Below, piece after piece: positions 1 to 64,000 of a DNA stretch of 64,000 nucleotides (the stretch's first letter is position 1; each line of letters opens with the position of its first letter). The DNA is taken from contig OZ024933.1 of assembly GCA_964017235.1 (NCBI GenBank), positions 90,983,432-91,047,431 of the forward strand, read 5' to 3'. Made by a program: the position numbers and the translations under genes. A model generated the notes under the pieces. That model was not told the DNA's origin. It ran no database searches and saw nothing but the letters and a program-made list of their open reading frames with translations. This stretch comes from Sabellastarte sp. h YS-2021 (lineage: Eukaryota; Annelida; Polychaeta; Sabellida; Sabellidae).

Positions 1-445
1 GCTGTTTTCGTGTATCCCTACGTCAGCCTACCGCAAATAGTACCAAAGCAAATCTGTTAGTTTCAACTCAAATTCAACATAATATCACCTAAAAATGTAT
101 AAAATATGCAAATATTTTAAAACAATGGTTTGTCGCCTACTTTAAAGTCATTCAGACGTGATATACTTGTACAACAATGGCGGCTAGTTTGACAGTTGAA
201 ATACTTCAAAAGCTACAATTCTTTAAAATATAAACAAAATATGAGGATAATCCGTGGTTTGTTAGTGTGAAAGGTTAGTGTGTCATAGATTTTCGGCCAT
301 TTCGTAGTATTTTTGTTGGAATCTCATGTGAAAAACCACTTTTCTCAGCTTAAATGGCTGAATTATCGCTAAGTTAGCCGTGGTCCACGATTCCAAACCA
401 AACTGCTAGCCCATACTTTGCGTTACATCGGCTCTCGCTGTCACA
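1..445 (-). repeat. Partial second LTR copy at the window edge
   Basis: Collinear with 5192-5663 apart from small changes, such as about 25 bases missing after position 110. It continues off the left edge. It begins at 445 with the same TGTGACAGCG start and the same upstream flank as the LTR at 5663. Confidence 0.8.
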
Positions 446-1258
446 ATAATATAAAATAAAATTACAAAAAGGTATTGGTCTTCAGTATTATCTTCTTCTT
501 GTAAAAGTAATAACCCCTTTTCCACTGTAGCAAACTTTCTTCCTGACTGCCCGGATCATGTTGGCTATGATCATTGGGAAAGGTTAAATACATTAAGGGT
601 GTTTCAGTAAGCATTTATTTCCCAAGTTGTTGTAACTGATATTTTTTGTGTTAGGGCTGGGAGCAGGACAAAACAGATCTTTGCCAATTTGGCAAATTGA
701 CCCCCTGAAATCTTGACCATGTAAACTTGGCCCCCAGTTGGAAACAATCAATAAATGTAATAAAATAGTACGTTTTCGGTGCTTAATATTCTTCATATCA
801 ATTTCATGACAATTTTCATTGTTTTAATCAACACCATTTATGGTCCGTTTTTTTCTCACTTCAGAGTTATGAAAAATGCAATTGGTTTGATGGAGATTAA
901 GTGCTATAAAAGTTTTATTGAATCATATATTAGGTTAAACTCATACCTTCTGTTCACCACCATAAAACTTTTATGATCTTTTCCCTTTGTTTAACATAAT
1001 CTGTTTTAAAGCACAATATTTTTCTGGGGCCAATTTGAGGGCACCTCTGGGAGGGTGGGGTAGATTCTGGGAGGCCACTGGGTACCTACCCGGGTATAAA
1101 ATGAAGAGGGTATTCTTTTAGAGTTTACACCAGTATCAGCTACTATTTTGGTCAATTAACGTTTTTAGATAGACCTGGCAATATTAGAGAAAAAATTAAA
1201 TATAATGTATTTAATGGGGCAATATTAGAGAAAAAAATTAAAAAAAGATAATTTGACC
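446..1258. repeat. Duplicated flank, left copy
   Basis: About 813 bp of non-coding DNA that matches 5664-6465 with few differences; about 20 bases near 1066-1088 are present only here. It is not LTR: it lies outside the LTR start in both copies. No open frame of note. Confidence 0.85.
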
Positions 1259-1263
1259 TTAAA

Positions 1264-1365
1264 TTCAGCTTAAATGGCTGAATTATCGCTAAGTTAGCCG
1301 TGGTCCACGATTCCAAACCAAACTGCTAGCCCATACTTTGCGTTACTTCAGCTCTCGCCGCCACA
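1264..1365 (-). repeat. Truncated 3' LTR (first ~100 bases only)
   Basis: Matches the first 100 bases of the LTR (compare 344-445 and 5562-5663), then stops abruptly and joins a copy of the element's own upstream flank at about 1258. The break marks a tandem-duplication junction rather than a normal 3' LTR. Confidence 0.75.
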
Positions 1366-1380
1366 CTCCCCCCACCTAAG
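1366..1380 (-). other. Polypurine tract
   Basis: The minus strand reads CTTAGGTGGGGGGAG directly before TGTGGCGGCG, the start of the 3' LTR fragment. Its position and purine content are those of a plus-strand priming site of an LTR element. Confidence 0.65.
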
Positions 1381-1941
1381 ATTGACCATATATGGGTAAT
1401 CAACCACACTACATGTTATACAATATACTCACCAACATATTTGTTAACCTAAAACAGAAACATTATGCATTACTTTATCATATTTCTCATGATATAAACA
1501 ATAGTCCTAGAAAATGTATCAGAGAGTTGATAATAACATTAATACATCTGCAAAGAAAGTTTTCTTATGTGCAAGATAATAGATAATAAATTACATCATA
1601 AACATTCATTCTAAACATACATATATATATATTTAGACATTAAATTATTGTTCATGCACTACAATGTTATACACTACAAAGAAAGAAAGAATATTCACAA
1701 GAATGAATTATCATTGTTCATTTTTCAAGTCCTCAGGAAGTTCAAACAGTTAATGACTTGAACACTTGTAACATCTGCAAGAGCATCTATCTGCATCATC
1801 CAGGATCTCAGCGAATAATAACTAGACAACAGAATCATCTAGAATCAAGTATTTAATGGAGCACCTAGTAGTTAGAAGATCACTGGATGTTTCCTCTGAA
1901 TTGTCTAGGTGGCTGTCATGTACTGTCAGAGTGGAACAGTT

Positions 1942-2455
1942 CTCAGCAACCCATGATGGACATCACACACTATGCTTACTGTCCCGGTTTCAAGCAATGA
2001 GTTCATCAGAAATGAAACCCATCTCAGCCATGATGGACATCACCACCAAATATACTTACTGTATCCCAGGTTTCAAACCTCTTCATTGGATCTTAAACTC
2101 ATCTCAGCAAGCAAAGGTGGACACCACCACCAACCATGCTTACTGTCTCCCAGGTTTTGAACAACAAGTTCATCGGACCTGAAACCGATCTCAGCGAGCC
2201 ATGATGGACACCACCACCAAGTACACTCACTGTCTCCCAGGTTTCGAACAACAAGTTCATCGGACCTGAAACCGATCTCAGCGAGCCATGATGGACACCA
2301 CCACCAAGTACACTCACTGTCTCCCAGGTTTTGAACAACAAGTTCATCGGACCTGAAGCCGATCTCAGCGAGCCATGATGGACATCACCATCAAGAACAC
2401 TCACTGTCTCCCAGGTTTTGAGCAACAAGTTCATCGGACCTGAAACCAATCTGGA
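1942..2455 (-). repeat. 87-bp minisatellite inside the LTR element
   Basis: About six copies, with ctcag starts near 1942, 2024, 2101, 2189, 2276 and 2363; the last four are on an exact 87-bp period. Because 87 is a multiple of three, the minus strand is open across the repeats, each coding 29 residues with S-G-P-M-N-L-L-F-K-T-W-E-T-V. There is no sign that it is a real protein; it lies in the non-gag part of the element. Confidence 0.8.
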
Positions 2456-2785
2456 AAATGACATGAATGAGTCGGAAGTAAAGTTTGCATGCCAGCATGC
2501 TAACTTGTCTCCAGACTCATCATCCAACTCCATATAGCTGATTCCAACTCAGCTTCCTTATCTGCAAAATGACCATACATTTTGCTCTAAACAGTGGACA
2601 TAGTTTCACCCACATCTTTATTCAAATTCACAGATTTTAACTGAACATTTTATTCATCTGCCTGACAATGTCAGGTGAACAATATACATTATCTGAGACT
2701 GGACATTTCTATGAGTTTCTGCATAAAGTTGAATGTGGCCTTGAACTTTTCATGACTGACTCTCGGCCTCCAGAATCAGTCAGTT

Positions 2786-2974
2786 CTAATTTGAATTAGC
2801 TTTCCTTGAACCAAAAGAGGTATTCCTCTTCTCTGTCAATTTAGGGCACTTTGGCTTTATATGACCTGCTACATGACAATAGTAGCACTTGATTTGCTTC
2901 TTGTGAGCTGGTTTGTTTATGAGATCATTCAACTGATACTGCAGCTGTGTCAGCTTTCCTTTTAGGATGCCCAA
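2786..2974 (-). pseudogene. Zinc-knuckle (CCHC) segment of gag, frameshifted
   Basis: A short minus-strand frame containing C-Y-Y-C-H-V-A-G-H-I-K-P-K-C, a C-x2-C-x4-H-x4-C nucleocapsid knuckle with basic flanks. It is the natural continuation of the gag frame at 3046-3855 but is separated from it by a frame change and an in-frame TAA. This supports decay of the element. Confidence 0.75.
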
Positions 2975-3045
2975 TTCAGCACTCAGTCGAAGACATTCGT
3001 TTTACAGAGCATTGCAGTCAATTTTTGACTGATTACATTCTGCCT

Positions 3046-3855
3046 CTATTTTAGAGGAGTTATCGGCATGCACATTGTACATGAACCTCTTACCTGTTTC
3101 TGCTCTATGTGCCTGATCCAAGCTTCATATTTGATTGCTTGTGACACTATGTCATCAAACCTGTCACTATTGCCACTTATCAGCTGCATCTTCATTTCTC
3201 TATCTTGTAGTGCCTCAACAAAATGATCACAGCATAAAGAATCTAGCAACTGGTTATCTGCAGATGGATATGCTTGAGATGCTAGAGCCCTGATGGACTG
3301 AGCCAACTCTGGTAATGACTGCTTTGGTTCTTGGACAGTTGTTCTCAGTTGTGTCCTATACAAACTTTCGCTATGATTTGGATAGAATCTTCTATTCATT
3401 GCTTCAATCAGCAATCTGTAGTTGCATCTCACTCTTGGCTCTAACAACTGGATGACCTGGCATGCTTCACCACGTAAACTAACAGCTAAGTACTGTGCCC
3501 GTTCATGGTCATTCCATCCATTAAGATCCCCAACTGTCTCAAAATGTGTCAGATACTGTGGCCATGGTATTTTACCATCAAAGGCATCTGGCATCACTTT
3601 TGGCCTTTGAGGAGTCATCTTACCACCTGATCCATGATCAGCATTTTGTAACTGACTCATCAAAACATCTATGCCTTCTTCAACATCCTTTAATAAGGTT
3701 CTTCCACCATAAGCATTGGTTTGCTCAATTGCATCATCATTTATGCCCTGGTGACTTTCTCTATTGGAACTCCAACATTCAGGATTATTTGAAATCCTGT
3801 GCAAGTTGGTTCTGTTCCGTTCATCACCAGAACATCTGTTGAGTGCTTGAGCCAT
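3046..3855 (-). pseudogene. Gag-like protein of the LTR element
   Basis: A 269-codon open frame with a retrotransposon gag (Ty3/gypsy capsid) domain in its second half: F-D-G-K-I-P-W-P-Q-Y-L-T-H-F-E around residues 92-106, then W-N-D-H-E-R-A-Q-Y-L-A-V-S-L-R-G-E-A. The zinc-knuckle segment downstream is in another frame, with a stop between them, so the gene is broken. The upstream half has no recognised domain. No protease, reverse transcriptase or integrase follows. Confidence 0.75.
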
Positions 3856-4114
3856 GCTTGGTGGAATAGCATCATCTGAAGCATAATTATCTTCATGTTT
3901 GTCCTGATCATTTGATCCAGGGGTAGTCTCACAAATATTTTCACCGTCTATCTGGCAGTATTATTATATGACAGAAAGAAAAGAACATAAAGAAATTATT
4001 AGTATACTTATTTCATAATCAGAGTTTGTTCCACAAACAACGTTAACTTTTTGTATAGTCAATCACACCCAAGAGGTCAGTAATTTCAGATCACTGGATC
4101 CCTTTAAGAATGGG

Positions 4115-4132
4115 ATCCCACCGCTGCCACCA
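4115..4132 (-). other. Primer binding site
   Basis: The minus strand reads TGGTGGCAGCGGTGGGAT, seven bases inside the LTR end. It starts with TGG, as expected for pairing with a tRNA 3' CCA, and resembles the PBS of many Ty3/gypsy elements. It fixes the orientation of the element and the inner edge of the LTR. Confidence 0.7.
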
Positions 4133-4139
4133 GTAAAAC

Positions 4140-5663
4140 TGTAGCGGGCCTCAGTATTTCACTCAAGGAAAGAGGTTGGTAGCGTGTGGCCTGAGACTAA
4201 AAATACTGGAGAGCCCGAAACCAGTTTGTAAATTAGTCCAAATAATTTATATGTCCCTACTACTTCTCTACCTGAAGTAGCTCATTTGCCTTGCATTACC
4301 ATGCAGAAACCCTGAAGTACCTTCAATCCAAAATGTTTCAGTTCAAGTCTCAGATTCCATATGAATATCAAAATAAACTCTCAAACATATCAGTCAACAA
4401 GTGGGTAATTCAATATGACAAAGTTGCACAAAGTCCAAAGGTTCAATCAGCAAGGTTAATCATGTTACTTTATACTCTTGTTGTGTCACACAATGTGTAA
4501 TATTCAACTGTATGTGAGTATATGCAAGTTATTCAATCTTGCTATAAAGTCTAAACTTGAAAATAACTGTCGTCCAAAGATTGAAAGTATGTACTAAATT
4601 GAAGTAATAATCAACTTGGCAAAGAGAAAGACAAATAGATTTTATATAACTGAACTTAATTTATTTACATGTGATATCATGTACAGTTTAGTAAGACTAA
4701 GAAGAATTCGTAACCCACAAAATATAACCTCTATGAGCAACTTTTACATGTTACTTACAAGGATTACTTCAGAGCGATCACTGAAAATAGTAAAGTTCGA
4801 GAAACTGGTTCTATTCAGTCAGCATAGATTATTCTGTGAAAATCTATGTAATTCGCTGTCTAACCATTGTCTCCCTCTACTACAGCTAAGTTCTGGTCAT
4901 AGTCTAACATCAAACCTTACAAAAATGTAAAATAATTTAATAAAAGACCTGGAACCAGCTTAAAATTATAAAATGACAGTATTTATGATTTGCGGTTGCG
5001 TCTAGAATTACTATGCAGTTGTGGTGATTACACAGTAAGTGTATATGAGTTCTGCAATTACTATACAGATGCGGTGATTACACAATCATTGTTGCGGTTA
5101 TCTATTGATTTTGGGCTTTCGCGTCATGCAAATGCGGCTTTGTCAAATGAAAGCCAAAAAGCTACTGACAGCAGCTCCTTATATAGATTTCTGGGCTGTT
5201 TTTGTGTATCCCTACGTCAGCCTACCGCAAATAGTACCAACGCAAATCTGTTAGTTTCAACTCAAATTCAACATAATATCACCTAAAAATGTATAAAATA
5301 TGCAAATTAAATAAATTATAACACTGCAAATATTTTAAAACCATGGTTTGTCGCCTACTTTAAAGTCTTTCAGACGTGATATACTTGTACAACAATGGCG
5401 GCTAGTTTGACAGTTGAAATACTTCAAAAGCTACAATTCTTTAAAATATAAACAAAATATGAGGATAATCCGTGGTTTGTTAGTGTAAAAGGTTAGTGTG
5501 TAATAGATTTTCGGCCATTTCTTAGTCTTTTTGTTGGAATCTCATGTGAAAAACCACTTTTCTCAGCTTAAATGGCTGAATTATCGCTAAGTTAACCGTG
5601 GTCCACGATTCCAAACCAAACTGCTAGCCCATACTTTGCGTTACATCGGCTCTCGCTGTCACA
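4140..5663 (-). repeat. 5' LTR of a decayed Ty3/gypsy-type retrotransposon
   Basis: 1,524 bp on the minus strand, beginning TGTGACAGCG at 5663 and ending CCCGCTACA at 4140, with TG/CA ends. It is followed inward by a primer binding site, and its 5' third matches 1-445 and its first 100 bases match 1264-1365. No intact promoter can be pointed to. Confidence 0.75.
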
Positions 5664-6465
5664 ATAATATAAAATAAAATTACAAAAAGGTATTGGTCTT
5701 CAGTATTATCTTCTTCTTGTAAAAGTAATAACCCTATTCCACTGTAGCAAACTTTCTTCCTGACTGCCCAGATCATGTTGGCTATGATCATTGGGAAAGG
5801 TCAAATACATTAAGGGTGTTTCAGTAAGCATTTATTTCCCAAGTTGTTGTAACTGATATTTTTCGTGTTAGGGCTGGGAGCAGGACAAAACAGATCTTTG
5901 CCAATTTGGCAAATTGACTCCCTGAAATCTTGACCATGTAAACTTGGCCCCCAGTTGGAAACAATCAATAAATGTAATAAAATAGTACGTTTTCGGTGCT
6001 TAATATTCTTCATATCAATTTCATGACGATTTTCAATGTTTTAATCAATACCATTTATGGTCCGTTTTTTCTCACTTCAGAGTTATGAAAAATGCAATTG
6101 GTTTGATGGAGATTAAGTGCTATAAAAGTTTTATTGAATCATATATTAGGTTATACTCATACCTTCTGTTCACCACCATAAAACTTTTATGATCTTTTCC
6201 CTTTGTTTAACACAATCTGTTTTAAAGCACAATATTTTTCTGGGGCCAATTTGAGGGCACCTCTGGGAGGGTGGGGTAGATTCCTACCCGGGTATAAAAT
6301 GAAGAGGGTATTCTTTTAGAGTTTACACCAGTATCAGCCACTATTTTGGTCAATTAACGTTTTTAGATAGACCTGGCAATATTAGAGAAAAAATTAAATA
6401 TAATGTATTTAATGGGGCAATATTAGAGAAAAAAAATTTAAAAAGATAATTTGACCTCTAAACTT
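5664..6465. repeat. Duplicated flank, right copy
   Basis: The partner of 446-1258. Similarity ends after aatttgacct at about 6458. Both copies sit immediately upstream of an LTR start on the minus strand, so flank, LTR and internal region were duplicated as a unit. Confidence 0.85.
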
Positions 6466-9325
6466 GACCTTTACATAGTCTCCCGATGAATCTTTACTGC
6501 TTTCCAGAATGGCTGTTACAAGTTATCATCATGAATTGTGGCAGTCAGAGCTGGATTTATTTAGTAACACACATTTTATCTACCTTTTTCGTTCAGGATC
6601 AGTTGAAATAGGGCTCCAACTTCAAAATCAACTAGATCCTACAATGGGGAGATGGTCAAATCAGTCCCCTTAAAACTAGACCCCTGCAAAATCAGACAAA
6701 CTAGAAATGACACCCATCCCCCAGTGCACAATTGACCCTCCCCTCCCTAACATGTAATTTGATTTGGGGAAATATTAATTTTTGTTTTACTAAAATCGCA
6801 CTTGGCCAATATTAAAATTTATTGACCCCAGTTCCTTGATCTTCTACCTTTTGTTAACTGAAAACCAAATATCCTTTCATTTAGGCCATGTCTTGTGGTT
6901 ATTGACAAACCCCGCTCTCCTTTGCAATTTAAGTATATTCTAAACTTTAAAAGAAATACTTCCCAACAATAGAAGACTTAGACAATACTAGACAATATTT
7001 TTCTGGGGGCCGACTTGACCAGGTTTATTTGCCCCATGGGAGATTTGATTATGTTGCTTTGGATAACTAGGTACTGTGGAACAGAGGCATGTATTCAACA
7101 AAAATACAAGGAACATCTTAGTTGAAAAGATCGATCACCCACACCTATAAAAAGTGTACCAAACAGGGGAAAGTCTTGATGCCTGTGAATAATTTAATAT
7201 ATTTGTTTTAAGTGTTTCACTTTTCAGAAAGTGTAACTTATATTAGGGTTGATAGATATCTTTATTTTACACTCTAGTTAAAATGCCAAAACAAAACAAC
7301 AAAAAAGTTTTGGACATAGTGGGTTTAAAACTTTCCCCATCCCTTAAGCCCCAGTCACACTACAGGAAGTATTTCCAACAGTAAAAGAGGGTGAGAAAAA
7401 TAGAAGCCGGTTGATGTACCTCCTGCAAATCCAAGATGCACAGATATCTAGCTACAGTCATCCCCCAGAAGAGAATCAGAATTAGGAAGGACAATCGCCA
7501 CGGTTGGACACAGAAATAACACTGTAAAGACACTGTAAAAATACAGCAAAATGTTTCGGAAAATAAACAAATTAATTGGAGACAGGATCTATACAGAATA
7601 AGACAGAATAACAGAAAGGCAACAAAACAGCTACAGAAATAATATATAACCATATTTTATCCTAACATGGGTTCACCACTTTGCCCAGCTGGTTGGAAAA
7701 GAATTTCCATCTGGACAAACTGGGTTCCTGTATAACCCCTACACTTTTATAGCCTTTATCTTATTAGTACGTGTATTTTATTACACCTTTCCTTCTACCT
7801 TTGCATTTCTGCATGAACTGCAAGTCTCAGGTCACTTTTCGACTTTTAGTGAGACTGACAATTTTGTCAGACATTTGATCTAGTCTACTAATGCTTTAAT
7901 TGTTCCATCATGTTTCTTTACTAGAAGTTGTCTTTTACAATTTTGCATGGACCTGGTGGATCATTTGGTCTTGCCTGACAATAACAACTAGATGGGGGTT
8001 GCTCCTTCAACTCCACCTTGACCTTAGAGGTCAATTTCATACCTTATTGAATATCTAGATTCGACTGAAGCGTATCCTAAATTTATAACTTATTTCTCTT
8101 TCCCCCCTAGTGGCCCCTCTTGGGCCCCTTTGGGCCACTGGGAGGGGCACTGGTGACCCACTTGTCTTGTGCTTGAGATTTCAGTTTATATTTCTTTGCT
8201 AAATAAGTGGTTTCATACCTATTCAGTATTAATGTGGATTTATAATGCACTCATGTAAGTTACTTGTAGTATACTAAATGGTAGATACTGCTGGAAAATG
8301 TTTTAGAATTATATATATTTATAAAATATCTTAATCTAACATAGTAATACATCTGTATAAATAAAAGTTACAAAGAATTATGTAAAATAAAATTATATAA
8401 TCCAAGTCTGTTTCTATTCCTGGGTTTGGGTCCCTAGGGGAATGAATAGGAAAGGCAGCAGAACAACAACAGAAATGATATTATACCCTGTGGTTATATG
8501 ATAACCGACACTGACGTATAAGATAGCCTCTTATAGGTGGAAAGTTTGAATGGTTTAATATTTCTGTGTGTTGCCACAGAAAACAGGAAATGCCACAGTG
8601 TGATAACTTTACTGACAGAAGTGTGGCAATACATGGACGAATGAGGAACTATACAAAGTGCCAATAAATATAGGCAATAGCTCGAGTAATATGATTAGGG
8701 CATTGGGAATATTAAATAACTTTGTTTTGTATTGCGTTGCTTATTAGTGTTCACTGTATTAACATATTTTTCCTGTATTTGCTTGTATGTTATACAAAGT
8801 TTTGACTTGTAATATGCCTTTTCTGTACCTTTTCTGTAAGGTACAAATGGCAACATATTTTTGTACTCAAAAACAGGTCTCGTATTGAAAAAAAGATAAC
8901 TGAAATATTTTTGTCTAATAAAGTTTACCTTGTTATTTCTCTGCAGATTACTTTCTGTAACTGCATGGTATCGTGTAATTTCCGTGGTTCTTCTGCTACC
9001 TTTCCACCACATTTTGTGTCATTCTCTGTCTTTTAAGTGTCCCTAGTTAAGATGTATATTCATTATAAGGTTAATGTATCTTTACAGTATCTGTACAGTA
9101 TGTACAATGGTTACTGTCATCCACATCTGATTCTATTCTGTGACAAAACTGTGGGTAGAGATGTGTGGCTAGGTCCAAACTAGAAACGGGCAGGTTTTTG
9201 ACCCAGTGAGTCACAATGTCCAGGCTTGAACTGCCTAGTGAAAAAATCTATAATGTTGAGGCTGTTCCACATATGTTATTTATCAGTAACAGAAAAGTAA
9301 GACAGAAACATAAACATGCATGTGC
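6466..9325. other. Non-coding AT-rich DNA, nothing recognised
   Basis: Short open frames on both strands (for example 7360-7653 and 8695-9012, minus) have no recognisable family or splice pattern. A few stretches between 6600 and 7060 resemble the wording of the duplicated flank and may be older relatives of it. Confidence 0.5.
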
Positions 9326-9510
9326 CCCCCCTTGGCCTAGTGGGTAACACACTTGCCTTGGCACACAGAGAACCTGGGTTTAATCCCAGGTAATGGCAGA
9401 TACATAGTGGCTCGGATGACTTCTTTAAATGGCAGTCCTCTGTTATTGAATCCTGTCACGTGTGGTAGTCACATGTAAAACTCTGTCTTTCAGTTAGGGG
9501 AATGTCAATT
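9326..9510 (+). mobile_element. tRNA-derived SINE (family 2)
   Basis: The head has an A-box-like TGGCCTAGTGG and a B-box-like GGTTTAATCCC spaced as in a tRNA, followed by a body (aggtaatggcagatacatag). Relics of the same body appear at 16331-16450, and a similar head on the minus strand at 25815-25915. Confidence 0.6.
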
Positions 9511-10080
9511 GCTAGAGTTTGGGATACTACTTGTCGAGTTCTGATGGGTCAAGTAGCGCTTTGAATGCTGTGGTAAAGGAAATAGTGTCCTGAGTATAGG
9601 GATACAATACAATCTGTTGAATTTCTATTTTTTCATTAATGCTGGCTGTTTTTCTATCAATTTTCCTCATCGTTGTTGAGACTGGTCATTATAACCATGT
9701 CCCCTAGAACATAGTGCTTGTCATATCTGTAACTAAAACTTAGTTGAACACGAGTTTCATTCTCGGTGTGTCTGGCATATTTAGATATTAGATTTGCTAG
9801 AGTTTGGGATACTACTTGTCGAGTTCTGATGGGTCAAGTAGCGCTTTGAATGCTGTGGTAAAGGAAATAGTGTCCTGAGTATAGGGATATAATACAATCT
9901 GTTGAATTTCTATTTTTTCATTAATGCTGGCTGTTTTTCTATCAATTTTCCTCATCGTTGTTGAGACTGGTCATTATAACCATGTCCCCTAGAACATAGT
10001 GCTTGTCATATCTGTAACTAAAACTTAGTTGAACACGAGTTTCATTGTCGGTGTGTCTGGCATATTTAGATATTAGATTT
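9511..10080. repeat. 285-bp tandem duplication
   Basis: 9511-9795 and 9796-10080 are almost identical head-to-tail copies, both starting gctagagtttgggatac. It starts right after the SINE at 9326. No coding content. Confidence 0.9.
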
Positions 10081-12364
10081 AAATATTTTCCACAATTTGT
10101 TTTAAGGTTTATGAAATGGATATACATGTACATGAAGAGTATCATTATATAACAAGAACACTTGCAGAGTGCATACCTCCGCCAAGGCAAGTAATGATAA
10201 GTAAATGGGAAAATCTGGATTATTTATTTTCGTATCAATATGGTAATACAGATCACTCTCAAAATTTAATGAGATCCAAGTTGGATCAGGACCCATCTTC
10301 TGACTTCTTCTCAGGAAGGTTCATGCAGCCAATAGTATTTGTGTTGTCCTGCTAAGAACAAACAGACAAATGGAAAATATATGGTCATAAAAATAAGCAG
10401 ATAAATATTAGTGTACTATGTCATACCAGAAAAAGTATATAGCTAATGCTAGTACCCTTTTTGTTTTTTGGTCTCACAAGTTAATCTTCTACGATAGATC
10501 ATAGTTTGGTGCTGTAACTTTATGAATCTTACCAGGAGCAGATCTGTGCATTTTTGTGTTGATTCACTGCTTACTGTCAACTAGCTAGCCAGATATTAAA
10601 TGTATATATTATTTCTAATTTTTGAAAAGCTCTCTTATTTAAAGTTCAGGTTTAACGTCCATTTTTAACCACAGACTGAGGTAAAATCATGAGAGGCACT
10701 CTGTCATGAGCTTGATTTGAACCCAAGACCATGAGGATGGAAACTCATTGATATAATTGCAAACCTACTGATATGGGAAACAGTAAAGAGACAAGCCAAG
10801 GACAGTGGAAAATGGAGGCAGACTGTTGTGGCCCTTTGCTCCACAAGGAATTAAGAGGATTCAAGTCAAGTAAGTCAATGCATAAATCATACAAAATGGT
10901 GGATAATAAAAGTAAAGGATGCCAAAAGTAAAACATCCCTCAGTAGACATTTACAGAAAAACATGCCACTCATGAAGATTAGTAATAGAATACTCATGCT
11001 ACTCACTCATATAATATTGTTATCTTTATTAGAGTTATATTTTTTGTGCATAATTTTCCTATTGTATCTGTTGATTTTCGAGCCAAGGCTGTATTTCTTC
11101 ACGAATAGGGAGAAATACAGACTGGGACATGTATTTATTTTTGGAAATATGAAATGGACATGAACTAGTCACTCTGGTGACTTGAAACATGAGAGGAAAA
11201 TATTTGAGAGTGAACATTTGGTTGTAAATGAACCTTTTTAATGATTAACTGAATGCTAAACAAAGAAATAATAACCCGTTTGTATTTCAATAAAAATTAA
11301 TTAAAATTAATCTGAATAAAAATGGATGATACTGGTTATGTCAATAACTGAAAAAAGGCAATAAATTGGTCTCAGACACTAACACGATCAATTCGATCGA
11401 CAATGAAATTTGAAATTTGATATGAAGACAATGAAACATAAATCGTGATTGTGCATTTTTATTAGCTGTTATTCAATGTTTATAAAGCATGGTGAATCAA
11501 AATGAAAAACCAAATTAAGATCTTTTCAAGCAAGTTATCTTAAAACATAAAAGTCCCTGAGAACACTATAAAACACTTTTATCAATCAAATGCTTATAAA
11601 ATAACTTATTATGTTTTCTTTGAACATTAAGAAATTTTAACTCCAGAATCAAATATACATTATTTTCAAAATAGTCAAAATTTTCACACTAAAAGTATTT
11701 CTCACAACTTTTTCTCAAAGTTAAACAAATGCAGAGTAAATACAATAGATAGTAAAGATAACTTAACAGCATGTGGAAGGTGTTTATATTTCCCCCCCCC
11801 CCCCTATATTTTGCTAAATACTGGACTGCATGAATTTTTATTTTAATAGTTTTATGATGAAAATTCAGTGTTTTATGATATTGTTGTTGTTTAAATACAA
11901 ATATATTGGCCAGAGAATAACTCTTGTGTTGTATATGTGCACATAAGCAGTTGGTTAGCATATTCAATTATATGTCATAAAATTATCAAAGATTACACAA
12001 TAAAATAAATTATTTCTTAGTAATATTTATGGTCTAACTGGTAAATATAAAGGATTATGCTTCATATAATTATTCATAACAATACAATTAAAGAAATAAT
12101 TTCCATGTTATTTGAGGCTAACTTGGATATATATATATATATCATTCCAATAATAAACTCGAAATAAGAACTCAAATAAATATCAAATCTCCTGATCAGT
12201 GTAGGATAATTCATGAGATTTATGAAAGTTAATGGATTGATCCATATTTTAATTGTTTTGCACTGACAGAAAAAAATAATGCAGTTCATTGGTAAGCATT
12301 AGTTTACATACTTTACCTGATAAAATATTTACAATACTGTGAATACATACATATATAGATATAT
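10081..12364. other. Non-coding AT-rich DNA with a SINE relic
   Basis: No gene recognised. A minus-strand SINE relic lies at about 10630-10745 (B-box-like tgggttcaaatcaag). There is a run of 13 or more C at about 11793-11806 and an AT microsatellite at about 12127-12142. Confidence 0.45.
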
Positions 12365-13110
12365 GTCATGGTAGAAAGTCCAATCTGGTAGAATTTCAAA
12401 TTCTACCAGTAGAAAGTCCAGTTGGAGTTTCTACCAACACAAACTTGGTAGATAGTCCAACTGCTCAAAATCTGGATGAGGAGACAGTACTGCAAGCTTT
12501 ACATGCTGAGACCAACAACTGGGCAGTTGTAACAGAAAATGCTGTTGCAGAAGCATAGATCTTAATAGGTCAACTAAATGCCATGCAGAAAGTGACTGCT
12601 GTCAACATTTAATTGGCTAAAACTGTACTTCCTTTGAAAAATGGTGATGGAATATGATGCTGATTGTAAAATTCTTAAAATAGACTGAAAATTTCAGTTT
12701 CTGTCGTCTATATCAGATCTGTGTTACAGTAAAATATTTTCTTTAATATGTGCTTTTCTTCATTTGTGAAAGTTGCACCTTGTTTAGATGACAGATTTAT
12801 ATGGACAGAAGACCCACTATTTGTGATTTAGTTTCTTTCTTTCAAGGTTATATGGAGTTTCTACAAAGATTACACTCTGGTACACAGAGCAATACCTAAA
12901 TGTTTGAGATTAGAATATTAATTAGTTTATTAAATTTCGGACTCCCATCAATATCCAAATCTCCTAGATTGGACTTTCTACTGGTAGAAAATCCAATTAG
13001 ACTTTATACAAAGTTTATGGTGGCAGAAACTCCAATTGAACTTTCCACTGGTAGAAACTCCAATTGGACTCCAATTTGAAATTCTACCAGATTGGACTTT
13101 CTACCATGAC
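12365..13110. mobile_element. MITE-like DNA transposon, 746 bp
   Basis: Perfect 38-bp terminal inverted repeats at 12365-12402 and 13073-13110, starting GTCATGGTAGAAAGTCCAAT. It is flanked by AT-repeat DNA, compatible with TA target sites. Further subterminal copies of the motif (ggtagaaa..tccaat) occur at both ends in both orientations. The interior has no transposase, so it is non-autonomous. Confidence 0.8.
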
Positions 13111-13439
13111 ATATATATATATATATATTTTTTTTTGCATAGTTGCATAGTTGTATTCATACCATCTATGTCTTTTTTGTCCTTATTCAAAAATGTCTAC
13201 TTGAACATTAATTATATCTCATGATAACCTGATCATCTTTTGTCAGCCTTATATATATGCTTCTCTGAATAATGTCTCATAGTGTCATAATCATATCTCT
13301 CAAATAGTTTTTGCATCAATATTTGTGTCAAGTGTAAACACTTTCCCATAACTATGTACAATAATGTAAGATCAATCTCTTATTATACCTTGGTACATTT
13401 TGAGCAATATATATCCTTTTTGCAGATGATTCTGTGTGC
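12926..13439 (-). other. Presumed 3' untranslated region
   Basis: Sequence downstream of the stop codon. The only AATAAA-like hexamer I see on the minus strand within about 500 bases is at 12926-12931, inside the MITE at 12365-13110. If that signal is used, the transposon supplies the polyadenylation site. The UTR end is otherwise undefined. Confidence 0.3.
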
Positions 13440-13603
13440 TTAGTGATGGGGTGTAAACACGGTAGATGTTGGACCCATCTGAGTGACTGGCTGAGGGTCA
13501 ATGGTATCTGCATCTTCAGATTCATCAGGGGAGTCAGCACTCTCAGTGTCATTCTCAGGCTTGGTCTTGTTCCGTGACAGCCTTCTTTTCAGATAGTAGA
13601 TCA
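13440..13603 (-). CDS. Terminal coding exon: end of membrane helix and cytoplasmic tail
   Basis: The minus-strand acceptor ends in ccaccag at 13604-13610. The exon enters in phase 1 and completes a Val codon, then reads V-I-Y-Y-L-K-R-R-L, which finishes the transmembrane helix begun in 15358-15483 and gives a basic stop-transfer cluster. The tail is about 45 residues after the basic cluster, with an acidic middle ([10 protein letters not shown]) and ends T-P-H-H before TAA at 13440-13442. No ankyrin repeats, RAM motif or obvious C-terminal PDZ ligand are present. The longer open frame running on to 13847 is intronic read-through, because the acceptor and phase match the upstream exon exactly. 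Confidence 0.85.
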
Positions 13604-16600
13604 CTGGTGGTAAACAGAAAGAAATAGTATCAGGTAAGTCAAGAAGTTCTTCTTGCACAATGAAGATATCTCTATTGTTAGGCAAAGGAGGTTTCATTAG
13701 AGAGGTTGCGAACAGCGTTTTATTAAAAACAACATAAATTAAAACAAGATTATGGTGAAGATCAATGTGGCAAGGCCCTTTTTGAAGTGAAAAATGTAAC
13801 AGCTGGTATTTTTGATGTTTTGAAATGACGTTCAACACAGAAATCACTGACGTGAAACGTAGCAGAAAACAGATAACACACTATTTCAGTGACCAATCAC
13901 ATGCCTATTATTTTGGGCTGTCAATGATTTTTCTGTGCTTTTTGTCCCCTGGTGGAAGTTGGACTTTTTTAGCGTGACTATTTTACCTTTTTGGTATACT
14001 CTATGTGTTTGAAGTACATGTCCATAGTGTTATTTACACTCTTTGCTGCAATTCAGATAAACAAAGGTTGATAGTTCAGTTTAATGCCCATATGTTTCTA
14101 ATTGTTATAAGTAATTGTCATGAGCCACAGCAGCTGGTAGCAGGTCATTAGCCAATCCATTTGGTGGTACTGCTTGTCTTTTCTATCAGGACAAACCATG
14201 TGCTCTCCCCCAGTTTAAAAGTGAACTAGGCTTTGATAACTTGAGAATGTGGAAAAACAATGTTATTTGTAAAGCTATTGGAGTGAGATGATGATTTAAA
14301 AATCTATTGAATGTCAGACCAGGAAGCATTTATGGAAGGTTACCAAAACAGAAGCAGATTGAGTATGGAATATTTGGCAACAATTGAGATTCCCAAATAT
14401 TATTGAAAGACATTGAATTAATTGCATGGTTTAGTTTCTGTTGCACAATATGCAACAAATAGGATATCAGCATAATTATTTACTGGAATAGTGTGATATG
14501 TAGCGTCACATGTTTTCCTTCAGGCTGATACTCTGACATCCTACCAGTAAACAACCATGTTGTGGTGAATGCTAAAGAGCATTTCTTATTAAAAATATGA
14601 TGAAATGGTGCTGCGTGACTTGCTATTTTAATAATATCTTTATTCTGTTCTTTGTTAATTATTATGGATGATCTGTGGTGTAGGAAATTATACACTCCCG
14701 AATCACCTCCAGGTCATGAGTTTGAATCAAAGACCCAACCAAGGCTTAAGTTGGAATGGTAATAGTTTCTTACTGATACATTGCAGTTTTCGGTCCAGAA
14801 TCTTAACCTATCAGTGTGCACTGGTTTCCTCTGCCCTTAAAACTACCTGTTGTGATGACCTAGATAATCTGTTGAAAGAAAAGTTAAACTAAACCAAACA
14901 AAACTAAATGCAAATCAGTAAGCACTTCTTGGATTAGATTATCAACTGTCTCAAGTGAAAGTTGTTAAGTTTTGGAAGGCTTTATTAGCAGTTGTTATGA
15001 TAATTTCCACTTCAAAGCATTCCCCTAAATCAACACACCAACCAGTTAGTGTACACCTTACAATGCTTGACTTTTATACCAGGGACCAAGATTGGTCAGA
15101 GGTTGAATTTACTATTTACTTTGAATTCTTAATCAATTTCTGGTGTATAAACGAAATATCATGCCTTCTAGTATGTGCAAATGTCTTTAGTTATCTAATT
15201 CATTATTTAATTTATTTCAATCTTTATCATTGGCTGCAATGCTCTGAGGTTGACTTCTTGTGCAAGAAACCAGTATATGGTGCTCAATACAGGAAGTAAA
15301 TTAATTACATGTACACCTTTGCAAAAAGAAAATCAGTTGATATAACAAATAACATACCTGCTCCAACAGAAGCAAGTGCAACAAAACTTCCTCCAACACC
15401 CCCAGCTGTAGCGGCAGTGTTACCCGATCCATCTTGGTTTTGATCTGCAACTTGTCTGAAGGATCCTCTAGTCCGCTGTCGTGCTAAAATTAGAAAATAG
15501 TTAAAACAGAAGAACTTGGCACTAAAATACCTAAAATGAAGTGATGTATTATGTCATATGTTTTATTTGTACTCTGCAAAATATTTAATATTTATTACAA
15601 GATTACACTATTTGAGGGGCCACGGTGGCAGAGGGGTAACACTCTCTTCTCTAACCTCTGAGGCTGGGGTTCAGTTCTTGGCAAGGCCTCAAGTGGGAAA
15701 GCTGGTAGCTCCTTGTCGTTGGTTGGCAGTTTACAGTACAGAACCCTGATGAACTGTATGTACTCATTTCCTCTGCCCGTCCAACTACTCGTCGTGATAT
15801 GACGTGTACAGTGTTGAAAGTGACATAAAACCCCAAACAAATAAATTGATATACTATTCGACCAATCCCAACTACACAAATACAGACCAAACCCTTGTAA
15901 CGGACATTCCCCTGAAAGAGAAGCAATGTCTCGGGGAAGAGTTTTTACCAAGATCCTTGAGGTGTATAAGCCTACCAGTAATGAGAGAACTCACAGACAG
16001 AAGCCTTCCCATTTTAAGTGGTCATCCAAGCCATTGTGTATCTGATTGAAACAAAGATTGACGTCCTGTATTCCTGTGTGAATGTGGTGGGTGATAAATT
16101 ATTTAAATTTGGGGCAAGTAGGCTTTGTAAAAGGTCAAAGGTTATTGGCTTATATCTGAGGTCAAATAAGGAGAAACCATCAGTGAATCCAACAGGAGCT
16201 GGAGATGAACTAACAATCACTGAGGCATAACCCTACTGATTAAACTTATGAACCTCTGTAAATCTGCCTATCTGGTGGAGCTTGATTAGTTCCTATATGA
16301 TCAATGAAGTTAATTAACATGTATGGGTGATTGTCAGGGCCAGGTATGGGCAGATACACAATGATTCAGATGATCACTTCATTGGCTGTTCCATTGCAAT
16401 ATAATCAAAACAAGTTACTATGTGTGACGTTAAATCTATCAACTAATAAATATTATTCTCCACAAGACAAAGGCCTCTGTGTTGGGCTTGTGAAAACAGA
16501 AAATTGGACCCTCTAAACCACCAGCCATAAATAAGCAACTACTGTTTCTCCAATTAAGTCTGCAGATTAGATTTCAACCCAAAACTTTAGAAGCAAATAT

Positions 16601-19600
16601 CAAACACAACACCATCATTTTACCAAAAATATAAAGCATTCTGTATTTAACATCACACCATCATCACCACTAATAATCTTATTAATTAATTGTATCCAAT
16701 ATCTATTAAAGACTTTTCATAGGTAGAAAATAAACCTCTATTTGTTATTCCTTCCAATGCGAAACAAATATTCAATAAACCAAGACCCATCTTATGCTTT
16801 TTGTCATGAATTTCCAACTAGTAGTATTGGAGTAATCCTGCTAACAAACATACAAAGAAATGGTCTTGAACAGGTAAATATTTATATTGTGTTAGACATT
16901 TCTCCGCTGTGGAGGTTTGCCCCACCTGGGTAGTAAGTTTTGCCTCATTTGCATACGTTCTTTATGATATATAAAGCAGAAATTTTCCTGGGCACTTTGT
17001 CAAACACCCAGGGACAATTTATGCTAATTTTAATATTTATATAAATAAATAAACAAAAAGGTCAACCTTACATCAAATGTGGGGTTCCACTGAGACTACT
17101 TCTTTGAAACATGATGGCCCTGTTCCAGTGTTGTAATTGCATAGATAACTTTCAACATATTTAAGACATTTCAAAAACCTTTGCTAATGAGCAACCGATT
17201 TGTAGGGTGACAAACTATTAAGTCCACTATTTTCATGAAACAACCGAAAAAATTGAACTGAGTGACCTTGTCTCAAAATTAGTCACAAAAGTCTGCTGTT
17301 TGCTTTCAATGAAGCAGGTTATAAGGTCAGCACTGGGAGTTGTACCACCAATCTTTTTACTTGAAGCAAATCACTTCTTTGAGTCTTAATAATTCTTACA
17401 ACAACTTTAAAATTTGCTTGGTCTTATAATCTATCACAAAAACTGAACAGGGTTATTACCAATATATATTTTTAGTCTGCCTCAAATATTCTGCATGTGG
17501 TCAACCATCTTGTATGTTTAGCCTGTGTGTATTTTTTTATTCTGAAATTCTATCAGGTTAAAGGGTAAAGTAAATTGGCTTAATACCAAGTTGAAATCAA
17601 ATTAGCATAAATTGCTCCTTGGTGTTTTGGAAAAGTGACCAGGTGAATCTCCACTTTAAACCATGAACAGTGTGTGCAAATCCTATGAAACTAACTGCCT
17701 AGATGGGAGAAACTTCCCAAGCTGAGATACGTCTACTTTGGTCAGTATATATATGAGTAACAGATGCTGATTTATTCAATGTATTGGATTCTGTATCTTG
17801 GTAGACAATGTATGGTGATTTTGTGAGCTGTGTGTTTAATTAGATGCCAGTTTATTTGGTACAAGCATCTATATAATGGAGACCAGTGTCAGTCCATGTT
17901 TGAACAGACCCATAATGTTTTGAGTATTGTCAGGTAACAAAAACTCACTATCACAGTAATCTCCACTCCATCCTGTGGCACAGATGCAGTTATAAATCCC
18001 AATACCTCCACTGATTAGATTTTTACAGTAATCAGGAGTGGATCCATATTTACTCTGACAATAAGTCAAACCACCGTTCTCACAAGGTCCTTCTGTGCAG
18101 TTTGTACCCCTGAAAATACAAATATTTCAGAATTATTATAATAAAATGATTCACTGGAACTGTAACTGAGGCTATCAATGGTGTTAAAATTATTTTCTGT
18201 GGATAAGTTATGAGGGTTCTGTTTTTTGTCCATGTAGCTGCACCTTATAGAGATATTCTAACTACTGTAACATTGAGATGTTCATACTGAGTACACTGAA
18301 TTGTTACATTGTTACATTGAACTGTCAGGACTTCAGTGCCTTTATGAGGCAGCTGCTGATTTACAGAGCTGTTTCATGATAACCTAAGGCTTGATTTGGA
18401 CTGCTCAGCACCATACAAAAGAGACCATCTAACCTAAATGTTTATTTTTTTATCATCCAAGCAGCAAGCAATTGTAAAATATAGTGTCCGAGATTCTGGT
18501 ACCCCACAGCCAAGGGGAATAGTGTTGGGATACCATGAGATATACATGAGGTGAAACAGTACAATTATCAGCAGACTTTGACAACAGTGTAAGTAACATA
18601 CATAGATAATGTATGTAAAGACAAACTATTAAAACAAGACAATCACTAGCAAGACGACAGTATTAATCAGTACAGTAAAAGTTATTAATCTGTAAAATTA
18701 CCTGATTCGAGTATAGCTGTCACTGGAGATTACACTATTAGGTAATAGTTCTAATAATAATCAGTTTCAGCAATACACACATCTCTGAGAGAAATGTGTC
18801 TCAAATATTGCAGTAGAAAATATTCTGGCAGAGCCAAGGTCAAAGGTCATGCCAAGGTCTTTCCATGTCTGCACACCTTCACTCTCCAATTGATGGCTGT
18901 GCCAAGTATCAACTTTGACACCTTATAGTTATCACAGTCATACCATGATTGACAACCTACACTGTCAACCAAAGACCCTACAAAGTATCAACTTTCTGCA
19001 CTACACAGTTTCTGAGATATAGTCATGAATTCAAAGGTCAGGGTCACTACAGCAAAGTCAAATTCCAAATCAAGCTCACATTATAATGATGCATACCTAC
19101 AGCCCCTAGCCGATCTTCCTACTAAGTATCAATATCGTACACCTTACAAATTCTGAGATATAGCCCAAACAAGTTTTTAAGGCCCAGATCGTCATGTCAA
19201 GGTCAAGAACTGTCCAGGCTATTGTGTGCATTTTTGAGATATGCATCCTCATGCATCAATACTAAGTTGGTGAGGAGGTCAAGGAACTTCTGTCAATGTT
19301 GGTACACTAGAGTCACATTGTTGCTTTGCTTTTGTCCAGCATAAATTGCATCTGAGGTGTATCCTCCAAGGTACTGCTCAGTAATTGCTGTAGATACTGA
19401 TCTCTAGTCCTAGGGTCATGGTCTGAAGCTAGTAGAACAAAGGTCTTTTCTTACTGGTCCCTGGCAGCCATGAGGTTGTTCGATGTGGATTCACGTGCTG
19501 TTGACAGGATAGAAAGGAAGTTGGATATGGCTGTACATCCTCTGACCATAAATTTCAACTTGACCAATTGTCTTTGGTTTAGCAATGTTTGGGAAAGTTG

Positions 19601-22600
19601 AGGGTACTATTTAGGGTCATTGTTCGAACTTGTCCCTTGCCACTGGGTAAATGTTACCTCTGTTGGGTCTGTTAGGTATGAATTTGCCTACATCCAGTGA
19701 AGATGATGGTCCTGGTCAGACCATAGATTCCTGGTTTTGTAAACAATTTGTGATATTGTTCATTAAGGGGAGTTTCATTGACAGAGGACAAGATGATTGC
19801 TCCATTTGAAACATGTTAGGGTTGGGCCAGAGGCCTGAATCTAACTTTGCTAATCCTTGTCTTTGTTGGGTTGTCAATTCCAAAGTATTCTTGGACTTGA
19901 TCAATAAAGAAATGGAAGTCTGCTTTTGGAAGTGGGGGGCCCAATGCTCTGGTTCCATGTCCTCAGCTTTGTAGGTGGAAGAGTATGAAGAGGCTCCTTA
20001 TGCACCATACTTGCCCTTTTTAACTGCAGATGTTGTCTGAAGAACTGATGTATCCATAGGTTCTTGAGCCATGGGTTTTGTAGGCTCTTGAGATTTGTGA
20101 TGCATCCATGCCATGAACAGTATGGGCCTCGAGAGATGCAGTAGGCATAGGCACCAGCTGAGATGAGAACTTTTGAAACATTTGCTCCATGGAGGAAGAG
20201 AGAAATTGTTGATGACTAGACTGTAACTGAGAAGATAATTATTGGATCTGTTTCTGGTTCTGCAGGGTTAGCATTTCCATCATTTGCATGTTTTGCTGAT
20301 CCAGATGGGCTTTCAGCATTTGTGCACCTGGAGAAGGTGGAGAAGCAAGTCTTTGTCGATTCAGAGCAAGTGTGAAAGTACTTCATACAGATCTACCTCC
20401 TGTAAACACTGGGTCCTTAGTACAGGTCGTAAAAATGACTGTTGCCACAGTCTTGAAAAAGACTTATGAATTGGCTGGAGTTAAGACTAGGCAAGGCAGA
20501 AAAGCAACAGACCTTGGGAGGTTGGTGGGAAGTTGAAAGATCTGAATCCCTCTTGAGACTGCGACTGGTTATAAGGGTGATAATCCGGTCAGTGCTGTGA
20601 CTTCTGATGAAGAAGTGTATCCAGTGGGACTGGTGAAGTCAGCTGCTGGTCATCTGCATTAAATGATTCCACTCAACTTCTGATAAGGAAGAGCATGAAG
20701 CACCAATCTTTACATTGGCTCCTGAGGCCCAGGGGTCTTCTTTCATTGCATCCTGCAACTATAGCACCTCAAAGTGCTTGTCAAAGAAAGGTATTCAGTG
20801 ATCAGACTTGCCCCTCTTCGGATAAAGAAGAGTGCCAACCATTGTGGAATATAAAGAGTGTTGCAAGTTGAGTTCCACCAAAAGCAATTACAGCTTAACT
20901 GTTTATGCACTGGAGGTTATTAAATATGTGAAACTTGGGGTTGTAAGACCGGTATAAACTGTACAAAAACCCGCACTATGTGAGAGCATTTTAAGCAGTC
21001 TAAGCTATATGGCTACCAGCAGAAAAAAGGAAGATTACATGAGCTGCTGCGCAGTTGTCGTATATCCGGTCATACCAAATAAAGGTGATTCTGACATAAG
21101 AGACTGGCACAGGGGTTAGTTGTGTTACTCATGTAGCAGATATGTATAATTATTTAACATTACATTAATGGATTTATATCCCCTTGATTATATGAGCAAT
21201 TTATACCCACTCTAAAGTTACATTGGAAACTGTCATAAATAGATTTGACCATGTTTTTCAACAATGATCTTGCAAACTCACCCAAAATTAGTCATGCATG
21301 AACATGTGTAGGTGACCTCTCCTGAGCTTTCATCCATGGTACAAGTGCCATCATTCTGACATGGTTCCTCATCACAGGGGTCTGTATGAGCACAGTTTTT
21401 GCCATACCAACCCTCTGTACAGGCACATTCATAGTTATCACTGTCTGGCATTGAACAGATCCCTGTGAATATTAATACAGAGACATGCATACAAATTCTG
21501 GGATTTAAGTTGATCAAAGTTCAAGTTGGAATTTAAAGTCAAACGCAATACCTGAGGCTATATTACGATAAGTTCTCAGTGCAACTCATCAATATCTAAA
21601 ACCAGGAGATCATATGTTGGGTGTGTCTGTCTGTTTTGGAAAGTTTTCATGACAGATAGGATATGACCAATAGAAGAAGTGACGATTTGAGATCCTATTT
21701 TTAAGGTATTTTCAATGACTTTGGCTTTCTGGTTGACATTACTCCAAAAGTAATGTGCCAATCTTCATGAATTTTTACATGGATAGGGCCTTGCGAAAGG
21801 AAGAAGTTACTACATCTAGGGAAAGATCTGGATCATAGTATGAATACAAAAAATTCTAAAATTTCAGAAATGTATTAAGGTGGAGGTTTGCACACTACGA
21901 GTATCTTCTAGTTCAGGAATGAGCTTGATTCAAATACATTACTTTAAAAGTTAGAATCATTGAGTTAACATATAATGAAACAACCACCTGCTTCAGCAGA
22001 TCTCTGTTTCATCACAATTTATTTCTTAAAGTACTCTAACAATGATTACAGCTTCAAATTATTTGTTACAAAACACTGCTTTATGATGTCAGGTATTTAA
22101 AATGACTACAGTGCATAGTTCCTGAACCATTATTTCTCAAGACAAAACTGATAATATGTAAATAGATAATATACTTAATAAGACATTGCTACTTGACCTT
22201 ATGCAGACAAGATATAATTCATCAGGGTCATTTTACTGCTACTTAAATTTTTCTATGCCTGGTTAATGCTGTCAGTTATTAGGGTAACCAGCCTCAGGTT
22301 TATGGCAGGATAAAGGCTTAGACACAAAAACAAAACAAAACAATCTACTATGATTAGCTCAGATATAAGGTTTCATTTAACTGATGACACTGATGAGTTT
22401 TTAGAAAAAAGTCCTGACATAAGAAAGTTCTGTAAATTTATAATTAAATCATCAGTTGCGAGGTGATAATACCAATCTCATAGCAATTGGTGAACTCTCC
22501 AAAATAAAAAAGTCATTCTGTATTGGCTTGCATTGTATCATCATCTGTGTCAATTGCTAAGGTGTCTTATATGAGCTCAACTTCTATCACTGAATCATAT

Positions 22601-25600
22601 CTTCTTGTATTGTGTGATTATTGTTGCATAGGGGCCATTACTTAGGTTTCACATTACATTAGACGAGTCCATATTACCATTATTCTGGCAAGGATTTGGA
22701 TTTTCACACAGATTTTGGTCTTCACATGTGGCCCCTTTCCATCCCAGTGCACAATCGCATGAGAACACATTGACACCGTCCTCACAAGCTCCACCATTGG
22801 AACAAGGGTTGGGTGAACAGTCATCAATATTCTCACCACACGTATCGCCTGTGAAATTAAAATGCCATTTGGGAAGTAGGTTTTATTGCAGCCAAATTAC
22901 CCAAGTGATGTACTGCTTGGCACTGCATCATTGCACAAAATCACAAACTAGAAGTTAGAATATTTTTAACATTTGGTCGTAATTGGTAAATTAATGTACT
23001 TTTGCATAACAATATAAAGGAGTTGAATAAGGGCAGAAATATATTAAATATATTTGGAGATTTCTGTATGCAAACTGCACAAAGTAGGGGTGCTGATTTC
23101 AAGTAGAAATTATATTATCACCCTTAAAAACAATTAAAAAATGTTTATCAGTTTCATTTTATGTTAGCAAAAATATAATTATAACTTGTGCTTCTGTCAA
23201 TGCATATTTTGATCAATCTTAATCCACATAACTACACTTAAAGTAAGCAACAGTAAGATTTTTGTGTCCCAGTTGTGCAAAGTTACCGTGCTGAGCAGTA
23301 TTTTTTTAAAAATTTTATCAATAGTAAAGACATAGGATGGCAATGTTATCTTTTTGCCTTATCTACATAACGCACATTTAAACGCATACTTCAGACAACT
23401 TAAGCAATTATCCACCCATATTTTGAATATTAAGTAAAATAAACCCAAATTTACTTTAAAATGTACATTCATTCTATTACTGGAAATGAAGTAATTGAGT
23501 TAAACTAATCAATGAATTTTAAACAACAATTTATCAACTTATCAAGAATAATGGTACAACTGTAATCGTGTATTTTAAATACAGACAAATGTATATTTTT
23601 GGTATTGGTGACATTGTACCAGTATATCCAGGGTAACAATTGCAGGTGAAACTTCCTACACTGTTGAAACAATCACCAGATTGACAGGGATATTCAAGGC
23701 ATTCATCAATATCAGAATCACAAAGATCTCCTGCAAAAAGGTGGCACATTTCACTGAAAGATTAATTTCTATTTAATTTGCATTTGTACCTGAAAACAAT
23801 ATATCTTTCAAGTTTATTGAGGCATGTTTATTACTGGTTTATATTAATAATGTTTTAATTCCATTAAATGAAGAAAAAGTAGAAAAAATAATGTTTCATT
23901 TGTTTTGTCAAACATCAGATAGTAATTTACAATTTGAGTTTCCAGTCAATGCTAAAAGCAACAATTTTACATGTATTTCATAGTAATTTGAACAGAAAGT
24001 ACAGTCCATGAGGTAATGACAAATACTGAAAGAATTGAGAAATGTTAAGGCCACATATATGCATCATTCTTAATTGTTGGTGAAATATACATTTTACTTA
24101 TTTGTAAGAAAAGAACCAATTGTGTATTAGAAATAAAACTGGAATGATTTTACTAGGACTCTTTTAAAATAATTATTAATTTAATACTTTGATTTTCTTT
24201 AACATTTTTTTAAAAAAGTAGGTGAAGTATAATTGCACTTGCACGGTTTGTCACTGGTGCTTCAAAGTACACTCACATTACATCCACCCTTAGGACACTC
24301 CATTGGCTACCCGTTAGACAACGTATTATCTTCAAAACCCTAGTTTTGGTCTATAAGTACCTCACCACTGGCCAGCCTAAGTATTTTGCACCATATCTCC
24401 CCTTGTACAAATCTGCCGTGAATACAAGACGTTCCAATCCCAAAAATTTGTTCCTTCTGGTTCCCTCTTACTGTCCTTCCATCCATAAATCAAAGGTCCA
24501 TTTTAACAATAGTTTCTCATATGATGCCCCTAAGTTATGGAATGATCTTCCATATGATATACGCAGTGCTCCAAATCTCTCCAGTTTCAAAAGTCGACTC
24601 AAAACCTACCTATTTCAGAAATCATTCCCACCATAGCTTCTTACTACCGAACACCGGACCGCCTCCCTGGCAACGACTCGGAACATGTCTAATGTCTCAT
24701 GATTTATGCCTTACGGATTGGATGGTGTGCCTTAGAATCCGTTGATATGGAGATTAAGCACCTGGACAACTGATTGATTGATTGATTGTTGCATAATCAT
24801 TTCAGAGGCTAGAGTAGCCAGAGTCAGTCACTTGTCAAGTTATATTAACTACTACATTCAAAGTTACAGTGACTTGTCAAATAATACTGACCATTATATC
24901 CAGCATCACAGTTACACTGGAAGCTTCCAATGCTGTTGATACATGTTCCTTGTTCACAGGGACTGGACTCACATTCATCGATGTCCACATCACAAAAGTT
25001 TCCTGAAAAAGGTTACACACATAACAAGAGCCCGGGTGCCATATTCATACATTTAATCATGAATAAAGATCAACTAATGACACACAAGTCCTACATGAGA
25101 AAGAATATTGTTTTTCTATTTACAGTGACCTAATTTGAAATATACTTTAAAAGGCTTTATGTAACTGTTATTGTCCACCACTTTCCTTAAATAAGTAAGG
25201 GGTGCCAGTGAATATAAAAATATCAGGTCTTAAGTTGAGGTTTTTCTGCCACTTCTGCAAGGTTTTGAATGGAATGAAAATGAAAAATAACAGGCTTTAC
25301 TTTTATGCCTTTTATGTATTTTTGGGTCAAAAATAGTTTACTCAAAAGAGCACATTTTGAAAAGATGTTTATCACATAGATAACATATATTGCTAACAAT
25401 GTTGACTGAATAATTAATATGTTGCATAAATATAAATACATTTCTACCAAAATCTTGCCTATTTTAGTTAAATAATGGATACATGTGAATATTATATACA
25501 ATTAAAAAACAAACCATATGGAGTGGAAGTTAAATCTAAATAACAATGTAAAAGATTAATATTGCTTGTAACAGATCTCTCAGCACCATTTGTATGTACC

Positions 25601-28600
25601 TGTAAACCCAGAGTCACATGTACATACAAAGCTTCCAGGATTATTTGTACAACTTCCATACATGCATGGGTTACCTTCACATTCATCTATATCTGTATCA
25701 CACTGGTTTCCTAAAAATAAAAAGACACTCTGCAAATACTAGATCCAATTCCAAAGGTCTAAGCCCAAACTTGGGATTTTATGGTATAATTCAACTGCCA
25801 TAGTTATAGACATTAGGCAGTTCCTCAGTTTTTTCACTTGTGAGAGTCAAACCCTCCCAGAGGTGACAGCTTGTGATGAGATGCCATACTTGACCCCTAG
25901 GCCACTGAGGACCTTTGGATCCTACTACAAGGAAACAGGAGAAACTAATATTGTTATTAACAGAACACCAAGATTATTTTGAAAAAAAATTCAAATATTC
26001 TTACCTCAACTGTCACTTTAAACTGAGAATAAGATAACTATTAGTAAGAAATAGGAATATAATTTTATTCAGTTTATTTTGGCAAAACAGATTTTAAAGA
26101 TGTTTTTCCTGTCAATGTTTAGGAAAATTAAGTTGAAAAACAAAAGTTAAACCAATATTAAAATGTGAAAATGACTTAAAATGTAAAAATTACTTTATAT
26201 TTTAATAGATAATGATTCAGCTGGCATTCTGTCACCAAATCTTTAAATCTTGTCAAGTTTGTTTCATAACTTACATATTCTACAGAAACAATCACCACAC
26301 AGCTTACAGCAATCTAAACTAGGCATCAGTGATCAAAATTATTAAAGGGTACACATATATGTTTATCAACTTTTGGTAAAATTTTAAGGCATATACTAAG
26401 TAACCAAATCCAAGCAATAGCATTAAACTAAGGGGTCAGATAACTACATGTGTTCACATTTTTGAATCACCCTTTCAGCATATTTTTGGAAAACAACTGA
26501 TAGAATTTGTGGGTAACTAACCTGTGTACCCAGGTTCACATGTGCATACAAAGCTTCCAGGATTATTTGTACAATTTCCATATATACATGGGTCACCCTC
26601 ACATTCATCTACGTCTGTCTCACACAGGTTTCCTAACATGAAAACACATACTGTAAATATTTGATCCTACTACAATGAACATGAATCTTATTGATATTAA
26701 TACAACTTAAGATCACTCTGGATGAAAACAAATTGCAAAAGTTTATTGTTTTATTTCAAGTATTAATACAAGGAAAAGAGTAGATAAGTTTTAAACAACA
26801 AAACTTACAACTTTTTAAAAGTATTATTGTTTGGTAGAACGGATTATTTTAAATATGCTATTGTATTATTATTATTTAGAGGGGGGCCATGGTGGCAGAG
26901 TGGTAACACTCGTGCCTCCCACCTCTGAGGCCGGGTTTCGATTCCCGGTACAGCCTCAGGTAGGAATGCTGATAGTTGCTTACTGTTAGTCGGTAGTTTA
27001 CAGTACAGAACCCTAACAGGCTGTATGTACTGGTTTCCTCTGCTTTTCCAACTACCCGTCGTGATATGACCTGTACAGTGTTGAAAAGGGCATAAAATCC
27101 CAAATAAGTAAAATAAATAAATATTATTATTTAGACAAGCTTATTCAAAAAATGCTTTGCAAGTGATACAGCCAGGATCATGTGTGGGTTACTAACCTGT
27201 ATACCCAGGGACACATGTACAATCAAAGCTTCCAGGATTATTTGTACAATTTCCAAATATGCAAGGAACATCCACACATTCATCTATATCCACTTCACAA
27301 AGGGATCCTAGAAATGAAAACATATCCTGTCTCTGTAATAGTATTAACTAGAAAAATTTAAATTTTATCAACCTCAAGTGTCACTGCACACAGGAGCTAT
27401 TACTATCAAATAGTCAGTTAGTGTATTAACACAGTTTCTTTTGGGAACATGGATTTGAAGTGTTACTCCTATAATGTTTACAAAATTTCTATTGGAAAAC
27501 CAAATATTTTCCCAATAATTAAAGTGGATATAATGAATGAATTTTACTTTGAATTATGACAAAAATGGCGAAAGTGAATTTTGGTCACCAAATTCACAAT
27601 TTTGTTAGTTGCCATCAATATCTTATGGATGTTGTTTACAATTTATCAAAAAGCAACACATTATTTCTTCAAAAACTTGCATATTACACAAAAATCAGTC
27701 ATGACACAGCTTATAATCACAAAAATAATGTATCCACATTCCAAAGCATTTAAGGGCAGACTTACATATTTACTTATTGTTTGGAAAAATTTAAGGCATT
27801 TTCAAAGTTACCAACATAAGTAAGAATATTTATATAAATACCACAAAATAAGGGTCATATTACTTTATATGTTTATATTTTCGAATCACCATTTCAGCAT
27901 ATTTTTGGATAACAACTGATAGAATTTGTGGGTAACTAACCTGTGTACCCAGGTTCACATGTGCATACGAAGCTTCCAGGATTATTTGTACAATTTCCAT
28001 ATATACATGGGTCACCCTCACATTCATCTACGTCTGTCTCACACAGGTTTCCTAACATGAAAACACATACTGTAAATATCTGATGCTACTACAATGAACA
28101 TGAATCTTATTGATATTAATACAACTTAAGATCACTCTGGATGAAAACAAATTGCAAAAGTTTATTGTTTTGTTTCAAGTATTATTACAAAGAAAAGAGT
28201 AGATAAGTTTTAAACAACAAAACTTACAACATTTTAAAATTATTATTGTTTGGCAGAACGGATTTTTTTAAATATGCTATTGTATCATTATTATTTATAG
28301 GTGGGCCATGGTGGCAGAGTGGTAACACTCGTGCCTCCCACCTCTGAGGCCAGGTAGGAAAGCTGATAGTTGCTTACTGTTGGTCGGTAGTTTACAGTAC
28401 AGAACCCTAAGAGACTCTATGTACTGGTTTCCTTTGCTTTTCCAACTACCCGTCGTGATATGACCTGTACAGTGTTGAAAAGGGCGTAAAATCCCAAATA
28501 AATAAAACAAATATATATTATTATTTAGACAAGCTTATTCGTAAAATGCTTTGCAAGTGATACAGCCAGGAGCATTTGTGGGTTACTAACCTGTATACCC

Positions 28601-31600
28601 AGGGACACATGTACAATCAAAGCTTCCAGGATTATTTGTACAATTTCCATACATGCAAGGAACATCCACACATTCATCTATATCCACTTCACAAAGGGAT
28701 CCTAGAAATGAAAACATATCCTGTCTCTGTAATGGTATTAACAAGAAAAATTTAAAGTTTATCAACCTCAAGTGTCCCTGCATACTGGAGCTATTACTGT
28801 CAAATAGCCACTTAGTTTATTTACACAGTTTCTTTTGGCAACAATCATTTTTAAAAGTGTTACTCCTATAATGTTTACAAAATTTCTATTGGAAAACCAA
28901 ATATTTTCCCAATAATTAAAGTGGATATAATGAATGAATTTTACTTTAAATTATGATAAAAATGGTGAAAGTGAATTTTGGTCACCAAATTCACAATTTT
29001 GTTAGTTGCCATCAATATCTTATGGATGTTGTTTACAATTTATCAAAAAGCAACAGATTATTCCTTCAAAAGATTGCAGATTACACAAAAATCAGTCATG
29101 ACACAGGTTATAATCACAAAAATAATGTATCAACATTCCAAAGCAGTTAAGGGCTGACTTACATATTTACTTATTGCTTGGAAAAATTTAAGGCATTTTC
29201 AAAGTTACCAACATAAGTAAGAACATTAATATAAATACCAGAAAATAAGGGTCATATTACTACATGTGTTCACATTTTTGAATCACCATTTCAGGATATC
29301 TTTATTTTTTTTTTTATTTGGAGTTTTACGTCGCTTTCAACACTGTACAGGTCATATCACGACGGGTAGTTGGAAGGGCAGAGGAAACCAGTACATATAG
29401 TTCGCTAGGGTTCTGTACTGTAAACTGCCCACCAACGGCAAGCAACTACCAGCTTTCCCACTTACGGCCATGACTGGGATCGAACCCCGGGCACAGAGGT
29501 GGGAGGCGAGAGTGTTACCACTCTGCCACCGTGGCCCCCCCAGGATATCTTTAAAAAACAACTGATAGAATTTGTGGGTAACTAACCTGTGTACCCAGGT
29601 TCACATGTGCATACAAAGCTTCCAGGATTATTTGTACAATTTCCATATATACATGGGTCACCCTCACATTCATCTACGTCTGTCTCACACAGGTTTCCTA
29701 ACATGAAAACAAATACTGTAAATATTTGATCCTACTACAATGAACATGAATCTTATTGATATTAATACAACTTAAGATCATTCTGAGTGAAAACAAATTG
29801 CAAAAGTTTATTGTTTCATTTCAAGTGTTATTACAAAGAAAAGAGTAGATAAGATTTAAACAACAACACTTACAACTTTTTAAAATTATTATTGTTTGGC
29901 AGAACGGATTACTTTAAATATGCTATTGTATTATTATTATTTAGACAAGCTTATTTGAAAAATGCTTTGCAAGTGATACAATCAGGATCATTTGTGGGTT
30001 ACTAACCTGTATACCCAGGGACACATGTACAATCAAAGCTTCCAGGATTATTTGTACAATTTCCAAATATGCAAGGAACATCCACACATTCATCTATATC
30101 CACTTCACAAAGGGATCCTAGAAATGAAAACATATCCTGTCTCTGTAATAGTATTAACTAGAAAAATTTAAATTTTATCAACCTCAAGTGTCACTGCACA
30201 CAGGAGCTATTACTATCAAATAGTCAGTTAGTGTATTAACACAGTTTCTTTTGGGAACATGGATTTGAAGTGTTACTCCTATAATGTTTACAAAATTTCT
30301 ATTGGAAAACCAAATATTTTCCCAATAATTAAAGTGGATATAATGAATGAATTTTACTTTGAATTATGACAAAAATGGCGAAAGTGAATTTTGGTCACCA
30401 AATTCACAATTTTGTTAGTTGCCATCAATATCTTATGGATGTTGTTTACAATTTATCAAAAAGCAACACATTATTTCTTCAAAAACTTGCATATTACACA
30501 AAAATCAGTCATGACACAGCTTATAATCACAAAAATAATGTATCCACATTCCAAAGCATTTAAGGGCAGACTTACATATTTACTTATTGTTTGGAAAAAT
30601 TTAAGGCATTTTCAAAGTTACCAACATAAGTAAGAATATTTATATAAATACCACAAAATAAGGGTCATATTACTTTATATGTTTATATTTTCGAATCACC
30701 ATTTCAGCATATTTTTGGATAACAACTGATAGAATTTGTGGGTAACTAACCTGTGTACCCAGGTTCACATGTGCATACGAAGCTTCCAGGATTATTTGTA
30801 CAATTTCCATATATACATGGGTCACCCTCACATTCATCTACGTCTGTCTCACACAGGTTTCCTAACATGAAAACACATACTGTAAATATCTGATGCTACT
30901 ACAATGAACATGAATCTTATTGATATTAATACAACTTAAGATCACTCTGGATGAAAACAAATTGCAAAAGTTTATTGTTTTGTTTCAAGTATTATTACAA
31001 AGAAAAGAGTAGATAAGTTTTAAACAACAAAACTTACAACATTTTAAAATTATTATTGTTTGGCAGAACGGATTTTTTTAAATATGCTATTGTATCATTA
31101 TTATTTATAGGTGGGCCATGGTGGCAGAGTGGTAACACTCGTGCCTCCCACCTCTGAGGCCAGGTAGGAAAGCTGATAGTTGCTTACTGTTGGTCGGTAG
31201 TTTACAGTACAGAACCCTAAGAGACTCTATGTACTGGTTTCCTTTGCTTTTCCAACTACCCGTCGTGATATGACCTGTACAGTGTTGAAAAGGGCGTAAA
31301 ATCCCAAATAAATAAAACAAATATATATTATTATTTAGACAAGCTTATTCGTAAAATGCTTTGCAAGTGATACAGCCAGGAGCATTTGTGGGTTACTAAC
31401 CTGTATACCCAGGGACACATGTACAATCAAAGCTTCCAGGATTATTTGTACAATTTCCATACATGCAAGGAACATCCACACATTCATCTATATCCACTTC
31501 ACAAAGGGATCCTAGAAATGAAAACATATCCTGTCTCTGTAATGGTATTAACAAGAAAAATTTAAAGTTTATCAACCTCAAGTGTCCCTGCATACTGGAG

Positions 31601-34600
31601 CTATTACTGTCAAATAGCCACTTAGTTTATTTACACAGTTTCTTTTGGCAACAATCATTTTTAAAAGTGTTACTCCTATAATGTTTACAAAATTTCTATT
31701 GGAAAACCAAATATTTTCCCAATAATTAAAGTGGATATAATGAATGAATTTTACTTTAAATTATGATAAAAATGGTGAAAGTGAATTTTGGTCACCAAAT
31801 TCACAATTTTGTTAGTTGCCATCAATATCTTATGGATGTTGTTTACAATTTATCAAAAAGCAACAGATTATTCCTTCAAAAGATTGCAGATTACACAAAA
31901 ATCAGTCATGACACAGGTTATAATCACAAAAATAATGTATCAACATTCCAAAGCAGTTAAGGGCTGACTTACATATTTACTTATTGCTTGGAAAAATTTA
32001 AGGCATTTTCAAAGTTACCAACATAAGTAAGAACATTAATATAAATACCAGAAAATAAGGGTCATATTACTACATGTGTTCACATTTTTGAATCACCATT
32101 TCAGGATATCTTTATTTTTTTTTTTATTTGGAGTTTTACGTCGCTTTCAACACTGTACAGGTCATATCACGACGGGTAGTTGGAAGGGCAGAGGAAACCA
32201 GTACATATAGTTCGCTAGGGTTCTGTACTGTAAACTGCCCACCAACGGCAAGCAACTACCAGCTTTCCCACTTACGGCCATGACTGGGATCGAACCCCGG
32301 GCACAGAGGTGGGAGGCGAGAGTGTTACCACTCTGCCACCGTGGCCCCCCCAGGATATCTTTAAAAAACAACTGATAGAATTTGTGGGTAACTAACCTGT
32401 GTACCCAGGTTCACATGTGCATACAAAGCTTCCAGGATTATTTGTACAATTTCCATATATACATGGGTCACCCTCACATTCATCTACGTCTGTCTCACAC
32501 AGGTTTCCTAACATGAAAACAAATACTGTAAATATTTGATCCTACTACAATGAACATGAATCTTATTGATATTAATACAACTTAAGATCATTCTGAGTGA
32601 AAACAAATTGCAAAAGTTTATTGTTTCATTTCAAGTGTTATTACAAAGAAAAGAGTAGATAAGATTTAAACAACAACACTTACAACTTTTTAAAATTATT
32701 ATTGTTTGGCAGAACGGATTACTTTAAATATGCTATTGTATTATTATTATTTAGACAAGCTTATTTGAAAAATGCTTTGCAAGTGATACAATCAGGATCA
32801 TTTGTGGGTTACTAACCTGTATACCCAGGGACACATGTACAATCAAAGCTTCCAGGATTATTTGTACAATTTCCATACATGCAAGGAACATCCACACATT
32901 CATCTATATCCACTTCACAAAGGGATCCTAGAAATGAAAACATATCCTGTCTCTGTAATGGTATTAACAAGAAAAATTTAAAGTTTATCAACCTCAAGTG
33001 TCCCTGCACACTGGAGCTATTACTGTCAAATAGCCACTTAGTTTATTTACACAGTTTCTTTTGGCAACAAGGATTTTTAAAAGTGTTACTCCTATAATGT
33101 TTACAAAATTTCTATTGGAAAACCAAATATTTTCCCAATAATTAAAGTGAATATAATGAATGAATTTTACTTTAAATTATGATAAAAATGGTGAAAGTAA
33201 ATTTTGGTCACCAAATTCACAATTTTGTTAGTTGCCATCAATATCTTATGGATGTTGTTTACAATTTATCAAAAAGCAACAGATTATTCCTTCAAAAGAT
33301 TGCAGATTACACAAAAATCAGTCATGACACAGGTTATAATCACAAAAATAATGTATCAACATTCCAAAGCAGTTAAGGTCAGACTTACATATTTACTTAT
33401 TGCTTGGAAAAATTTAAGGCATTTTCAAAGTTACCAACATAAGTAAGAACATTAATATAAATACCAGAAAATAAGGGTCATATTACTACATGTGTTCACA
33501 TTTTTGAATAACCATTTCAGGATATCTTTATTTTTTTTTATTTGGAGTTTTACATCGCTTTTAACACTGTACAGGTCATATCATGACGGGTAGTTGGAAG
33601 GGCAGAGGAAACCAGTACATATATTTCGCTAGGGTTCTGTACTGTAAACTGCCGACCAACGGCAAGCAACTACCATCTTTCCCACTTACGGCCATGACAG
33701 GGATCGAACCCCGGCCGCAGAGGTGGGAGGTGAGAGTGTTACCACTCTGCCACTGTGGCCCCCCCAGGATATCTTTAAAAAACAACTGATAGAATTTGTG
33801 GGTAACTAACCTGTGTACCCAGGTTCACATGTGCATACAAAGCTTCCAGGATTATTTGTACAATTTCCATATATACATGGGTCACCCTCACATTCATCTA
33901 CGTCTGTCTCACACAGGTTTCCTAACATGAAAACAAATACTGTAAATATTTGATCCTACTACAATGAACATGAATCTTATTGATATTAATACAACTTAAG
34001 ATCATTCTGAGTGAAAACAAATTGCAAAAGTTTATTGTTTCATTTCAAGTGTTATTACAAAGAAAAGAGTAGATAAGACTTAAACAACAAAACTTACAAC
34101 TTTTTAAAAGTATTATTGTTTGGCAGAACGGATTACTTTAAATATGCTATTGTATTATTATTATTTAGACAAGCTTATTTGAAAAATGCTTTGCAAGTGA
34201 TACAATCAGGATCATTTGTGGGTTACTAACCTGTATACCCAGGGACACATGTACAATCAAAGCTTCCAGGATTATTTGTACAATTTCCATACATGCAAGG
34301 AACATCCACACATTCATCTATATCCACTTCACAAAGGGATCCTAGAAATGAAAACATATCCTGTCTCTGTAATGGTATTAACAAGAAAAATTTAAAGTTT
34401 ATCAACCTCAAGTGTCCCTGCATACTGGAGCTATTACTGTCAAATAGCCACTTAGTTTATTTACACAGTTTCTTTTGGCAACAATCATTTTTAAAAGTGT
34501 TACTCCTATAATGTTTACAAAATTTCTATTGGAAAACCAAATATTTTCCCAATAATTAAAGTGGATATAATGAATGAATTTTACTTTAAATTATGATAAA

Positions 34601-37600
34601 AATGGTGAAAGTGAATTTTGGTCACCAAATTCACAATTTTGTTAGTTGCCATCAATATATTATGGATGTTGTTTACAATTTATCAAAAAGCAACAGATTA
34701 TTCCTTCAAAAGATTGCAGATTACACAAAAATCAGTCATGACACAGGTTATAATCACAAAAATAATGTATCAACATTCCAAAGCAGTTAAGGGCAGACTT
34801 ACATATTTACTTATTGCTTGGAAAAATTTAAGGCATTTTCAAAGTTACCAACATAAGTAAGAACATTAATATAAATACCAGAAAATAAGGGTAATATTAC
34901 TACATGTGTTCACATTTTTGAATGACCATTTCAGGATATCTTTATTTTTTTTTTATTTGGAGTTTTACGTCGCTTTCAACACTGTACAGGTCATATCACG
35001 ACGGGTAGTTGGAAGGGAAGAGGAAACCAGTACATATAGTTCGCTAGGGTTCTGTACTGTAAACTGCCCACCAACGGCAAGCAACTACCAGCTTTCCCAC
35101 TTACGGCCATGACAGGGATGGAACCCCGGCCGCAGAGGTGGGAGGGGAGAGTGTTACCACTCTGCCACCGTGGCCCCCCCAGGATATCTTTAAAAAATAA
35201 CTGATAGAATTTGTGGGTAACTAACCTGTGTACCCAGGTTCACATGTGCATACAAAGCTTCCAGGATTATTTGTACAATTTCCATATATACATGGGTCAC
35301 CCTCACATTCATCTACGTCTGTCTCACACAGGTTTCCTAACATGAAAACAAATACTGTAAATATTTGATGCTACTACAATGAACATGAATCTTATTGATA
35401 TTAATACAACATAAGATCACTCTGGATGAAAACAAATTGCAAAAGTTTATTGTTTTATTTCAAGTGTTATTACAAAGAAAAGAGTAGATAAGACTTAAAC
35501 AACAAAACTTACAACTTTTTAAAAGTATTATTGTTTGGCAGAACGGATTACTTTAAATATGCTATTGTATTATTATTATTTAGACAAGCTTATTTGAAAA
35601 ATGCTTTGCAAGTGATACAATCAGGATGATTTGTGGGTTACTAACCTGTATACCCAGGGACACATGTACAATCAAAGCTTCCAGGATTATTGGTACAATT
35701 TCCATACATGCAAGGAACATCCACACATTCATCTATATCCACTTCACAAAGGGATCCTAGAAATGAAAACATATCCTGTCTCTGTAATGGTATTAACAAG
35801 AAAAATTTAAAGTTTATCAACCTCAAGTGTCCCTGCACACTGGAGCTATTGCTGTCAAATAGCCACTTAGTTTATTTACACAGTTTCTTTTGGCAACAAG
35901 GATTTTTAAAAGTGTTACTCCTATAATGTTTACAAAATTTCTATTGGAAAACCAAATATTTTCCCAATAATTAAAGTGGATATAATGAATGAATTTTACT
36001 TTAAATTATGATAAAAATGGTGAAAGTGAATTTTGGTCACCAAATTCACAATTTTGTTAGTTGCCATCAATATCTTATGGATGTTGTTTACAATTTATCA
36101 AAAAGCAACAGATTATTCCTTCAAAAGATTGCAGATTACACAAAAATCAGTCATGACACAGGTTATAATAACAAAAATAATGTATCAACATTCCAAAGCA
36201 GTTAAGGGCCGACTTACATATTTACTTATTGCTTGGAAAAATTTAAGGCATTTTCAAAGTTACCAACATAAGTAAGAACATTAATATAAATACCAGAAAA
36301 TAAGGGTAATATTACTACATGTGTTCACATTTTTGAATCACCATTTCAGGATATCTTTATTATTATTTTTTTTTATTTGGAATTTTACGTCGCTTTCAAC
36401 ACTGTACAGGTCATATCACGACGGGTAGTTGGAAGGGCAGAGGAAACCAGTACATATAGTTCGCTAGGGTTCTGTACTGTAAACTGCCCACCAACGGCAA
36501 GCAACTACCAGCTTTCCCACTTACGGCCATGACGGGGATCGAACCCCGGCTGCAGAGGTGGGAGGCGAGAGTGTTACCACTCTGCCACCGTGGCCCCCCC
36601 AGGATATCTTTAAAAAACAACTGATAGAATTTGTGGGTAACTAACCTGTGTACCCAGGTTCACATGTGCATACAAAGCTTCCAGGATTATTTGTACAATT
36701 TCCATATATACATGGGTCACCCTCACATTCATCTACGTCTGTCTCACACAGGTTTCCTAACATGAAAACAAATACTGTAAATATTTGATCCTACTACAAT
36801 GAACATGAATCTTATTGATATTAATACAACTTAAGATCATTCTGAGTGAAAACAAATTGCAAAAGTTTATTGTTTCATTTCAAGTGTTATTACAAAGAAA
36901 AGAGTAGATAAGACTTAAACAACAAAACTTACAACTTTTTAAAAGTATTATTGTTTGGCAGAACGGATTACTTTAAATATGCTATTGTATTATTATTATT
37001 TAGACAAGCTTATTTGAAAAATGCTTTGCAAGTGATACAATCAGGATCATTTGTGGGTTACTAACCTGTATACCCAGGGACACATGTACAATCAAAGCTT
37101 CCAGGATTATTTGTACAATTTCCATACATGCAAGGAACATCCACACATTCATCTATATCCACTTCACAAAGGGATCCTAGAAATGAAAACATATCCTGTC
37201 TCTGTAATGGTATTAACAAGAAAAATTTAAAGTTTATCAACCTCAAGTGTCCCTGCACACTGGAGCTATTACTGTCAAATAGCCACTTAGTTTATTTACA
37301 CAGTTTCTTTTGGCAACAAGGATTTTTAAAAGTGTTACTCCTATAATGTTTACAAAATTTCTATTGGAAAACCAAATATTTTCCCAATAATTAAAGTGAA
37401 TATAATGAATGAATTTTACTTTAAATTATGATAAAAATGGTGAAAGTAAATTTTGGTCACCAAATTCACAATTTTGTTAGTTGCCATCAATATCTTATGG
37501 ATGTTGTTTACAATTTATCAAAAAGCAACAGATTATTCCTTCAAAAGATTGCAGATTACACAAAAATCTGTCATGACACAGGTTATAATCACAAAAATAA

Positions 37601-40600
37601 TGTATCAACATTCCAAAGCAGTTAAGGGCAGACTTACATATTTACTTATTGCTTGGAAAAATTTAAGGCATTTTCAAAGTTACCAACATAAGTAAGAACA
37701 TTAATATAAATACCAGAAAATAAGGGTAATATTACTACATGTGTTCACATTTTTGAATCACCATTTCAGGATATCTTTATTATTATTTTTTTTTATTTGG
37801 AATTTTACGTCGCTTTCAACACTGTTCAGGTCATATCACGACGGGTAGTTGGAAGGGCAGAGGAAACCAGTACATATAGTTCGCTAGGGTTCTGTACTGT
37901 AAACTGCCCACCAACGGCAAGCAACTACCAGCTTTCCCACTTACGGCCATGACGGGGATCGAACCCCGGCTGCAGAGGTGGGAGGCGAGAGTGTTACCAC
38001 TCTGCCACCGTGGCCCCCCCAGGATATCTTTAAAAAACAACTGATAGAATTTGTGGGTAACTAACCTGTGTACCCAGGTTCACATGTGCATACAAAGCTT
38101 CCAGGATTATTTGTACAATTTCCATATATACATGGGTCACCCTCACATTCATCTACGTCTGTCTCACACAGGTTTCCTAACATGAAAACAAATACTGTAA
38201 ATATTTGATCCTACTACAATGAACATGAATCTTATTGATATTAATACAACTTAAGATCATTCTGAGCGAAAACAAATTGCAAAAGTTTATTGCTTTATTT
38301 CAAGTGTTATTACAAAGAAAAGAGTAGATAAGACTTAAACAACAACACTTACAAATTTTTAAAAGTATTATTGTTTGGCAGAACAGATTACTTTAAATAT
38401 GCTATTGTATTATTATTATTTAGACAAGCTTATTTGAAAAATGCTTTGCAAGTGATACAGTCAGGATCATTTGTGGGTTACTAACCTGTATACCCAGGGA
38501 CACATGTACAATCAAAGCTTCCAGGATTATTTGTACAATTTCCATACATGCAAGGAATATCCATACATTCATCTATATCCACTTCACAAAGGGATCCTAG
38601 AAATGAAAACATATCCTGTCTCTGTAATGGTATTAATTCGAAAAATTTAAAGTTTATCAACCTCAAGTGTCACTGCACACTGGAGCGATTACTATCAAAT
38701 GGTCAATTAGTGTATTTACACAGTTTCTTTTGGGAACATGGATTATAAGGGTTACTCCTATAATGTTTACAAAATTTCTATTGGAAAACCAAATATTTTC
38801 CCAATAATTAAAGTGGAAAAATAAATGAATTTTGCATTAAATTATTTTAAAACATGGTGAAAGTGAATTTTGGTGAAGAAATTCACAATTTTGTTAGTTG
38901 TCATCAATATCTTATGGGTGTTGTTTATAATCTATCAAAAAGCAACAGATTATTCCTTCAAAATATTGCATATTATACAAAAATTAGTTATGACACAGCT
39001 TATAATCACAAAAATAATGTATCACCATTCCAAAGCAGTTAAGGTCAGACTTACATATTTACTTATTGCTTGGAAAAATTTAAGGCATTTTCAAAGTTCC
39101 CAATATAAGTAAGAACATTAATATAAATACCAAAAAATTAGGGTCATATTACTACATGTGTTCACATTTTTGAATCACCATTTCAGGATATTTTTAAAAA
39201 ACAACTGACAGAATTTGTGGGTAACTAACCTGTGTACCCAGGTTCACATGTGCATACAAAGCTTCCAGGATTATTTGTACAATTTCCATACATGCAAGGA
39301 ACATCCACACATTCATCTATATCCACTTCACAAAGGGATCCTAGAAATCAAAACATATCCTGTCTCTGTAATGGTATTAACTAGAAAAATTTAAAGTTTA
39401 TCAACCTCAAGTGTCACTGCACACTGGAGCTATTACTGTCAATTTTCTTAGTTGCCATCAATATCTTATGGATGTTGTTTACAATTTATCAAAAAGCAAC
39501 AGATTATTCCTTCAAAAAATTGCCTATTACACAAAAATCAGTCATGACACAACTTATAATCACAAAAATAATGTATCTATATCCAAAGCAGCTAAGGGCA
39601 GACTTACATATTTACTTATTGCTTGGAAAAATTTAAGGCATTTTCAAAGTTACCAACATATGTAAGAACATTAATATAAATACCAGAAAATAAGGGTTAT
39701 ATTACTACATGTGTTCACATTTTTAAATCACCATTTCAGGATATCTTTAAAAAACAACTGATAGAATTTGTGGGTAACTAACCTGTGTACCCAGGTTCAC
39801 ATGTGCATACAAAGTTTCCAGGATTATTTGTACAATTTCCATATATACATGGGTCACCCTCACATTCATCTACATCTGTCTCACACAGGTTTCCTAACAT
39901 GAAAACACATACTGTAAATATTTGATCCTACTACAATGAACATGAATCTTATTGATATTAATACAACTTAAGATCATTCTGAGTGAAAACAAATTGCAAA
40001 AGTTTATTGTTTTATTTCAAGTGTTATTACAAAGAAAAGAGTAGATAAGATTTAAACAACAACACTTACAACTTTTTAAAATTATTATTGTTTGGCAGAA
40101 CAGATTACTTTAAATATGCTATTGTATTATTATTATTTAGATAAGCTTATTTGAAAAATGCTTTGCAAGTGATACAGTCAAGATCATTTGTGGGTTACTA
40201 ACCTGTATACCCAGGGACACATGTACAATCAAAGCTTCCAGGATTATTTGTACAATTTCCATACATGCAAGGAATATCCATACATTCATCTATATCCACT
40301 TCACAAAGGGATCCTAGAAATGAAAACATATCCTGTCTCTGTAATGGTATTAACTAGAAAAATTTTAAGTTTATCGACCTCAAGTGTCACTGCACACTGG
40401 AGCTATTACTGTCAATTTTCTTAGTTGCCATCCATATCTGATGGATGTTGTTTACAATTTATCAAAAAGCAACAGATTATTCCTTCAAAAAATTGCCTAT
40501 TATACAAAAATCAGTCATGACACAACTTATAATCACAAAAGTAATGTATCTACATTCCAAAGCAGCTAAGGGCAGACTTACATATTTACTTATTGCTTGG

Positions 40601-43600
40601 AAAAATTTAAGGCATTTTCAAAGTTACCAACATAAGTAAGAACATTAATATAAATACCAGAAAACAAGGGTCATATTACTATATGTGTTCCTATTTTTGA
40701 ATCACCATTTCAGGATATTTTTAAAAAAAAACTGATAGAATTTGTGGGTAACTAACCTGTGTACCCAGGTTTACATGTGCATACAAAGCTTCCAGGATTA
40801 TTTGTACAATTTCCATATATACATGGGTCACCCTCACATTCATCTACGTCTGTCTCACACAGGTTTCCTAACATGAAAACACATACTGTAAATATTTGAT
40901 CCTACTACAATGAACATGAATCTTATTGATATTAATATGGGGCCACGGTGGCAGAGTGGTAACACTCTCGCCTCCCACCTCTGAGGCCGGGGTTCGATCC
41001 CCGTGAAGGCCTTATGTGGGAAAGCTGGTAGTTGCTTGCCGTTGGTCGGCAGTTTACAGTACAGAACCCTAGCGAACTCTATGTACTGGTTTCCTCTGCC
41101 CTTCCAACTACCCATCGTGATATGACCTGTACAGTGTTGAAAGCGACGTAAAACCCCAAATAAATAAATATTGATATTAATACAACTTAAGATCATTCTG
41201 AGTGAAAACAAATTGCAAAAGTTTATTGTTTTATTTCAAGTGTTATTACAAAGAAAAGACTAGATAAGATTTAAACAACAACACTTACAACTTTTTAAAA
41301 GTATTATGGTTTGGCAGAACAGATTACTTTAAATATGCTATTGTATTATTATTTAGACAAGCTTATTTGAAAAATGCTTTGCAAGTGATACAGTCAGGAT
41401 CATTTGTGGGTTACTAACCTGTATACCCAGGGACACATGTACAATCAAAGCTTCCAGGATTATTTGTACAATTTCCATACATGCAAGGAACATCCACACA
41501 TTCATCTATATCCACTTCACAAAGGGATCCTAGAAATGAAAACATATCCTGTCTCTGTAATGGTATTAACTCAAAAAATTTACAGTTTATCAACCTCAAG
41601 TGTCACTGCACACTGGAGCTATTACTATCAAATGGTCAATTAGTGTATTTACACAGTTTCTTTTGGGAACATGGATTCTAAGGGTTACTCCTATAATCTT
41701 TGCAAAATTTCTATTGGAAAACCAAATATTTTCCCAATAATTAAAGTGGAAAAATAAATGAATTTTGCATTAAATTATTTTAAAACATGGTGAAAGTGAA
41801 TTTTGGTCAACAAATTCACAATTTTATTAGTTGTCATCAATATCTTATGGGTGTTGTTTATAATCTATCAAAAAGCAACAGATTATTCCTTCAGAAAATT
41901 GCATATTACACAAAAATCAGTCATGACACAGCTTATTATCACAAAAATAATGTATCAACATTCCAAAGCAGTTAAGGTCAGACTTACATATTTACTTATT
42001 GCTTGGAAAAATTTAAGGCATTTTCAAAGTTACCAATATAAGTAAGAAAATTAATATAAATACCAAAAAATTAGGGTCAAATTACTACATGTGTTCACAT
42101 TTTTGAATCACCATTTCAGGATATTTTAAAAAAAACAACTGACAGAATTTGTGGGTAACTAACCTGTGTACCCAGGTTCACATGTGCATACAAAGCTTCC
42201 AGGATTATTTGTACAATTTCCATATATACATGGGTCACCCTCACATTCATCTACGTCTGTCTCACACAGGTTTCCTAACATGAAAACACATACTGTAAAT
42301 ATCTGATCCTACTACAATGAACATGAATCTTATTGATATTAATACAACATAAGATCACTCTGGATGAAAACAAATTGCAAAAGTTTATTGTTTTATTTCA
42401 AGTATTATTACAAAGAAAAGAGTAGATAAGATTTAAACAACAACACTTACAAATTTTTAAAAGTATTATTGTTTGGCAGAACAGATACTTTAAATATGCT
42501 ATTGTATTATTATTTAGACAAGCTTATTTGAAAAATGCTTTGCAAGTGATACAGTCAGGATCATTTGTGGGTTACTAACCTGTATACCCAGGGACACATG
42601 TACAATCAAAGCTTCCAGGATTATTTGTACAATTTCCATACATGCAAGGAACATCCACACATTCATCTATATCCACTTCACAAAGGGATCCTAGAAATGA
42701 AAACATATCCTGTCTCTGTAATGGTATTAACTAGAAAAAAATTAAAGTTTATCAACCTCAAGTGTCACTGCACACTGGAGCTATTACTGTCAATTTTCTT
42801 AGATGCCATCCATATCTTATGGATGTTGTTTACAATTTATCAAAAGCAACAGATTATTCCTTCAAAAAATTGCATATTACACAAAAATCAGTCATGACAC
42901 AACTTATCATGACAAAAATAATGTATCTACATTCCAAAGCAGCTAAGGGCAGACTTACATATTTACTTATTGCTTGGAAAAATTTAAGGCATTTTCAAAG
43001 TTACCAATATAAGTAAGAACATTAAAATAAATACCAAAAAATAAGGGTCATATCACTACATGTGTTCACATTTTTGAATCACCATTTCAGGATATTTTTA
43101 AAAAACAACTGATAGAATTTGTGGATAACTAACCTGTGTACCCAGGTTCACATGTGCATACAAAGCTTCCAGGATTATTTGTACAATTTCCATATATACA
43201 TGGGTCACCCTCACATTCATCTACGTCTGTCTCACACAGGTTTCCTAAAATGAAAACACATACTGTAAATATTTGATCCTACTACAATGAACATGAATCT
43301 TATTGATATTAATACAACATAAGATCACTCTGGATGAAAACAAATTGCAAAAGTTTATTGTTTTATTTCAAGTATTATTACAAAGAAAAGAGTAGATAAG
43401 ATTTAAACAACAACACTTACAAATTTTTAAAAGTATTATTGTTTGGCAGAACAGATTACTTTAAATATGCTATTGTATTATTATTTAGACAAGCTTATTT
43501 GAAAAATGCTTTGCAAGTGATACAGTCAGGATCATTTGTGGGTTACTAACCTGTATACCCAGGGACACATGTACAATCAAAGCTTCCAGGATTATTTGTA

Positions 43601-46600
43601 CAATTTCCATACATGCAAGGAACATCCACACATTCATCTATATCCACTTCACAAAGGGATCCTAGAAATGAAAACATATCCTGTCTCTGTAATGGTATTA
43701 ACTAGAAAAAAATTAAAGTTTATCAACCTCAAGTGTCACTGCACACTGGAGCTATTACTGTCAATTTTCTTAGATGCCATCCATATCTTATGGATGTTGT
43801 TTACAATTTATCAAAAGCAACAGATTATTCCTTCAAAAAATTGCCTATTACACAAAAATCAGTCATGACACAACTTATCATGACAAAAATAATGTATCTA
43901 CATTCCAAAGCAGCTAAGGGCAGACTTACATATTTACTTATTGCTTGGAAAAATTTAAGGCATTTTCAAAGTTACCAATATAAGTAAGAACATTAAAATA
44001 AATACCAAAAAATAAGGGTCATATCACTACATGTGTTCACATTTTTGAATCACCATTTCAGGATATTTTTAAAAAACAACTGATAGAATTTGTGGATAAC
44101 TAACCTGTGTACCCAGGTTCACATGTGCATACAAAGCTTCCAGGATTATTTGTACAATTTCCATATATACATGGGTCACCCTCACATTCATCTACGTCTG
44201 TCTCACACAGGTTTCCTAAAATGAAAACACATACTGTAAATATTTGATCCTACTACAATGAACATGAATCTTAATGATATTAATACAACTTAAGATCATT
44301 CTGAATAAAAGCAAATTGGAAAATTTAATTGTTTTATTTCAAGTGTTATTACAAAGAAAAGAGTAGATAAGATTTAAACAACAAAACTTACAACTTTTTA
44401 AACATATTATTGTTTGGCAGAATGGATTACCTTAAATATGCTATTGTATTATTATTATTTAGACAAGCTTATTCGAAAAATGCTTTGCAAGTGATACAGT
44501 CAGGATCATTTGTGGGTTACTAACCTGTATACCCAGGGACACATGTACAATCAAAGCTTCCAGGATTATTTGTACAATTTCCATACATGCAAGGAACATC
44601 CACACATTCATCTATATCCACTTCACAAAGGGGTCCTAGAAATGAAAACATATCCTGTCTCTGTAATGGTATTAACTAGCAAAATTTAAATTTTATCAAC
44701 CTCAAGTGTAACTGCACACTGGAGCTATTACTATCAAATAGTCAGTTTATTTGCACAGTTTCTTTTGGGAACATGGATTTTTAAAAGTGTTACTCCTATA
44801 ATGTTTACAAAACTTCTATTGGAAAACAAATATTTTCCCAATAATTAAAGTGGATATAATGAACGAATTTTACTTTAAATTATGATAAAAATGGTGAAAG
44901 TGAATTTTGGTCACCAAATTCACAATTTTGTTAGTTGCTATAAATATCTTATGGATGTTGTTTATAATTTATCAAAAAGCAACAGATTATTCCTTCAAAA
45001 TATTGCATATTACACAAAAATCAGTCATGACAGAGGTTATAAGTACAAAAATAATGTATCAACATTCCAAAGCAGTTAAGGTCAGACTTACATATTTACT
45101 TATTGCTTGGAAAAATTTAAGGCATTTTCAAAGTTACCAATATAAGTAAGAACATTAATATAAATACCAAAAAATTAGGGTCAAATTACTACATGTGTTC
45201 ACATTTTTGAATCACCATTTCAGGATATTTTTAAAAAACAACTGATAGAATTTGTGGGTAACTAACCTGTGTACCCAGGTTCACATGTGCATACAAAGCT
45301 TCCAGGATTATTTGTACAATTTCCATATATACATGGGTCACCCTCACATTCATCTACGTCTGTCTCACACAGGTTTCCTAAAATGAAAACACATACTGTA
45401 AATATTTGATCCTACTACAATGAACATGAATCTTATTGATATTAATACAACATAAGATCACTCTGGATGAAAACAAATTGCAAAAGTTTATTGTTTTGTT
45501 TCAAGTATTATTACAAAGAAAAGAGTAGATAAGATTTAAACAACAACACTTACAAATTTTTAAAAGTATTATTGTTTGGCAGAACAGATTACTTTAAATA
45601 TGCTATTGTATTATTATTTAGACAAGCTTATTTGAAAAATGCTTTGCAAGTGATACAGTCAGGATCATTTGTGGGTTACTAACCTGTATACCCAGGGACA
45701 CATGTACAATCAAAGCTTCCAGGATTATTTGTACAATTTCCATACATGCAAGGAACATCCACACATTCATCTATATCCACTTCACAAAGGGATCCTAGAA
45801 ATGAAAACATATCCTGTCTCTGTAATGGTATTAACTAGAAAAAAATTAAAGTTTATCAACCTCAAGTGTCACTGCACACTGGAGCTATTACTGTCAATTT
45901 TCTTAGATGCCATCCATATCTTATGGATGTTGTTTACAATTTATCAAAAGCAACAGATTATTCCTTCAAAAAATTGCCTATTACACAAAAATCAGTCATG
46001 ACACAACTTATCATGACAAAAATAATGTATCTACATTCCAAAGCAGCTAAGGGCAGACTTACATATTTACTTATTGCTTGGAAAAATTTAAGGCATTTTC
46101 AAAGTTACCAATATAAGTAAGAACATTAATATAAATACCAAAAAATTAGGGTCAAATTACTACATGTGTTCACATTTTTGAATCACCATTTCAGGATATT
46201 TTTAAAAAACAACTGATAGAATTTGTGGATAACTAACCTGTGTACCCAGGTTCACATGTGCATACAAAGCTTCCAGGATTATTTGTACAATTTCCATATA
46301 TACATGGGTCACCCTCACATTCATCTACGTCTGTCTCACACAGGTTTCCTAAAATGAAAACACATACTGTAAATATTTGATCCTACTACAATGAACATGA
46401 ATCTTATTGATATTAATACAACATAAGATCACTCTGGATGAAAACAAATTGCAAAAGTTTATTGTTTTATTTCAAGTATTATTACAAAGAAAAGAGTAGA
46501 TAAGATTTAAACAACAACACTTACAAATTTTTAAAAGTATTATTGTTTGGCAGAACAGATTACTTTAAATATGCTATTGTATTATTATTTAGACAAGCTT

Positions 46601-49600
46601 ATTTGAAAAATGCTTTGCAAGTGATACAGTCAGGATCATTTGTGGGTTACTAACCTGTATACCCAGGGACACATGTACAATCAAAGCTTCCAGGATTATT
46701 TGTACAATTTCCATACATGCAAGGAACATCCACACATTCATCTATATCCACTTCACAAAGGGATCCTAGAAATGAAAACATATCCTGTCTCTGTAATGGT
46801 ATTAACTAGAAAAAAATTAAAGTTTATCAACCTCAAGTGTCACTGCACACTGGAGCTATTACTGTCAATTTTCTTAGATGCCATCCATATCTTATGGATG
46901 TTGTTTACAATTTATCAAAAGCAACAGATTATTCCTTCAAAAAATTGCCTATTACACAAAAATCAGTCATGACACAACTTATCATGACAAAAATAATGTA
47001 TCTACATTCCAAAGCAGCTAAGGGCAGACTTACATATTTACTTATTGCTTGGAAAAATTTAAGGCATTTTCAAAGTTACCAATATAAGTAAGAACATTAA
47101 AATAAATACCAAAAAATAAGGGTCATATCACTACATGTGTTCACATTTTTGAATCACCATTTCAGGATATTTTTAAAAAACAACTGATAGAATTTGTGGA
47201 TAACTAACCTGTGTACCCAGGTTCACATGTGCATACAAAGCTTCCAGGATTATTTGTACAATTTCCATATATACATGGGTCACCCTCACATTCATCTACG
47301 TCTGTCTCACACAGGTTTCCTAAAATGAAAACACATACTGTAAATATTTGATCCTACTACAATGAACATGAATCTTAATGATATTAATACAACTTAAGAT
47401 CATTCTGAATAAAAGCAAATTGGAAAATTTAATTGTTTTATTTCAAGTGTTATTACAAAGAAAAGAGTAGATAAGATTTAAACAACAAAACTTACAACTT
47501 TTTAAACATATTATTGTTTGGCAGAATGGATTACCTTAAATATGCTATTGTATTATTATTATTTAGACAAGCTTATTCGAAAAATGCTTTGCAAGTGATA
47601 CAGTCAGGATCATTTGTGGGTTACTAACCTATATACCCAGGGACACATGTACAATCAAAGCTTCCAGGATTATTTGTACAATTTCCATACATGCAAGGAA
47701 CATCCACACATTCATCTATATCCACTTCACAAAGGGGTCCTAGAAATGAAAACATATCCTGTCTCTGTAATGGTATTAACTAGCAAAATTTAAATTTTAT
47801 CAACCTCAAGTGTAACTGCACACTGGAGCTATAACTATCAAATAGTCAGTTTATTTGCACAGTTTCTTTTGGGAACATGGATTTTTAAAAGTGTTACTCC
47901 TATAATGTTTACAAAACTTCTATTGGAAAACAAATATTTTCCCAATAATTACAGTGGATATAATGAACGAATTTTACTTTAAATTATGATAAAAATGGTG
48001 AAAGTGAATTTTGGTCACCAAATTCACAATTTTGTTAGTTGCTATAAATATCTTATGGATGTTGTTTATAATTTATCAAAAAGCAACAGATTATTCCTTC
48101 AAAATATTGCATATTACACAAAAATCAGTCATGACAGAGGTTATAAGCACAAAAATAATGTATCAACATTCCAAAGCAGTTAAGGTCAGACTTACATATT
48201 TACTTATTGCTTGGAAAAATTTAAGGCATTTTCAAAGTTACCAATATAAGTAAGAACATTAATATAAATACCAAAAAATTAGGGTCAAATTACTACATGT
48301 GTTCACATTTTTGAATCACCATTTCAGGATAATTTTAAAAAACAACTGATAGAATTTGTGGATAACTAACCTGTGTACCCAGGTTCACATGTGCATACAA
48401 AGCTTCCAGGATTATTTGTACAATTTCCATATATACATGGGTCACCCTCACATTCATCTACGTCTGTCTCACACAGGTTTCCTAAAATGAAAACACATAC
48501 TGTAAATATTTGATCCTACTACAATGAACATGAATCTTATTGATATTAATACAACATAAGATCACTCTGGATGAAAACAAATTGCAAAAGTTTATTGTTT
48601 TATTTCAAGTATTATTACAAAGAAAAGAGTAGATAAGATTTAAACAACAACACTTACAAATTTTTAAAAGTATTATTGTTTGGCAGAACAGATTACTTTA
48701 AATATGCTATTGTATTATTATTTAGACAAGCTTATTTGAAAAATGCTTTGCAAGTGATACAGTCAGGATCATTTGTGGGTTACTAACCTGTATACCCAGG
48801 GACACATGTACAATCAAAGCTTCCAGGATTATTTGTACAATTTCCATACATGCAAGGAACATCCACACATTCATCTATATCCACTTCACAAAGGGATCCT
48901 AGAAATGAAAACATATCCTGTCTCTGTAATGGTATTAACTAGAAAAAAATTAAAGTTTATCAACCTCAAGTGTCACTGCACACTGGAGCTATTACTGTCA
49001 ATTTTCTTAGATGCCATCCATATCTTATGGATGTTGTTTACAATTTATCAAAAGCAACAGATTATTCCTTCAAAAAATTGCCTATTACACAAAAATCAGT
49101 CATGACACAACTTATCATGACAAAAATAATGTATCTACATTCCAAAGCAGCTAAGGGCAGACTTACATATTTACTTATTGCTTGGAAAAATTTAAGGCAT
49201 TTTCAAAGTTACCAATATAAGTAAGAACATTAAAATAAATACCAAAAAATAAGGGTCATATCACTACATGTGTTCACATTTTTGAATCACCATTTCAGGA
49301 TATTTTTAAAAAACAACTGATAGAATTTGTGGATAACTAACCTGTGTACCCAGGTTCACATGTGCATACAAAGCTTCCAGGATTATTTGTACAATTTCCA
49401 TATATACATGGGTCACCCTCACATTCATCTACGTCTGTCTCACACAGGTTTCCTAAAATGAAAACACATACTGTAAATATTTGATCCTACTACAATGAAC
49501 ATGAATCTTAATGATATTAATACAACTTAAGATCATTCTGAATAAAAGCAAATTGGAAAATTTAATTGTTTTATTTCAAGTGTTATTACAAAGAAAAGAG

Positions 49601-52600
49601 TAGATAAGATTTAAACAACAAAACTTACAACTTTTTAAACATATTATTGTTTGGCCGAATGGATTACCTTAAATATGCTATTGTATTATTATTATTTAGA
49701 CAAGCTTATTCGAAAAATGCTTTGCAAGTGATACAGTCAGGATCATTTGTGGGTTACTAACCTATATACCCAGGGACACATGTACAATCAAAGCTTCCAG
49801 GATTATTTGTACAATTTCCATACATGCAAGGAACATCCACACATTCATCTATATCCACTTCACAAAGGGGTCCTAGAAATGAAAACATATCCTGTCTCTG
49901 TAATGGTATTAACTAGCAAAATTTAAATTTTATCAACCTCAAGTGTAACTGCACACTGGAGCTATTACTATCAAATAGTCAGTTTATTTGCACAGTTTCT
50001 TTTGGGAACATGGATTTTTAAAAGTGTTACTCCTATAATGTTTACAAAACTTCTATTGGAAAACAAATATTTTCCCAATAATTAAAGTGGATATAATGAA
50101 CGAATTTTACTTTAAATTATGATAAAAATGGTGAAAGTGAATTTTGGTCACCAAATTCACAATTTTGTTAGTTGCTATAAATATCTTATGGATGTTGTTT
50201 ATAATTTATCAAAAAGCAACAGATTATTCCTTCAAAATATTGCTTATTACACAAAAATCAGTCATGACAGAGGTTATAAGCACAAAAATAATGTATCAAC
50301 ATTCCAAAGCAGTTAAGGTCAGACTTACATATTTACTTATTGCTTGGAAAAATTTAAGGCATTTTCAAAGTTACCAATATAAGTAAGAAAATTAATATAA
50401 ATACCAAAAAATTAGGGTCAAATTACTACATGTGTTCACATTTTTGAATCACCATTTCAGGATATTTTTAAAAAACAACTGATAGAATTTGTGGATAACT
50501 AACCTGTGTACCCAGGGTCACATGTGCATACAAAGCTTCCAGGATTATTTGCACAATTTCCATATATACATGGGTCACCCTCACATTCATCTACGTCTGT
50601 CTCACACAGGTTTCCTAAAATGAAAACACATACTGTAAATATTTGATCCTACTACAATGAACATGAAACTTATTGATATTAATACAACTTAAGATCATTC
50701 TGAGTGAGAACAAATTGCAAAATTTTATTGTTTTATTTCAAGTGTTATTACAAAGAAAATAGTAGATAAGTTTTAAACAACAAAACTTACAACTTTTTAA
50801 AAGTATTATTGTTTGGCAGAACGGATTATTTTAAATATGCTATTGTATTATTATTATTTAGAGGAGGGCTATGGTGGCAGAGTGGTAACACTCGCGCCTC
50901 CCACCTCTGAGGCCGGGTTTCGATTCCCGGCACGGCCTCAAGTGGGAAAGCTGGTAGTTGCTTACTGTTGGTCAGCAGTTTACAGTACAGAACCCTAAGA
51001 AACTCTATGTACTGGTTTCCTCTGCTTTTCCAACTACCCGTTGTGATATGACCTGCACAGTGTTGAAAAGAGCGTAAAACCCCAAATAAAAAAATAAAAC
51101 AAATATTATTATTTAGACAAGCTTATTCGAAAAATGCTTTTCAAGTGATACAGTCAGGATCATTTGTGGATTACTAACCTGTATACCCAGGGACACATGT
51201 ACAATCAAAGCTTCCAGGATTATTTGTACAATTTCCATATATACATGGGTCACCCTCACATTCATCTACATCTGTCTCACACAGGTTTCCTAAAATGAAA
51301 ACACATACTGTAAATATTTGATCCTACTACAATGAACATGAATCTTAATGATATTAATACAACTTAAGATCATTCTGAATAAAAGCAAATTGCAAAAGTT
51401 TATTGTTTTATTTCAAGTGTTATTACAAAGAAAAGAGTAGATAAGATTTAAACAACAAAACTTACAACTTTTTAAAAGTATTATTGTTTGGCAGAACGGA
51501 TTACTTTAAATATGTTATTGTATTATTATTATTTAGACAAGCTTATTCGAAAAATGCTTTGCAAGTGATACAGTCAGGATCATTTGTGGGTTACTAACCT
51601 GTATACCCAGGGACACATGTACAATCAAAGCTTCCAGGATTATTTGTACAATTTCCATACATGCAAGGAACATCCACACATTCATCTATATCCACTTCAC
51701 AAAGGGATCCTAGAAATGAAAACATATCCTGTCTCTGTAATGGTATTAACTCGAAAAATTTACAGTTTATCAACCTCAAGTGTCACTGCACACTGGAGCT
51801 ATTACTATCAAATGGTCAATTAGTGTATTTACACAGTTTCTTTTGGGAACATGGATTATAAGGGTTACTCCTATAATCTTTGCAAAATTGCTATTGGAAA
51901 ACCAAATATTTTCCCAATAATTAATGTGGAAAAATAAATGAATTTTGCATTAAATTATTTTAAAACATGGTGAAAGTGAATTTTGGTCAACAAATTCACA
52001 ATTTTATTAGTTGTCATCAATATCTTATGGGTGTTGTTTATAATCTATCAAAAAGCAACAGATTATTCCTTCAAAAAATTGCATATTACACAAAAATCAG
52101 TCATGACACAGCTTATAATCACAAAAATAATGTATCAACATTCCAAAGCAGTTAAGGTCAGACTTACATATTTACTTATTGCTTGGAAAAATTTAAGGCA
52201 TTTTCAAAGTTACCAATATAAGTAAGAACATTAATATAAATACCAAAAAATTAGGGTCAAATTACTACATGTGTTCACATTTTTGAATCACCATTTCAGG
52301 ATATTTAAAAAAAAACAACTGACAGAATTTGTGGGTAACTAACCTGTGTACCCAGGTGCACATGTGCATACAAAGCTTCCAGGATTATTTGTACAATTTC
52401 CATATATACATGGGTCACCCTCACATTCATCTACGTCTGTCTCACACAGGTTTCCTAACATGAAAACACATACTGTAAATATCTGATCCTACTACAATGA
52501 ACATGAATCTTATTGATATTAATACAACATAAGATCACTCTGGATGAAAACAAATTGCAAAAGTTTATTGTTTTATTTCAAGTATTATTACAAAGAAAAG

Positions 52601-55600
52601 AGTAGATAAGATTTAAACAACAACACTTACAAATATTTAAAAGTATTATTGTTTGGCAGAACAGATTACTTTAAATATGCTATTGTATTATTATTTAGAC
52701 AAGCTTATTTGCAAAATGCTTTGCAAGTGATACAGTCAGGATCATTTGTGGGTTACTAACCTGTATACCCAGGGACACATGTACAATCAAAGCTTCCAGG
52801 ATTATTTGTACAATTTCCATACATGCAAGGAACATCCACACATTCATCTATATCCACTTCACAAAGGGATCCTAGAAATGAAAACATATCCTGTCTCTGT
52901 AATGGTATTAACTAGAAAAAAATTAAAGTTTATCAACCTCAAGTGTCACTGCACACTGGAGCTATTACTGTCAATTTTCTTAGATGCCATCCATATCTTA
53001 TGGATGTTGTTTACAATTTATCAAAAGCAACAGATTATTCCTTCAAAAAATTGCCTATTACACAAAAATCAGTCATGACACAACTTATCATGACAAAAAT
53101 AATGTATCTACATTCCAAAGCAGCTAAGGGCAGACTTACATATTTACTTATTGCTTGGAAAAATTTAAGGCATTTTCAAAGTTACCAATATAAGTAAGAA
53201 CATTAAAATAAATACCAAAAAATAAGGGTCATATCACTACATGTGTTCACATTTTTGAATCACCATTTCAGGATATTTTTAAAAAACAACTGATAGAATT
53301 TGTGGATAACTAACCTGTGTACCCAGGTTCACATGTGCATACAAAGCTTCCAGGATTATTTGTACAATTTCCATATATACATGGGTCACCCTCACATTCA
53401 TCTACGTCTGTCTCACACAGGTTTCCTAAAATGAAAACACATACTGTAAATATTTGATCCTACTACAATGAACATGAATCTTATTGATATTAATAAAAGT
53501 TAAGATCATTCTGAATGAAAACAAATTGCAAAAGTTTATTGTTTTATTTCAAGTGTTATTACAAAGAAAAGAGTAGATAAGTTTTAAACAACAAAACTTA
53601 CAACTTTTTAAAAGTACTATTGTTTGGCAGAACAGATCATTTTAAATATGCTATTGTATTTTTTTTATTTAGAGGGGGGCTACAGTTGCAGAGTGGTAAC
53701 ACTCGCGCCTCCCACCTCTGAGGTCAGGTTTCGATTCCCGACACGGCCTCAAGTGGGAAAGCTGGTAGTTGCTTACTGTTGGTTGGCAGTTTACAGTACA
53801 GAACCCTAACAAACTGTATGTACTGGTTTCCTCTGCTTTTCCAACTACCCGTCGTGATATGACCTGCACAGTGTTGAAAAGGGCCTAAAACCCCAAATAA
53901 ATAAATAAAACAAATATTTTTATTTAGACAAGCTTATTTGAAAAATGCTTTGCAAGTGATACAGTCAGGATCATTTGTGGGTTACTAACCTGTATACCCA
54001 GGGACACATGTACAATCAAAGCTTCCAGGATTATTTGTACAATTTCCATACATGCAAGGAACATACACACATTCATCTATATCCACTTCACAAAGGGATC
54101 CTAGAAATGAAAACATATCCTGTCTCTGTAATGGTATTAACTCGAAAAATTTAAATTTTATCTACCTCAAGTGTCACTGCACACTGTAGCTATTACTATC
54201 AAATATTCAGTTAGTTTATTTACACAGTTTCTTTTGGGAACATGGATTATAAGTGTTACTCCTATAATGTTTACAAAATTTCTATTGGAAAACAAAATAT
54301 TTTCCCAATAATTAAAGTGGATATAATGAATGAATTTTGCATTAAATTATTTAAAAAAATGGTGAAAGTGAATTTTGGTCACCAAATTCACAATTTTGTT
54401 AGTTGTCATCAATATCATATGGATGTTGTTTATAATTTATCAAAAAGCAACATATTATTCCTTCAAAAAATTGCATATTACACAAAAATCAGTCATGTCA
54501 CAGCTTATAATCACAAAAATAATGTATCAACATTCCAAAGCAGTTAAGGGCAGACTTACATATTTACTTATTGCTTGGAAAAATTTAAGGCATTTTCAAA
54601 GTTACCAATATAAGTAAGAACATTAATATAAATACCAAAAAATAAGGGTCATATCACTACATGTGTTCACATTTTTGAATCACCATTTCAGGATATTTTT
54701 AAAAAACAACTGATAGAATTTGTGGATAACTAACCTGTGTACCCAGGTTCACATGTGCATACAAAGCTTCCAGGATTATTTGTACAATTTCCATATATAC
54801 ATGGGTCACCCTCACATTCATCTACGTCTGTCTCACACAGGTTTCCTAAAATGAAAACACATACTGTAAATATTTGATCCTACTACAATGAACATGAATC
54901 TTAATGATATTAATACAACTTAAGATCATTCTGAATAAAAGCAAATTGGAAAATTTAATTGTTTTATTTCAAGTGTTATTACAAAGAAAAGAGTAGATAA
55001 GATTTAAACAACAAAACTTACAACTTTTTAAACATATTATTGTTTGGCAGAATGGATTACCTTAAATATGCTATTGTATTATTATTATTTAGACAAGCTT
55101 ATTCGAAAAATGCTTTGCAAGTGATACAGTCAGGATCATTTGTGGGTTACTAACCTATATACCCAGGGACACATGTACAATCAAAGCTTCCAGGATTATT
55201 TGTACAATTTCCATACATGCAAGGAACATCCACACATTCATCTATATCCACTTCACAAAGGGGTCCTAGAAATGAAAACATATCCTGTCTCTGTAATGGT
55301 ATTAACTAGCAAAATTTAAATTTTATCAACCTCAAGTGTAACTGCACACTGGAGCTATTACTATCAAATAGTCAGTTTATTTGCACAGTTTCTTTTGGGA
55401 ACATGGATTTTTAAAAGTGTTACTCCTATAATGTTTACAAAACTTCTATTGGAAAACAAATATTTTCCCAATAATTAAAGTGGATATAATGAACGAATTT
55501 TACTTTAAATTATGATAAAAATGGTGAAAGTGAATTTTGGTCACCAAATTCACAATTTTGTTAGTTGCTATAAATATCTTATGGATGTTGTTTATAATTT

Positions 55601-58600
55601 ATCAAAAAGCAACAGATTATTCCTTCAAAATATTGCATATTACACAAAAATCAGTCATGACAGAGGTTATAAGCACAAAAATAATGTATCAACATTCCAA
55701 AGCAGTTAAGGTCAGACTTACATATTTACTTATTGCTTGGAAAAATTTAAGGCATTTTCAAAGTTACCAATATAAGTAAGAACATTAATATAAATACCAG
55801 AAAATAAGGGTCATATCACTACATGTGTTCACATTTTTGAATCACCATTTCAGGATATTTTTAAAAAACAACTGATAGAATTTGTGGATAACTAACCTGT
55901 GTACCCAGGGTCACATGTGCATACAAAGCTTCCAGGATTATTTGCACAATTTCCATATATACATGGGTCACCCTCACATTCATCTACGTCTGTCTCACAC
56001 AGGTTTCCTAAAATGAAAACACATACTGTAAATATTTGATCCTACTACAATGAACATGAAACTTATTGATATTAATACAACTTAAGATCATTCTGAGTGA
56101 AAACAAATTGCAAAATTTTATTGTTTTATTTCAAGTGTTATTACAAAGAAAATAGTAGATAAGTTTTAAACAACAAAACTTACAACTTTTTAAAAGTATT
56201 ATTGTTTGGCAGAACGGATTATTTTAAATATGCTATTGTATTATTATTATTTAGAGGAGGGCTACGGTGGCAGAGTGGTAACACTCGCGCCTCCCACCTC
56301 TGAGGCCGGGTTTCGATTCCCGGCACGGCCTCAAGTGGGAAAGCTGGTAGTTGCTTACTGTTGGTCAGCAGTTTACAGTACAGAACCCTAAGAAACTCTA
56401 TGTACTGGTTTCCTCTGCTTTTCCAACTACCCGTTGTGATATGACCTGCACAGTGTTGAAAAGAGCGTAAAACAACAAATAAAAAAATAAAACAAATATT
56501 ATTATTTAGACAAGCTTATTCGAAAAATGCTTTGCAAGTGATACAGTCAGGATCATTTGTGGATTACTAACCTGTATACCCAGGGACACATGTACAATCA
56601 AAGCTTCCAGGATTATTTGTACAATTTCCATATATACATGGGTCACCCTCACATTCATCTACATCTGTCTCACACAGGTTTCCTAAAATGAAAACACATA
56701 CTGTAAATATTTGATCCTACTACAATGAACATGAATCTTAATGATATTAATACAACTTAAGATCATTCTGAATAAAAGCAAATTGCAAAAGTTTATTGTT
56801 TTATTTCAAGTGTTATTACAAAGAAAAGAGTAGATAAGATTTAAACAACAAAACTTACAACTTTTTAAAAGTATTATTGTTTGGCAGAACGGATTACTTT
56901 AAATATGCTATTGTATTATTATTATTTAGACAAGCTTATTCGAAAAATGCTTTGCAAGTGATACAGTCAGGATCATTTGTGGGTTACTAACCTATATACC
57001 CAGGGACACATGTACAATCAAAGCTTCCAGGATTATTTGTACAATTTCCATACATGCAAGGAACATCCACACATTCATCTATATCCACTTCACAAAGGGG
57101 TCCTAGAAATGAAAACATATCCTGTCTCTGTAATGGTATTAACTAGCAAAATTTAAATTTTATCAACCTCAAGTGTAACTGCACACTGGAGCTATTACTA
57201 TCAAATAGTCAGTTTATTTGCACAGTTTCTTTTGGGAACATGGATCTTTAAAAGTGTTACTCCTATAATGTTTACAAAATTTCTATTGGAAAACAAATAT
57301 TTTCCCAATAATTAAAGTGAATATAATGAATGAATTTTACTTTAAATTATGATAAAAATGGCGAAAGTGAATTTTGGTCACCAAATTCACAATTTTGTTA
57401 GTTGCTATAAATATCTTATGGATGTTGTTTATAATTTATCAAAAGCAACAGATTATTCCTTCAAAAAATTGCATATTACATAAAAATCAGTCATGACACA
57501 GCTTATAATCACAAAAATAATGTATCAACATTCCAAAGCAGTTAAGGTCAGACTTACATATTTACTTATTGCTTGGAAAAATTTAAGGCATTTTCAAAGT
57601 TACCAATATAAGTAAGAACATTAATATAAATACCAAAAAATAAGGGTCATATTACTACATGTGTTCACATTTTTGAATCGCCATTTCAGGATATTTTTAA
57701 AAAACAACTGACAGAATTTGTGGGCAACTAACCTGTGTACCCAGGTTCACATGTGCATACAAAGCTTCCAGGATTATTTGTACAATTTCCATATATACAT
57801 GGGTCACCCTCACATTCATCTACGTCTGTCTCACACAGGTTTCCTAAAATGAAAACACATACTGTAATTATTTGATCCTACTACAATGAACATGAATCGT
57901 ATTGATATTAGAGAAACTTAAGATCATTTTGAATAAAAACAAATTGCAAAACTTTATTATTTTATTTCAAGTGTTATTATAAAGAAAAGAGTAGATAAGT
58001 TCTAAACAACAAAACTTACAACTTTTTAAAAGTATTATTGTTTGGCAGAATGGATTACTTTAAATGTGGTTTTGTATTATTATTATTATTCAGACAAGCT
58101 TATTCAAAAAATGCTTTGCAAGTGATATAGTCAGGATCATTTGTGGGTTACTAACCTGTATACCCAGGGACACATGTACAATCAAAACTTCCAGGATTAT
58201 TTGTACAATTGCCATTCATGCAAGGAGCATACATACATTCATCTATATCCACTTCACACAGGTTTCCTAGAAATTAAAGCAAAAGTGTAAATGTCTTCCA
58301 AGGAGAGGATTTGTAAACATTGAAATTAATGGAACCCAATATCATTACAAGTGAAAAGAAAATTCAAATATTCTTAAGATCGAAAATCATTGCAAAGAGA
58401 TGAGTAGATAAATAAACAGCAAAAGAAAAACTTGTTAAAATGTGTTATTTCATTAGGTTCAGAAGGTTATGTTTCAGAAATGCTTGACAGGTGATAGAAT
58501 CACGATAATTTGATGGTTACTAACCTGTATACCCAGGGTCACATGTGCATAAAAAGCTTCCAGGAGTATATGTACAATTTCCATGCAAGCAAGGATCATT

Positions 58601-58635
58601 GTGACATTCATTTATATCCTCATCACAGTCATATC
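13440..58635 (-). CDS. Giant multi-cbEGF type I transmembrane protein (3' part of gene)
   Basis: Spliced minus-strand gene with 62 exons joined here by splice sites (minus-strand gt/ag) and matching phases. In 5'-to-3' order: 54 array exons of 111 bp from 58525-58635 down to 26522-26632, then 25600-25710, 24892-25002, 23620-23730, 22678-22848, 21282-21462, 17949-18109, 15358-15483 and 13440-13603. Together they give about 2,375 codons with no frame break. The product is a rod-like chain of about 60 EGF domains, mostly calcium-binding (D-x-D-E-C before Cys1 and C-x-N-x4-F-x-C-x-C), then one membrane helix and a short acidic tail. No signal peptide is in the window, so the N terminus lies to the right. 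LNR, RAM, ankyrin and laminin-G regions are absent from this part, which argues against Notch and Crumbs; a fibropellin-like or orphan EGF adhesion or receptor protein fits better. The ligand and role cannot be read from sequence. Confidence 0.9.
14660..14910 (+). mobile_element. Diverged SINE in the last intron
   Basis: Resembles the SINE at 15616 in its 3' body (ctggtttcctctgcccttaa and a later ttgtgatgacc) and ends in an A-rich tail. The head is degraded (ggtcatgagtttgaatcaaa at the B box). Old copy. Confidence 0.5.
15358..15483 (-). CDS. Juxtamembrane and transmembrane-start exon
   Basis: A 126-bp exon between a minus-strand acceptor (attttag|CAC) and donor (GCAG|gtatgt), phase 1 in and phase 1 out. 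It encodes a basic stretch (R-Q-R-T-R), a polar linker (D-Q-N-Q-D-G-S-G-N) and then the start of a hydrophobic small-residue helix, [15 protein letters not shown], continued as V-I-Y-Y-L in the next exon. The closely spaced glycines could favour helix packing or dimerisation (inference). The basic cluster just outside the membrane might be a cleavage site, but no canonical furin motif is present. Confidence 0.85.
15616..15846 (+). mobile_element. tRNA-derived SINE (family 1)
   Basis: Starts GGGGCCACGGTGGCAGAGGG, with an A box (TGGCAGAGGGG) and B box (GGTTCAGTTCTT, degraded), then the family body with cagtttacagtacagaaccc and a tail ccccaaacaaataaa. It lies in the intron between 15483 and 17949. 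Confidence 0.8.
16331..16450 (+). mobile_element. Relic of SINE family 2
   Basis: The stretch beginning aggtatgggcagatacacaa is similar to aggtaatggcagatacatag in the SINE at 9326, through to tgttcc/cagtcc. The tRNA head is gone. Low certainty. Confidence 0.35.
17949..18109 (-). CDS. Membrane-proximal EGF-like exon (161 bp)
   Basis: Acceptor tattttcag|GGG and donor GATA|gtgagt; phase 2 in, phase 1 out, matching both neighbours. It encodes a cysteine-rich module starting [11 protein letters not shown] and ending [13 protein letters not shown], a typical C-terminal EGF signature. The middle has two additional cysteines and a long Ser/Gly insert, so the domain is divergent and larger than a standard EGF. 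It is the last extracellular domain before the linker and membrane helix. Confidence 0.85.
18834..19270. repeat. GGTCA-rich diverged repeat
   Basis: Two to three loosely repeated stretches with aagtatcaa, then tctgagatatag and aaggtcaaggtc motifs, with a period of roughly 140-180 bases. Unknown family, in the intron between 18109 and 21282. Confidence 0.35.
19700..20760 (-). pseudogene. Degenerate coding-like remnant, unrecognised
   Basis: On the minus strand several short frames read like protein (an 80-codon frame at 19716-19958, glutamine-rich stretches near 20200-20300 and a further open piece at about 20640-20760) but are broken by frameshifts and stops. The composition suggests a gag-like or other retroelement ORF. 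I cannot name a family. It sits in an intron of the EGF gene on the same strand. Confidence 0.3.
21282..21462 (-). CDS. EGF exon (181 bp), phase 1 in, phase 2 out
   Basis: Acceptor attcacag|GG and donor TTTTGG|gtgagt. It completes the EGF begun in the preceding exon ([20 protein letters not shown]) and starts another ([12 protein letters not shown]...T-C-S-C). The stretch C-Q-N-D-G-T-C fits the O-fucose consensus C2-x4-[S/T]-C3; no array exon does. This is the only switch to phase 2 in the gene and is taken up by the next exon. Confidence 0.88.
22678..22848 (-). CDS. EGF exon (171 bp), one full cbEGF and the start of another
   Basis: Acceptor tttcacag|GCG and donor AATAATG|gtaata, phase 1-1. 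It supplies Cys6 of the previous EGF (D-T-C), a complete cbEGF beginning [10 protein letters not shown] and ending L-G-W-K-G-A-T-C, and the first half of the next ([11 protein letters not shown]), which continues in 21282-21462. The calcium and hydroxylation signature C-x-D-x4-F-x-C-x-C is present. A stop codon follows shortly in the read-through frame, supporting the donor choice. Confidence 0.88.
23620..23730 (-). CDS. Single-copy cbEGF exon (111 bp)
   Basis: Phase 1-1 exon with donor TACTG|gtacaa and acceptor tgcag|GAG. It reads [10 protein letters not shown], then [20 protein letters not shown] and Y-P-G-Y-T-G. It has the same length and permuted boundaries as the array exons, but its sequence is diverged and it has one copy only. 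It is therefore an older relative outside the homogenising array. Confidence 0.9.
24247..24788 (+). mobile_element. 5'-truncated non-LTR retrotransposon (LINE) tail
   Basis: Codes the C-terminal end of a reverse-transcriptase [16 protein letters not shown] followed later by [11 protein letters not shown] and [11 protein letters not shown], stop TAG at 24634-24636. These are hallmarks of the ORF2 end of CR1/L2/Jockey-like elements. It ends in a (TGAT)n-like run, tgattgattgattgattg, at about 24772-24788. It is inserted in the intron between 23730 and 24892, antisense to the host gene. Confidence 0.8.
24892..25002 (-). CDS. Single-copy cbEGF exon (111 bp)
   Basis: Phase 1-1 exon with donor ATAATG|gtcagt and acceptor ttcag|GAA. 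It reads [20 protein letters not shown], then [17 protein letters not shown]. The calcium-binding and Asn-hydroxylation signatures are intact. The position before the final Gly is Asn rather than Thr, so the O-GlcNAc consensus seen in array exons is missing here. Confidence 0.9.
25600..25710 (-). CDS. B-like cbEGF exon at the C-terminal edge of the array
   Basis: Phase 1-1, 111 bp, donor TTTACAG|gtacat. It is clearly related to the B exons ([21 protein letters not shown]) but carries private changes: N-Q-C-D-T-D-I at the start, G-S-C instead of G-N-C (so no N-C-T sequon), and D-S-G-F-T at the end. Its downstream intron is not of the array classes. It looks like the transition between the old single-copy EGF exons and the expanded array. 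Confidence 0.9.
25815..25915 (-). mobile_element. SINE head relic
   Basis: On the minus strand, agtggcctaggggtcaag followed by gggtttgactctcac resembles a tRNA A box and B box, as in the SINE at 9326. Only the head is left. Confidence 0.4.
26522..32507 (-). CDS. Array block 1: nine 111-bp cbEGF exons
   Basis: B exons: 26522-26632, 27941-28051, 29587-29697, 30751-30861, 32397-32507. A exons: 27197-27307, 28591-28701, 30007-30117, 31401-31511. The A exons at 27197 and 30007 carry C-I-F-G-N-C in place of C-M-Y-G-N-C. The part from 27191 to about 30066 recurs at 30001 to about 32876, offset 2810 bp, with no difference seen by eye. It contains one plus-oriented SINE (class 1 intron) and one minus-oriented SINE (class 2 intron). 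Confidence 0.9.
26881..27122 (+). mobile_element. Family 1 SINE in a class 1 array intron
   Basis: Head with TGGCAGAGTGG and GGTTTCGATTCCC-like boxes, body cagtttacagtacagaaccc-like, A/T-rich tail. It is inserted at tattattatttaga, the same site as the copies at 28301, 31111, 50865, 53673 and 56255, so it descends from one insertion copied with the array. Confidence 0.85.
28301..28510 (+). mobile_element. Family 1 SINE, class 1 intron, B box deleted
   Basis: Same insertion site as 26881, but about 25 bases covering the B box are missing (ctctgaggccaggtaggaaa). The identical deletion occurs at 31111, which marks the 2810-bp duplication. Confidence 0.85.
29301..29541 (-). mobile_element. Family 1 SINE in a class 2 array intron
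   Basis: Inverted relative to the class 1 copies: head at the high-coordinate end (ccaccgtggcccccc), tail a T-rich run near 29301. Flanked by caggatatcttta on both sides (target site duplication). Identical site to 32111, 33527, 34941, 36356 and 37776. Confidence 0.85.
31111..31320 (+). mobile_element. Family 1 SINE, class 1 intron, duplicate of 28301
   Basis: Offset exactly 2810 bp from 28301-28510 with the same B-box deletion. No difference seen by eye. Confidence 0.85.
32111..32351 (-). mobile_element. Family 1 SINE, class 2 intron, duplicate of 29301
   Basis: Offset 2810 bp from 29301-29541; same target duplication caggatatcttta. Confidence 0.85.
32817..38596 (-). CDS. Array block 2: nine cbEGF exons on a 1.41-1.42-kb period
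   Basis: A exons: 32817-32927, 34231-34341, 35646-35756, 37066-37176, 38486-38596. B exons: 33811-33921, 35226-35336, 36646-36756, 38066-38176. The period is 1414 to 1420 bp because each class 2 intron from 32928 to 38065 carries the same minus-oriented SINE. The A exon at 38486 has E-C-M-D-I-P-C instead of E-C-V-D-V-P-C, a variant shared with 40203. Class 1 introns are all 309 bp. Confidence 0.9.
33527..33765 (-). mobile_element. Family 1 SINE, class 2 intron
   Basis: Same insertion site as 29301; carries private changes such as tcatgacggg and cactgtggcc, so it has diverged from the other copies. Confidence 0.85.
34941..35180 (-). mobile_element. Family 1 SINE, class 2 intron
   Basis: Same site; head ccaccgtggccccccc at 35166-35180. 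Private changes include gggatggaacc at the B box. Confidence 0.85.
36356..36600 (-). mobile_element. Family 1 SINE, class 2 intron
   Basis: Same site; tail lengthened (tttattattatttttttt), a feature shared with 37776. The two are therefore sister copies. Confidence 0.85.
37776..38020 (-). mobile_element. Family 1 SINE, class 2 intron
   Basis: Same site and same longer tail as 36356, with a ctgttcagg change in the body. The next class 2 intron (38597-39229) lacks the SINE, so this is the edge of the SINE-bearing sub-array. Confidence 0.85.
39230..39340 (-). CDS. Chimeric A/B cbEGF exon
   Basis: The 5' (high-coordinate) half is type A ([15 protein letters not shown]) and the 3' half is type B ([10 protein letters not shown]). 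The switch falls within the stretch of about 32 bp that A and B share (about 39257-39289). Both flanking introns are class 2 (38597-39229 and 39341-39782), so one class 1 intron is missing. This is the structure left by unequal crossing-over between an A and a B exon. Confidence 0.9.
39783..46765 (-). CDS. Array block 3: fourteen cbEGF exons
   Basis: B exons: 39783-39893, 40757-40867, 42164-42274, 43134-43244, 44105-44215, 45267-45377, 46238-46348. A exons: 40203-40313, 41419-41529, 42580-42690, 43551-43661, 44525-44635, 45684-45794, 46655-46765. Short 971-bp units (deleted class 2 introns) mix with 1.16-kb units. B at 40757 has K-P-G-Y-T instead of E-P-G-Y-T. A at 44525 has P-L-C in place of S-L-C but keeps the Thr. 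A young SINE sits in the intron after 40867. Confidence 0.9.
40939..41168 (+). mobile_element. Family 1 SINE, independent insertion with clean target duplication
   Basis: Flanked by perfect 14-bp copies of TATTGATATTAATA (40924-40937 and 41169-41182). A box TGGCAGAGTGG and B box GGTTCGATCCC match the consensus. The site differs from the other class 1 copies and no other repeat unit shares it, so it inserted after this unit was made. Confidence 0.9.
47209..50614 (-). CDS. Array block 4: seven cbEGF exons
   Basis: B exons: 47209-47319, 48371-48481, 49342-49452, 50504-50614. A exons: 47629-47739, 48788-48898, 49762-49872. The A exons at 47629 and 49762 are a sub-variant with P-L-C at the start and G-Y-I-G at the exon junction, so the usual Thr is lost. 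B at 50504 has C-A-N-N (no N-glycan sequon) and D-P-G-Y-T. Offsets of 3104 and 2133 bp link these exons to their counterparts in block 3. Confidence 0.9.
50865..51100 (+). mobile_element. Family 1 SINE, class 1 intron
   Basis: Same site as 26881 (tattattatttaga on both sides). B box GGTTTCGATTCCC-like, intact. Paired with 56255 at an offset of about 5393 bp. Confidence 0.85.
51179..51289 (-). CDS. Chimeric B/A cbEGF exon (copy 1)
   Basis: The 5' half is type B ([20 protein letters not shown]) and the 3' half is type A ([10 protein letters not shown]). It is flanked on both sides by class 1 introns (50615-51178 with a SINE, and 51290-51598), so a class 2 intron is missing. It is the mirror image of the chimera at 39230-39340. 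The same structure recurs 5393 bp to the right at 56572-56682. Confidence 0.9.
51599..56007 (-). CDS. Array block 5: eight cbEGF exons
   Basis: A exons: 51599-51709, 52761-52871, 53990-54100, 55155-55265. B exons: 52344-52454, 53315-53425, 54735-54845, 55897-56007. Private changes: B at 52344 has A-P-G-Y-T; A at 53990 has E-C-V-Y-V-P-C; A at 55155 is the P/I sub-variant; B at 55897 has C-A-N-N and D-P-G, as at 50504. The block from about 49.7 to 51.5 kb is repeated at about 55.1 to 56.9 kb (offset 5393 bp), SINE included. Confidence 0.9.
53673..53912 (+). mobile_element. Family 1 SINE, class 1 intron
   Basis: Same site as 26881 with private changes (ctacagttgcag in the head, aggtcaggtttcg near the B box). 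An older, separately evolving copy. Confidence 0.85.
56255..56493 (+). mobile_element. Family 1 SINE, class 1 intron, duplicate of 50865
   Basis: Offset about 5393 bp from 50865; nearly identical (ctacggtgg for ctatggtgg; aaaacaacaaat for aaaaccccaaat). It travels with the B/A chimeric exon at 56572. Confidence 0.85.
56572..56682 (-). CDS. Chimeric B/A cbEGF exon (copy 2)
   Basis: Same B-then-A chimera as 51179-51289, with class 1 introns on both sides (56008-56571 with a SINE, 56683-56991). It is the duplicated product of a single crossover event, copied with its neighbours at an offset of 5393 bp. The reading frame is intact. Confidence 0.9.
56992..58266 (-). CDS. N-terminal edge of the array: three cbEGF exons
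   Basis: 56992-57102 is the A sub-variant with P-L-C and G-Y-I-G. 57733-57843 is a standard B exon. 58156-58266 is A-like but diverged: it starts [10 protein letters not shown] like a mix of B and A, then [10 protein letters not shown], and ends as A. Introns 57103-57732 (630 bp) and 57844-58155 (312 bp) still belong to classes 2 and 1, so this is the last fully recognisable unit on this side. Confidence 0.9.
58525..58635 (-). CDS. Diverged cbEGF exon upstream of the array
   Basis: 111 bp, phase 1-1, with acceptor cttag|GAT and donor ATACAG|gttagt. It reads [27 protein letters not shown]. The residue two after Cys3 is Tyr instead of Asn, so the hydroxylation signature is lost, while the N-C-T sequon remains. 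The intron to 58266 is only 258 bp and fits neither class. It is the first exon seen in the window on the N-terminal side, apart from the tentative one at 63939. Confidence 0.88.
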
Positions 58636-59921
58636 CTAAGAAATAATAGATAGGTCAGATACTTTATATCATTAGAGTGAACAGTGTGATTGAATATTGA
58701 TACAAACAGGTCTGAATGTCGGTGTTTATGTGAGATAAAAATTAAAAAAAACACTTATTCCAAGTAGTCCTGCAATCGACTTTCAAACTGAAAGTAGTGA
58801 CAGTTAAACGATTTTTGTTTTCCTTTGCTGCTAAGATCAAGATGTTCAATCTTCAAGTGTTCAAACATAAATGTATTTACTGTTTGAAATTTAGTGATCC
58901 AAATAATAACCACATTTGTAAATTTTAATGGAATACGATGGGATGACTCTTGGAGCATTTGATTTACTTTAACAAATGCTACTTAGCAATTTTCTACACA
59001 TAGTTTGACTATTATTTACCATGTAATATCAATTGGCTTTATCATTCGTATTTTATCTGTTGGTGGAAGTGAAATTTCCTACTTTCAAGATTTTTGGCAG
59101 AGTTGTCAAAGCTGTCATGCTAGTAAGACATATGATAATGTTGCACCATATGATTAGAACAAATCATGTAAGAAAACCTTTGTAAAAGCTACTCTCATTT
59201 TTAGATTTTAGTAAATTGAGAATCAGCCCAGTTGGAAAATAATGGGACTGTTATTGACCGCTAGTTGACCCATGGTTGATAATTTCTTCAAAACTGGTAC
59301 AGATTGTACATTTGAATTTACAATGTTATAATTTTATTTCTTACTACTCTATGTAAATTAAACCACCAGTAACGCTTAATTCCTTGATTGGTCAGCTTAT
59401 ATTATTGGTTTAACAAAAGAAAATACTTAAGGGTAACAATACATTAACATTTGCTAAGGTATCTATATTCAATGGAGATACCCTACACAGTGATCTTCAC
59501 AAATGTTTTGTGGTTGTCGATTGCTGAATGCAGAATCAAATCACACCTGCACTTTATTGGTAGGAGGCTCCAGCTAGGATTTTGAGCATCCAATGTTCTC
59601 TGCCATTCGATTGAGATGAAGCAGAAGTTAAATGTCTTTTTAGGTATGTGGACCATAATACCATAGTCTGTGATATTCTTATTATTACAATTATTGGAGA
59701 GATCCACTATGTTTCCTTGGCATCTCCCTTAAACATGTCATTTGTATTATGCTTAGATATGGGGCCATAATGCAACATCAAAGAATGAATATTTTTATGA
59801 GCTAATAATGATATCCCATGACAAAATGTAAAAATGCACACATGCCATAGATTATCCTGTCAAATACATCTGATTCTGTTTGTGAGTAATGCATATATGT
59901 TACTCCCAATCCCACGACATT

Positions 59922-60070
59922 GCCCATTTCTTGAAGTAGGCAAGAATTTTCCTGTTTTCTGAAATAGGCAACTTACCAGCTCATTTCATGAAATGGGCAA
60001 TTCTGTTAATACCACCTTGCCCATTTTGTTAAATAGCCAAATTTTGACTTGCCCATTTTACGAAATAGGT
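59922..60070. repeat. Cluster of five ~20-bp imperfect palindromes
   Basis: Near-palindromes starting at about 59922, 59951, 59980, 60019 and 60051, variants of gcccatttcatgaaatgggc, spaced 29, 29, 39 and 32 bases. The third is a nearly perfect hairpin or dyad. Function unknown. Confidence 0.7.
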
Positions 60071-60839
60071 AATACCATGCATGAAAAATAATGTTTCCAA
60101 TCTTGTTACTGCAAACACCAATTCACACTATATTTTCATATTTTTATACAAAACAACATATTTACTGGAAAAAAATATGATCATAGCAGAAGTATTGATT
60201 TAACCAAGACATCAATTAAACAATCAGACAGTTAAAGACATGTTCATAAAATCAATGTGTACCAGTATCTTTGGCATTTATGATTCGTAAGTCACTGTTT
60301 ATTCATCTATTATTCATTAACATTGTTACAGGATTTATGACAGTGACAAGCACTGTAACACCTCAAACCCAATCCTCAACCAGGAACATCTTTTTGTTTA
60401 ACAGTCAGTGTTTTTTTTACATAGACACCCAGTTGATCCATGACCACCATAAAGACTGTTTGTGAACAATCAACCAGAGAGTGTATAACTGTATAAAACA
60501 GTGTTTTCTGACTAATTTGCCACAAATTTTGTCCATCGTAGTGACTATGGCAAGGCCAGAATCTTCAACATTTAAGTACAACACCAATAATATAAGGTGG
60601 ATCTCCCCTTTGTTACAAGCAAACTGTGACACAGGTACAGAGGCGTTGTCTAACTGAGCAAGATCACAAAGGGATTATGTAGAGCCTGGCATCATCCTGT
60701 CATCATGTTTCCTCATTCTGGACTTGGCTTCTAGTCTTGCACACTTTGTATTATGTTCAATGACAACTTTGTCTTGGGTATGAACATTAATCACACAAAT
60801 TACAAACCTCACGCCTACATCATGAGCTGGATGAATCAT

Positions 60840-61480
60840 GCCTCTTCAGTGTTGGGAGCTTTGAGGTTGGGAGCCTCTCCAGGAATGCAAGCTTCAAGGG
60901 TGTGGGGTTCTTCTGAGGTGGATGCTTTAAGGGTTGAAGCATCTTCAAGGCGAGGGGGAAGAATTTCTTAATTAAGAACATCTGAGGTAGATGCCTCTTC
61001 TTGAGTAAGAGCATCATCTGTAACACAAACATTGATAGAGGAATATGTCCCTGGTTCGGGGTATCTTCTGGTGTAGGGACAACTATAGTAGAGGCATTGT
61101 TGTTTGATTAGGATGAGAGCATCTTACGAGACGGGAGCAATGTCATGTGGGGTTCCAGTTTCAGGTACTCTGCCATTTTCAACATCTTCAGTGTTTAGAT
61201 CCATTAGTTGAACCAGCTCTTTTTCTGGTACCCCTGTGATGATGACGGCAAGCAAGTGATTAAGAAGTTAGTGGCCAGACCACATCTTGGCTTGTTTCCA
61301 GTCGATAGATTCTATGACCCCATTTGGATTGCCTCCTGGTAGGTGTTATTCATGAACCATTAAACCAAGCGAATCTTTACTCTCCAGGATGCTGTATGAT
61401 CTCACATCCAGCTTTGGGGTTTCAGTTTCACTGAACCATTCCCTCTTTCCACAGAACCGTGACTGCCTGTCTACAACCAG
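60840..61480 (-). pseudogene. Degenerate coding-like sequence, acidic repeats
   Basis: The minus strand around 60840-61020 reads as loosely repeated acidic peptide (E-D-A-S-T-L-K-A-S-T-S-E-E-P and E-A-P-N-L-K-A-P-N-T-E-E-A), interrupted by a TAA. Further open pieces run to about 61480. It could be a decayed transposon ORF or a minisatellite; no family recognised. Confidence 0.25.
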
Positions 61481-63119
61481 TTTCACCCTGTTTTAAAACC
61501 CTAACGACTGCATATTGATAATCAATCGTTCATAGTGATTTGCAGTTCTCAATAGCCAGATCCATCTCCACTATTACCATTATTGTGTGACCAATATTAT
61601 TATGTGATGTACTCTTGCACTTTTGACACAAATTTAAATAAGTCATAATAAAATGGGGTATTATTATACTAAGATACCATAAAATATAGCAACTGGAACA
61701 AAGGCTAAAAAGAAATTGTAATTGTAATCATATTTTAAAAAAACTAAACTAACAGCTGCTTGCTGCAACACTAGCTTCTAACATGACCAAACGTATGGAA
61801 GAGCTGTAGCAAATAGTCGTCTGCTACATATGGACAAATGGTTGGAGATGGAATATCCAAGAACAAAACTATTTGTCAGATATGTCCTCTTGAAGGTTGC
61901 CACGTGTCTCTTGTTATTAGCTGTGTGCCTCAATTATAACAGTCATAAATCTTTAATGCGCAGGTGGTTCACTATACAGTTAACTATATGGTGAAAGAAG
62001 GGTGAAGCCACTTAATATTAATACAACTGATATAAAGTGTTCTCCATGACAGCTTAGGTGGTCATTGACTAGAAGCTTATAGCTTTCCCCATATCCATAT
62101 TCTGTTTCCCTTTCTTAATGCTCCTTTCACACTACAAGTGGTATACCTTGTGGTTAGAGGTTTAATTCAGTGGTGGAACCGCCTCCCAAGATGCCTTATA
62201 TCTTCCGGGATTTGTGGTAATCATAAGGTAGGACTCACAAAGCTACTGAAGGGACATGGTTTGCAATGGTCAGCCTCAGCAGGATGACAGTAGTACAAAG
62301 CTCCTCTCACCTTATTTAGCCATCAAGAACGAGACACATCCTTATATCAACCGCAGACCATGAATTCAGTTACCGTATGAAAATTTTATCTGAGGAAGGT
62401 CACCGAAATGGATGGATGGCAATGGAGACTCACGTAGAAAGGGACAGTAATAGGACACAAAAGAGAATGGTGGTGGATGCTGACCAAGGTTTCAAAGGCA
62501 AAAATTTAAACATTCTTAATTTTTTTAATGGGTTGGTCAAGAAAATGGACGGTTGGCAACTGTGTTACAAGTTCTCATTGAAATGTCAGATGGTAGTTGA
62601 AGGACAGGGGAGTTTTAGAAAACACCTATTACCACGGCTTATACCACCAGAAGTGTGAGAGGGGTATTGCAAATTGTAGAAGCTTGAAAGGGCGAAGTGT
62701 TATCAAATCTCCAAAAGTGGTATAAAATTATGCACCATTGTGGCACCCCATATCAGATTATCAGAGAAGTGATGACACCACATATACCTAAGATTGCCTT
62801 TGCTTTCTATCAGTCTCAAATCCAGAGACACAAGTGTATCACTTATTACAGGAATGAGGCGTTCAACAAAATGTCTTTAAACATAGGCAATACCATTTGT
62901 AGTGTGACCGGGTCATACAGCTCTTAAAGCAATTATGAAGGAGATAGAAGCCAAAATACAAACTGTAAGATTTTACAGGGCCAGTTTGGCCCAAAGGTGG
63001 GGCCTCAGTGTTAAATCTGACCAGATATCTAAACTCCCCGCATATGGTTTCCTATTACCTTCCATCACATATGAAAGCTCGAATAAAGGGATGCTAAATA
63101 AACATTGCCATTTGTGACA

Positions 63120-63340
63120 TTTATTTATTTGGGTTTTATGTCACACCTGGTGCCTTTGTATCATCTATATTTTAATGGATAGTTGATAACACCAAAAGCA
63201 TACAGTCTTTGAAGGTATTTCAAACTGCACAGCAACAGCAGGCAGCTACCGGCTTTCCTACTTGAGGTAAGGTTTGGATTTCAACTTCAATCTCAGAGGT
63301 GCAAAGCAAGTATGTTTTCATTGAACCATCATGATCCCCA
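63120..63340 (-). mobile_element. Diverged family 1 SINE relic
   Basis: Starts with tttatttatttgggttttatgtc (tail, inverted) and contains ggcagctaccggctttccta followed by a degraded B box and tctcagaggtgc, matching the inverted SINE order seen at 33527. Strongly diverged. Confidence 0.6.
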
Positions 63341-63938
63341 TTATTTGTTACATGTATCAAGGTTAAGCAGTGAACATACTAGTAATTCACTTGCTGTTTT
63401 ATTCATTTTGCGTCGACTTCCAATGTTTTTAATTCTACAAGTATGATCAAAGTGTGTAAAGGTATATGAATTTGTATTCTTTGTATCACATATTAACTAA
63501 TAATAACTTTTATGGCATTAACATTTCATTATCTGACAGAGTCTAAGTTTCAACTATACCTAAAAAATGAATAAACGTTAGTCCATTAGCACAGCCACGT
63601 CCTACCAGAGAAAAGACAAGTAGGTAAGGATGTTCAGGCAGGATAGGCTCTTGCAAACAAGTAACTTTTGAATTTGACTGATTTGTGAATGGAACATTGG
63701 GAAAATGGAATGGTAATGATGTCTGGTGTTGGAGGAGCAATGACACAGAGACAAATAAGTTCCAAAATAGCAGTTTGAAGCACACAACAGCACTCAACAG
63801 TAAAACCAGTCGAGGGTTTTAAAGATGGGCGTGTTGCATGAGCAAACTTTATATGATTTATGTCTACACATGCAACAGCGTTCAGTATACATTGCAGCTT
63901 TTGTACAGTGAGTTACAATAGTCCAAGCGAATACTTAC

Positions 63939-64000
63939 CAAGGCATTTGGCGCAAGACTGCAAGGGCAGTCGATTCATTAATAAGATGCTGTTTAATATG
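63939..64000 (-). CDS. Possible upstream exon of the same gene (partial, runs off the window)
   Basis: The minus strand has a strong donor, CCTTG|gtaagtat, at 63938/63939. One of the two open frames upstream of it ends in phase 1, as needed to join 58525-58635, and gives Q-S-C-A-K-C-L-G before the junction. The cysteines are encouraging, but their spacing (C-x2-C) is not EGF-like (C-x-C). It may be another exon of this gene with a different domain, an exon of another gene, or chance. Confidence 0.3.

Follow-up and report, generated by a model that had tools for sequence, protein, structure and literature searches.

Results

A homogenised cbEGF exon array in gene W

The window analysed here is the whole 64,000-nt stretch C7:90983432-91047431 of the Sabellastarte sp. 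genome (1.786 Gb in 647 contigs). Its minus strand carries a gene, hereafter gene W, in which 57 consecutive cbEGF exons run from position 58635 down to 23620, the array having been rebuilt by splicing. Each of the 57 exons is 111 bp long, of phase 1-1 and flanked by an AG acceptor and a GT donor, with the donor reading GTTAGT in 54 of them. One divergent exon is followed by 53 exons of two types, A (27) and B (26), and then by three divergent exons, in exact agreement with the first-pass annotation, which had reported 57 consecutive 111-bp phase 1-1 cbEGF exons, 53 of them of the A/B kind. The exons of gene W placed in the window are as follows.

58525 to 58635, minus strand: first cbEGF exon, divergent, 111 bp, phase 1-1 (splice model)
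26522 to 58266, minus strand: 53 cbEGF exons of 111 bp and phase 1-1 in higher-order repeats, 27 of type A and 26 of type B (splice model and self-alignment)
25600 to 25710, minus strand: cbEGF exon 55, divergent (splice model)
24892 to 25002, minus strand: cbEGF exon 56, divergent (splice model)
23620 to 23730, minus strand: cbEGF exon 57, divergent (splice model)
22678 to 22848, minus strand: EGF exon after the array, 171 bp (splice model)
21282 to 21462, minus strand: EGF exon, 181 bp (splice model)
17949 to 18109, minus strand: EGF exon, 161 bp (splice model)
15358 to 15483, minus strand: exon holding most of the presumed transmembrane helix (helix judged by eye)
13440 to 13603, minus strand: last exon, with the helix end, a KRR stop-transfer, an acidic tail ending in STVFTPHH and the stop codon TAA (splice model)

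By pattern, all 57 domains contain cysteines C1 to C6 and the calcium box [DN]x[DN][EQ]C, and were assigned to EGF_CA (PF07645) on these grounds; Pfam, applied to 11000-25999, recovered EGF_CA in three stretches, while the A/B exons were typed by pattern. A strict cbEGF motif matched the window 55 times on the minus strand and not once on the plus strand. The domains reduce to 18 distinct peptides, one of which accounts for 20 copies and another for 14; this uniformity weighs against sequence diversity being what the array is for. Their mean pairwise identity is 83.1%, compared with 41-42% by the same measure in two fish Notch1 proteins, and of 178 fetched proteins, the 120 that had at least 20 EGFs by our own pattern reached a mean of no more than 66.9%. 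The earlier claim of more than 50 near-identical domains, more uniform than those of Notch, thus holds against these two Notch1 proteins, fibrillin being outside the comparison. The introns, which had been described as satellite-like, repeat together with the exons, in self-alignments of at least 97% identity at shifts of, for example, 972, 1417, 2132, 2810 and 3103 bp.

Asx-hydroxylation motifs are present in 56 of the 57 domains, and 52 match C..G.[TS]G..C, a motif-level resemblance to the EOGT O-GlcNAc consensus C5XXG(Y/F)(T/S)GXXC6 (PMC5388531). That source reports the consensus for 15 repeats of Drosophila Notch, of which five are major sites, and names Dumpy in this connection as an O-GlcNAc-modified protein (PMC5388531). 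Only two O-fucose-like sites and one O-glucose-like site were found in the cbEGF run. Of the solved sequences, 15 matched the A/B repeat with an E value of 1e-10 or lower, and all of these were Notch or Delta-like 1.

A dispersed element of ~230 bp, SINE-like by eye and without an Rfam match at the gathering score, occurs in array introns and flanks (15600-15850, 26847-27140, 40855-41235, 50826-51122 and 56219-56515), and some of its copies were apparently amplified together with the array. The window also holds a 304-residue ORF on the minus strand at 3049-3960, probably a retroelement remnant, which matched Retrotrans_gag below the Pfam cutoff (E 6e-4, 20.4 versus 24.1 bits), two copies of a 285-bp unit at 9509-10080 (99% matches), and an 87-bp tandem repeat of 4.9 copies at 2026-2452 (88% matches).

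Gene W continues into a putative membrane anchor and Cys-rich modules

The presumed helix encoded after the array is made up of small and hydrophobic residues and is followed by a tail of ~50 residues (49 counted from KRR on). With one hydrophobic helix, a basic stop-transfer, a short tail and a stop codon, all judged by eye, the product reads as a type I membrane protein.

Outside the window, gene W has five Cys-rich modules on the same strand, each encoded by two exons (203-206 and 163-169 bp). Short exons that encode Thr-rich linkers (51-54 bp) join the modules; phase 1-1 is maintained by every module together with its linker, and a GC donor is used at two of the five module b exons. The core of the gene comprises 76 exons (14 for modules and linkers, 57 for the cbEGF run and five for the C-terminus). 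They join into one open frame of 3,058 residues that has its only stop at the end and begins with a split codon completed with a filler base. Between modules 1 and 2, a 2.8-kb tandem repeat (continued coordinates 103.5-126.2 kb) carries eight candidate acidic exons of 99 bp, all open, AG/GT-flanked and of phase 1-1, which lie outside the 3,058-residue count. A first scan for a signal peptide gave no candidates, and a relaxed scan gave one signal-like start beyond the window, at 149368, a weak candidate.

When two Cys-rich module sequences were compared with Pfam, one had no match and the other matched only Cas_NE0113 below cutoff (E 0.03, 14.6 versus 23 bits); a profile search of PDB returned only Plexin-C1 at E 0.32, nothing credible, and the protein search returned no matches. 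Going by these family, protein and structure-sequence searches, the module may be a new domain.

As a protein query, the C-terminus of gene W alone gave 58 matches among 331 candidates. With a shortened query of 1,615 residues, residues 1-700 matched none of 7,986 scored candidates of about 888-2826 residues, a range that excludes longer relatives, and residues 1300-1615 matched 1,548 of 2,948 candidates in the same range, of which the best 120 were considered. None of the 178 listed proteins matched the transmembrane and tail query at E 1, and among these proteins the module exons were touched solely by local matches of weak score (E 0.025 at best). No orthologue of gene W was found in these protein searches.

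A neighbouring paralogue carries a second kind of coding array

A paralogue, gene U, lies on the same strand ~180 kb upstream, a distance taken between the first cbEGF exons of the two genes. When their final 14 kb are aligned, W and U are 98-99% identical in three longer inner blocks of 8.1, 2.1 and 0.5 kb and 91 and 95% identical in the outermost pair, and the tail peptides are identical across 58 aligned residues (query 59). The 5′ flanks of the arrays are 76-87% identical across most aligned stretches. Gene U encodes 57 cbEGF domains, of which 55 were recognised by motif in 111-bp exons; the other two are encoded by a 108-bp first exon that keeps the calcium box DRNEC and by one B copy in which Cys4 is replaced by Ser. 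The retention of all six cysteines that had been proposed for the array is therefore complete in gene W (57 of 57) and fails in one of the 57 copies of gene U. Thirty gene U exons belong to a U-only type, 'b', and stand consecutively without A exons between them, and the 3′ part of the array is A/B as in gene W. A blast search of 314 kb with 17 exon queries at E 1e-3 found no further exon copies, decayed ones included, in either of these chromosome-7 arrays. Both genes have exactly 57 cbEGF domains despite their different array make-up, an equality that may be a coincidence.

A 136-residue open frame on the plus strand within a gene W intron (24226-24633) resembles a LINE reverse-transcriptase tail by eye and has no Pfam match; since it falls within ~550 bp that the gene U copy lacks, it looks like an insertion in gene W or a loss from gene U.

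Upstream of its cbEGF run, gene U contains at least 33 copies of a ~1,871-bp unit (1.87 kb), each with one Cys-rich module. The 32 complete units differ by 1.1% on average, 31 of them are distinct, and adjacent units are 0.0-1.8% apart except for the outermost pair (3.2%). Variable columns are rarer in exons than in introns (19 of 423 versus 121 of 1448; Fisher p=0.006; the exon intervals were located in a single unit by string search, and the units are not independent), and gap columns number 0 in exons versus 248 in introns. Farther along, sample C7:91310000 contains the unit at 95.6% identity and C7:91325000 contains a module exon resembling those of gene W, and neither the unit nor a W-like module exon was found in samples C7:91345000 and 91370000. 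If continuous, the array would comprise ~40 units or more.

A third paralogue holds a different EGF exon in the array slot

Searching the genome with the tail revealed a third copy, gene T, on C5 at 48% identity. Within 10 kb (L038), its C-terminal order is that of gene W, with three EGF exons at 53-60% identity, a transmembrane exon at 34% (a weak match) and the tail at 47%. Its array slot contains 11 EGF exons of 114 bp with a different sequence, of two alternating types and mostly with an 887-bp period, and one further EGF copy appears to lack its first half. The array persists in samples 94098000 (99% identical to L038) and 94108000 (80%), and no EGF match was found in samples 94123000 and 94143000; from the spacing, we estimate ~48 EGFs or more. 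Related C-termini are thus joined to EGF arrays of differing make-up in three genes, and the different exon in gene T indicates that the same gene position has apparently been filled by different founder exons.

Exon constraint and array turnover

In all six gene W intron classes with at least two members, divergence is lower among the exons (0-2.0%) than among the introns next to them on the downstream side (0.9-7.1%), two single-member classes being left out; one class stands at 1.55% without a misplaced intron of another kind and at 10.7% with it. Together with the 76-exon open frame, this bears out the earlier view of a single gene with a long in-frame cbEGF rod under constraint. Within types, dN/dS was 0.29 for the A and 0.90 for the B exons of gene W, the latter resting on few changes, and 0.15 for the A and 0.40 for the b exons of gene U, with the gene U B type undefined for want of synonymous changes (Nei-Gojobori, pooled pairs that are not independent). 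Between types, the values were 0.20-0.26 for A versus B or b and 0.50-0.55 for B versus b, and the B exons of W versus those of U gave 1.6 on a synonymous distance of 0.012, with very few changes. Constraint is therefore clear between A and B, and weak or untestable within B; exons of one type in the same array are too much alike for a strong dN/dS test.

Intron copies of W and U differ by 4.6% and 6.0%, scarcely more than copies within one gene (3.2-5.2%), and the closest intron pairs are 0.0% apart within one gene versus 1.9-3.0% between the two. These distances fit exchange or conversion between W and U in the A/B part, combined with what would be recent turnover inside each gene.

Discussion

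A putative surface rod lengthened by exon copying

The exon anatomy, the open frame, the paralogues and the lower divergence of exons than of introns are direct observations, and the reading that we consider probable is that gene W encodes a giant type I EGF-rod tether, a stiff surface rod whose array is re-amplified under domain-level selection. In such a protein, N-terminal Cys-rich modules, linked by Thr-rich and possibly acidic stretches, would precede the 57 cbEGF domains, and the C-terminal side would consist of the products of three EGF exons, a single membrane-spanning helix and a short acidic tail. A cbEGF domain spans 2.7-3 nm, on which basis the run would form a stiff, calcium-dependent rod of roughly 150-170 nm that could serve as a tether or an arm for adhesion, holding the N-terminal modules off the cell. 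A stiff cell-surface tether is the simplest reading given the membrane-like helix and given that no Notch, ZP or laminin-G domain was found in the scanned parts. The array would be continually re-amplified and homogenised, with selection keeping every domain foldable, and this turnover may proceed by unequal exchange or conversion; because all array exons are symmetrical (phase 1-1), unequal exchange could add or remove units and leave the frame intact. Surface rod length hence seems to be built through exon copying. The first-pass annotation had proposed that the array functions as a long rod and would probably make a length-variable adhesion or recognition molecule; its observation of the array is confirmed and its interpretation is partly supported. 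It named no membrane anchor, and the Cys-rich modules and both paralogues are located beyond the stretch it covered.

We think it unlikely that the product is instead a length-variable recognition molecule for gametes, self versus non-self or pathogens, in which a partner would read array length or the mix of A, B and b domains as these vary from one individual to the next. The chromosome-7 paralogues do differ in array make-up, the 30 'b' exons occurring in gene U only; nine of 37 residues vary across the 26 B copies of gene W, five of these in the C1-C2 and C2-C3 loops, and HrVC70, a polymorphic 12-EGF sperm receptor of the egg coat, offers a precedent (PMC9265791). However, the copies are near-identical, with dN/dS of 0.15-0.40 for the A and b types, both chromosome-7 arrays have 57 domains, and the ZP domain of HrVC120/70 has no counterpart in the scanned parts of gene W.

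It is likewise doubtful that the arrays are a mostly neutral, satellite-like expansion in a functional membrane gene, made harmless by the symmetry of the exons. Such an origin would suit the joint amplification of intron and exon in higher-order repeats, the closeness of adjacent Cys-rich units outside the outermost pair, the loss of Cys4 in one gene U copy and the gene T copy that apparently lacks its first half, but it sits poorly with chromosome-7 arrays in which no extra decayed copies were found, with 57 of 57 intact domains in gene W, and with exons that are less diverged than introns in six of six classes, although the gap is small in some (2.0 versus 4.4%; 0.7 versus 2.1%).

An assembly origin, whether inflation of a truly short array or misplaced haplotypes that make W and U two alleles, is very unlikely in our judgement. 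Repeats are 97-99% identical over kilobases and the W and U 3′ ends are 98-99% identical in long blocks, which counts in favour of such an error; yet the 314 kb contain no N, 31 of 32 Cys-rich units are distinct, and the longest exact repeats are 2.9-3.5 kb. In gene W the longest is 2,883 bp, which argues against inflation without excluding it. The two-allele version is rejected on the 5′ divergence (76-87% identity over most stretches) and on the placement of W and U on one contig.

A signalling receptor of the Notch or Crumbs family whose EGF region has expanded is scarcely credible: the EGF spacing is Notch-like and Notch, Delta and Crumbs proteins were among the matches, but no LNR, ankyrin or laminin-G was found in the scanned parts, the tail has only ~50 residues, and O-fucose and O-glucose sites are almost lacking. 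Notch has LNR and ankyrin parts, neither of which Pfam detected in two frames of 11000-26000, in the third frame of 12001-25998 or in the joined C-terminus, and we reject this identity. Crumbs, which has laminin-G domains among its EGFs and an ERLI-type tail end, is rejected on the absence of laminin-G in the scanned parts and on a tail that ends in TPHH. Fibrillin and LTBP, secreted proteins with TB/8-Cys domains, do not fit 57 in-frame EGF exons, with no other exon placed between them in the splice model, and a membrane-like helix, and a ZP egg-coat or Dumpy-type protein does not fit the Pfam result of EGF-type domains alone between the array and the stop.

Beyond the tether reading of gene W itself, we tentatively raise the possibility that coding arrays are a standing device of this gene family. 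A rod of about fifty EGF domains would have been rebuilt repeatedly in the same slot of the paralogues, each time with other founder exons, and an array of a new Cys-rich domain would have been amplified in one paralogue. The resulting surface molecules, differing in length and valency between paralogues and probably between individuals, would be selected for length and not for sequence. The W/U pair holds two classes of coding array and a third candidate (cbEGF, Cys-rich unit and acidic linker). A third gene has another EGF exon in the array slot. The family offers a natural test of how satellite-like turnover and protein constraint go together, and also of whether rod length is under selection (57 and 57, with different make-up) and surface proteins in this animal are length-polymorphic.

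Comparison with known systems

Dumpy, a giant Drosophila EGF protein, is a membrane-anchored apical tether with a very long EGF run, DPY modules and a ZP domain. Gene W resembles it in the length of the EGF run and in its EOGT-type sites, and differs in that no ZP domain was found after the array. VERL of the abalone egg envelope is an egg-coat protein with tandem ZP-type repeats under concerted evolution; it shares with gene W the concerted evolution of tandem repeats in a surface protein, although the VERL repeats are of ZP type. The EGF rods of Notch and Delta (PDB 5uk5, 4xbm, 2vj3) have the domain spacing and calcium boxes of gene W, but the repeats are 41-42% alike in the two fish Notch1 proteins versus 83% in gene W.

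We know of no homogenised exon array in MUA-3 or MUP-4 of C. elegans. These are described as large transmembrane, matrilin-like proteins (VWA plus EGF) with a proposed role in linking cuticle and plasma membrane (PMC11304992), and, unlike them, gene W has no VWA match in its scanned parts. Tandem EGFs are common to gene W and the ascidian egg-coat proteins HrVC70 and HrVC120, which have 12-13 repeats and a C-terminal ZP domain, the relative HaVC80 having 13 repeats with two 8th EGF domains (PMC9265791). A structural literature search found no paper and, judged by titles and abstracts, no description of homogenised EGF exon arrays was found among the papers listed; one of these, on flatworm adhesive systems, might bear on large EGF adhesives.

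The repeat structure is close in kind to coding VNTRs such as LPA KIV-2, described as units of ~5.6 kb with two short exons, present in up to 40 repeats and forming up to 70% of the coding sequence (PMC11201333). Like KIV-2 as described there, the arrays consist of tandem multi-kb units, each with short exons for disulfide domains, that make up much of the coding sequence, and they are coding VNTRs in this sense. KIV-2 is by that account a single array of kringles in a secreted plasma protein, unlike the present family, which combines EGF domains and a domain with no credible Pfam match with a membrane anchor, in several arrays and three paralogues. Neither long EGF proteins nor coding VNTRs are new in themselves; as far as our searches went, what is new is that neighbouring paralogues carry homogenised coding arrays of two kinds of domain and that a third paralogue has what appears to be a re-founded EGF array.
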